From Embleya scabrispora DSM 41855 (GTDB lineage Bacteria > Actinomycetota > Actinomycetes > Streptomycetales > Streptomycetaceae): 38,492 bases of DNA. How positions within the stretch are numbered: the first letter of the stretch is position 1; each line of letters starts with the position of its first letter. The notes below the pieces were generated by a model. That model searched no databases, had not been told where the DNA came from, and worked only from the letters and a program-made list of their open reading frames with translations. Location of the stretch: NCBI RefSeq assembly GCF_000372745.1, contig NZ_KB889717.1:1-38492 (forward strand). The letters are read 5' to 3'. Of the stretch, positions 1 to 38,492 are shown piece after piece. The position numbers and the translations under genes were made by a program.

Positions 1-46
1 TTGGAGGAGCGAAGCGGGGGAAAGAAAAAGCGGTGCCTCGCGAGCC

Positions 47-61
47 GGCGCCGAAGGCGCC
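47..61 (-). terminator. candidate intrinsic terminator of msiK
   Basis: A perfect 6-bp stem (GGCGCC, 3-nt loop, GGCGCC) lies 8 bp beyond the msiK stop. A T-rich run, read on the minus strand, lies about 17 bp further on at 22-29. The gap between stem and T-run is longer than in a classical terminator, so the assignment is tentative. Confidence 0.4.
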
Positions 62-68
62 CAACAAA

Positions 69-1178
<1,110 letters not shown>

Positions 1179-1248
1179 GGTGATGTGTCCTTCCACCGGC
1201 AGGAACGTGCCGGACGATCCGAGTGGAGGGTGAAGTACCCGGTGTTGA

Positions 1249-1272
1249 TTGCCCGTGTGTCGCGCTGGGCAA
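1249..1272. promoter_or_regulatory. inverted repeat TTGCCC-N12-GGGCAA in the msiK/lacI-type intergenic region
   Basis: Perfect 6-bp half-sites are separated by 12 bp, between the divergent msiK and LacI-family genes. This could be an operator for the LacI-type regulator, but the spacing is wider than usual for that family and the site abuts the DasR-like box. It may therefore be incidental. Confidence 0.3.
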
Positions 1273-1287
1273 GTGGTCTAGTCCATT
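1272..1287. promoter_or_regulatory. DasR-responsive element (dre)-like operator
   Basis: The 16-mer AGTGGTCTAGTCCATT matches the Streptomyces dre consensus AGTGGTCTAGACCACT at 14 of 16 positions, including the core TGGTCTAG. DasR is the GntR/HutC-family N-acetylglucosamine-responsive regulator of chitin and GlcNAc uptake and of PTS genes. The box lies 94 bp upstream of the msiK start and 128 bp upstream of the LacI-type gene. Control of msiK by DasR is an inference from the match and the position. Confidence 0.6.
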
Positions 1288-1414
1288 CTTGACGAACTGC
1301 GAATCACCGTACCCGGGCGCGCGACTTCTGTCAGCAGTCGGGATCGTCCGAAATGTTTTGCGTGAGCCGCAAGGCCCTGCGAAATCCTGCTGAAAGTCTC
1401 ACTAGGCTGCGGGC

Positions 1415-2434
1415 ATGAAGGCTCGGCTGGCGGACATCGCAACGCAGGCAGGGGTCAGCGAGGCGACCGTGAGCCGGGTTCTCAACAGCAAACCCGGCGT
1501 CGCGGACGACACTCGGCGGGCCGTCCTGACCGCTCTCGACGTGCTCGGCTACGAACGGCCCGCCCGCCTGCGCCGGCGCAGTGCGGGTCTGGTGGGGCTG
1601 ATGCTCCCGGAGCTGGACAACCCGATCTTCCCGGCGTTCGCGCAGGTCATCGAGCGGGCGTTGGCACACCACGGCTACACGCCGGTGTTGTGCACGCAGA
1701 CCCCGGGCGGGGTCACCGAGGACGACTACACCGAACTGCTTCTGGAACGTGGGGTGTCCGGGATCGTGTTCGTCTCCGGTCTGCACTCGGACTCGGGCGC
1801 GGACCTGTCCCGCTACCTGCGCCTGGTCGATCGCGGGCTGCCGATCGTGTTCGTCAACGGCTTCGCGCCGGGGGTGGATGCGCCGTTCATCTCCAGCGAC
1901 GAGGCGGTCGCGGTGGAGTTGGCGATAGGCCACCTGGCCTCGCTGCGGCACACCGCGATCGGGCTCGCGGTCGGGCCGGAGCGGTACGTGCCCACCGCCC
2001 GCAAGATCGCCGGCTTTCGGCGCGGGCTCGCCGTGCGGTTCGGGGTCGAGGACGCGGACGCCTGGATCGAGCGCTCGCTGTTCTCGGTCGAGGGCGGGCA
2101 GGCGGCGGCGGGTGCGCTGTGGGAGCGGGGTGCGACGGCGATCGTGTGCGGCAGCGACCTGATGGCGCTCGGCGCCGTGCGGGCGGCGCGCGAGCGCGGC
2201 TTGCGGGTGCCGCAGGACGTCTCGGTGGTGGGCTACGACGATTCGCCGCTGGTGGCGTTCACCGACCCGCCGCTGACCACGGTGCGCCAGGCGGTTCAGG
2301 CGATGGGCGCGGCGGCGGTGCGGGCGCTGCTCGACGAGATCGGCGGGGGTCGGGCGCCGCGTACCGAACTGATCTACCGCCCGGAACTGGTCGTCCGGGC
2401 CTCCACCGGCCCGGCGCCGGACATCGGCCGCTGA
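1415..2434 (+). CDS. LacI/GalR-family transcriptional regulator
   Basis: A 339-aa repressor of the LacI/GalR family, likely binding DNA as a dimer and responding to a sugar or sugar phosphate. The N-terminus LADIATQAGVSEATVSRVLN (residues 5-24) is the classical LacI helix-turn-helix. It is followed by a hinge and a periplasmic-binding-protein-like effector domain, with VGLMLPELDNPIF near its start and VVGYDDSPLVAFTDPPLTTV near its end, both typical of the family. The ATG at 1415 has no Shine-Dalgarno sequence. A TAGGCT -10-like box at 1403-1408 sits six bases before the ATG, so the mRNA may be leaderless. It diverges from msiK and may regulate it or itself, but its ligand cannot be told from the sequence. 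Confidence 0.92.
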   Translation: MKARLADIATQAGVSEATVSRVLNSKPGVADDTRRAVLTALDVLGYERPARLRRRSAGLVGLMLPELDNPIFPAFAQVIERALAHHGYTPVLCTQTPGGVTEDDYTELLLERGVSGIVFVSGLHSDSGADLSRYLRLVDRGLPIVFVNGFAPGVDAPFISSDEAVAVELAIGHLASLRHTAIGLAVGPERYVPTARKIAGFRRGLAVRFGVEDADAWIERSLFSVEGGQAAAGALWERGATAIVCGSDLMALGAVRAARERGLRVPQDVSVVGYDDSPLVAFTDPPLTTVRQAVQAMGAAAVRALLDEIGGGRAPRTELIYRPELVVRASTGPAPDIGR

Positions 2435-2531
2435 TCGCAGGTGGGTGTGCGCCGTTCCGGGGGGCCATGTCCGGAAGGTGAAATCTCCGGTAGGCGCGAG
2501 CTGTAACACCGACGTGCCAAGAACGAAAACA

Positions 2532-2564
2532 GGCCACTGACCGCGTTTCCGCCGGTCAGTGGCC
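2532..2564 (-). terminator. intrinsic terminator downstream of tRNA-Thr
   Basis: A perfect 11-bp stem (GGCCACTGACC / GGTCAGTGGCC) with an 11-nt loop starts 6 bp past the tRNA 3' end. On the minus strand it is followed by TGTTTTCGTTC. It is a convincing rho-independent terminator and could also stop transcripts from the LacI-type gene on the opposite strand. Confidence 0.8.
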
Positions 2565-2569
2565 CCTTG

Positions 2570-2643
2570 AGCCCCGAGTCGGGTTCGAACCGACGACCCC
2601 GCGCTTACAAGGCGCGTGCTCTGGCCAACTGAGCTATCGGGGC
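2570..2643 (-). tRNA. tRNA-Thr (anticodon TGT)
   Basis: On the minus strand all four stems form: acceptor GCCCCGA/TCGGGGC, D-arm GCTC/GAGC, anticodon stem CGCGC/GCGCG with loop CTTGTAA (anticodon TGT, reading ACA), and T-arm GTCGG/CCGAC with TTCGAAC. The length is 74 nt including the discriminator base, and no 3' CCA is encoded. ACA codons are rare in high-GC actinomycetes, so this is a minor threonine isoacceptor. Confidence 0.95.
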
Positions 2644-2814
2644 GTGTACCGGACCATTTTGCACCGTGGCCACCCGGCGGGCGCAACCACCTTAGGGCTT
2701 TGTGGCTCGGGTGTGTCCGCGTTAACACGTGGTGATCGTGGGGAACAGGAGACACCTGCCCGGAAAAGTCCGGGTCGGCGTACTTTGTACGACTGCCGCC
2801 GGCTGGAGGAACCC

Positions 2815-3078
2815 GTGACGTTCGTTGGTTTGATCATCGCCGGCATCATCATCGGCGCGCTCGGGCGGCTCTTTCTCCCCGGTAGGCAGAAGATCGGCTT
2901 CCTGGCCACGATGGCCGTGGGCATCGTGGGCACGCTGATCGGTTACGGCATCGCCGCCGGGCTCGGCGTCGAGGAGACCAGGGGAATCGACTGGCTCCGG
3001 TGGATCATCAGCATCGCGGTGGCCGCCTTCCTGGTGTCGCTGGTGGTGAAGTTCACCGGAAGGGGCGCGCGGCGCTGA
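2815..3078 (+). CDS. GlsB/YeaQ/YmgE-family small membrane protein
   Basis: An 87-aa, very hydrophobic protein of the transglycosylase-associated (GlsB/YeaQ/YmgE) stress-protein family. Three membrane segments are visible: FVGLIIAGIIIGALGRLFLP at the N-terminus with the family GxxxGxxGR pattern, FLATMAVGIVGTLIGYGIA, and IISIAVAAFLVSLVV near the C-terminus, followed by a basic tail. The GTG start at 2815 is chosen because GGAGGA lies four bases before it, whereas the longer upstream reading frame has no membrane character. The molecular function of the family is not established. It is probably a monocistronic stress-related gene. Confidence 0.82.
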   Translation: MTFVGLIIAGIIIGALGRLFLPGRQKIGFLATMAVGIVGTLIGYGIAAGLGVEETRGIDWLRWIISIAVAAFLVSLVVKFTGRGARR

Positions 3079-3167
3079 AGCCCGCCCTGAACTGACGGCC
3101 CGTCAGGGGCGCTGCGGGCGGCGCCCGGGCGGGCTGCGATCATGCGCGCATGGCTGGTGGAGTGTCG

Positions 3168-4025
3168 ATGTGGCCGAGCATCGCGACGGACGACCTGGTG
3201 GACGCGCTGGAGTTGGCGCCGGAGGGTCCCGCCGACCCCGGCGGGCCCGGTGCGGTGATCACCTTTCGGGCGCGCAACATCGTGACCCGGATCCCGCGCA
3301 CGCTGGGCGCGCAGGTGCTGGCGCAGACCGTCGTGGCGGCCGAACGCGTGGTCCCGCACATGGCGGTGCACACGCTCCAGGGCGTGTTCCCCCGGGCCGG
3401 CGTTCCGGGCGAGCCGGTGCAGGTGCGGGTCGAGCGGCTGCACCAGGGTCGGTCGGCGGCGATGCTCCAGGTGGGCTTTCGGCAGGGCGCGCACGAGCAC
3501 TACCGGGCGTTCGTGACGCTCGGCGTGCCCGGGCCCGAACTGGTGCGACACGCCGACCCGTTGCCGGCGCGGGTGCCGGGGCCCGAGGAGTGCGCCGAGT
3601 TGTCGGTGCCGATGTTGCCGTGGGAGGTGCGCACGGTGGGCGGGCCGGCCGCGTTGGCCCCGGAGTCGGCCGGGCCGCCGCGACTGGACCTGTGGACGCG
3701 GTGCGCGCGGGTCGAGGACACCGCGACCATGGCCCGGGCGATCCTGGCCTGGACGACCGAGGGCTTCCTGGGGCCGGTGGCGCTGCGGCCGTATCCGCGC
3801 GCCGAGATCGAGCGGCGCGGCGGGCGGTCGATGTCGGTGGCGCTGGCCCAGAACATCACCTTCCACGAGGGGTTCTCGGCGCACGAGTGGCTGTTGCTGC
3901 GCTGCGCGAGCGAGTACGCGGGCGACGGGCGCATGCACGGGCGGATCCGGGTGTTCACCCGGGACGGGCGCCTGGTGGCCTCGGTGACCGCGGACGGCCT
4001 GATGCGGCCGGGTCCGCGGCCGTGA
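3168..4025 (+). CDS. TesB-like acyl-CoA thioesterase (double hotdog)
   Basis: A 285-aa predicted thioesterase related to acyl-CoA thioesterase II, which hydrolyses acyl-CoA to free acid and CoA. Two hotdog halves can be recognised. The first carries LGAQVLAQTVVAAERVVP and VHTLQGVFPRAG; the second carries ITFHEGFSAHEWLLLRC and ends with the typical IRVFTRDGRLVASVTADGL. The ATG at 3168 is preferred because GGTGGAG precedes it by five bases; an in-frame ATG at 3150 has no clear ribosome site and would add six residues. The substrate is not evident. The gene faces the flavin reductase and does not form an obvious operon. Confidence 0.82.
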   Translation: MWPSIATDDLVDALELAPEGPADPGGPGAVITFRARNIVTRIPRTLGAQVLAQTVVAAERVVPHMAVHTLQGVFPRAGVPGEPVQVRVERLHQGRSAAMLQVGFRQGAHEHYRAFVTLGVPGPELVRHADPLPARVPGPEECAELSVPMLPWEVRTVGGPAALAPESAGPPRLDLWTRCARVEDTATMARAILAWTTEGFLGPVALRPYPRAEIERRGGRSMSVALAQNITFHEGFSAHEWLLLRCASEYAGDGRMHGRIRVFTRDGRLVASVTADGLMRPGPRP

Positions 4026-4044
4026 CGGCGGTGCGCCGCCGGCC

Positions 4045-4575
4045 TCAGCCCAGGCTTCGGTAGCGGCCCCGGAAGTGGACCAGGGGCGGGCCCTCGGGGC
4101 TGGGCAACCCCACGGTGAGCACCTCGCCGACGTACAGGATGTGGTCACCCGCCTCGACGACCTGGTGGGTGCGGCATTCCACGGTGGCCAGTGCGCCGCC
4201 GACCAGCGCGGCGCCGGAGATCGGGCCGCGGCGGTGCGGGATGTCGGCGAACATCAGCCGGTCGCTGATCCGGCCCGGGATCGCGAAGCGCCCGGCGATG
4301 TGCCGTTGGCTCTGTGCGAGCAACGACACCGCCCACAGCGGTTGTTCGTCCAGCACGTCGCGCATCCGGGCCTCGCGGCGCAGGCTGATCAGCACCAGCG
4401 GCGGGTCCAGCGACACCGACATGAACGCGGTCGCGGTCATCCCCACGTCGTCCACGGGACCACCGTCGTCAAGATCGCCCTCGACGGCGGTGATCAGCAC
4501 CACGCCGGCGGCGAATCGGGACATCGCGGCCTTGAAGGCGGCTTCGTCGACGGGCGGCGGCGGTGGCTGGGACAC
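4045..4575 (-). CDS. flavin reductase-domain (HpaC-like) protein
   Basis: A 176-aa protein of the flavin reductase/FMN-binding split-barrel family, which uses NAD(P)H to supply reduced flavin to a partner monooxygenase or acts as a flavoenzyme itself. Landmarks are FAAGVVLITA, GMTATAFMSVSLDPPLVLIS, the loop RFAIPGRISDRLMF, AGDHILYVGEVL and the terminal VHFRGRYRSLG. The start is a GTG. No Shine-Dalgarno is seen, but TACCCT (4582-4587 on the minus strand) lies six bases upstream, so the message may be leaderless. An AMP-binding protein follows about 100 bp away, upstream on the same strand. No monooxygenase partner is adjacent. Confidence 0.85.
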   Translation of the reverse strand: MSQPPPPPVDEAAFKAAMSRFAAGVVLITAVEGDLDDGGPVDDVGMTATAFMSVSLDPPLVLISLRREARMRDVLDEQPLWAVSLLAQSQRHIAGRFAIPGRISDRLMFADIPHRRGPISGAALVGGALATVECRTHQVVEAGDHILYVGEVLTVGLPSPEGPPLVHFRGRYRSLG

Positions 4576-4677
4576 GGGTCCAGGGTATGCGGCCTCGCCG
4601 CCGGGTCCGGGATCGGCCTCGCCGGTGGGGCGCCGTGGGCCGGGGCCGGCGGGCCGGCGCGGCGATGCCCGTCCGGG

Positions 4678-6072
4678 TCAGCGGCCCGCGGTGATCTCCC
4701 GGGTCAGGTTCTCGCGGCGGTCTGCTCCGGAGGGCAGTTCATCGGCGTAGAAGACGCGTGTCGGGTGCTTGTGCTCGGCCAGGCCGGCCTGCGCGCAGGC
4801 GGTGCGCAGGGCGCCGGGACCGGGCACTCGGGCGGGGTCCTCGGCGACCACGACGGCGCCGAGTACGTGACCCTCGGTGGGGTGCGGCAGGCCGATGACC
4901 GCCACGTCGCGGACGTCCGGATGCGCCTTGAGGACCCGTTCCACCTCGCCCGGGCCCACCGTGCGGGTGCCGACCCGGATCAGCTCGGCGGCCCGGCCGG
5001 TCACCGTCAGGACGCCGGTCGCCTCGTCGAGCACGGCCAGGTCGCCGGTGCGATACCAGCCCTCGGCGAGCACCTCGGCGGTGGCCGCCGGGTCGTCGGC
5101 GTAGCCGTCGAACAGCAGCGGTCCGCGCACGCACATCTCGCCGTCCGGGTCGAGCGCGACGTAGTGCAGCGGGCCGGGAATCCCGCAGGCGCCCGGGTGG
5201 GCGAACACCTCCGGGCCGGACAGCGCGGTGAGCGGGCCGGTCTCGGGCGTGTCGTGCACGACCCGCACGCTCGCGTTCGGCGCGATCCGGGCGATGTCCG
5301 CGAGCACCGCGGCCTCGGTCGGCGCGGTGTCGGCGAAGCGCACAGTGTCCAGCACCTCGTCGGCGGCGGGCTGCTCGGCCTCGGTCTCGGCCAGCGCGCG
5401 CCACACCGCCGGTGCGGCGGTGAGCCGGGTCGCGGCGTGTTCGCGCACCGCCGCGCGCAGTGCGGCCGGATCGCCTCCGGGCACCAGGACCAGGGTGTCC
5501 CGAGCGTGCCACTGGGCGAGCGCGAGCGTCCAGGTCCGGCCGTCGGCCAAGTCGGCCGCGAGTACGTGCGCTCCGCGCGACTCGGCGAGTGCGCCCGGGT
5601 GCGAGCGCAGTACCAGTACCCGGTGCGACAGCAGTACGCCACGCCGGCCTGCCGGGGCGAGCAGGCACGGGTCGGTCTCGGCCGGCTCGACGTCCGGCGG
5701 CTCCGGCAGGTCCTCGGGGTCCTCGTCGTCGAGGTCGGCGATCAGCGCGTCGGCCTGCTCGGCGGTGTCCAGGACCAGGGCGGTCGCGTACGTGTCGGGG
5801 TGTTCGGGGTCGGTGGGCACCAGCACCGCGCCCAACCGGGCGAGCGCGGCGAACAGCGGCGCCGCCGCGATGCCCGCTCCGCCGGCGATCGGGCCGCAGC
5901 CGACCCGGTCGCCGGCCGCCAGGCCCAGGGCGAGCAGCCGGCGCAGGCCGAGTTCGGCCGCCGCGTCCAGTTCGGCGAAGGTCAGCGAGCGCTCGCCGAG
6001 CACGACCGCGGTTCGGTCCGGGACGGCGCGGGCCGCGTTCGCGAAGATCTCCCCGACGACCAGACCGGTCAT
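4678..6072 (-). CDS. degenerate AMP-binding (acyl-CoA synthetase-like) protein
   Basis: A 464-aa member of the ANL superfamily (acyl-CoA synthetases, NRPS adenylation domains), shorter than the usual 500-550. The later core motifs are present: an ETG-containing segment (HDTPETGPLT), GEMCVRGPLLFDGY, GWYRTGDL, and GRAAELIRVGTRTVGPGEVE. The ATP-phosphate-binding loop YTSGTTGxPKG is missing: around residues 137-148 the sequence runs directly through LLAPAGRRGVLLSHR. The C-terminal catalytic lysine motif is altered too (LPSGADRRENL where SGK is expected). The adenylation reaction may therefore be lost or strongly changed. The start is the ATG at 6072, after a G-rich stretch; the open frame extends upstream without domain similarity. 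Function is unknown; a pseudoenzyme is possible. Confidence 0.78.
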   Translation of the reverse strand: MTGLVVGEIFANAARAVPDRTAVVLGERSLTFAELDAAAELGLRRLLALGLAAGDRVGCGPIAGGAGIAAAPLFAALARLGAVLVPTDPEHPDTYATALVLDTAEQADALIADLDDEDPEDLPEPPDVEPAETDPCLLAPAGRRGVLLSHRVLVLRSHPGALAESRGAHVLAADLADGRTWTLALAQWHARDTLVLVPGGDPAALRAAVREHAATRLTAAPAVWRALAETEAEQPAADEVLDTVRFADTAPTEAAVLADIARIAPNASVRVVHDTPETGPLTALSGPEVFAHPGACGIPGPLHYVALDPDGEMCVRGPLLFDGYADDPAATAEVLAEGWYRTGDLAVLDEATGVLTVTGRAAELIRVGTRTVGPGEVERVLKAHPDVRDVAVIGLPHPTEGHVLGAVVVAEDPARVPGPGALRTACAQAGLAEHKHPTRVFYADELPSGADRRENLTREITAGR

Positions 6073-6542
6073 GGCCCCACCCCCGTCGTTCGACGCGCCG
6101 TTGTGTTCGTCGTACCGGCCTGTGCGGCGCGCGCGCAAGATCGTACGGAAACCTGACGGACGTACCGTAGGGACTTCGCATGCCCGCTGGGAAGACCGGC
6201 CGGTGATCTTGTGCCGGATCGACTGTGCCTCAGCTCGCTGACGCATAGCGAAGAGCCCATCCGGGATCTGATTGATCGTCAGGTCCGCTGGGCGAACCCT
6301 GGGGTTAGTTCCCGAAAATGGGCCCTCGCCTCGTACGATGCCCGGTGGATGCCGGCGGAGGGAGCGATTCCGGGGTGGCTCGGCGGTCCGACTCGATACG
6401 GTATGAAGCGTGAGGTGGCTCACAGTGACAGCCTGATCGATGACGGAACGTCGCCAATTCGAAGCCCGCTGTGATTCAGTTTCTCTGGTAAACGGACGAT
6501 ATCTGTTCAGAAGACACCGGCGTCGACCCCTGGGGGAGACCC
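6073..6542. other. 470-bp intergenic region before the diguanylate cyclase gene
   Basis: The region separates the divergent AMP-binding and diguanylate-cyclase genes. It is less GC-rich in its right third. I see no convincing gene; the 87-codon open frame at 6211-6474 has no ribosome site or recognisable domain. It holds the GTGAG/CTCAC palindrome described separately. A GGGGGAG ribosome site precedes the ATG at 6543. Confidence 0.6.
6410..6423. promoter_or_regulatory. GTGAG-N4-CTCAC palindrome, candidate BldD-type box
   Basis: A perfect 5-bp inverted repeat lies 120 bp upstream of the diguanylate cyclase start. Its GTGA...TCAC halves resemble the BldD box (AGTGA-N-TCACC). The Streptomyces homologue cdgB is a known BldD target, which makes the position suggestive, but the flanks do not fully match. 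Confidence 0.35.
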
Positions 6543-8195
6543 ATGACAGCCGAGACGGAGACCCACGTCCGGTTGGCGACTTTGCGCCTTTTGAACCGCG
6601 TCGTCGCCGACCTGAACGCCACGCGCGACCTCAAGGACACCCTTCAAGCCGTCGTCGACGGCGTGGTTTCGGGCCTCGGGTTCGGGGTCGCTGCGGTCAA
6701 TCTCGTCCGCGCCGACGGCGACCTGGAGGTCGCGGCGGTGGCCGGCAACGACGAGCTGCGCAAGGCGATGGCCGGCCAGATCGGCTCGCGGGAGGGTTGG
6801 GATCGCATCCTGGCCGCCGCCGAGTCGTGGGGACCGCTGCGCTTTCTCGGGCACCGCTCGGGGCTGGCCGAAGTGGGGGACGTCCCGAGTTGGATACCCG
6901 ACCTGCCGATCGGCGACCACCCCGAGGCATGGCATCCGCGTGATGCGTTGCTCGCGCCGCTGCACACGCCCGAGGGTGACCTGGTCGGCGTGTTGTCGGT
7001 GGACCTGCCGGTGGACGGCCTGCGACCGGCTCCCTGGCGGCGCGAGGTGCTGGGCATGTTCGCCGCACAGGCGGCGATCGCGGTGGACAACGCGCGGCTG
7101 CGCAGCGACATGCAGCGCGCGGTGGCCCGCCTGGAGCGCGAGCAGTTGGCGCTGCGAGCCAGCGAGGAGAGCTTTCGGCAGGCTTTCGAATACGCGCCCA
7201 GCGGCATGGTGATGACCGGTGTGCGTGGGCACGAGCAGGGCCAACTGCTGCGTGCCAACGACGCGTTGTGTCGGATGCTGGGCTACCCGGCGCCGGTGCT
7301 CAAGCGGCTCGGACTCGGCGCGTTGGCGCATCCGGAGGATCGGCCGCTGCTGGCCGGGCACCTGGGCGGGACGGTCCCGGTCGCGGGCTGTACCGAGCTG
7401 CGTCTGGCACGCAGCGACGGTACGTATCGGTGGGTCTCGCTGCGCACCTCGCAGGTCGCGGACGGGCTCGGCGACCTGCGCTTCGGGTTGACCCACGTGG
7501 AGGACATAGAGGATCGCAAGCAGCGTGAACAGGCGCTCGTGCACGAGGCCAGCCACGATCCGCTCACCGGTCTGCCGAACGGGCGCGAGCTGCGGGCCAG
7601 GCTGGCCGCCCGCTTCGGCCCGGGCGCCGGGCTGCCCGGCGCCACGCCGGTCCCGGCCGGGGCGGTGGGGGCGGTCGGGTCGGTCGGCGAGGTGCGCGAG
7701 CCGTACGCGGACGAGTGGGCGATGCCGGCCGGCGCGATCCTGAGCATCCCCGAGGGCGCGGTCGTGGTCGTGGACGAGCCGCCCGGCGCCGAGCGTCGCG
7801 GCGTCGCGCTGCTGTTCTGTGACCTGGACGGGTTCAAGCACATCAACGACAACTTCGGCCACCACATCGGCGACGTGGTGCTCAAGGCGGTCGCCGAGCG
7901 GCTCACCGCCGCGGTGCGCGAGGGTGACACGGTGGCCCGGCTCGGCGGCGACGAGTTCGTCGTGCTCGCCGACGGGATCGGCCGCGAGGAGGCGGAGGAG
8001 ATGGCGGTGCGGCTGCGCCGCGCGCTGTCCGTGCCGATCCCGGCCGAGGGTCTGGCGGTGCCGCTGGAGGGCGCGAGCTTCGGGATCGGCTGGGCGGAGG
8101 AGGCCGCCGAGCCCGAGGACCTGCTGCGGATCGCGGACGAACACATGTACGCCAACAAGCGTCGCCGCGACCGGGCCCAGCGTCGGGCGGGCTGA
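6543..8195 (+). CDS. cdgB: GAF-PAS-GGDEF diguanylate cyclase (CdgB-like)
   Basis: A 550-aa soluble signalling enzyme that should make cyclic di-GMP from two GTP. A GAF-like domain occupies roughly residues 10-185. A helix (about 186-210) leads to a PAS/PAC domain (about 207-325, with the typical DGTYRWVSLRTSQV). The GGDEF domain begins with ASHDPLTGLPN (336-346). The active-site motif GGDEF is intact at 468-472, and the inhibitory I-site RxxD is present five residues before it (R459-D462), so product feedback is expected. A Gly/Ala/Pro-rich insertion of about 60 residues (358-418) splits the start of the GGDEF domain. The GAF-PAS-GGDEF order and the size match Streptomyces CdgB, which affects development. 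The start has GGGGGAG upstream. Confidence 0.9.
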   Translation: MTAETETHVRLATLRLLNRVVADLNATRDLKDTLQAVVDGVVSGLGFGVAAVNLVRADGDLEVAAVAGNDELRKAMAGQIGSREGWDRILAAAESWGPLRFLGHRSGLAEVGDVPSWIPDLPIGDHPEAWHPRDALLAPLHTPEGDLVGVLSVDLPVDGLRPAPWRREVLGMFAAQAAIAVDNARLRSDMQRAVARLEREQLALRASEESFRQAFEYAPSGMVMTGVRGHEQGQLLRANDALCRMLGYPAPVLKRLGLGALAHPEDRPLLAGHLGGTVPVAGCTELRLARSDGTYRWVSLRTSQVADGLGDLRFGLTHVEDIEDRKQREQALVHEASHDPLTGLPNGRELRARLAARFGPGAGLPGATPVPAGAVGAVGSVGEVREPYADEWAMPAGAILSIPEGAVVVVDEPPGAERRGVALLFCDLDGFKHINDNFGHHIGDVVLKAVAERLTAAVREGDTVARLGGDEFVVLADGIGREEAEEMAVRLRRALSVPIPAEGLAVPLEGASFGIGWAEEAAEPEDLLRIADEHMYANKRRRDRAQRRAG

Positions 8196-8386
8196 GCGGG
8201 CCGAGCGGGCGGCGCGGCGGCCGTGGTCGGCCCCGGCGTGGGCCACCCCCGCGATGGCGGATGTATTGGCCGCCTCGGGTGGATCCGGTCACCGAATGCA
8301 TGGATGGTTCAGGCCGGGAATCCGGGCCGCGCACGGGTTGCGGGCGGGTGTGCGCCCGGCCGCCATACGCATGAGTAGGGCCTTAT

Positions 8387-8404
8387 CGTGACAGTCCCGT
8401 CACG
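8387..8404. promoter_or_regulatory. CGTGAC-N6-GTCACG palindrome before the CBM gene
   Basis: A perfect 6-bp inverted repeat lies within the 300-bp gap (8196-8495) between the diguanylate cyclase and the carbohydrate-binding protein gene. It could be an operator, with GTGA/TCAC halves like the one upstream of the cyclase, or a weak terminator. A TTGACA hexamer follows at 8455-8460 without a clear -10 partner. Nothing else is seen in the gap. Confidence 0.35.
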
Positions 8405-8495
8405 CGGACAACGCCACTCGCCCCACCCGTCGCCCGTTAGTGTGATGCCTGGTATTGACAAAGCTTGGCCTGGCGAACGTAGGGAGGACTACCCG

Positions 8496-9389
8496 ATGAC
8501 GGCGGGTACCAACGGTGAACCTGAAGACCCGTACGGGTACCTCTATCGGCCGGCGCCGGGTGAGGAAGCGGCCGAGGGGACAGGGACGACCGGTGCGTAC
8601 GGTTCTTCCGCCAACCGCATGATGCCGCAATACGTGCAGGTCGGGCAGATGAATTACGCGCAGCCCCCGGCACACACGCAGCCCCAGGCGGCGATTCCCG
8701 CGCAACACGAACACGGCGGCGCGCAATCACCGCCGCAGTCCCCGCCGCCGCGTGACGGGAGTGGTGGCGGTGGGCGTGGCGCGATGATCGGTGCGGCGGT
8801 GGCGATCGTGCTCGTGATCGCGGTGATCGCCGGCGTGCTGTTGATGCGCGGCAACGACGACAAGGACAAGAAGGCGTCGCCGACCACGCCCGGTGCGGGA
8901 CGAACCACCGCCGCCCCGTCGCAGACGCCGCCGCCGTCCTCGGCGCCCTCGACGGCTGCCGGTGGCAAGTTCGCGGTGCAGGAGGCGGAGGACGCCTCGC
9001 CCAGCGGTGGCGCGGTCGCGGTGGCGGGCGTGCCCAACTCGACCGGCAGCGGCATGATCGACATGCAGGCGCCCGGTTCGACCGTGACGGTGAAGCTGAC
9101 CGCGCCCAAGGCCGGTTCGTACTACCTGGCCGTGCGCTACGTCAACGCCGGGCCCAAGGACGACATCCAGAGCCTGTCGATCATGGTCAACGGGACCGAC
9201 TCGAAGAAGAAGTCGAACCTGAAGTCCTGGGGCACGCCGAACAGCGTCACCGGCACCTGGAACAACGTGACCCTGGTCGACGGGACCAACGAGGTCGCAC
9301 TCACCTGCGCGGCCGGCGACAAGTGCAAGGTCGCGCTGGACCAGATCTGGCTGTCCGACCAGAAGCCGGACTTCAACAAGAAGGACTGA
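8496..9389 (+). CDS. membrane-anchored CBM35/CBM6-like carbohydrate-binding protein
   Basis: A 297-aa protein in three parts. There is a Pro/Gln/Gly-rich cytoplasmic N-terminus (1-93) containing DPYGYLYRPAPGEE. A single membrane segment, AMIGAAVAIVLVIAVIAGVL, lies at about 96-115 and is followed by NDDKDKK. A Ser/Thr/Pro linker then leads to a C-terminal beta-sandwich domain (about 157-290). That domain begins VQEAEDASPSGGA and contains GSYYLAVRYVNAG and VALDQIWLSD, the pattern of CBM35/CBM6 modules. It probably displays a glycan-binding module outside the membrane; the ligand is unknown. The ATG at 8496 is chosen for its AGGGAGGA site seven bases upstream. Its last 17 bp overlap the end of the convergent SAM hydrolase gene. 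Confidence 0.8.
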   Translation: MTAGTNGEPEDPYGYLYRPAPGEEAAEGTGTTGAYGSSANRMMPQYVQVGQMNYAQPPAHTQPQAAIPAQHEHGGAQSPPQSPPPRDGSGGGGRGAMIGAAVAIVLVIAVIAGVLLMRGNDDKDKKASPTTPGAGRTTAAPSQTPPPSSAPSTAAGGKFAVQEAEDASPSGGAVAVAGVPNSTGSGMIDMQAPGSTVTVKLTAPKAGSYYLAVRYVNAGPKDDIQSLSIMVNGTDSKKKSNLKSWGTPNSVTGTWNNVTLVDGTNEVALTCAAGDKCKVALDQIWLSDQKPDFNKKD

Positions 9390-10143
9390 CCCGGACCGGG
9401 TCCCCGGCCCGCACGCCCAGCAGGCGGGCCGCGTCGCCGCCGTTGACCGAGATGGCCAGCAGACCGGCGGAGTCCTCGTAGCCGACGAGTTCCCCCGCGG
9501 GCACCTCGCCGAAGGTGTTCCGCAGGGGAACCGGGTACGCGCGTTCGCCCACCTCGACCCGAAGCACGTCGGCGCCGGCGAAGTCCGCCACGGAGTGCGC
9601 GAGTTGCACGTTGCCGAAGTGGTCGACGGCGAGCACCTCGCCGGGCGCCGGGGCGGGCAGCTCGACGGGGCCGCCCGCGGGCGGGCCGACCTCGGCGAGC
9701 GGCGTGCCGAGCGCGAGATGGGCGGCGACCGGCGCGAACACGTCCCGGCCGTGGAAGGTCCGGGAGACCTTCGCCAGGGTGAGCGCGGGGTTGGCGATCT
9801 CGCGGATCTCCTCGACGCCGCCCAACGCGTGCGCGGCCCACGGGAGCAGGCCGTTGTCCGGTCCGACCAGCAGATGGCCGCCCGCGCGCAGCACGATCGC
9901 CCGCCGCGCGGTGCCCACGCCGGGGTCGACCACCGCGACGTGCACGCTGCCCGCCGGAAACCAGGGCACGGTCTGGGCCAGCACCAGTGCGCCGCGTCGC
10001 ACGTCGCCGGCCGGCACCAGGTGGCTCACGTCCACGACCGGTACGCCGGGCGCGAGGCCGGCGATCACGCCGTGGCACGCGGCCACGAAGCCGTCGGCGA
10101 GCCCGTAGTCGGTGGTGAAGGTGATCCGGCGGGAAGTGGCCAT
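9373..10143 (-). CDS. SAM hydroxide adenosyltransferase (SAM hydrolase, DUF62)
   Basis: A 256-aa enzyme of the DUF62 family, related to fluorinase and chlorinase but hydrolysing S-adenosylmethionine to adenosine and methionine. Signature segments are TTDYGL (10-15), VDPGVG (72-77), GPDNGLL (94-100) and TFHGRDVFAP (129-138), which holds the Arg-Asp pair. DHFGNVQL follows at the start of the C-terminal domain. The fluorinase/chlorinase-specific insertion loop is not evident, so a hydrolase is the better call. No ribosome site is visible; TAGCTT (10150-10155, minus strand) lies six bases before the ATG, pointing to a leaderless message. The 3' end overlaps the convergent CBM gene by 17 bp. Confidence 0.88.
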   Translation of the reverse strand: MATSRRITFTTDYGLADGFVAACHGVIAGLAPGVPVVDVSHLVPAGDVRRGALVLAQTVPWFPAGSVHVAVVDPGVGTARRAIVLRAGGHLLVGPDNGLLPWAAHALGGVEEIREIANPALTLAKVSRTFHGRDVFAPVAAHLALGTPLAEVGPPAGGPVELPAPAPGEVLAVDHFGNVQLAHSVADFAGADVLRVEVGERAYPVPLRNTFGEVPAGELVGYEDSAGLLAISVNGGDAARLLGVRAGDPVRVSPSC

Positions 10144-10152
10144 TCCCGGAAG

Positions 10153-10500
10153 CTACCCGGTGACGGCCGCGTTCTGCCCGATCACGTCGGCGAGTTCGGC
10201 CAGGATCCGGCGCTTGGGCCGGGCGCCGACGAACTGCCGTATCGGCTCGCCGTCGCGAAAGACCATGAAGGTCGGCATGGACAACACCCCGTAGCGGGCG
10301 GCGGTACCCGGATTGCGGTCGACGTCGAGCTTGGCCACCGCCAGGCCCGGCTCCTCGATCGCGATCTGCTCCAGCACCGGCTCCATCTGCCGGCACGGAC
10401 CGCACCATTCGGCGGTGAACTCGACCAGTGTCGGGCGGTCGGCGCGCAGCACGGCGGTGTCGAAGTCGGCGTCGGTGGCGTCGTGCACGTTCTTGCTCAT
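10153..10500 (-). CDS. thioredoxin
   Basis: A 115-aa single-domain thioredoxin, a cytoplasmic disulfide reductase. The active site WCGPC is at residues 32-36, in LVEFTAEWCGPCRQM, and the cis-proline loop SMPTFMVF is present. Length and motifs are normal. The start ATG overlaps the stop of the upstream MerR gene as ATGA, and AAGGAG lies six bases upstream, so the two are translationally coupled. The pairing suggests a redox- or thiol-responsive operon. No thioredoxin reductase gene is nearby. Confidence 0.93.
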   Translation of the reverse strand: MSKNVHDATDADFDTAVLRADRPTLVEFTAEWCGPCRQMEPVLEQIAIEEPGLAVAKLDVDRNPGTAARYGVLSMPTFMVFRDGEPIRQFVGARPKRRILAELADVIGQNAAVTG

Positions 10501-10973
10501 CGGGACTCCTTGGCGAGTGGGCCGGCGGTCAGCGCACAACGGGCCTCCGGCGGGTCGGGCAGGGCGGCGGCGGCCGCGGCGGCCGGTGTGGCGGGCCGGT
10601 CGACGCGCTCGCCACCGGCGTGCGCGCGTTCGGTCTGGTCGAGTTGGGCGACCAGATGGGCCCGGATGCCCTGCATGCGATCGATACAGGCGTCGAGTTC
10701 GGCGAGCTTGCGCCGGTAGACCGCGACCGACGCGGGGCACTCGTCGCCCGCGTCGTGCCCGGCGCGCAGGCACTCCACGAACGGACGGGTCTCCTCCAGA
10801 TCGAAGCCGATGCCCAGGAGCGCGCGGATCTCGCGGACCAGCCGGGCATCGTCCTCGTCGTAGTCGCGGTACCCGCTGCTGTTGCGCCGAGCGGACAGCA
10901 GACCGCGTTCCTCGTAGTAGCGCAGGGTTCGGGTGCTGGTCCCCGCGCGCTCCGCCAGTTCTCCGATGCGCAT
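10497..10973 (-). CDS. MerR-family transcriptional regulator
   Basis: A 158-aa regulator with the MerR N-terminal winged helix (RIGELAERAGTSTRTLRYYEE, residues 2-22; then NSSGYRDYDEDDARLV), followed by a coiled-coil helix. Four cysteines (68, 79, 96, 146) lie outside the DNA-binding domain, so thiol, metal or oxidant sensing is possible, though no standard metal-site spacing is recognised. It is coupled (ATGA) to a thioredoxin gene. There is no Shine-Dalgarno; TACCGT (10981-10986, minus strand) lies seven bases before the ATG, so the transcript is probably leaderless. The C-terminus is Ala/Pro-rich. Confidence 0.9.
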   Translation of the reverse strand: MRIGELAERAGTSTRTLRYYEERGLLSARRNSSGYRDYDEDDARLVREIRALLGIGFDLEETRPFVECLRAGHDAGDECPASVAVYRRKLAELDACIDRMQGIRAHLVAQLDQTERAHAGGERVDRPATPAAAAAAALPDPPEARCALTAGPLAKESR

Positions 10974-10980
10974 GTCCGAA

Positions 10981-11007
10981 ACGGTAGACCTTGACGTTGA
11001 CGTGAAG
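10981..11007 (-). promoter_or_regulatory. promoter and imperfect palindrome upstream of the MerR-thioredoxin operon
   Basis: A TACCGT -10-like hexamer (10981-10986) sits seven bases before the MerR ATG. Immediately upstream, 10990-11007 reads CTTGACGTTGACGTGAAG, in which seven of nine bases per half are symmetric. MerR regulators bind such dyads between the -35 and -10 elements, so autoregulation at this site is a reasonable inference. Confidence 0.45.
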
Positions 11008-11048
11008 GCCAGAGGCGTCGGGGCGGCACCGGCGAGTGCCGGGCGGAC

Positions 11049-11076
11049 GCCGGCCGGGCGCCCGGGCCCGGCCGGC
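11049..11076 (-). terminator. strong GC hairpin after the GH65 gene
   Basis: A perfect 11-bp stem, GCCGGCCGGGC / GCCCGGCCGGC, with a 6-nt loop begins 15 bp past the GH65 stop. There is no T-run, as is common for actinomycete terminators. It would separate the phosphorylase operon from the MerR-thioredoxin promoter. Confidence 0.55.
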
Positions 11077-11091
11077 GGGTGGGGCTTGCGA

Positions 11092-13476
11092 TCAGCCCGG
11101 GGTCGGGCCCGTGGGGTGGGTGTCGGGGACACTCTGGCGGTGCGCCGGGGCACGGCCGGGGGGCTGGCTGGGCGGGGTGTCCCGAGTGAGCGGCGGGATG
11201 TCCAGGGTTATCGGCTTGCCCGGGATCAGTACGTGCTGCTCGCCGTGGTGCAGTATCGGCAGCTCGTCGCCCTCGCGCAGCGTGTATGTGGTGTGCTCGT
11301 GGGTGGTCTCCACCCGCAGCCGGGCACCGCGTACCGACAGCGAGAACGCCAGCCCGGTCAGGCCGACCGGCAGACGCGGCTTGAACGACATGCACTCGCC
11401 GTGGTCGCGCAGCCCACCGAAGCCCGCGACCAGCGCCACGCAGGTGCCCGCGAGGGAGGCCATGTGCAGACCGTCCTTGGTGTTCTTGGCCAGGTCGTGC
11501 AGGTCCATCAGGGCGGCCTCGGCGGTGTAGTCCAGGGCCAGTTCGAGGTGGCCGACCTCGGCCGCCATGACCGCCTGCGTGCAGGCCGACAGGGACGAGT
11601 CGCGGACGGTCAAGGTCTCGTAGTAGTCGAAGTTGCGGCGCTTCTGCTCGTCGGTGAACGCGTCCCCGCGCACCTGCATGGCCAGTACCAGGTCGGCCTG
11701 CTTGACCACCTGCTTGCGGTAGATGTCGAAGTACGGGTAGTGCAGCATCAGCGGATAGTGGTCGGGCGGGGTGTTCTCGAAGTCCCATATCCGATGCTTG
11801 GTGAAGCCGTCGGCCTGCGGGTGCACACCCAGGTCCTCGTCGTAGGGGATGTACATCGCGTGCGCCGCGTCGCGCCAGCTCGCGGTCTCCTCGGTGTTCA
11901 CCTCCAGCGCGCGGGCCTCGTGCGGGTGGCGTGCCACCGCGTCGGCCGCGGCCAGCAGGTTGGTCTGCGCCATCAGGTTCGTGAACACGTTGTTGTCGGC
12001 GAGCGCGCTGTACTCGTCCGGGCCGGTCACGCCGTTGATCCGGAACAGGCCCGCCGCGTCGTGGTGGCCCAGCGAGCGCCACATCCGTGCCGTCTCGACC
12101 AGGATCTCCAGGCCGAAGTCGCGCTCGAAGTCCCGGTCGCCGGTGGCCCGTACATAGCGCGCGACGGCGACCGCGATGTCGGCGCCGATGTGGAACGCCG
12201 CGGTGCCCGCCGGCCAATAGCCCGAGCACTCCTCGCCGCGGATCGTCCGCCACGGGAACAGCGCGCCCCTGAGCCCCAGTTGCGCGGCGCGCTCGCGGGC
12301 CAGCGGCAGCGTCGAGTGCCGCCAGCGCAGCGCCTGCGCGACCGCGTGCGGCAGCCCGTAGGTCAGCACGGGCAGGACGAACACCTCGGTGTCCCAGAAG
12401 CAGTGCCCGTCGTATCCGGGACCGGTCAGTCCCTTCGCCGGGATGGCCCGCTCCTCGGCTCGGGCGCCCGCCTGGAGCACGTGGAACATCGCGAACCGCA
12501 CGGCCTGTTGCAGCTCGACGTCGCCCTCGACCTCGATGTCGGAGTTGTCCCAGAACTGCTTCAGGTAGCCGCGCTGTTCGTCGACCAGGCCGTGCCAGCC
12601 GGTGTAGCGCGCGGCGGTCAGCGCGGCGGCGACCTGGTCGCGCAGCGCGGGCAGCGAGCGGGTGGAGGACCAGCCGTACGCGATGTACTTCACGATCCGC
12701 AGCTTCTGCCCGCGGTCGAGCACCGTGGTCACGCTGAAGCGCGCCAGGTCGGCGGCGCTCTCGGCCTCCACGTACATGCTCTCGGGGCCCTCGACCTCGT
12801 GGTCCATGCCCACCGCGACGCGCAGTCCGCTGTGCTCGGTGCGGTGCACCAGGATCGCCTTGCTGCCGTTGTGCGTGTGCTCCTCGGGACGCAGCGGCGC
12901 CTCCAGCACGGCGGCGGCGCGCGGGTCGGCGTTCGGCAGTGGCAGTTCCTCGTTGGTGACCAGCTCCGACTGGAGCACGATCCGGGCCGGGCCGTCTATC
13001 GGTTCGATCTCGTACTCGATCGCGGCGATCGAGCGCTGGGTGAGCGAGACCAACCGCTTGGAGGTGACCCGGACGGTGCGGCCGGCCGGCGATGTCCACA
13101 GCGCGCGGCGGTGCAGGACGCCTTCGCGGAAGTCGATCGAGCGCTCGTGGTCCTGGGTCTGGCCGTAGCGCAGGTCGAACGGCTCGTCGTCGACCAGGAG
13201 TCGGATGATCTTGCCGTTGGTGATGTTGATGACGCTCTGGCCCGACTCGGGGTAGCCGTATCCGGCCTCGGCGTAGGGCAGCGGGCGCAGTTCGAAGACG
13301 CCGTTGAGGTAGGTGCCGGGCAGGCCGTGCGGCTCGCCCTCGTCCAGGTTGGCGCGCAGGCCGATGTGGCCGTTGGAGAGCGCGAACACCGACTCGGACT
13401 GGGGCAGGTGGTCCAGGTCCAGCGTCTGTTCGGTGATCCCCCACGGCTCGACCGTGTAGGGGTGTCCGATGCTCAT
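11092..13476 (-). CDS. GH65 disaccharide phosphorylase (trehalose/maltose/kojibiose type)
   Basis: A 794-aa enzyme of glycoside hydrolase family 65, predicted to cleave an alpha-glucosyl disaccharide with phosphate, giving beta-glucose-1-phosphate and glucose. The N-terminal beta-sandwich begins ALSNGHIGLRANLDEG. The (alpha/alpha)6 barrel carries GYDGHCFWDTEVF and the catalytic acid Glu488 in TGPDEYSALADNNVFTN. A C-terminal segment, FKPRLPVGLTGLAFSLSVRG, is followed by a Pro-rich tail of about 25 residues. The start overlaps the stop of the upstream beta-phosphoglucomutase (ATGA), a pairing that strongly supports the phosphorolytic role because the mutase converts beta-G1P to G6P. Which disaccharide is used cannot be read from the sequence. 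Confidence 0.9.
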   Translation of the reverse strand: MSIGHPYTVEPWGITEQTLDLDHLPQSESVFALSNGHIGLRANLDEGEPHGLPGTYLNGVFELRPLPYAEAGYGYPESGQSVINITNGKIIRLLVDDEPFDLRYGQTQDHERSIDFREGVLHRRALWTSPAGRTVRVTSKRLVSLTQRSIAAIEYEIEPIDGPARIVLQSELVTNEELPLPNADPRAAAVLEAPLRPEEHTHNGSKAILVHRTEHSGLRVAVGMDHEVEGPESMYVEAESAADLARFSVTTVLDRGQKLRIVKYIAYGWSSTRSLPALRDQVAAALTAARYTGWHGLVDEQRGYLKQFWDNSDIEVEGDVELQQAVRFAMFHVLQAGARAEERAIPAKGLTGPGYDGHCFWDTEVFVLPVLTYGLPHAVAQALRWRHSTLPLARERAAQLGLRGALFPWRTIRGEECSGYWPAGTAAFHIGADIAVAVARYVRATGDRDFERDFGLEILVETARMWRSLGHHDAAGLFRINGVTGPDEYSALADNNVFTNLMAQTNLLAAADAVARHPHEARALEVNTEETASWRDAAHAMYIPYDEDLGVHPQADGFTKHRIWDFENTPPDHYPLMLHYPYFDIYRKQVVKQADLVLAMQVRGDAFTDEQKRRNFDYYETLTVRDSSLSACTQAVMAAEVGHLELALDYTAEAALMDLHDLAKNTKDGLHMASLAGTCVALVAGFGGLRDHGECMSFKPRLPVGLTGLAFSLSVRGARLRVETTHEHTTYTLREGDELPILHHGEQHVLIPGKPITLDIPPLTRDTPPSQPPGRAPAHRQSVPDTHPTGPTPG

Positions 13477-14252
13477 GCCGTGCCTTCCGCAGAGGTACGC
13501 TCGCCCGCCGGGTCGCCGGGTCCGGCGTCGAGGAGTTCGTCGAGATCCGTCACGACCACGTCCGCGCCGTGTTTGCACAGCTCCGCGGCCTGACCGACCC
13601 GGTCCACGCCGACCACGTGGCCGAAGTCGCCGGCCCGGCCGGCCGCGACGCCGGCCAGCGCGTCCTCGAACACGGCCGCGTGCGCGGGTGCCACCCCCAA
13701 AGCCTTCGCGCCGGCCAGGAAGGTGTCCGGCGCGGGCTTGCCCGACAGGCCGTCGCGTTTCGCCACCACGCCGTCCACGATCGCATCGAACAGGTCGTGG
13801 ATGCCGGCCGCGCGCAGCACGTCCTCGCAGTTCGCGCTGGAGGACACCACCGCACAGGGCAGCTTCGCCGCGCGCGCGGCATGCACGTAGCGCACCGAGC
13901 CCGGGTAGACCTCCACGCCCCGCTCGTGGATCAGCCGCAACACCATGTCGTTCTTGGCGTTGCTCAGCCCGTGCAGGGTGAACGTCCCGGGTGGGTCGCC
14001 CTCCTCGCCCGCGGGCAGTTCGATGCCGCGCGACTCCAGGAAGGAGCGGGTGCCGTCCAGGCGGGGCTTGCCGTCCACGTACGTGTCGTAGTCGCGTCTC
14101 GGATCGAACGGGGTGAAGTCGGCGCCGTCGCGTTCGCGCAGGTAGTGGTCGAACATCTCCTTCCAGGCGACGCCGTGCACCTTGGCGGTCTGGGTCAAGA
14201 CCCCGTCGAGGTCGAAAAGAAGCGCGTGGATGGTGTTCGGCAGCCCCAACAT
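13473..14252 (-). CDS. pgmB: beta-phosphoglucomutase-like HAD hydrolase
   Basis: A 259-aa HAD-superfamily protein, predicted to convert beta-glucose-1-phosphate to glucose-6-phosphate. Motif I is FDLDGVLT, with the nucleophile Asp14 and acid/base Asp16. Motif II is VVSSSANC, the lysine lies in SGKPAPDTF, and motif III is FEDALAG. The cap region is larger than in short beta-PGMs, as in other actinomycete homologues found with GH65 genes. It is the first gene of a two-gene operon and is translationally coupled to the phosphorylase, which makes the beta-G1P substrate likely. The ATG at 14252 lacks a strong ribosome site, though a G-rich run lies about 13 bases upstream. Confidence 0.87.
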   Translation of the reverse strand: MLGLPNTIHALLFDLDGVLTQTAKVHGVAWKEMFDHYLRERDGADFTPFDPRRDYDTYVDGKPRLDGTRSFLESRGIELPAGEEGDPPGTFTLHGLSNAKNDMVLRLIHERGVEVYPGSVRYVHAARAAKLPCAVVSSSANCEDVLRAAGIHDLFDAIVDGVVAKRDGLSGKPAPDTFLAGAKALGVAPAHAAVFEDALAGVAAGRAGDFGHVVGVDRVGQAAELCKHGADVVVTDLDELLDAGPGDPAGERTSAEGTA

Positions 14253-14401
14253 GGCGGGTTTACTGCCCCCGATGCGGGTTGGTTATCCGTGCCGTGATCT
14301 TTTCGGATGACACCTGGGACGAGATGGCGTGTCACGTGTGGTGCTTGAGCACGTTTTGACCGAAATGAGGTTGAATTCCAGAAGTGGCGCGCGTGGGGCG
14401 G

Positions 14402-15184
14402 CTACCGGACCACATGGCCCGCATTGACCAGGAGCATCTGGCCGGTGATGGCCTTGGCACGGTCCGAGAGGAAGAAGACGACGGCCTCGGCCACGTCGGC
14501 GTCGGTGGCCATTTCGGGCAGGGCCATCGGCGCCACGAGGCCGGCGAGGACCTCCTCGGCCGGCACCCCCGCGGCCTGCGCCTGGTAGTTCACGAAGCCC
14601 TCCACCGGCGGTCCCCACATCCAGCCCGGAGCCACCGAGTTGACCCGGATCCGGTGCGGACCCAATTCGTGGGCGAGGGCGTAGGTGGCGGAGGTGAGCC
14701 CGCCCTTGGAGGCGGCATAGGCCATCTGCGGAGCCTGGGGCGGCGGGGCCAACTGGGACTGGGTGGCGATGAAGACCACCGCGCCGCCGCCGGCCTTGAG
14801 TGCGGGCAGCGCGGCCTTGGTCATCGCCAGGCTGCCGACCAGGTTGACCTCGACCACCCGGCGCAACTCGGCGAAGTCGGTCGCCTCCAGACCGCCGAAC
14901 ACGGTGTCCAGCGCCGCGCAGTTGACCAATCCGTCCACGGCGCCGAAGCGCTCCACCGCGAGGTCGACCAGGGCCCGGCAGGTCTCGTGCTCGGTGATGT
15001 CGGTCACCGCCCAGGCGACCCGCCTGCCGGTGGGATCGACCTCCTCGGCGGTCTTGACCAGGTTGGCCTCGGTTCGCGAGCCGAGCACCACATTGGCGCC
15101 GTCGCGCGCGGCGGCCAGGGCCACCCGGCGGCCGAGACCCGGGCCCACGCCCGAGACGATCACGGTTTTGCCGTCCAGGATCAT
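14402..15184 (-). CDS. short-chain dehydrogenase/reductase
   Basis: A 260-aa classical SDR with an NAD(P)-binding Rossmann fold: glycine motif SGVGPGLG (11-18), NCAA in place of NNAG (88-91), a likely catalytic Ser143, and YxxxK as Tyr156/Lys160 (YAASKGG). The PGWMWGPPVEGF segment forms the substrate lid and the C-terminus ends in GQMLLVNAGHVVR. GGCGGAG precedes the ATG at 15184. The substrate is unknown. The gene appears monocistronic and diverges from the surE-like gene. Confidence 0.88.
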   Translation of the reverse strand: MILDGKTVIVSGVGPGLGRRVALAAARDGANVVLGSRTEANLVKTAEEVDPTGRRVAWAVTDITEHETCRALVDLAVERFGAVDGLVNCAALDTVFGGLEATDFAELRRVVEVNLVGSLAMTKAALPALKAGGGAVVFIATQSQLAPPPQAPQMAYAASKGGLTSATYALAHELGPHRIRVNSVAPGWMWGPPVEGFVNYQAQAAGVPAEEVLAGLVAPMALPEMATDADVAEAVVFFLSDRAKAITGQMLLVNAGHVVR

Positions 15185-15587
15185 CGCAGCTCCGCCCACT
15201 CGTCCCGGCCGAGCCGGTCGGCCCGGCTGATGATCCGTCAGATTACGTTCGGCGCAAGGGCTTTGGCCAGACCCGAGTGACGGAGTGGGGCGGCGCGCCG
15301 GTGGAGCGCGCATCCGGACGAACCACCCGGCTCCGCCCATTGCAATGTCCGACCGATGACCCTATTTTCGCTATCCGCCGGCTGGCACGTGTCGAATCGC
15401 AGGGTGCATTCCGTCCGATACACCCCTCCGTACACGTTGTTCGACCCGAATTTCACTCGACCGTCCCGGTCGGGTCGGTAACGGGTTTCGTGCGGCCGGT
15501 TCCGCTTCACGCACGAATCCAGAGTCGTCGAGCCCCCGGGCGCGACGTTCCTCGGGCGTGCGGACCTTCTTGCCTACGGAGGACGAG
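15185..15587. other. 403-bp divergent intergenic region
   Basis: This lies between the SDR (minus) and the secreted SurE gene (plus). It is less GC-rich than its surroundings, so it probably holds the promoters of both genes. I see no convincing gene or RNA and no strong palindrome. The open frame that begins at 15558 is simply the surE-like gene read from too early a start. Confidence 0.55.
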
Positions 15588-16541
15588 ATGGCCATTTTCG
15601 GCAGGAGACACGTGTTCCCCCTCGCCGCGACCGCGACCGCGGCCGCACTGCTCGCGGCGAGCGCGCCCGCCGCCCTGGCGAGCGACGACGCGCGCGGCAG
15701 CCAGGCGCCGCGCAGGCTCAGCATCCTGATGAGCAACGACGACGGCCAGCAGGGGCCGTTCATCCGCGCGTTGCAGCGGGCGCTCAAGGCGGCCGGCCAC
15801 GACGCGGTGATCGTCGCGCCCGCCACCGACCAGTCCGGCAAGGGCACCGGGATCAACGCGACCCCCGGGTCGATCGTCAAGGCCGCCGAGGTCGAGCCGG
15901 GCATCTGGTCGGTCGAGGGCACTCCCGCCGACTCGGTCTCCTTCGCCCTGGCGAACGTGTTCCGGACCAAGAAGCCCGACCTGGTGGTCACCGGCATCAA
16001 CCCGGGGCAGAACATCGGCGCGACCACGAACCACTCGGGCACGGTCGGTGCCTCGATCACGGCCGCGGAGAAGGGCATCCCGGCGGTCGCGTTCAGCGCC
16101 GAGTACAGCACCGCCGATCCGCGCAACCCGTTCCCGCAGATGGCACAGGCGACGGCGTTCGCGACCCGGTTGGTGGACCGCCTCGCGGCCACCGCGAAGC
16201 GGACCGGTCCGGTGCTTCCCGTGCACACCACGCTCAACGTGAACTACCCGGCCAAGCCGACCGGCCGGGTGGAGACGACCAACGTGGGCGAGGCCGACGC
16301 GCTGAGCGTCAGCTACGTCAAGGACCCGTCCTGCGACACCTGCTACAAGCTCGATCTGGGCCTGGCCTCGGGGGTCACCGAGCCGGTGCGCAACGCGGAC
16401 ACCACCGCGATCGCCCGGGGGTCGGTGTCGATCTCGATGCTGGACGCGGACTGGACGGTGCCGGGTTGGCAGTGGGGGCAGCAGACGCGCCTGTTGGACG
16501 CGGTGGGGGTGCAACTGCGGCTGTCCGGCCTGAAGGCGTGA
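15588..16541 (+). CDS. secreted SurE-like 5'/3'-nucleotidase (acid phosphatase)
   Basis: A 317-aa SurE-family phosphatase with an N-terminal export signal: GRRHVF, a hydrophobic stretch PLAATATAAALLAASAP, and a likely cleavage after ALA at residue 31. The mature part has the SurE metal site SNDDG (49-53), the ATDQSGKGTGI loop, VVTGINPGQNIG and HSGTVGAS. SurE enzymes dephosphorylate nucleoside monophosphates; a secreted form suggests nucleotide or phosphate scavenging. The ATG at 15588 has GGAGGA four bases upstream; the longer frame from 15558 would put charged residues ahead of the signal. A GC-rich terminator follows. Confidence 0.88.
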   Translation: MAIFGRRHVFPLAATATAAALLAASAPAALASDDARGSQAPRRLSILMSNDDGQQGPFIRALQRALKAAGHDAVIVAPATDQSGKGTGINATPGSIVKAAEVEPGIWSVEGTPADSVSFALANVFRTKKPDLVVTGINPGQNIGATTNHSGTVGASITAAEKGIPAVAFSAEYSTADPRNPFPQMAQATAFATRLVDRLAATAKRTGPVLPVHTTLNVNYPAKPTGRVETTNVGEADALSVSYVKDPSCDTCYKLDLGLASGVTEPVRNADTTAIARGSVSISMLDADWTVPGWQWGQQTRLLDAVGVQLRLSGLKA

Positions 16542-16551
16542 CCTCGCGCTG

Positions 16552-16589
16552 ACCCGGGCGGGGCCGGCTTCGGGCGGCCCCGCCCGGGT
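16552..16589. terminator. bidirectional GC hairpin between convergent genes
   Basis: A perfect 14-bp stem, ACCCGGGCGGGGCC / GGCCCCGCCCGGGT, with a 10-nt loop lies 11 bp after the surE-like stop. It can serve the convergent acyltransferase as well. It has no T-run. Confidence 0.65.
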
Positions 16590-16682
16590 GCGGCGCACCG
16601 TCGCACCGGGCCCGACCGGGGGTTTCACGTGGAACCGCGGCGCCGGGCGTCGCGGCCCGGCGGGGGCTCGAAGGCGCGGGTG

Positions 16683-17414
16683 CTACTGGCCGCCCGAGGC
16701 GTCGTGCTCGGTCAGCAGGGCGACCAGTTCCTCGTGGGTGATCCCGTCCGGGAGCGGTGTGGGGGTGTGCCGCAGCGGCGGGTCCCACCCGGATTCGGTG
16801 CGCCGGCGGACCACCTTCGCGGGCACGCCGGCCACCACGCAGTGGTCGGGGACCGTACCGCGAACCACCGAACCGGCGCCGACCACCACGTTCCGGCCGA
16901 GTTTGGCGCCGGGCAGGATGATCGCGCCCGCGCCGATCCAGCTGCCCGGGCCGATCTCCACGGTGTCGTTGATCGGCCACTGGGTGCCGATCGGTCGATC
17001 CGGGTCGGCGTAGCTGTGGTTCTGATCGGTGATGTAGATGTACGGCCCGGTCCACACGTCGTCCGCGATGGTGATCGAGCGGTGTCCGACGATGTGGCTG
17101 CCGCGCCCGATCGTGCACCGGTCGCCGATGGTGACCACCGCCGCCTTGCCCAGATCGTGTCCCGGCGCCAGCCCCGCGGACAGCGTGACGTGCTCGCCGA
17201 TGATGCAGCCGGCGCCCACGGTGATCCACTGCTCGCCGAAGACCGAGCCGACCGGAAAGGCGAGCTTGCTGCGCGCGCCCAATTCCCGGAAGCGGTACGG
17301 GCCGGGCTGCTCCGCGGTGATCGAGGCGACGCGTTGCAGCGCACGCCAGCCTCGGTGCGCGGCGCGCGAGAGGGCGCCCCGGGCGTGCCCGCGCAGGGCT
17401 TGCGACAGCGACAT
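16683..17414 (-). CDS. hexapeptide-repeat (left-handed beta-helix) acyltransferase
   Basis: A 243-aa acyltransferase of the LbH family (maltose/galactoside O-acetyltransferase, WcaF/LpxA-like). From about residue 70 to 205, repeats of the [LIV]GxxxxI type are clear, for example ITVGAGCIIGEHVTL, VTIGDRCTIGRGSHI, VEIGPGSWIGAGAII and VVVGAGSVVRGTVPD. The likely catalytic His is in ITDQNHSY, and the VVAGVPAKVVRRR ending is typical. The acceptor is unknown, perhaps a cell-surface sugar. The start chosen is ATG 17414: TAACGT (17422-17427, minus strand) is seven bases upstream and no ribosome site is seen, so the message may be leaderless; an earlier in-frame start at 17471 is possible. Confidence 0.87.
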   Translation of the reverse strand: MSLSQALRGHARGALSRAAHRGWRALQRVASITAEQPGPYRFRELGARSKLAFPVGSVFGEQWITVGAGCIIGEHVTLSAGLAPGHDLGKAAVVTIGDRCTIGRGSHIVGHRSITIADDVWTGPYIYITDQNHSYADPDRPIGTQWPINDTVEIGPGSWIGAGAIILPGAKLGRNVVVGAGSVVRGTVPDHCVVAGVPAKVVRRRTESGWDPPLRHTPTPLPDGITHEELVALLTEHDASGGQ

Positions 17415-17517
17415 GGAGATCACGTTACCGACGCTCGCGCGAGGGTCGGCGGGACGTGGGACGAACGTCACGCCGGGCCGATCCGGGCCGGTCGGGGGTT
17501 GGCTTCCGACGGCTTCT

Positions 17518-17530
17518 GTAACAGTGTTAC
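17518..17530. promoter_or_regulatory. GTAACA-G-TGTTAC palindrome upstream of the alcohol dehydrogenase
   Basis: A perfect 13-bp dyad with 6-bp arms lies 81 bp upstream of the dehydrogenase start and 103 bp upstream of the divergent acyltransferase start. Its AT-rich core stands out in this GC-rich DNA. It looks like an operator of a TetR- or GntR-type regulator, but no regulator gene is adjacent. Confidence 0.45.
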
Positions 17531-17611
17531 TGCCCTGCCGGTGGAAGTGTTGCCGGCTCCCGTGCCGGTGTTCTCCGGCGTCGGGTGAGCGAAGCAGCCA
17601 GGGGAGTGGAC

Positions 17612-18655
17612 ATGCGTGCCGTCGTCATCAACGGAACCCGGGACGTGAGCGTGGAGACGGTCGCGGACCCGGTGCTCACCGGTCCGGACGGGGCGATCGT
17701 GCGGGTCGAGGCAAGTGCGGTGTGCGGCTCGGACCTGCACTTCTACGAGGGCGAGTTCCCGGCCGCCGGGCTGCGGCCGGGGCACGAGGTGGTGGGCACG
17801 GTGATCGAGACCGGTGCCGAGGTGGGCCGGATCGCGGTGGGCGACCGGGTTCTGGTGTCGCCCGTGCTCGGCTGCGGGCGGTGTGCGGGCTGCCGCGTGG
17901 GCAACCCGATCGACTGCGTCGGCGGCGGTGTGCGGGTGCTCGGCGGCGACCTCGGGCTGCCCGGCGGGCACGCCGAGGCGGTGGCGATCCCGGCCGCCGA
18001 CGCGTGGTTGCTCCCGGTGCCGGAGGACCTCGCGGTGGACCACGCGGTGTTGCTCACCGACGCGTTGCCGACCGGTTGGACGGCGGCGACCCGGGCCGAC
18101 ATCACGCCCGGCGCGACGGTGCTGGTGATCGGGCTCGGGCCGGTCGGCCTGTACGCCCTCCAGGCGGCCCAGGTGCTCGGCGCGGGCCGGATCCTGGCCG
18201 CGGACCGGGTGCCGGCGCGACTCGCGATGGCCGAGCGGCTCGGCGCGGAGCCGATCGACGCGAGCGCGGGCGACCTGGTCCAGCAGGTCATGGCGGCCAC
18301 CGGCGGTCGGGGCGCGGACGCGGTGATCGAGGCGGTCGGGCAGGACGCGACACTGGCTGCGGCGATCGCCTCGGTACGCACGTCGCGCACCGTCTCGGTG
18401 GTCGGCGTCGACGCGAACTTCGCGTTCCCGCTCGCGGTCCCGCTGCTGATCATCCGCAACGTCACGCTGCGCTTCAGTACGGCGCCGGTGGCCTCCACCT
18501 GGCCGACCCTGATCCCCCTGATCCGACACGGCCGCCTCGCTCCGGTCGACGTGTTCACCCACCGCCTACCGCTCACCGAGGCAGCGAACGGATACCGCAC
18601 CTTCGCCGACCGCACGGACGGCTGCCTCAAGGTCTTGTTCGACCCGAGCCACTGA
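17612..18655 (+). CDS. zinc-dependent alcohol/polyol dehydrogenase (MDR family)
   Basis: A 347-aa medium-chain dehydrogenase/reductase. Catalytic zinc ligands are Cys38 (CGSDLH) and His58-Glu59 (GHE). The structural zinc is held by Cys88, Cys91, Cys94 and Cys102. The Rossmann motif GLGPVG (174-179) binds NAD(P). The overall pattern resembles threonine, sorbitol or glutathione-independent formaldehyde dehydrogenase-like proteins, so the substrate is uncertain. The ATG at 17612 has GGGGAG five bases upstream; a longer frame from 17585 lacks this. Regulation may act through the upstream 13-bp palindrome. Degenerate repeats follow directly. Confidence 0.88.
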   Translation: MRAVVINGTRDVSVETVADPVLTGPDGAIVRVEASAVCGSDLHFYEGEFPAAGLRPGHEVVGTVIETGAEVGRIAVGDRVLVSPVLGCGRCAGCRVGNPIDCVGGGVRVLGGDLGLPGGHAEAVAIPAADAWLLPVPEDLAVDHAVLLTDALPTGWTAATRADITPGATVLVIGLGPVGLYALQAAQVLGAGRILAADRVPARLAMAERLGAEPIDASAGDLVQQVMAATGGRGADAVIEAVGQDATLAAAIASVRTSRTVSVVGVDANFAFPLAVPLLIIRNVTLRFSTAPVASTWPTLIPLIRHGRLAPVDVFTHRLPLTEAANGYRTFADRTDGCLKVLFDPSH

Positions 18656-19380
18656 TACGAGACGGCGGGGCGGCTGCTTCGGGGGTGGAGCGGGGGCCGG
18701 GGTGGGCGCTGCGTCGGGTTGCTCGTGCGCTTCGGGGGTGGCGCGGGTCGGAGCGGGAGCCTGGGTCGGGTTGGTGGCGGCTTGCTCCGGTTGGAGTACC
18801 CCTCCGCTCTGCGGCCGGACCGAGTCCGGAGTAAATCCGGGCTTCGTGGGCCCTTTTTGGCTCGTGCGCTCGATGACCGGCGCATGTGTCGGGTAGACGC
18901 CGCGTCGGGTTGGTGGGCGGCTTGCTCCGTGGCGGGTTGTTCGCCCGCTCCGTGGCCGGGGCGTGTGTCGGGTGGGCCCTGCCTCGGATTCGTGGGCCGC
19001 TTGCTCCGGGTCGGGTACTCCTGCGCTTCGCGGCCGGGGCCGGGGCGGGGTGGGCGCTGCGTCGAGTGATCGGCGTTGCTCCGGGCCCGTTGCCCTGTCC
19101 GCGCTGCGGCCCGCGCGCGGCCGGTTGTTCCGTGCCGGGGTGCACGTCCCCTACAGGCCGGTTGCTCGTCCGCTCCGCGGCCGTCGGTGGGCCGACGGCT
19201 CCGGGCCCTATGCCCGTGCCGTACGGGCGCACGGAGGCACGGGGCGCGGCGTTGGGTGGTCTGCGGTGTCGCCGGTGTGCCGCTGCGGAATGGGCGCGGT
19301 CGGACCGGTTGAGGTTTCGGCCGCGTATCGTCCCGGCGCGGAGCGACCGGTGGACCGTGGCTGCGGAGCAGACAGGCAAC
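18656..19380. repeat. gene-free, degenerate-repeat region
   Basis: No supportable gene is seen. The stretch is built from imperfectly repeated phrases, for example GGTGGGCGCTGCGTCG near 18700 and again near 19040, and CTTGCTCCG with GCGGCCGG neighbours near 18785, 18920 and 19000. Spacing varies. Long open frames exist on both strands but have no ribosome site and simple Arg/Gly/Pro/Ala composition, as expected by chance at this GC content. It may be the decayed relic of a repeat-coding gene or non-coding repeat DNA. Confidence 0.5.
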
Positions 19381-19680
19381 CGGCTGCGGGAGGTGTTTCC
19401 GGCCCCGAGGCCCTGCCGGTTGCCCCCGCTCTCCGTCCGCCCTTCCGCCAAGCGGCCGGCTGCGGGAGGTGCCTCGTGGTATCCGTGGCCCGCCGGTCGC
19501 CCCGCGCTCGTCTGCCCTTGCGCCAAGTGCCGGCTGCGGGAGGCGCATGCCCGGCTCGCGGCCCTGTCCGTTGCCCCGCCCTCCGTGCGGCCTTTCGTCG
19601 GCAGTCGGCTGCGAGAGGTGTTTCTCGCCCCCGGTCCCTGCCGGTTGCGCCCGCGTTCGGCCCCGCCTTTTCGTCGAGTG
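19381..19680. repeat. degenerate tandem repeat, about 75 bp x 4
   Basis: Copies start at 19381, 19457, 19531 and 19606 with CGGCTGCGRGAGGYG and contain a TCCGYNCG...TTTCGTC-like middle. Spacing is 76, 74 and 75 bp, so although the mean equals 25 codons the reading frame is not preserved. That argues against present coding. The 200 bp from 19681 to the next start shows nothing recognisable. Confidence 0.6.
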
Positions 19681-19882
19681 ATCCGCGGCATGTGGGTGCG
19701 GCCGGGTGCGCGCGGCCGCCGGCGGCTGGTTCTCCGAGGGTTGTCCGGTACGTGCTGCCGCGCTGCCGGGGAGGGTGGCTTCGTCGCTCGATGGGCGTAC
19801 TGCCGACGTGCCACCGCGAAGTGATGTCCTATTTACCCCACTATGAGAGCCGGATGTGGCGACCTGCGCAGGGAGAAGACGG

Positions 19883-21217
19883 ATGAGCGACGGTGGAATG
19901 GACCTTCCCGGTGGACTCGGCGGCCTTCTGGGCGGGCTTCTCGGTGGGCGGGGCGGCAGCGGTGACCAGGGGCTGGTGCGGGTGGTACTGAGCATGCTGA
20001 CCAAGCAGGGCAGCTCCGGTGGGCTGGGCGCGCTGTTGCACAAGCTCCAGGCGGGCGGCCTGGGTGAGCACACCAAGTCCTGGGTGGAGACCGGTCGCAA
20101 TCAGCCGGTGAGCGGCAAGGAACTCACCGATGCACTCGGTGAGGACGAGATGGTCCGCCTCGCCGGCCAGGCCGGGATGACCAAGGAGGAGACCGCCGCG
20201 GCGCTCGCGGCGACGCTGCCGCGGGTGGTGGATGCGGTGACGCCCGAGGGCAAGGTGCCGGCCGCCGAACAAATCGACGCGCTGATCGACCCGACGGCGG
20301 CTCCGGTCCCGACCGCCCCTCCCGCGACCGCCCCGGGCGGGGCGAAGCAGGCGACTCGGGCCAAGGGCGAGGCGGCCCCCGCGCCCGAAGCCGCGCCCCC
20401 GTCCCCGCCGGCGTCCGACGCCGCCCCGAAGCCCGCCCCCGACGCCACCCGGGAGCCCGGCGCCCGCCCGATTCCCAAGCCCGGCGCCGGCCCGCACTCC
20501 GCCTCCGACACCGCCCGAAAGCCCGATGCGCGCCCTGCGCCCGGGTCCGGCGCCGTTCCGGAGCCCGATGCCCACCCGAAGCCCGGGCCCGGCGCTCACC
20601 CGAAGCCCGCGTCCGGCGCCGCCCCGGAGTCCGGCCACCCCCCGAAGCCCGGGCCCGATGCCCACCCGAAGCCCGAGCCCGGCGCCCACCCGAAGCCTGG
20701 GCCCGGCGCCGCCCCGGAGTCCGGCCACCGTCCGAAGCCCGCGTCCGATGCCCACCCGAAGCCTGGGCCCGATGCTCACCCGAAGCCCGCGTCCGGCGCC
20801 CACCCGAAGCCCGCGTCCGGCGCCCACCCGAAGCCCGCGTCCGGCGCCCACCCGAAGCCCGGGCCCGGCTCTCACCCGAAGCCCGCGTCCAGCGCCCACC
20901 CGAAGCCCGGGCCCGGCGCCCACCCGAAGCCCGGGCCCGATGCCGGCCCGGAGTCCGGCGCCACGCCGAAGCCCGCGTCCGGCGCTGCTCCGGAGCCCGA
21001 TGTCCACCCGAAGCCCGGCCCCCACAACGCCCCAAAGCCCAACGCCGCCCCGGCGTCCGCCCCCGGAGCCGCCCCAAAGCCCGGCGCGCGCCCGAAGCCC
21101 GGACCCGGCGCCCGCCCGAAGGCCGCCCCCGACGCCGACCCGAAGCCCACCCCCCGCCGTCACCCCGAGGCGACGCCGGAGGGCGAGTCCGAGGTCAAGC
21201 CCGATGAGTCGGCGTGA
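19883..21217 (+). CDS. YidB/DUF937-family protein with long HPKP-repeat tail
   Basis: A 444-aa protein. The N-terminal part (1 to about 135) is a YidB/DUF937-type domain: a glycine-rich GGLGGLLGGLLGG start, then VLSMLTKQGSSGGLGALLHKLQAGGLGEHTKSWV, NQPVSGKELTDALG and LPRVVDAVTPEGKVP. The rest (about 140-444) is Pro/Ala/Lys/Gly/His repeat, mostly octads such as HPKPASGA and HPKPGPGA coded by 24-bp units. YidB proteins are usually about 130-150 aa, so the tail is exceptional. It could form an extended wall-spanning or metal-binding segment, but no signal peptide is seen. A GGGAG site is seven bases upstream. The 3' end overlaps the convergent P450 gene by 23 bp. Confidence 0.75.
   Translation: MSDGGMDLPGGLGGLLGGLLGGRGGSGDQGLVRVVLSMLTKQGSSGGLGALLHKLQAGGLGEHTKSWVETGRNQPVSGKELTDALGEDEMVRLAGQAGMTKEETAAALAATLPRVVDAVTPEGKVPAAEQIDALIDPTAAPVPTAPPATAPGGAKQATRAKGEAAPAPEAAPPSPPASDAAPKPAPDATREPGARPIPKPGAGPHSASDTARKPDARPAPGSGAVPEPDAHPKPGPGAHPKPASGAAPESGHPPKPGPDAHPKPEPGAHPKPGPGAAPESGHRPKPASDAHPKPGPDAHPKPASGAHPKPASGAHPKPASGAHPKPGPGSHPKPASSAHPKPGPGAHPKPGPDAGPESGATPKPASGAAPEPDVHPKPGPHNAPKPNAAPASAPGAAPKPGARPKPGPGARPKAAPDADPKPTPRRHPEATPEGESEVKPDESA
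20573..21020 (+). repeat. 24-bp tandem repeat coding HPKPxxGx octads
   Basis: Units start with CACCCGAAGCCC and vary in the second half between GCGTCC and GGGCCC. Three consecutive units at 20777-20848 are identical (24 bp each). All spacings are multiples of three, so the coding frame is kept and the antisense frames stay open too. The left end of the giant palindrome arm, as seen in this window, falls exactly at the third identical unit (20825). Confidence 0.85.
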
Positions 21218-22496
21218 ACTCGCAGTCCATGTGTTTGATGCCGTTGATGAAGCTCGAACGCAGCCGCTGGGGCTCGCCGACCATGCGGATGTCCGGCAGT
21301 CGGCCCAGCAACTCCCGGAACAACAGGGTGATCTCGCGGCGAGCCAGGTGCGCGCCCAAGCAGAAGTGTGGGCCGCGTGCACCGAAGCCGACATGCGGGT
21401 TCGGGTCGCGGGTGATGTCGAAGCGCCGGGGGTCGGCGAACACCGCCTCGTCCCGGTTCGCCGACCAGTAGAACAGCAGCAGCTTGTCGCCGTCGCGCAC
21501 CGGCTTGCCGTTCAGGTCGGTGTCCCGGGTGGCGGTGCGCCGCATCCACACCACCGGGGACGCGAGCCGGACGATCTCCTCCACGGCGGTCGGTGCGTAC
21601 CGCTCGAAGTCCGAGAGCCAGAGCCCGCGTTGGTCCGGATTCTCGGTCAGCAGCCACAGACCGTGCGAGATGGCGTTGCGAGTGGTCTCGTTGCCCGCGG
21701 CCAGCAACAGGATGAAGAACGAGGCGAGTTCGTCCGTGGTCAGGCTCTCTCCGTCGATCTGCGCGTTCACCAGGGCCGAGGTGACGTCCTCGGTCGGCGT
21801 GCCGCGTCGGAATTCGGCCAAGTCCTTCATCAGTTCGGCGAGTTCGGCGCCTGCGGTGAGCAGTGCCTCGATGTGGCCGCCGCCCTCCTGGGGCACGTAC
21901 TCCGGGTCCGCGACGCCGAGGATCACATTCGAGCGGTCGAAGACGAAACGGTGTTCTTTCTCCGGTATGCCCATCATGTCGCAGATGACCCGGAGTGGGA
22001 GTCGGGCCGCGACGTCGGTGACGAAATCGCATGAGCCGCGCTCGGCCACCTCGTCGACGATGGTTTTGGCGGTGCGGTCCACGTCGTCCGAGAACTTCTT
22101 GATCATCCTGGGCGTGAACGTGCGGGCGACGATCCGGCGCAGCCGCTGGTGCCGGGGATCGTCCATTTCGATCATGGAACCGAAGAACTCACCGAATCCC
22201 GGCGGGAAATCGGGAATGTGGGTCGCGCCGCGACCCGAACAGAAGTCCTCGGGTCGGCGGCTGGCCTCGGCGACGTCCGCGTGCCGGGTCAGCGCCCAGA
22301 AGCCGGGGCCGGGCTCCAACGGGCTTTCCGGCTCCGGGTAGTACGGCATCGGCCATGTCTCGCGCAGGTAGGCGAAGCCCGCCTCGCGGGCGGCCGGCGG
22401 CCCCGACCAGAAGTCCAGGTCGGCGAGCGGGACCTGCGCCGGCCAGGTCCGAGGATTGGGGTCGGTGGTGCTCGGTCCAGCCGTCTCGGCCGTCAT
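21195..22496 (-). CDS. cytochrome P450 monooxygenase
   Basis: A 433-aa soluble bacterial P450. It shows the I-helix LLAAGNETTRN (Glu270-Thr271), the K-helix ExxR in VEEIVRLASPV, and the haem loop FGARGPHFCLGAHLARRE with the thiolate Cys379. The sequence style (MIEMDDPRHQRLRRIVARTFTP, FYWSANRDEAVF, VGFGARGPHFCLG) resembles actinobacterial CYP124/125/142-type enzymes that oxidise lipid or sterol side chains, but the substrate is an inference. The start is ATG 22496, with GGAG eight bases upstream. An SDR gene lies 79 bp upstream on the same strand, so the two are likely co-transcribed, facing a MarR regulator. The 3' end overlaps the YidB-like gene by 23 bp. No ferredoxin gene is adjacent. Confidence 0.92.
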   Translation of the reverse strand: MTAETAGPSTTDPNPRTWPAQVPLADLDFWSGPPAAREAGFAYLRETWPMPYYPEPESPLEPGPGFWALTRHADVAEASRRPEDFCSGRGATHIPDFPPGFGEFFGSMIEMDDPRHQRLRRIVARTFTPRMIKKFSDDVDRTAKTIVDEVAERGSCDFVTDVAARLPLRVICDMMGIPEKEHRFVFDRSNVILGVADPEYVPQEGGGHIEALLTAGAELAELMKDLAEFRRGTPTEDVTSALVNAQIDGESLTTDELASFFILLLAAGNETTRNAISHGLWLLTENPDQRGLWLSDFERYAPTAVEEIVRLASPVVWMRRTATRDTDLNGKPVRDGDKLLLFYWSANRDEAVFADPRRFDITRDPNPHVGFGARGPHFCLGAHLARREITLLFRELLGRLPDIRMVGEPQRLRSSFINGIKHMDCEFTPTHRA

Positions 22497-22575
22497 GCCG
22501 GTCACTCCGATCACGCGTTGTTACTCGCGGGTTCGGTATCAGTGCAGCACACATGCGTTCGCCGATCCAGGGCTC

Positions 22576-23337
22576 TCAGGTGGTGATCGCGCCGCCGTTG
22601 ACCTGGATGGTCTGGCCGGTGATCCACGCCGCTTCGTCGGAGGCGAGGAAGACGCAGGTCGCGCCCGCGTCCTCGGGGGTGCCGAGCCGGCCGACCGGGA
22701 TGTGCTTGGCCTGTTCGGCGGTGTGCGCGAGGTCGCGGCCGCTGGGACGGGGGTCCATCAGGCCCAGTGCGACGGTGTTCGCGGTCACGCCGTCGCGGGC
22801 GCTCTCCATCGCGAGGTGGCGCATGAACGCGATGGCGCCGCCCTTCGCGGCCCCGTACAGCGAGATGCCGAACGACTGGCCGCTGACGCCCGCGGCCGAC
22901 GCGATGGTGATCACTCGCCCGAAGCGGCGCGCGCACATCCCGTCCAGCACCGCCTTCGTGCAGGCCATCACGCCGAACAGGTTGACGTCGGCGAAGCGTT
23001 GCCAGTCCTCGGGCACGCTTTGGCGGAACTTGGTCGGGCGAAATCCCTCGGCGCCACCGTTGCCCGCGTTGTTGACCAGGATGTCGATCGGCGCGACGGT
23101 GCGTTCGAAGGTGCGTACGGCCACCAGCGCGGCCTGCGGGTCGGTCACGTCGAACGCGGCGGTGAACGCCCGGCCACCCGCCGCGCGGATCTCGGCGCAG
23201 GTGTGTTCGGCACGCTCGGGGTCGAGGTCGTTCACCGCGACGATCGCACCCTGCGCGGCGAGCAGGCGGGCGATGCCCGCGCCGACACCCCGGCCCGCGC
23301 CGGTGACCATTGCCGACCTGCCGTCGAGTGCGAACAC
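22576..23337 (-). CDS. short-chain dehydrogenase/reductase upstream of the P450
   Basis: A 253-aa classical SDR of the FabG-like type: TGAGRGVG (12-19), NNAG (89-92), Ser147, Tyr161 and Lys165 (YGAAKGG), with the C-terminal ITGQTIQVNGGA. The GTG at 23337 is preferred because it gives the standard SDR N-terminus VFALDGRSAMVTG and follows a GGGGGAC stretch; a longer frame adds only Arg-rich sequence. It is the first gene of an SDR-P450 unit that would oxidise a hydroxylated lipid or alcohol product. It diverges from the MarR gene across 213 bp holding a 20-bp palindrome. Confidence 0.9.
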   Translation of the reverse strand: MFALDGRSAMVTGAGRGVGAGIARLLAAQGAIVAVNDLDPERAEHTCAEIRAAGGRAFTAAFDVTDPQAALVAVRTFERTVAPIDILVNNAGNGGAEGFRPTKFRQSVPEDWQRFADVNLFGVMACTKAVLDGMCARRFGRVITIASAAGVSGQSFGISLYGAAKGGAIAFMRHLAMESARDGVTANTVALGLMDPRPSGRDLAHTAEQAKHIPVGRLGTPEDAGATCVFLASDEAAWITGQTIQVNGGAITT

Positions 23338-23502
23338 GCGGGTCCCCCGGGGTGATCGATGAGCTCGACGGCGGCATCGGCGCACGGCGTCGATCTTGAC
23401 GCGCGCAGCCAATCACCGGCCTCTACACGTGTCAATGCTGGACTCCATCAATTACCTTCTGTGGGTCGGGATGCACACCTAGACTGTGGAACGCCCGCCT
23501 CC

Positions 23503-23522
23503 GCCATACGAAACCGTATGGC
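23503..23522. promoter_or_regulatory. 20-bp palindrome GCCATACG-N4-CGTATGGC, candidate MarR operator
   Basis: Perfect 8-bp arms lie 28 bp before the MarR-type GTG start and 165 bp from the divergent SDR start. The length and placement are typical of MarR-family operators, which are often in the regulator's own divergent promoter region. Confidence 0.65.
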
Positions 23523-23550
23523 GTTGCTTCCCTTCCGGAGGACTCGTCCA

Positions 23551-24060
23551 GTGCCCCCGTCAGCCGAGTCGCCCACTCCCTCCTCGGAACGACACGAGTC
23601 GCGGCATCACGTCCAGACCGCGCTCGAACGCCTGATCCGACTCCAGCAGAGCCGTCGCGTGCACGGCGAACTCACCAGCGCCTCGCGCGCGCAGGTCTCG
23701 CAGCCGGCGGTGGTGTTGCTGACCCGGTTGCAGGCGGGCGGCGGCGGGCTGGCCATCGGCGATCTGGCCAAGCTCGCCCGGATGGACATGTCGCTGGTCA
23801 GCCGGGAGTTGCGCAAACTGGAGGCGGACGAACTGGTCACCCGGACCACCGACACGCGCGACGGTCGGATCACCCGGGTGGGACTGACTCCCAAGGGTCG
23901 AGGTGTGGTCCGGCGGCTGCGCCGGGTGCGCGACCGGCACTTCGAGGAGGCGCTGTCCGGTTGGACGGACGACGACCTCGCCACGCTCGGCACGTTGATG
24001 GGCCGCTTCGTCGACGACCTGTCCGCCGTCCGCTATCGCGAGGCCGACGAGCCGGGCTGA
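23551..24060 (+). CDS. MarR-family transcriptional regulator
   Basis: A 169-aa regulator. After a Ser/Pro-rich N-terminus, helices with VQTALERLIRLQQSRR lead to the winged helix-turn-helix: LAIGDLAKLARMDMSLVSRELRKLEADELVTR, then a wing with DTRDGRITRVGLTPKGRGVV. This is the standard MarR pattern. The GTG at 23551 is chosen for the GGAGGA site eight bases upstream. It is divergent from the SDR-P450 pair and likely controls it and itself through the palindrome at 23503-23522. The ligand is unknown. Confidence 0.88.
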   Translation: MPPSAESPTPSSERHESRHHVQTALERLIRLQQSRRVHGELTSASRAQVSQPAVVLLTRLQAGGGGLAIGDLAKLARMDMSLVSRELRKLEADELVTRTTDTRDGRITRVGLTPKGRGVVRRLRRVRDRHFEEALSGWTDDDLATLGTLMGRFVDDLSAVRYREADEPG

Positions 24061-24131
24061 TTCCGCGCCCGGGTCCCCCTTCGCCCCGCCGGGCGTCCCA
24101 CCTTCCCCATCCGCCCCCTTTGCACGGCCCG

Positions 24132-24156
24132 GCTGGACACGGTACGTGTGTCCAGC
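24132..24156. promoter_or_regulatory. 25-bp inverted repeat GCTGGACAC-N7-GTGTCCAGC
   Basis: Perfect 9-bp arms lie 71 bp after the MarR stop and 148 bp before the leader ORF of the enzyme I-like gene. The position and odd-length spacing fit an operator for a dimeric regulator; a terminator for the MarR gene is the alternative, but there is no T-run. Confidence 0.45.
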
Positions 24157-24304
24157 AGACTGTGTCGCGAGACCGGGTGGTTGCCTTGCGCCGGGTCGAA
24201 CCCGTGTCGTGCCGGCAACCGTTACCGGTCGCGGCACCCGCGCGCCCACCGGCGCGCACGCCGACGTGCGGCGGTTGGACGAGGTGGGAAGAGGGGGACG
24301 CACC

Positions 24305-24352
24305 GTGGGAGAGCTGCACTGGGCCGGCCACGACCGTGCCCGGGTCGCATGA
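24305..24352 (+). CDS. 15-codon leader ORF coupled to the enzyme I-like gene
   Basis: A GTG-started ORF coding VGELHWAGHDRARVA has its own ribosome site, GAGGGGG, about eight bases upstream. Its TGA overlaps the next gene's ATG as ATGA. The next gene has no ribosome site of its own, so its translation probably depends on this leader. It could also be the tail of a longer frame, but that has no recognisable domain. Confidence 0.5.
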   Translation: MGELHWAGHDRARVA

Positions 24353-25875
24353 GCGCGGTATTGCGCGGCACCGGGGCCGCACCCGGTTCCGCGGTCGGCC
24401 GGCTCGTGGTGGCCCGGATCGGGGCGGGCGGCCCGGTGACTCCGGCGGCGCCGGCCGACATTCCGGAGGCGCTGGACACCGTGGCCCGGCACATGGACGA
24501 CCTGGCCGGCGCGCTGCGCACCCGCGGGCGGTCGGCGGAGGCGGACATCGTCGAGTTCGCCGCCCTGATCGCGCGTGACCGCGAACTGCGCGACGGTGCC
24601 GCGCGACACCTCGCGACGGGCCTGGCGCCGGTCGACGCGCTGGCCGCGGCCGTACACGACTTCGCCGATCTGCTGGCCGGCTTCGACGACGAACTGATCG
24701 CCGAGCGTGCGGTGGACGTGCGTGACGTGGGCCGGCAGGCCGAGGCGCTGCTGTGCGGCGAGGACCCGACCGGCGGGCAACTCCCGGGCGGAGCACCGGC
24801 GGTGCTGGTCGGTGCCGAACTGGCGGCGATGGATCTGCTGCGCGGTCCGCGGCCGGCGGCGGCGGTTTCCGAGCGGGGCGGGACGACCGGGCATCTGGCC
24901 ATCGTGGCCCGGTCGTTGGGGATACCGCTGGTCCTGGGCATCCCGGTGGCGGCGCTGGCCGACCTGGCCGAGGAGCTGATCCTGGTGGACGGCGAGGCGG
25001 GCACGGTGGAGGCCAACGCGGGCGCGCGGGTGCGTACGATCCCGGCGCCTCGGCGGGTGCCCGGTGGCGGCGCGGGGCAGGCGATGACCCGGGACGGGCG
25101 GCGCATCCGGGTCAGGGCGAACGTGGCGACCGTCTCGGACGCGCTCGCGGCGGCCGAGGCGGGCTCCGAGGGGGTCGGTCTGTTGCGTACCGAACTGCCC
25201 TTCCTGACCGAGGAGTCGGACTGGCCGGACGAGGAGCGGCAAGTAGCCGTGCTGGCGCCGGTGTTGGCCGCCGTGCCGCCGGGGCCGGTCGTGGTGCGCA
25301 CCCTGGACTTCACCGGCGACAAACGACCGCCGTTCCTGCGCGACCGGCGCATCACACTGCCCGGATCGGACGCGCTGACCGCGCAGTTGCGCGGGATCAT
25401 GCGCGCGGCGGCCGAGACGGGGGTGGAGGTCGCGCTGTTGTTGCCGATGGTCGACCATCCCCGGCGGATCAAGCACGTCCGGGGACTGCTCGCCGCCGCG
25501 TGCGCGCAGTTGGGCCTGGCCCCGCCGCCGCTGGGCGCGATGGTGGAACTGCCCCAGGTACTCGACCGGGTGGACGACCTCGCCGAGCACGCCGACTTCC
25601 TGTCGCTGGGCACCAACGACCTGACCTCCCGGCTGCTCGGGTTGAGCCGGGACGACCCGCGGCTGACCCCCGCCTCGGCGGCCCACCCGCGCGTGTTGGA
25701 CGCCATCGCGCAGACCATCCGGGCCGGGCACGCGCGCGGTCGCGCGGTGTCGTTGTGTGGGGACGCGGCGGCGGATCCGGCGGTGCTGCCGCATCTGGTC
25801 CGGCTCGGCTGCGACGCGGTGTCGGTGGCGCCGACCGCGCTGTCGCGGGTGCGGGCTGCGGTGCGGGCGCACTGA
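24349..25875 (+). CDS. ptsI: PTS enzyme I-like phosphoenolpyruvate-protein phosphotransferase
   Basis: A 508-aa member of the PEP-utilising enzyme family. Enzyme I takes phosphate from PEP onto a histidine and passes it to HPr. The phospho-histidine is His182 in GGTTGHLAIVARSLGIP (family GGRTSHTAI). Arg280 in LLRTELPF and Cys470 in SLCGDAAADP match active-site residues. The PEP-binding barrel also shows MVELPQVL and SLGTNDL. The protein is about 50-60 residues shorter than typical enzyme I, mostly in the N-terminal HPr-binding part, and the His loop deviates (TGH for TSH). No HPr or EII gene is nearby, so a specialised or DhaM-type partner is possible. The start at 24349 overlaps the leader stop. 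Confidence 0.8.
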   Translation: MSAVLRGTGAAPGSAVGRLVVARIGAGGPVTPAAPADIPEALDTVARHMDDLAGALRTRGRSAEADIVEFAALIARDRELRDGAARHLATGLAPVDALAAAVHDFADLLAGFDDELIAERAVDVRDVGRQAEALLCGEDPTGGQLPGGAPAVLVGAELAAMDLLRGPRPAAAVSERGGTTGHLAIVARSLGIPLVLGIPVAALADLAEELILVDGEAGTVEANAGARVRTIPAPRRVPGGGAGQAMTRDGRRIRVRANVATVSDALAAAEAGSEGVGLLRTELPFLTEESDWPDEERQVAVLAPVLAAVPPGPVVVRTLDFTGDKRPPFLRDRRITLPGSDALTAQLRGIMRAAAETGVEVALLLPMVDHPRRIKHVRGLLAAACAQLGLAPPPLGAMVELPQVLDRVDDLAEHADFLSLGTNDLTSRLLGLSRDDPRLTPASAAHPRVLDAIAQTIRAGHARGRAVSLCGDAAADPAVLPHLVRLGCDAVSVAPTALSRVRAAVRAH

Positions 25876-26007
25876 CGCGCGCCGCCGGGAGCGGGATCGG
25901 GGCCGGTGTGGGCCGGTCGGCGTCCGAGAGCCGGGCGCGGTGTCCGGGGACCGAGATCAGCGGACAATTCGATGGGGTCGATCGGGGCCGGCTCGGATAA
26001 TGCGGAC

Positions 26008-26586
26008 ATGGGAAAGACGTACGCACATATCGACGGCCGCCTGCGCGAGTTCATCGAGGCCCAGCCGGTGTTCTTCGTGGCGAGCGCTCCACTGGCCGAG
26101 GACGGGCACGTCAACGTGTCGCCCAAGGGCCGCTCCGGCACGCTCGCCGTGCTGGACGATACGACGGTGGCCTACCTGGACTTCGGCGGCAGCCATGCCG
26201 AGACCATCGCGCACCTGCGGGAGAACGGCCGGATCACACTGATGTGGTGTGCGTTCGAGGGCCCGCCGAAGATCGTCCGGGTGCACGGCGTCGGCGAGGC
26301 GGTCTTCCGTGACGATCCGCGCTTCCCCGACCTGGTGGCCCGGTTCGGCGACGCGGACGCGGGCGGGCTGCGGGCGGTCGTGGTGGTGCGCGCGACGCTG
26401 ATCAGCGATACCTGCGGCTACGCGGTCCCGTTCATGGACTACCGCGAGGAGCGCACGCTGCACGACGAATTCATGTCTCGCAAGACCGACGCGGAGTTCG
26501 TCGAGTACACCGGCAGCAAGCCCTACAACGTGGCCAGCATCGACGGCCTCCCCGCCGTCCCGCTGCCTCTGCCCCTGCGCGGCTAG
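26008..26586 (+). CDS. pyridoxamine 5'-phosphate oxidase-family (split-barrel flavin) protein
   Basis: A 192-aa protein of the PNPOx-like FMN/F420-binding split-barrel superfamily. Characteristic are REFIEAQPVFFVASAP, HVNVSPKGRSGTLAVLDD, TVAYLDFGGSHAETIAHLRENGRITLM and KIVRVHGVGEAVF. Such proteins bind flavin, F420 or haem; the actual reaction is unknown. The ATG at 26008 has no ribosome site; GATAAT (25996-26001) lies six bases upstream, an excellent -10 box for a leaderless transcript. Earlier in-frame starts would run through this promoter. Confidence 0.83.
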   Translation: MGKTYAHIDGRLREFIEAQPVFFVASAPLAEDGHVNVSPKGRSGTLAVLDDTTVAYLDFGGSHAETIAHLRENGRITLMWCAFEGPPKIVRVHGVGEAVFRDDPRFPDLVARFGDADAGGLRAVVVVRATLISDTCGYAVPFMDYREERTLHDEFMSRKTDAEFVEYTGSKPYNVASIDGLPAVPLPLPLRG

Positions 26587-26726
26587 GTGTACTGCCCACA
26601 GAGGTTGGGCCACCGGCTGCGGACGCCGGTGCGGAGCCGGGGTCTGTGTCGCGTGACCGATCGACGGTTTGGCGGCTACCGTGCTACACAGAGTGCGGGT
26701 TCGTGCGACCGAGCCGGGGGGCGACG

Positions 26727-27194
26727 GTGACCGACGAGATCGAGACCGTGATCACGTGCCACTACCACCGCGCTTTCGGCCGCATCGTTCGCTACCGCCT
26801 CGAATCGGGACTGGGCACCGTGTTGGACCGTCGCGCGACCGGGGCGAGGAGCCCGCGCTGTGTCGGGCACTTCGGTGAGCTCTCCGGGATCCCGGTCGCG
26901 CTGTACCGGCACCACGGCGCTTCCTGGCTTCAGGTCGCCCGCCGGCGGATCCGGGTCGTGCCGTGCCTGGAACCGCATTGGCGGCGCGTCGACGATCACG
27001 GCCCGAATACTCCCCGGCGCCGGCTGCGGATCGACGCCAACGGGGTCGAGCTGTTCGACCTCTGCTACGAGATCGAGCCGTGGTGGTACGAGTTCGACTT
27101 CACGCCCCATGTCGAGGAGGAGGACTTCGACTACGGCCTGTTCGTCGCCGACATGCTGCGCTCGCCGAGTCGATGGGCGCCGCTGGGGGACTGA
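26727..27194 (+). CDS. uncharacterised protein (155 aa)
   Basis: I do not recognise a family. The GTG at 26727 is preferred: a G-rich site precedes it, and the frame upstream (from 26646) looks non-coding. The protein begins VTDEIETVITCHYHRAFGRIV, has an Arg-rich middle (ARRRIRVVPCLEPHWRR), and ends with an aromatic, acidic part (EIEPWWYEFDFTPHVEEEDFDYG). There is no signal peptide or membrane segment. The codon pattern supports a real gene. It ends 14 bp from the stop of the convergent next gene. Confidence 0.6.
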   Translation: MTDEIETVITCHYHRAFGRIVRYRLESGLGTVLDRRATGARSPRCVGHFGELSGIPVALYRHHGASWLQVARRRIRVVPCLEPHWRRVDDHGPNTPRRRLRIDANGVELFDLCYEIEPWWYEFDFTPHVEEEDFDYGLFVADMLRSPSRWAPLGD

Positions 27195-27202
27195 GCGGGC
27201 GG

Positions 27203-27217
27203 GCCGGCTCAGCCGGC
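27203..27217. terminator. small hairpin between convergent stops
   Basis: GCCGGC-TCA-GCCGGC forms a 6-bp stem at the junction of two convergent genes; the three-base loop is the stop codon of the minus-strand gene. It could weakly terminate both. There is no T-run. Confidence 0.35.
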
Positions 27218-27886
27218 GTGGGGACCGCCCTGTTGGGGGTATTGCGTGTACGGGTTCGGGGTCTGGGGCGGGTAGCCGGTGGGCGGCTGCGGGGGGCCGA
27301 CCGGGTATTGGCTCGGGGGTTGCGGCGGCTGCGAGGGCTGACCCGGGTACTGGTTCGGGACCTGCGGCGGCTGTGAAGCCTGGCCCGGGTACTGGCTCTG
27401 CTGCGGTGCGTACTGGTTGGGCACCTGGCCGGCGTAGGGCTGCTGTTGGGCGCCGGAGGCGGCGTGCGCGTCGATGAGGAAGCGGAAGATCCATTCGCCT
27501 TCGGCGCGCCACGGGCGGGGGAAGTTGAGCTTGGCTGGGCGGTCCTTGCCGGGGAACCAGAAGTGCATCCGGCTCCAGGTCGCGTTGATCTTCAGATCGG
27601 AGAGCAACGCGCCGGCCTGGGCGTGGGTCAGCGCGTAGGCGACCTCCTTGGGCCTGCTGGAGAGTGCGCTCGCCTTGTGGAACATCACTCCCTGCTGGGT
27701 GACCGTGAAGAAGTAGTAGTCGGACATCGACGCCCCGATCAATGCGCCGATCCCGCCGAACAACGCGAAGAACATCGGGTTCGGGCCGCGGACGACGAAC
27801 ATCGTGGCGAGTGGCTGGTCGCCCGGATTGGCCGCGGTCACCGCCTCCGCGATCTGCCGTTGCATCGTTGCCTTGCGGACCGCCAT
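27209..27886 (-). CDS. uncharacterised protein with one membrane segment and Pro/Gln/Tyr-rich tail
   Basis: A 225-aa protein. Residues 1-35 are soluble. A hydrophobic segment (FFALFGGIGALIGASM, about 39-54) is followed by DYYFFTVTQQGVMFHKAS and a region up to about 145 that resembles a PH-like fold only loosely. The last 75 residues are repeats of the NQYPGQPSQPP type, typical of actinobacterial surface or scaffold tails. The ATG at 27886 has GGGGAGG eight bases upstream. The function is unknown. Confidence 0.7.
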   Translation of the reverse strand: MAVRKATMQRQIAEAVTAANPGDQPLATMFVVRGPNPMFFALFGGIGALIGASMSDYYFFTVTQQGVMFHKASALSSRPKEVAYALTHAQAGALLSDLKINATWSRMHFWFPGKDRPAKLNFPRPWRAEGEWIFRFLIDAHAASGAQQQPYAGQVPNQYAPQQSQYPGQASQPPQVPNQYPGQPSQPPQPPSQYPVGPPQPPTGYPPQTPNPYTQYPQQGGPHAG

Positions 27887-27991
27887 GTGCGTCGCCTCCC
27901 CGTGGAGCCACCACCGCGGTTGCGGTAGGGCGATCAGAGGCTAACGGTGCGACCGGGCCCGTGGTCGCGGTCGGGCAAACAATCCCGGTCC

Positions 27992-28010
27992 GATCCGAGC
28001 GCTCCGGATC
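27992..28010. promoter_or_regulatory. inverted repeat GATCCG-N7-CGGATC upstream of the pca remnants
   Basis: A perfect 6-bp dyad lies 105 bp upstream of the 27886 start and 99 bp before the truncated pcaF start. It may be a leftover or active operator in the divergent promoter region. The 223-bp gap (27887-28109) shows no gene. Confidence 0.35.
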
Positions 28011-28109
28011 ACCGGTTGCCGCCGAGCGCAATGCGAGCGGCACCCGCGACGGGAGGCGACCGGGCACCGTGTGCGGGAGGACATCGCCGCCGCCACAAGG
28101 AGGAACCAC

Positions 28110-28231
28110 ATGAGCGGGCTCGGGGACGTCCCTCTCGTGGACGCCGTACGCCCGCACATCGGGCACTGCGGCGGCGCGCTCGCCGGGGTGCGGCCGGACG
28201 GCCCGGCACGGCCGTGCGGCGTCGGGCGGTC
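28110..28231 (+). pseudogene. pcaF: pcaF (beta-ketoadipyl-CoA thiolase) N-terminal remnant
   Basis: An excellent ribosome site, AAGGAGG, six bases before an ATG leads into MSGLGDVPLVDAVRPHIGHC and then GGALAGVRPDG. This aligns with the universal thiolase start VDAxRTPIGRxGGALAxVRxDD. Conserved TP and R positions are changed (RPH, GH), and similarity stops after about 32 residues of a protein normally near 400 aa. The frame runs on into the pcaG remnant in the wrong phase and ends at 28304. The fragment cannot be a thiolase. Confidence 0.65.
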
Positions 28232-28401
28232 ACGCGCGGGTACTTCTCCGAGGGCGACCGCCACGCGGAGCGCTCTTCGCAGTGGTTCCGTCGACTCGGC
28301 GTGAGACGCTGATCGCCGTGCGGGAGGAATCGGGCTCCTGCCGCTTCGACGTGCACATCCAGGGTGAGCAGGAGACCGTTTTCCTTGCTGTTCGACGCTG
28401 A
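28232..28401 (+). pseudogene. pcaG: pcaG (protocatechuate 3,4-dioxygenase alpha) C-terminal remnant, frameshifted
   Basis: In one frame YFSEGDRHAE (from 28241) resembles the PcaG TRxYFPxGDxHAEDP segment. After a frameshift near 28270-28282, the frame continues VVPSTRRETLIAVREE, then CRFDVHIQGEQETVFLAV, and stops at 28399-28401. RFDIHLQGExETVFF is the hallmark C-terminus of PcaG. The first two-thirds of the gene, and all of pcaH, are missing. Confidence 0.7.
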
Positions 28402-28735
28402 TTCAGCCGATGCGGTCGACGCGGGACTGCCGGCGCCGGTCCGGCCCCCGACTCGGCCGCCGCCGAGCACGTGCACCCGGGCGCGACCGGACGGGCGGTT
28501 CGTGTCCGAGCGGCCGGTCCGCGGGTGGGCCGGCGAGCTCGGCAAGGACGCGGCGCGGGGTCTGCTCGGCGAGGCATTCCGGACCTCGGCGCGGACCGGC
28601 CGACACCTTCGTGATCTGCTGGGGCGGTTGAACGAGGCGGTTTTCGATTCGGCCGCCTGGATCGGCTCGGCCCCGGCCCTGATCGACCGGGCGCTCGCGC
28701 ACCATCGCACCGTGTTCCAAGAGAAGGACCAATGA
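28402..28735 (+). pseudogene. pcaB: pcaB (3-carboxymuconate cycloisomerase) C-terminal remnant
   Basis: From about 28538 the frame reads LGKDAARGLLGEAFRTSART, then GRHLRDLLGRLNEAVFDSAA and WIGSAPALIDRALAHHR. This matches the last 65-70 residues of PcaB (family pattern YLGAAxAxVDRALAAHR). The preceding Arg/Pro-rich part has no match, so at least 350 residues including the active site are gone. Its stop overlaps the pcaD start as ATGA, keeping the ancestral coupling. Confidence 0.7.
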
Positions 28736-29508
28736 CGATCGCCACGCTCAACCACCGCTTCGACGGCCCGGCCGACGCCCCGGTGTTGATCCTCGGCCCC
28801 TCGCTGGGCACCGAACTGGGCATGTGGGACGCACAGATCCCGGAGTTGTCCCGGCACCACCGGATACTGCGCTACGACCTGCGCGGACACGGCACATCCC
28901 ACCCGCTGCCGGGTACGGCCTCGGTCGGCGACCTGGTCGGCGACGTGCTCACGTTGGCCGACTCGTACGGCATCAAACGGTTCGCCTATGCCGGCGTCTC
29001 GCTCGGCGGCGCGGTCGGCCTGTGGATGGGCGTGCATCACCCCGAGCGGCTGACCGCCCTGATCGCGTGCTGCACCTCGGCGCGCTTCGGTGAGCCGCAG
29101 GCGTGGTTGGACCGGGCCGCGACGGTGCGCTCACAGGGCATGCGGCAGTTGGCGGACACGGTGATCCAGCGCTGGTTCACCCCCGAATACGTCACGCGCG
29201 AGCCGGCGGCCGTGCAGCGGATCCTGGACATGCTGTACGCGTGTCCGCCGGGGGGCTACGCGGGCTGCTGCGATGCGCTGGCGCACTACGACCTGCGTGC
29301 GGAGTTGGGCCGGATCGCGGTGCCCACGCTGGTGATCGGCGCGGATCGGGACCCGTCGACGCCGCTTGAGCACGCGCACGAGCTGGCCGCCAAGATTCCC
29401 GGGGCCACGCTGGTCGAGGTCGCCGACGCGGCGCACCTGGCGAACATCCAGCAGGCCGAGACCGTCACCTCGGCGATGTGCGCGCACCTGGCGGCTGTGG
29501 GCGGATGA
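28732..29508 (+). CDS. pcaD: 3-oxoadipate enol-lactonase
   Basis: A 258-aa alpha/beta hydrolase of the PcaD type, which hydrolyses 3-oxoadipate enol-lactone to 3-oxoadipate in the protocatechuate branch of the beta-ketoadipate pathway. The nucleophile is Ser90 in AGVSLGG, the acid lies in IGADRDPSTP (Asp205 or Asp207), and the base is His235 in DAAHLANIQ. The oxyanion region LGPSLGTELGMWDAQIPEL is typical of PcaD. Full length; a PcaC domain (as in fused PcaL) is not present. Upstream pca genes are fragments, so the enzyme has no evident pathway here. GAAGGA lies three bases before the ATG, which overlaps the pcaB-remnant stop. Confidence 0.88.
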   Translation: MTIATLNHRFDGPADAPVLILGPSLGTELGMWDAQIPELSRHHRILRYDLRGHGTSHPLPGTASVGDLVGDVLTLADSYGIKRFAYAGVSLGGAVGLWMGVHHPERLTALIACCTSARFGEPQAWLDRAATVRSQGMRQLADTVIQRWFTPEYVTREPAAVQRILDMLYACPPGGYAGCCDALAHYDLRAELGRIAVPTLVIGADRDPSTPLEHAHELAAKIPGATLVEVADAAHLANIQQAETVTSAMCAHLAAVGG

Positions 29509-29636
29509 ACGCGGGCGCCGCGCTCGCGCCCGGCGGCGGTGGACGTGCTGCGTGATGCAAGGCGCTCCCCCCGGAGCCGCCGCGCGAGCGGGTGCTGACC
29601 CAAGCCGTTGGTGGGGCGCGCGACGCGGATACGGCT

Positions 29637-29680
29637 GCGGGCGGGGACTGTCACCCACGTGGGTGACAGTCCCCGCCCGC
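29637..29680. repeat. centre of the giant palindrome
   Basis: The axis lies between 29658 and 29659 at CACCCACGTGGGTG, inside a GC-rich self-complementary core whose arms read GCGGGCGGGGACTGTCACCC. There is no unpaired loop base. In normal DNA a short version of this hairpin would be a plausible terminator for pcaD, 150 bp upstream; here it passes without interruption into the mirror copy. No gene lies in 29509-29808. Confidence 0.9.
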
Positions 29681-29808
29681 AGCCGTATCCGCGTCGCGCG
29701 CCCCACCAACGGCTTGGGTCAGCACCCGCTCGCGCGGCGGCTCCGGGGGGAGCGCCTTGCATCACGCAGCACGTCCACCGCCGCCGGGCGCGAGCGCGGC
29801 GCCCGCGT

Positions 29809-30585
29809 TCATCCGCCCACAGCCGCCAGGTGCGCGCACATCGCCGAGGTGACGGTCTCGGCCTGCTGGATGTTCGCCAGGTGCGCCGCGTCGGCGACCT
29901 CGACCAGCGTGGCCCCGGGAATCTTGGCGGCCAGCTCGTGCGCGTGCTCAAGCGGCGTCGACGGGTCCCGATCCGCGCCGATCACCAGCGTGGGCACCGC
30001 GATCCGGCCCAACTCCGCACGCAGGTCGTAGTGCGCCAGCGCATCGCAGCAGCCCGCGTAGCCCCCCGGCGGACACGCGTACAGCATGTCCAGGATCCGC
30101 TGCACGGCCGCCGGCTCGCGCGTGACGTATTCGGGGGTGAACCAGCGCTGGATCACCGTGTCCGCCAACTGCCGCATGCCCTGTGAGCGCACCGTCGCGG
30201 CCCGGTCCAACCACGCCTGCGGCTCACCGAAGCGCGCCGAGGTGCAGCACGCGATCAGGGCGGTCAGCCGCTCGGGGTGATGCACGCCCATCCACAGGCC
30301 GACCGCGCCGCCGAGCGAGACGCCGGCATAGGCGAACCGTTTGATGCCGTACGAGTCGGCCAACGTGAGCACGTCGCCGACCAGGTCGCCGACCGAGGCC
30401 GTACCCGGCAGCGGGTGGGATGTGCCGTGTCCGCGCAGGTCGTAGCGCAGTATCCGGTGGTGCCGGGACAACTCCGGGATCTGTGCGTCCCACATGCCCA
30501 GTTCGGTGCCCAGCGAGGGGCCGAGGATCAACACCGGGGCGTCGGCCGGGCCGTCGAAGCGGTGGTTGAGCGTGGCGATCGTCAT
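29809..30585 (-). CDS. pcaD: 3-oxoadipate enol-lactonase, mirror copy
   Basis: Identical in sequence to the gene at 28732-29508. The two pcaD copies converge tail to tail, their stops 300 bp apart across the palindrome axis. Ser90, the Asp of GADRD and His235 are all kept. It is a separate gene only if the junction is real. Confidence 0.8.
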   Translation of the reverse strand: MTIATLNHRFDGPADAPVLILGPSLGTELGMWDAQIPELSRHHRILRYDLRGHGTSHPLPGTASVGDLVGDVLTLADSYGIKRFAYAGVSLGGAVGLWMGVHHPERLTALIACCTSARFGEPQAWLDRAATVRSQGMRQLADTVIQRWFTPEYVTREPAAVQRILDMLYACPPGGYAGCCDALAHYDLRAELGRIAVPTLVIGADRDPSTPLEHAHELAAKIPGATLVEVADAAHLANIQQAETVTSAMCAHLAAVGG

Positions 30586-30915
30586 TGGTCCTTCTCTTGG
30601 AACACGGTGCGATGGTGCGCGAGCGCCCGGTCGATCAGGGCCGGGGCCGAGCCGATCCAGGCGGCCGAATCGAAAACCGCCTCGTTCAACCGCCCCAGCA
30701 GATCACGAAGGTGTCGGCCGGTCCGCGCCGAGGTCCGGAATGCCTCGCCGAGCAGACCCCGCGCCGCGTCCTTGCCGAGCTCGCCGGCCCACCCGCGGAC
30801 CGGCCGCTCGGACACGAACCGCCCGTCCGGTCGCGCCCGGGTGCACGTGCTCGGCGGCGGCCGAGTCGGGGGCCGGACCGGCGCCGGCAGTCCCGCGTCG
30901 ACCGCATCGGCTGAA
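30582..30915 (-). pseudogene. pcaB: pcaB C-terminal remnant, mirror copy
   Basis: Reverse-complement copy of 28402-28735, with the same truncation and the same ATGA overlap with pcaD. Confidence 0.6.
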
Positions 30916-31085
30916 TCAGCGTCGAACAGCAAGGAAAACGGTCTCCTGCTCACCCTGGATGTGCACGTCGAAGCGGCAGGAGCCCGATTCCTCCCGCACG
31001 GCGATCAGCGTCTCACGCCGAGTCGACGGAACCACTGCGAAGAGCGCTCCGCGTGGCGGTCGCCCTCGGAGAAGTACCCGCGCGT
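30916..31085 (-). pseudogene. pcaG: pcaG C-terminal remnant, mirror copy
   Basis: Reverse-complement copy of 28232-28401. It carries the same frameshift between the YFSEGD and VVPSTRRETL segments, so the decay pre-dates any real duplication. Confidence 0.6.
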
Positions 31086-31207
31086 GACCGCCCGACGCCG
31101 CACGGCCGTGCCGGGCCGTCCGGCCGCACCCCGGCGAGCGCGCCGCCGCAGTGCCCGATGTGCGGGCGTACGGCGTCCACGAGAGGGACGTCCCCGAGCC
31201 CGCTCAT
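31086..31207 (-). pseudogene. pcaF: pcaF N-terminal remnant, mirror copy
   Basis: Reverse-complement copy of 28110-28231, including the intact AAGGAGG ribosome site before the ATG. Confidence 0.55.
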
Positions 31208-31306
31208 GTGGTTCCTCCTTGTGGCGGCGGCGATGTCCTCCCGCACACGGTGCCCGGTCGCCTCCCGTCGCGGGTGCCGCTCGCATTGCGCTCGGCGGCA
31301 ACCGGT

Positions 31307-31325
31307 GATCCGGAGCGCTCGGATC
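31307..31325. promoter_or_regulatory. inverted repeat GATCCG-N7-CGGATC, mirror copy
   Basis: Mirror of 27992-28010, in the 223-bp gap 31208-31430, which holds no gene. Confidence 0.3.
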
Positions 31326-31430
31326 GGACCGGGATTGTTTGCCCGACCGCGACCACGGGCCCGGTCGCACCGTTAGCCTCTGATCGCCCTACCGCAACCG
31401 CGGTGGTGGCTCCACGGGGAGGCGACGCAC

Positions 31431-32108
31431 ATGGCGGTCCGCAAGGCAACGATGCAACGGCAGATCGCGGAGGCGGTGACCGCGGCCAATCCGGGCGACC
31501 AGCCACTCGCCACGATGTTCGTCGTCCGCGGCCCGAACCCGATGTTCTTCGCGTTGTTCGGCGGGATCGGCGCATTGATCGGGGCGTCGATGTCCGACTA
31601 CTACTTCTTCACGGTCACCCAGCAGGGAGTGATGTTCCACAAGGCGAGCGCACTCTCCAGCAGGCCCAAGGAGGTCGCCTACGCGCTGACCCACGCCCAG
31701 GCCGGCGCGTTGCTCTCCGATCTGAAGATCAACGCGACCTGGAGCCGGATGCACTTCTGGTTCCCCGGCAAGGACCGCCCAGCCAAGCTCAACTTCCCCC
31801 GCCCGTGGCGCGCCGAAGGCGAATGGATCTTCCGCTTCCTCATCGACGCGCACGCCGCCTCCGGCGCCCAACAGCAGCCCTACGCCGGCCAGGTGCCCAA
31901 CCAGTACGCACCGCAGCAGAGCCAGTACCCGGGCCAGGCTTCACAGCCGCCGCAGGTCCCGAACCAGTACCCGGGTCAGCCCTCGCAGCCGCCGCAACCC
32001 CCGAGCCAATACCCGGTCGGCCCCCCGCAGCCGCCCACCGGCTACCCGCCCCAGACCCCGAACCCGTACACGCAATACCCCCAACAGGGCGGTCCCCACG
32101 CCGGCTGA
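31431..32108 (+). CDS. uncharacterised membrane protein with Pro/Gln/Tyr-rich tail, mirror copy
   Basis: The 225-aa product is identical to that of 27209-27886. It has the same GGGGAGG ribosome site, single hydrophobic segment near residues 39-54, and NQYPGQ-type repeat tail. Confidence 0.62.
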   Translation: MAVRKATMQRQIAEAVTAANPGDQPLATMFVVRGPNPMFFALFGGIGALIGASMSDYYFFTVTQQGVMFHKASALSSRPKEVAYALTHAQAGALLSDLKINATWSRMHFWFPGKDRPAKLNFPRPWRAEGEWIFRFLIDAHAASGAQQQPYAGQVPNQYAPQQSQYPGQASQPPQVPNQYPGQPSQPPQPPSQYPVGPPQPPTGYPPQTPNPYTQYPQQGGPHAG

Positions 32109-32122
32109 GCCGGCCCGCCCGC

Positions 32123-32590
32123 TCAGTCCCCCAGCGGCGCCCATCGACTCGGCGAGCGCAGCATGTCGGCGACGAACAGGCCGTAGTCGAAGTCCTCCTC
32201 CTCGACATGGGGCGTGAAGTCGAACTCGTACCACCACGGCTCGATCTCGTAGCAGAGGTCGAACAGCTCGACCCCGTTGGCGTCGATCCGCAGCCGGCGC
32301 CGGGGAGTATTCGGGCCGTGATCGTCGACGCGCCGCCAATGCGGTTCCAGGCACGGCACGACCCGGATCCGCCGGCGGGCGACCTGAAGCCAGGAAGCGC
32401 CGTGGTGCCGGTACAGCGCGACCGGGATCCCGGAGAGCTCACCGAAGTGCCCGACACAGCGCGGGCTCCTCGCCCCGGTCGCGCGACGGTCCAACACGGT
32501 GCCCAGTCCCGATTCGAGGCGGTAGCGAACGATGCGGCCGAAAGCGCGGTGGTAGTGGCACGTGATCACGGTCTCGATCTCGTCGGTCAC
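32123..32590 (-). CDS. uncharacterised protein (155 aa), mirror copy
   Basis: Identical to the product of 26727-27194, with a GTG start and an acidic aromatic C-terminus. It converges on the preceding gene with a 14-bp gap containing the GCCGGC hairpin (32100-32114). Confidence 0.52.
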   Translation of the reverse strand: MTDEIETVITCHYHRAFGRIVRYRLESGLGTVLDRRATGARSPRCVGHFGELSGIPVALYRHHGASWLQVARRRIRVVPCLEPHWRRVDDHGPNTPRRRLRIDANGVELFDLCYEIEPWWYEFDFTPHVEEEDFDYGLFVADMLRSPSRWAPLGD

Positions 32591-32730
32591 CGTCGCCCCC
32601 CGGCTCGGTCGCACGAACCCGCACTCTGTGTAGCACGGTAGCCGCCAAACCGTCGATCGGTCACGCGACACAGACCCCGGCTCCGCACCGGCGTCCGCAG
32701 CCGGTGGCCCAACCTCTGTGGGCAGTACAC

Positions 32731-33309
32731 CTAGCCGCGCAGGGGCAGAGGCAGCGGGACGGCGGGGAGGCCGTCGATGCTGGCCACGTTGTAGGGCTTG
32801 CTGCCGGTGTACTCGACGAACTCCGCGTCGGTCTTGCGAGACATGAATTCGTCGTGCAGCGTGCGCTCCTCGCGGTAGTCCATGAACGGGACCGCGTAGC
32901 CGCAGGTATCGCTGATCAGCGTCGCGCGCACCACCACGACCGCCCGCAGCCCGCCCGCGTCCGCGTCGCCGAACCGGGCCACCAGGTCGGGGAAGCGCGG
33001 ATCGTCACGGAAGACCGCCTCGCCGACGCCGTGCACCCGGACGATCTTCGGCGGGCCCTCGAACGCACACCACATCAGTGTGATCCGGCCGTTCTCCCGC
33101 AGGTGCGCGATGGTCTCGGCATGGCTGCCGCCGAAGTCCAGGTAGGCCACCGTCGTATCGTCCAGCACGGCGAGCGTGCCGGAGCGGCCCTTGGGCGACA
33201 CGTTGACGTGCCCGTCCTCGGCCAGTGGAGCGCTCGCCACGAAGAACACCGGCTGGGCCTCGATGAACTCGCGCAGGCGGCCGTCGATATGTGCGTACGT
33301 CTTTCCCAT
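32731..33309 (-). CDS. PNPOx-family split-barrel flavin protein, mirror copy
   Basis: Identical to the product of 26008-26586. The GATAAT -10 box before the leaderless ATG is also mirrored (33316-33321). Confidence 0.75.
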   Translation of the reverse strand: MGKTYAHIDGRLREFIEAQPVFFVASAPLAEDGHVNVSPKGRSGTLAVLDDTTVAYLDFGGSHAETIAHLRENGRITLMWCAFEGPPKIVRVHGVGEAVFRDDPRFPDLVARFGDADAGGLRAVVVVRATLISDTCGYAVPFMDYREERTLHDEFMSRKTDAEFVEYTGSKPYNVASIDGLPAVPLPLPLRG

Positions 33310-33441
33310 GTCCGCATTATCCGAGCCGGCCCCGATCGACCCCATCGAATTGTCCGCTGATCTCGGTCCCCGGACACCGCGCCCGGCTCTCGGACGCCGA
33401 CCGGCCCACACCGGCCCCGATCCCGCTCCCGGCGGCGCGCG

Positions 33442-34968
33442 TCAGTGCGCCCGCACCGCAGCCCGCACCCGCGACAGCGCGGTCGGCGCCACCGACACCG
33501 CGTCGCAGCCGAGCCGGACCAGATGCGGCAGCACCGCCGGATCCGCCGCCGCGTCCCCACACAACGACACCGCGCGACCGCGCGCGTGCCCGGCCCGGAT
33601 GGTCTGCGCGATGGCGTCCAACACGCGCGGGTGGGCCGCCGAGGCGGGGGTCAGCCGCGGGTCGTCCCGGCTCAACCCGAGCAGCCGGGAGGTCAGGTCG
33701 TTGGTGCCCAGCGACAGGAAGTCGGCGTGCTCGGCGAGGTCGTCCACCCGGTCGAGTACCTGGGGCAGTTCCACCATCGCGCCCAGCGGCGGCGGGGCCA
33801 GGCCCAACTGCGCGCACGCGGCGGCGAGCAGTCCCCGGACGTGCTTGATCCGCCGGGGATGGTCGACCATCGGCAACAACAGCGCGACCTCCACCCCCGT
33901 CTCGGCCGCCGCGCGCATGATCCCGCGCAACTGCGCGGTCAGCGCGTCCGATCCGGGCAGTGTGATGCGCCGGTCGCGCAGGAACGGCGGTCGTTTGTCG
34001 CCGGTGAAGTCCAGGGTGCGCACCACGACCGGCCCCGGCGGCACGGCGGCCAACACCGGCGCCAGCACGGCTACTTGCCGCTCCTCGTCCGGCCAGTCCG
34101 ACTCCTCGGTCAGGAAGGGCAGTTCGGTACGCAACAGACCGACCCCCTCGGAGCCCGCCTCGGCCGCCGCGAGCGCGTCCGAGACGGTCGCCACGTTCGC
34201 CCTGACCCGGATGCGCCGCCCGTCCCGGGTCATCGCCTGCCCCGCGCCGCCACCGGGCACCCGCCGAGGCGCCGGGATCGTACGCACCCGCGCGCCCGCG
34301 TTGGCCTCCACCGTGCCCGCCTCGCCGTCCACCAGGATCAGCTCCTCGGCCAGGTCGGCCAGCGCCGCCACCGGGATGCCCAGGACCAGCGGTATCCCCA
34401 ACGACCGGGCCACGATGGCCAGATGCCCGGTCGTCCCGCCCCGCTCGGAAACCGCCGCCGCCGGCCGCGGACCGCGCAGCAGATCCATCGCCGCCAGTTC
34501 GGCACCGACCAGCACCGCCGGTGCTCCGCCCGGGAGTTGCCCGCCGGTCGGGTCCTCGCCGCACAGCAGCGCCTCGGCCTGCCGGCCCACGTCACGCACG
34601 TCCACCGCACGCTCGGCGATCAGTTCGTCGTCGAAGCCGGCCAGCAGATCGGCGAAGTCGTGTACGGCCGCGGCCAGCGCGTCGACCGGCGCCAGGCCCG
34701 TCGCGAGGTGTCGCGCGGCACCGTCGCGCAGTTCGCGGTCACGCGCGATCAGGGCGGCGAACTCGACGATGTCCGCCTCCGCCGACCGCCCGCGGGTGCG
34801 CAGCGCGCCGGCCAGGTCGTCCATGTGCCGGGCCACGGTGTCCAGCGCCTCCGGAATGTCGGCCGGCGCCGCCGGAGTCACCGGGCCGCCCGCCCCGATC
34901 CGGGCCACCACGAGCCGGCCGACCGCGGAACCGGGTGCGGCCCCGGTGCCGCGCAATACCGCGCTCAT
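33442..34968 (-). CDS. ptsI: PTS enzyme I-like phosphotransferase, mirror copy
   Basis: The 508-aa product is identical to that of 24349-25875, with His182, Arg280 and Cys470 conserved. It is translationally coupled to the mirrored leader ORF. Confidence 0.72.
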   Translation of the reverse strand: MSAVLRGTGAAPGSAVGRLVVARIGAGGPVTPAAPADIPEALDTVARHMDDLAGALRTRGRSAEADIVEFAALIARDRELRDGAARHLATGLAPVDALAAAVHDFADLLAGFDDELIAERAVDVRDVGRQAEALLCGEDPTGGQLPGGAPAVLVGAELAAMDLLRGPRPAAAVSERGGTTGHLAIVARSLGIPLVLGIPVAALADLAEELILVDGEAGTVEANAGARVRTIPAPRRVPGGGAGQAMTRDGRRIRVRANVATVSDALAAAEAGSEGVGLLRTELPFLTEESDWPDEERQVAVLAPVLAAVPPGPVVVRTLDFTGDKRPPFLRDRRITLPGSDALTAQLRGIMRAAAETGVEVALLLPMVDHPRRIKHVRGLLAAACAQLGLAPPPLGAMVELPQVLDRVDDLAEHADFLSLGTNDLTSRLLGLSRDDPRLTPASAAHPRVLDAIAQTIRAGHARGRAVSLCGDAAADPAVLPHLVRLGCDAVSVAPTALSRVRAAVRAH

Positions 34969-35012
34969 GCGACCCGGGCACGGTCGTGGCCGGCCCAGTG
35001 CAGCTCTCCCAC
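34965..35012 (-). CDS. 15-codon leader ORF, mirror copy
   Basis: Mirror of 24305-24352, with the same GAGGGGG site and ATGA overlap with the enzyme I-like start. Confidence 0.42.
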   Translation of the reverse strand: MGELHWAGHDRARVA

Positions 35013-35160
35013 GGTGCGTCCCCCTCTTCCCACCTCGTCCAACCGCCGCACGTCGGCGTGCGCGCCGGTGGGCGCGCGGGTGCCGCGACCGGTAACGGTT
35101 GCCGGCACGACACGGGTTCGACCCGGCGCAAGGCAACCACCCGGTCTCGCGACACAGTCT

Positions 35161-35185
35161 GCTGGACACACGTACCGTGTCCAGC
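35161..35185. promoter_or_regulatory. GCTGGACAC-N7-GTGTCCAGC inverted repeat, mirror copy
   Basis: Mirror of 24132-24156, between the MarR-type and enzyme I-like copies. Confidence 0.4.
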
Positions 35186-35256
35186 CGGGCCGTGCAAAGG
35201 GGGCGGATGGGGAAGGTGGGACGCCCGGCGGGGCGAAGGGGGACCCGGGCGCGGAA

Positions 35257-35766
35257 TCAGCCCGGCTCGTCGGCCTCGCGATAGCGGACGGCGGACAGGT
35301 CGTCGACGAAGCGGCCCATCAACGTGCCGAGCGTGGCGAGGTCGTCGTCCGTCCAACCGGACAGCGCCTCCTCGAAGTGCCGGTCGCGCACCCGGCGCAG
35401 CCGCCGGACCACACCTCGACCCTTGGGAGTCAGTCCCACCCGGGTGATCCGACCGTCGCGCGTGTCGGTGGTCCGGGTGACCAGTTCGTCCGCCTCCAGT
35501 TTGCGCAACTCCCGGCTGACCAGCGACATGTCCATCCGGGCGAGCTTGGCCAGATCGCCGATGGCCAGCCCGCCGCCGCCCGCCTGCAACCGGGTCAGCA
35601 ACACCACCGCCGGCTGCGAGACCTGCGCGCGCGAGGCGCTGGTGAGTTCGCCGTGCACGCGACGGCTCTGCTGGAGTCGGATCAGGCGTTCGAGCGCGGT
35701 CTGGACGTGATGCCGCGACTCGTGTCGTTCCGAGGAGGGAGTGGGCGACTCGGCTGACGGGGGCAC
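35257..35766 (-). CDS. MarR-family regulator, mirror copy
   Basis: The 169-aa product is identical to that of 23551-24060. The GTG start, GGAGGA site and divergent arrangement with the SDR-P450 pair are all preserved. Confidence 0.8.
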   Translation of the reverse strand: MPPSAESPTPSSERHESRHHVQTALERLIRLQQSRRVHGELTSASRAQVSQPAVVLLTRLQAGGGGLAIGDLAKLARMDMSLVSRELRKLEADELVTRTTDTRDGRITRVGLTPKGRGVVRRLRRVRDRHFEEALSGWTDDDLATLGTLMGRFVDDLSAVRYREADEPG

Positions 35767-35794
35767 TGGACGAGTCCTCCGGAAGGGAAGCAAC

Positions 35795-35814
35795 GCCATA
35801 CGGTTTCGTATGGC
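35795..35814. promoter_or_regulatory. MarR operator palindrome, mirror copy
   Basis: Mirror of 23503-23522, the 8-bp arms GCCATACG/CGTATGGC. Confidence 0.58.
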
Positions 35815-35979
35815 GGAGGCGGGCGTTCCACAGTCTAGGTGTGCATCCCGACCCACAGAAGGTAATTGATGGAGTCCAGCATTGACACGTGTAGAGGCCG
35901 GTGATTGGCTGCGCGCGTCAAGATCGACGCCGTGCGCCGATGCCGCCGTCGAGCTCATCGATCACCCCGGGGGACCCGC

Positions 35980-36741
35980 GTGTTCGCACTCGACGGCAGG
36001 TCGGCAATGGTCACCGGCGCGGGCCGGGGTGTCGGCGCGGGCATCGCCCGCCTGCTCGCCGCGCAGGGTGCGATCGTCGCGGTGAACGACCTCGACCCCG
36101 AGCGTGCCGAACACACCTGCGCCGAGATCCGCGCGGCGGGTGGCCGGGCGTTCACCGCCGCGTTCGACGTGACCGACCCGCAGGCCGCGCTGGTGGCCGT
36201 ACGCACCTTCGAACGCACCGTCGCGCCGATCGACATCCTGGTCAACAACGCGGGCAACGGTGGCGCCGAGGGATTTCGCCCGACCAAGTTCCGCCAAAGC
36301 GTGCCCGAGGACTGGCAACGCTTCGCCGACGTCAACCTGTTCGGCGTGATGGCCTGCACGAAGGCGGTGCTGGACGGGATGTGCGCGCGCCGCTTCGGGC
36401 GAGTGATCACCATCGCGTCGGCCGCGGGCGTCAGCGGCCAGTCGTTCGGCATCTCGCTGTACGGGGCCGCGAAGGGCGGCGCCATCGCGTTCATGCGCCA
36501 CCTCGCGATGGAGAGCGCCCGCGACGGCGTGACCGCGAACACCGTCGCACTGGGCCTGATGGACCCCCGTCCCAGCGGCCGCGACCTCGCGCACACCGCC
36601 GAACAGGCCAAGCACATCCCGGTCGGCCGGCTCGGCACCCCCGAGGACGCGGGCGCGACCTGCGTCTTCCTCGCCTCCGACGAAGCGGCGTGGATCACCG
36701 GCCAGACCATCCAGGTCAACGGCGGCGCGATCACCACCTGA
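35980..36741 (+). CDS. short-chain dehydrogenase/reductase, mirror copy
   Basis: The 253-aa product is identical to that of 22576-23337 (TGAGRGVG, NNAG, Ser147, Tyr161, Lys165). GTG start. The P450 copy follows 79 bp downstream. Confidence 0.82.
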   Translation: MFALDGRSAMVTGAGRGVGAGIARLLAAQGAIVAVNDLDPERAEHTCAEIRAAGGRAFTAAFDVTDPQAALVAVRTFERTVAPIDILVNNAGNGGAEGFRPTKFRQSVPEDWQRFADVNLFGVMACTKAVLDGMCARRFGRVITIASAAGVSGQSFGISLYGAAKGGAIAFMRHLAMESARDGVTANTVALGLMDPRPSGRDLAHTAEQAKHIPVGRLGTPEDAGATCVFLASDEAAWITGQTIQVNGGAITT

Positions 36742-36820
36742 GAGCCCTGGATCGGCGAACGCATGTGTGCTGCACTGATACCGAACCCGCGAGTAACAAC
36801 GCGTGATCGGAGTGACCGGC

Positions 36821-38122
36821 ATGACGGCCGAGACGGCTGGACCGAGCACCACCGACCCCAATCCTCGGACCTGGCCGGCGCAGGTCCCGCTCGCCGACCT
36901 GGACTTCTGGTCGGGGCCGCCGGCCGCCCGCGAGGCGGGCTTCGCCTACCTGCGCGAGACATGGCCGATGCCGTACTACCCGGAGCCGGAAAGCCCGTTG
37001 GAGCCCGGCCCCGGCTTCTGGGCGCTGACCCGGCACGCGGACGTCGCCGAGGCCAGCCGCCGACCCGAGGACTTCTGTTCGGGTCGCGGCGCGACCCACA
37101 TTCCCGATTTCCCGCCGGGATTCGGTGAGTTCTTCGGTTCCATGATCGAAATGGACGATCCCCGGCACCAGCGGCTGCGCCGGATCGTCGCCCGCACGTT
37201 CACGCCCAGGATGATCAAGAAGTTCTCGGACGACGTGGACCGCACCGCCAAAACCATCGTCGACGAGGTGGCCGAGCGCGGCTCATGCGATTTCGTCACC
37301 GACGTCGCGGCCCGACTCCCACTCCGGGTCATCTGCGACATGATGGGCATACCGGAGAAAGAACACCGTTTCGTCTTCGACCGCTCGAATGTGATCCTCG
37401 GCGTCGCGGACCCGGAGTACGTGCCCCAGGAGGGCGGCGGCCACATCGAGGCACTGCTCACCGCAGGCGCCGAACTCGCCGAACTGATGAAGGACTTGGC
37501 CGAATTCCGACGCGGCACGCCGACCGAGGACGTCACCTCGGCCCTGGTGAACGCGCAGATCGACGGAGAGAGCCTGACCACGGACGAACTCGCCTCGTTC
37601 TTCATCCTGTTGCTGGCCGCGGGCAACGAGACCACTCGCAACGCCATCTCGCACGGTCTGTGGCTGCTGACCGAGAATCCGGACCAACGCGGGCTCTGGC
37701 TCTCGGACTTCGAGCGGTACGCACCGACCGCCGTGGAGGAGATCGTCCGGCTCGCGTCCCCGGTGGTGTGGATGCGGCGCACCGCCACCCGGGACACCGA
37801 CCTGAACGGCAAGCCGGTGCGCGACGGCGACAAGCTGCTGCTGTTCTACTGGTCGGCGAACCGGGACGAGGCGGTGTTCGCCGACCCCCGGCGCTTCGAC
37901 ATCACCCGCGACCCGAACCCGCATGTCGGCTTCGGTGCACGCGGCCCACACTTCTGCTTGGGCGCGCACCTGGCTCGCCGCGAGATCACCCTGTTGTTCC
38001 GGGAGTTGCTGGGCCGACTGCCGGACATCCGCATGGTCGGCGAGCCCCAGCGGCTGCGTTCGAGCTTCATCAACGGCATCAAACACATGGACTGCGAGTT
38101 CACGCCGACTCATCGGGCTTGA
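36821..38122 (+). CDS. cytochrome P450, mirror copy
   Basis: The 433-aa product is identical to that of 21195-22496, with Glu270-Thr271 and the haem ligand Cys379. Its end overlaps the truncated YidB-like copy by 23 bp. Confidence 0.85.
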   Translation: MTAETAGPSTTDPNPRTWPAQVPLADLDFWSGPPAAREAGFAYLRETWPMPYYPEPESPLEPGPGFWALTRHADVAEASRRPEDFCSGRGATHIPDFPPGFGEFFGSMIEMDDPRHQRLRRIVARTFTPRMIKKFSDDVDRTAKTIVDEVAERGSCDFVTDVAARLPLRVICDMMGIPEKEHRFVFDRSNVILGVADPEYVPQEGGGHIEALLTAGAELAELMKDLAEFRRGTPTEDVTSALVNAQIDGESLTTDELASFFILLLAAGNETTRNAISHGLWLLTENPDQRGLWLSDFERYAPTAVEEIVRLASPVVWMRRTATRDTDLNGKPVRDGDKLLLFYWSANRDEAVFADPRRFDITRDPNPHVGFGARGPHFCLGAHLARREITLLFRELLGRLPDIRMVGEPQRLRSSFINGIKHMDCEFTPTHRA

Positions 38123-38492
38123 CCTCGGACTCGCCCTCCGGCGTCGCCTCGGGGTGACGGCGGGGGGTGGGCTTCGGGTCGGCGTCGGGGGCGGCCTTCG
38201 GGCGGGCGCCGGGTCCGGGCTTCGGGCGCGCGCCGGGCTTTGGGGCGGCTCCGGGGGCGGACGCCGGGGCGGCGTTGGGCTTTGGGGCGTTGTGGGGGCC
38301 GGGCTTCGGGTGGACATCGGGCTCCGGAGCAGCGCCGGACGCGGGCTTCGGCGTGGCGCCGGACTCCGGGCCGGCATCGGGCCCGGGCTTCGGGTGGGCG
38401 CCGGGCCCGGGCTTCGGGTGGGCGCTGGACGCGGGCTTCGGGTGAGAGCCGGGCCCGGGCTTCGGGTGGGCGCCGGACGCGGGCTTCGGGTG
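38100..38492 (-). CDS. YidB-like protein, C-terminal HPKP tail only (cut by window end)
   Basis: The last 130 codons plus stop of the gene seen whole at 19883-21217. The YidB/DUF937 domain is not included because the window stops first, exactly at a 24-bp unit boundary. Whether the full gene exists in a second copy cannot be seen. Confidence 0.6.
   Translation of the reverse strand, partial: HPKPASGAHPKPGPGSHPKPASSAHPKPGPGAHPKPGPDAGPESGATPKPASGAAPEPDVHPKPGPHNAPKPNAAPASAPGAAPKPGARPKPGPGARPKAAPDADPKPTPRRHPEATPEGESEVKPDESA

What the first reader, a model, noticed from the sequence alone, without database searches (positions are those of the whole stretch)
20825..38492. A 17.7-kb perfect palindrome with no spacer
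Bases 29659-38492 are the exact reverse complement of 20825-29658 around an axis between 29658 and 29659. All paired genes, operators and pseudogene lesions are identical. Spacer-free palindromes of this size are normally unstable in bacteria, and the absence of any divergence argues for a very recent event or an artefact. Possibilities: (a) assembly fold-back at a hairpin or from chimeric reads; (b) a real inverted duplication; (c) fusion of two sister chromosome ends; (d) a hairpin-closed linear end. The axis has none of the multi-palindrome structure of known Streptomyces telomeres, and no telomere-type helicase gene is near. I rate (a) most likely.
Basis: partly seen in the sequence, partly recalled or inferred. 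Interest (0 to 1): 0.85.

Follow-up and report, generated by a model that had tools for sequence, protein, structure and literature searches.

The report
Assembly fold-back at a natural palindrome
The giant mirror-image sequence is almost certainly an assembly mistake: the assembler turned round at a short natural hairpin sequence and copied 8.8 kb backwards, so no unusual chromosome structure is indicated.

Summary
The palindrome is in the sequence exactly as described: axis 29658|29659, two 8,834-nt arms, 100% identity, no spacer. It runs to the contig end, so no outer flank was observed. It is very probably an assembly fold-back. (1) The axis is the exact centre of a short spacer-free perfect palindrome present at the same place in the 3 other congeneric (Embleya) genomes held; there it is 34, 34 and 48 bp long and is followed by different sequence. 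(2) The G000 counterpart of that sequence lies at the end of another contig, C135, which stops inside the palindrome arm, 12 nt short of the inferred axis. (3) The second arm stops inside the only exact direct repeat of at least 30 nt in window 1-29658; a de Bruijn simulation with k=29-41 puts this end at 20822-20834, observed 20825. The site is interior to a 7.0-Mb contig in one relative, so it is not a chromosome end there. The likely true order is C135 end, 40-bp palindrome, window 29658 down to 1. The short palindrome looks like a two-way transcription terminator. No reads were available, so a minority real inverted duplication is not strictly excluded.

The parts
20825..29658 (+). Original arm (single copy inferred); aligns, with gaps, collinearly to congeners G001 and G002
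29659..38492 (-). Mirror copy of 20825-29658, very probably not present in the genome (assembly fold-back); ends at the contig end
29639..29678 (.). Natural spacer-free perfect palindrome, inferred 40 bp in this genome; centre = fold-back axis; counterpart of 34-, 34- and 48-bp palindromes in G001, G002, G003
20777..20861 (+). The only exact direct repeat of 30 nt or more in 1-29658 (61 nt; copies 20777-20837 and 20801-20861), inside a 24-bp tandem array; the mirror arm stops inside it
28732..29508 (+). pcaD-like gene (name recalled; Pfam gives alpha/beta hydrolase), intact, 258 aa; followed in congeners by pcaC- and iclR-like genes and then the palindrome
29509..29658 (+). Apparent remnants of the pcaC/iclR region; 29615-29658 aligns to the iclR-side flank of the palindrome in G001 and G002
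1..20824 (+). Left part of the contig, outside the palindrome

Best explanation
The 17.7-kb palindrome is an assembly artefact. In the real genome the window sequence reaches 29658, passes through a natural spacer-free palindrome of about 40 bp (inferred), and continues into the reverse complement of contig C135. Because this palindrome equals its own reverse complement and is about as long as the assembler's word length, the graph offers two exits: the true neighbour, or back along the same arm on the other strand. The assembler took the second exit, rewrote the arm backwards for 8,834 nt, and stopped where the first repeated word made the path ambiguous (the 61-nt repeat in the 24-bp array). 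C135 was left ending in the palindrome. Shown: exact symmetry, the conserved natural palindrome, the C135 end, the repeat at the stopping point. Inferred: the 40-bp length, the word-length mechanism, and whether fold-back reads from library hairpins also contributed. The short palindrome itself lies between convergent genes and probably acts as a bidirectional transcription terminator.
For: (axis, arms); the axis coincides with the centre of the palindrome GGGGACTGTCACCCAC|GTGGGTGACAGTCCCC, present once each in G001 and G002; with up to 3 mismatches it is found in 3 of 31 genomes searched (G000, G001, G002). G003 has instead a 48-bp palindrome at the homologous place with the same core and different, still complementary arms; the last 44 nt before the axis align to the iclR-side flank of that palindrome in G001 and G002 (not in G003); the gene on the other side in the 3 congeners has one match in G000, at C135:59532-60161; C135 ends at 60235 with GGGCGGGG, the same 8 nt that precede the last 12 nt of the window arm; 20825 lies inside the only exact direct repeat of 30 nt or more in 1-29658; the simulated arm unitig ends outward at 20822-20834 for k=29-41 (20825 at k=38) and inward inside the palindrome for every k from 21 to 41, and runs through the palindrome for k of 42 and more; the site is interior in G002 (7,005,287-base contig).
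Against: C135 stops 12 nt before the inferred axis, not some way past it as the simple graph model would give. A 50-bp perfect palindrome in contig C153 of the same assembly was assembled without fold-back, so such a palindrome is not sufficient. k=38 was fitted after seeing the end, even k is unusual (recalled), and k=21-28 would put the end at 20913-20966. Only about the last 1.7 kb of C135 is collinear with G002; further in, matches are rearranged. No other fold-back was seen in the sampled starts of 60 contigs. No reads or coverage could be examined. No SbcD or SbcC match above the curated cut-off was found in G000, which would make a real palindrome somewhat less implausible.
Confidence: 0.95

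Rival explanations
1. [quoted passage not shown] coli lacking SbcCD and RecA.
For: The axis sits exactly on a natural palindrome, which is what this mechanism predicts. Inverted chromosome duplications at 246- and 85-bp interrupted palindromes are reported in E. coli (passages of PMC3315005). SbcD and SbcC profiles do not pass their cut-offs in G000.
Against: The sequence distal to the palindrome is still in the assembly and ends at the palindrome (C135). The mirror arm stops in a 61-nt repeat that matters to a graph, not to a chromosome. No divergence at all and no outer flank. The E. coli cases needed loss of SbcCD and RecA and longer palindromes.
Confidence: 0.03
2. A sub-version of the artefact (its odds overlap those of the best explanation): fold-back reads made during library preparation by self-priming at the hairpin, rather than graph ambiguity alone, led the assembler back along the arm.
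For: The single strand forms a hairpin of -24.7 kcal/mol as DNA. Foldback reads are a known artefact that can tangle assembly graphs (passages of PMC12870357). C135 and C156 behave differently on the two sides of the palindrome.
Against: Graph ambiguity explains the fold-back and the end point without it. The cited rates are for long reads, whereas this assembly looks short-read (isolated Ns and one N run; inference).
Confidence: 0.25
3. A hairpin-closed or fused chromosome end (telomere) of a linear Embleya replicon.
For: Embleya australiensis has a linear chromosome and a 4.2-Mb linear replicon, with terminal inverted repeats of 21.2 kb on the chromosome and near-identical ones on the 4.2-Mb replicon (section 16 of PMC13152386).
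Against: The same site is interior in the 3 congeners held: 2.87 Mb into a 7.0-Mb contig, 341 kb into a 655-kb contig, and 13 kb into a 52-kb contig. Sequence continues on both sides. The arm is an ordinary pca-locus region.
Confidence: 0.01

Closest known systems
Palindromic (inverted chimeric) artefacts in reads and assemblies (Pacasus, PMC6218980: listing and start of abstract seen; foldback reads, PMC12870357: passages seen)
   Same: Inverted copy of a stretch joined to itself; can mislead assembly
   Different: Those papers concern amplified or long-read data; here the axis is a specific natural palindrome and the data look short-read
Palindrome-stimulated inverted chromosome duplication in E. 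coli (PMC3315005: passages seen)
   Same: Large inverted duplication centred on a pre-existing palindrome
   Different: [quoted passage not shown] here the distal sequence is retained on another contig
Large inverted repeats at the Lactobacillus delbrueckii ssp. bulgaricus terminus (PMC5345009: passages seen)
   Same: Very large, nearly identical inverted repeats, proposed to start by fold-back synthesis at a short inverted repeat
   Different: 1-8.8 kb unique centres and, in two strains, two-fold depth support; here no spacer and no depth data
Streptomyces intrinsic terminators (PMC12207403: passages seen)
   Same: Long, very stable hairpins with little U-tract near gene ends, as for the natural 34-48 bp palindromes here
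   Different: No transcript-end data examined for this site; function inferred from position and folding only

Membership tests
Assembly fold-back artefact | Mirror copy is exact and has no distinct outer flank | tested here: met
   8,834 of 8,834 identical; the palindrome ends at the contig end
Assembly fold-back artefact | True continuation of the locus exists elsewhere in the assembly and ends at the axis | tested here: met
   C135 carries it and ends in the palindrome arm, 12 nt short of the inferred axis
Assembly fold-back artefact | Breakpoints coincide with graph ambiguities | tested here: met
   Axis at a natural palindrome, end in the only exact direct repeat of 30 nt or more; explanation found after seeing the end point
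Assembly fold-back artefact | Single read depth over the arm and reads joining 29658 to C135 | not testable with these tools
   No reads available
Palindrome-stimulated inverted chromosome duplication | Axis at a pre-existing palindrome | tested here: met
Palindrome-stimulated inverted chromosome duplication | Distal side lost or displaced from the junction | tested here: not met
   The distal side is present and ends at the junction; a mixed population cannot be excluded
Palindrome-stimulated inverted chromosome duplication | Permissive background (no SbcCD) | tested here: inconclusive
   SbcD: partial match of 57.2 bits in G000, cut-off 77.65 (over cut-off in 1 of 4 genus genomes, G003, and in 8 of 14 controls); SbcC: below cut-off in 4 of 4, but over it in only 1 of 14 controls; RecA not searched
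Linear-replicon telomere or hairpin end | Site is terminal | tested here: not met
   Interior in 3 of 3 other congeners held
Bidirectional intrinsic terminator (the short palindrome) | Stable hairpin between convergent genes | tested here: met
   RNA folds of -37.4 to -55.5 kcal/mol over 4 folds; hypothetical gene and iclR-like gene converge on it in G002 and G003
Bidirectional intrinsic terminator (the short palindrome) | Transcripts end there | not testable with these tools
   No transcript data

The most novel reading that the evidence does not exclude
A true, very recent inverted duplication nucleated by a natural 40-bp terminator palindrome, carried by part of the sequenced culture while other cells keep the normal junction to C135. 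It would show that a short natural palindrome can seed a giant palindrome in a wild actinomycete.
Probability: 0.03. Interest if true: 0.6.

Novelty: not a real feature. Interest (0 to 1): 0.08.

Why it matters
It removes a false giant palindrome and a false duplication of about 8.8 kb of genes from this assembly, and it suggests how two contigs (C156 and C135) join. It also suggests a cheap check for such claims: look for a short conserved palindrome at the axis in relatives, and ask whether the outer end of the mirror arm falls on a repeat.

Tried and rejected
Telomere or hairpin end: rejected because the site is interior in three congeners. Mobile or dispersed palindromic element: the 32-bp core occurs once per genome in G000, G001 and G002 and not in the other 28 of 31 genomes searched, up to 3 mismatches (G003's diverged version is beyond 3 mismatches). 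Structured RNA at the axis: the only Rfam hits at gathering score in the window are a tRNA and an msiK motif, far from the axis. Other fold-backs in the assembly as support: none found. One search scanned 62 stretches (1,144,534 bases): up to the first 20 kb of 60 contigs, 18 of them whole, plus one stretch each of C135 and C136; 128 of 190 contigs, C156 included, were not in that scan, and a fold-back further in would be missed. It did show a dispersed inverted repeat of about 133 nt in L082 and one of 53 nt in L092, neither a fold-back. pcaC/iclR of G000 elsewhere: the longest hits are 235 nt at 70% (C136) and 276 nt at 68% (C101), with short pieces besides, taken as paralogues. Literature: five searches gave general parallels; none was aimed at this locus, so I make no claim about what is in print on it. 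The source assembly was not identified; by elimination from the list in PMC13152386 (passages) it may be the E. scabrispora type-strain assembly, which is inference. In one search alignments of 80 nt or less were dropped.

Full report
Observation. The palindrome is exact: 29659-38492 is the reverse complement of 20825-29658 over 8,834 nt, with the axis between 29658 and 29659 and no spacer. The window is the complete contig C156 of an 11.39-Mb, 190-contig genome, so the palindrome stops only because the contig stops. No distinct right flank exists.

Setting. The closest genomes are Embleya. A genus search reached four genomes, the own one included. Of the stretch compared (about 4.5-29.5 kb of the window in G002, from 7.5 kb in G001), the window is collinear with both, with several unaligned intervals (among them about 18.7-19.8, 20.3-21.2 and 26.6-27.3 kb) and deletions at the pca locus (alignments of 80 nt or less dropped).

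The axis. In G001 and G002 the 44 nt before the axis align about 1.1 kb beyond pcaD. There they lead into a perfect spacer-free palindrome with the core GGGGACTGTCACCCAC|GTGGGTGACAGTCCCC, arms 17 nt, and then into different sequence. The window axis is the exact centre of this palindrome. G003 has a 48-bp perfect palindrome in the homologous place, with the same core and changed but complementary arms. The 32-bp core occurs once per genome in G000, G001 and G002 and not in the other 28 of 31 genomes searched, allowing 3 mismatches. In the five 20-kb stretches of relatives scanned, the only perfect palindromes with arms of 11 nt or more were these (one each in L025, L026, L027, none in L028, L029).

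The missing neighbour. In the relatives the far side of the palindrome carries a hypothetical gene (202 aa in G002). Its only match in G000 is on contig C135, 59532-60161; DNA similarity to G002 covers C135:58542-60168 at 74% identity. C135 is 60,235 bases long and ends GACGGGGCGGGG. The last 8 nt, GGGCGGGG, are those that precede ACTGTCACCCAC in the window arm. Adding those 12 nt, conserved in G001 and G002, gives a 40-bp perfect palindrome flanked by window sequence on one side and C135 on the other. This length is inferred: the 12 nt are not in C135.

The outer end. The mirror arm ends at the image of 20825. In 1-29658 the only exact direct repeat of 30 nt or more is a 61-nt repeat with copies at 20777-20837 and 20801-20861, inside a 24-bp tandem array. 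In a de Bruijn simulation on the inferred single-copy order, both strands counted, the arm's outer end falls at 20822-20834 for k from 29 to 41 and at 20825 for k=38; for k from 21 to 28 it falls at 20913-20966. On the inner side the unitig ends in the palindrome for k up to 41 and runs through it from k=42. The repeat explanation was found after seeing the end point and k is fitted, so this is a consistency check and not an independent prediction. A chromosome or a long molecule would have no reason to stop at a 61-nt repeat.

Results against. C135 ends 12 nt short of the inferred axis; the simple graph would carry it past the axis. Further in, C135 is rearranged relative to G002; only about its last 1.7 kb is collinear. 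A 50-bp palindrome in contig C153 did not cause a fold-back. No second fold-back was seen in the sampled starts of 60 contigs. The SbcD profile gives only a partial match below its cut-off in G000, as in G001 and G002, while G003 has one above it (controls over the cut-off in 8 of 14). SbcC is below cut-off in all four, though that model passes in only 1 of 14 control genomes. Weak SbcCD would favour a real palindrome slightly. No read data were available.

Telomere. Embleya australiensis has linear replicons; its chromosome has 21.2-kb terminal inverted repeats (section 16 of PMC13152386 read). The site here is at 2.87 Mb of a 7.0-Mb contig in G002 and interior in the contigs of G001 and G003, so it is not terminal there.

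Real inverted duplication. Passages of PMC3315005 describe palindrome-centred inverted chromosome duplications in E. coli without SbcCD and RecA, and passages of PMC5345009 describe large inverted repeats with unique centres in Lactobacillus delbrueckii, two of them supported by two-fold depth. The axis position would fit such an event, but retention of the distal side on C135 and the end in a 61-nt repeat do not.

The short palindrome. In G002 and G003 it lies between an iclR-like gene (downstream of pcaD- and pcaC-like genes) and the convergent hypothetical gene; in G002 the iclR-like frame ends inside the palindrome (the names pcaC, pcaB and iclR are recalled similarity, and Pfam confirms only an alpha/beta hydrolase for the pcaD-like gene). 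As RNA it folds at -37.4 to -55.5 kcal/mol, 5.6 to 8.3 standard deviations below shuffles, over four folds from G001, G002 (both strands) and G003. Long, stable hairpins with weak U-tracts are reported for Streptomyces terminators (passages of PMC12207403). A two-way terminator is the most likely role; this is inference.

Verdict. Assembly fold-back, 0.95.

Noticed in passing
window 28004-29658: The pca locus is decayed relative to G002: about 2.3 kb missing where the blocks 28004-28221 and 28215-28391 meet (7-nt overlap), further internal gaps around 28391-28488 in the pcaB-like gene, and only apparent remnants of the pcaC/iclR region, while pcaD is intact. No paired pcaH/pcaG-type hits like those of the three congeners were found in G000, which has two single PF00775 hits. 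Real decay or local misassembly was not resolved.
   Followed up: partly
L105:8461-8510 (contig C153): A 50-bp perfect spacer-free palindrome; with six others of 24-30 bp in 1.14 Mb sampled, such palindromes recur in this genome.
   Followed up: partly
L092:1-53 (contig C140): The contig begins with about 53 nt that recur inverted near 8,392-8,444, containing a hairpin-like CCTCTTTCTC...GAGAAAGAGG motif.
   Followed up: no
L107:17158-19132 (contig C155): A run of 1,975 N; one to four isolated Ns in 12 other sampled contigs, suggesting a scaffolded short-read assembly. Runs of N may also be stretches withheld by the operators.
   Followed up: no
window 1181-1238 and 2569-2643, minus strand: An msiK RNA motif and a tRNA-Thr(TGT) gene.
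   Followed up: no
window 20526-22034: Open frame of 502 aa through the 24-bp tandem array, without a Pfam match at E 0.001.
   Followed up: no
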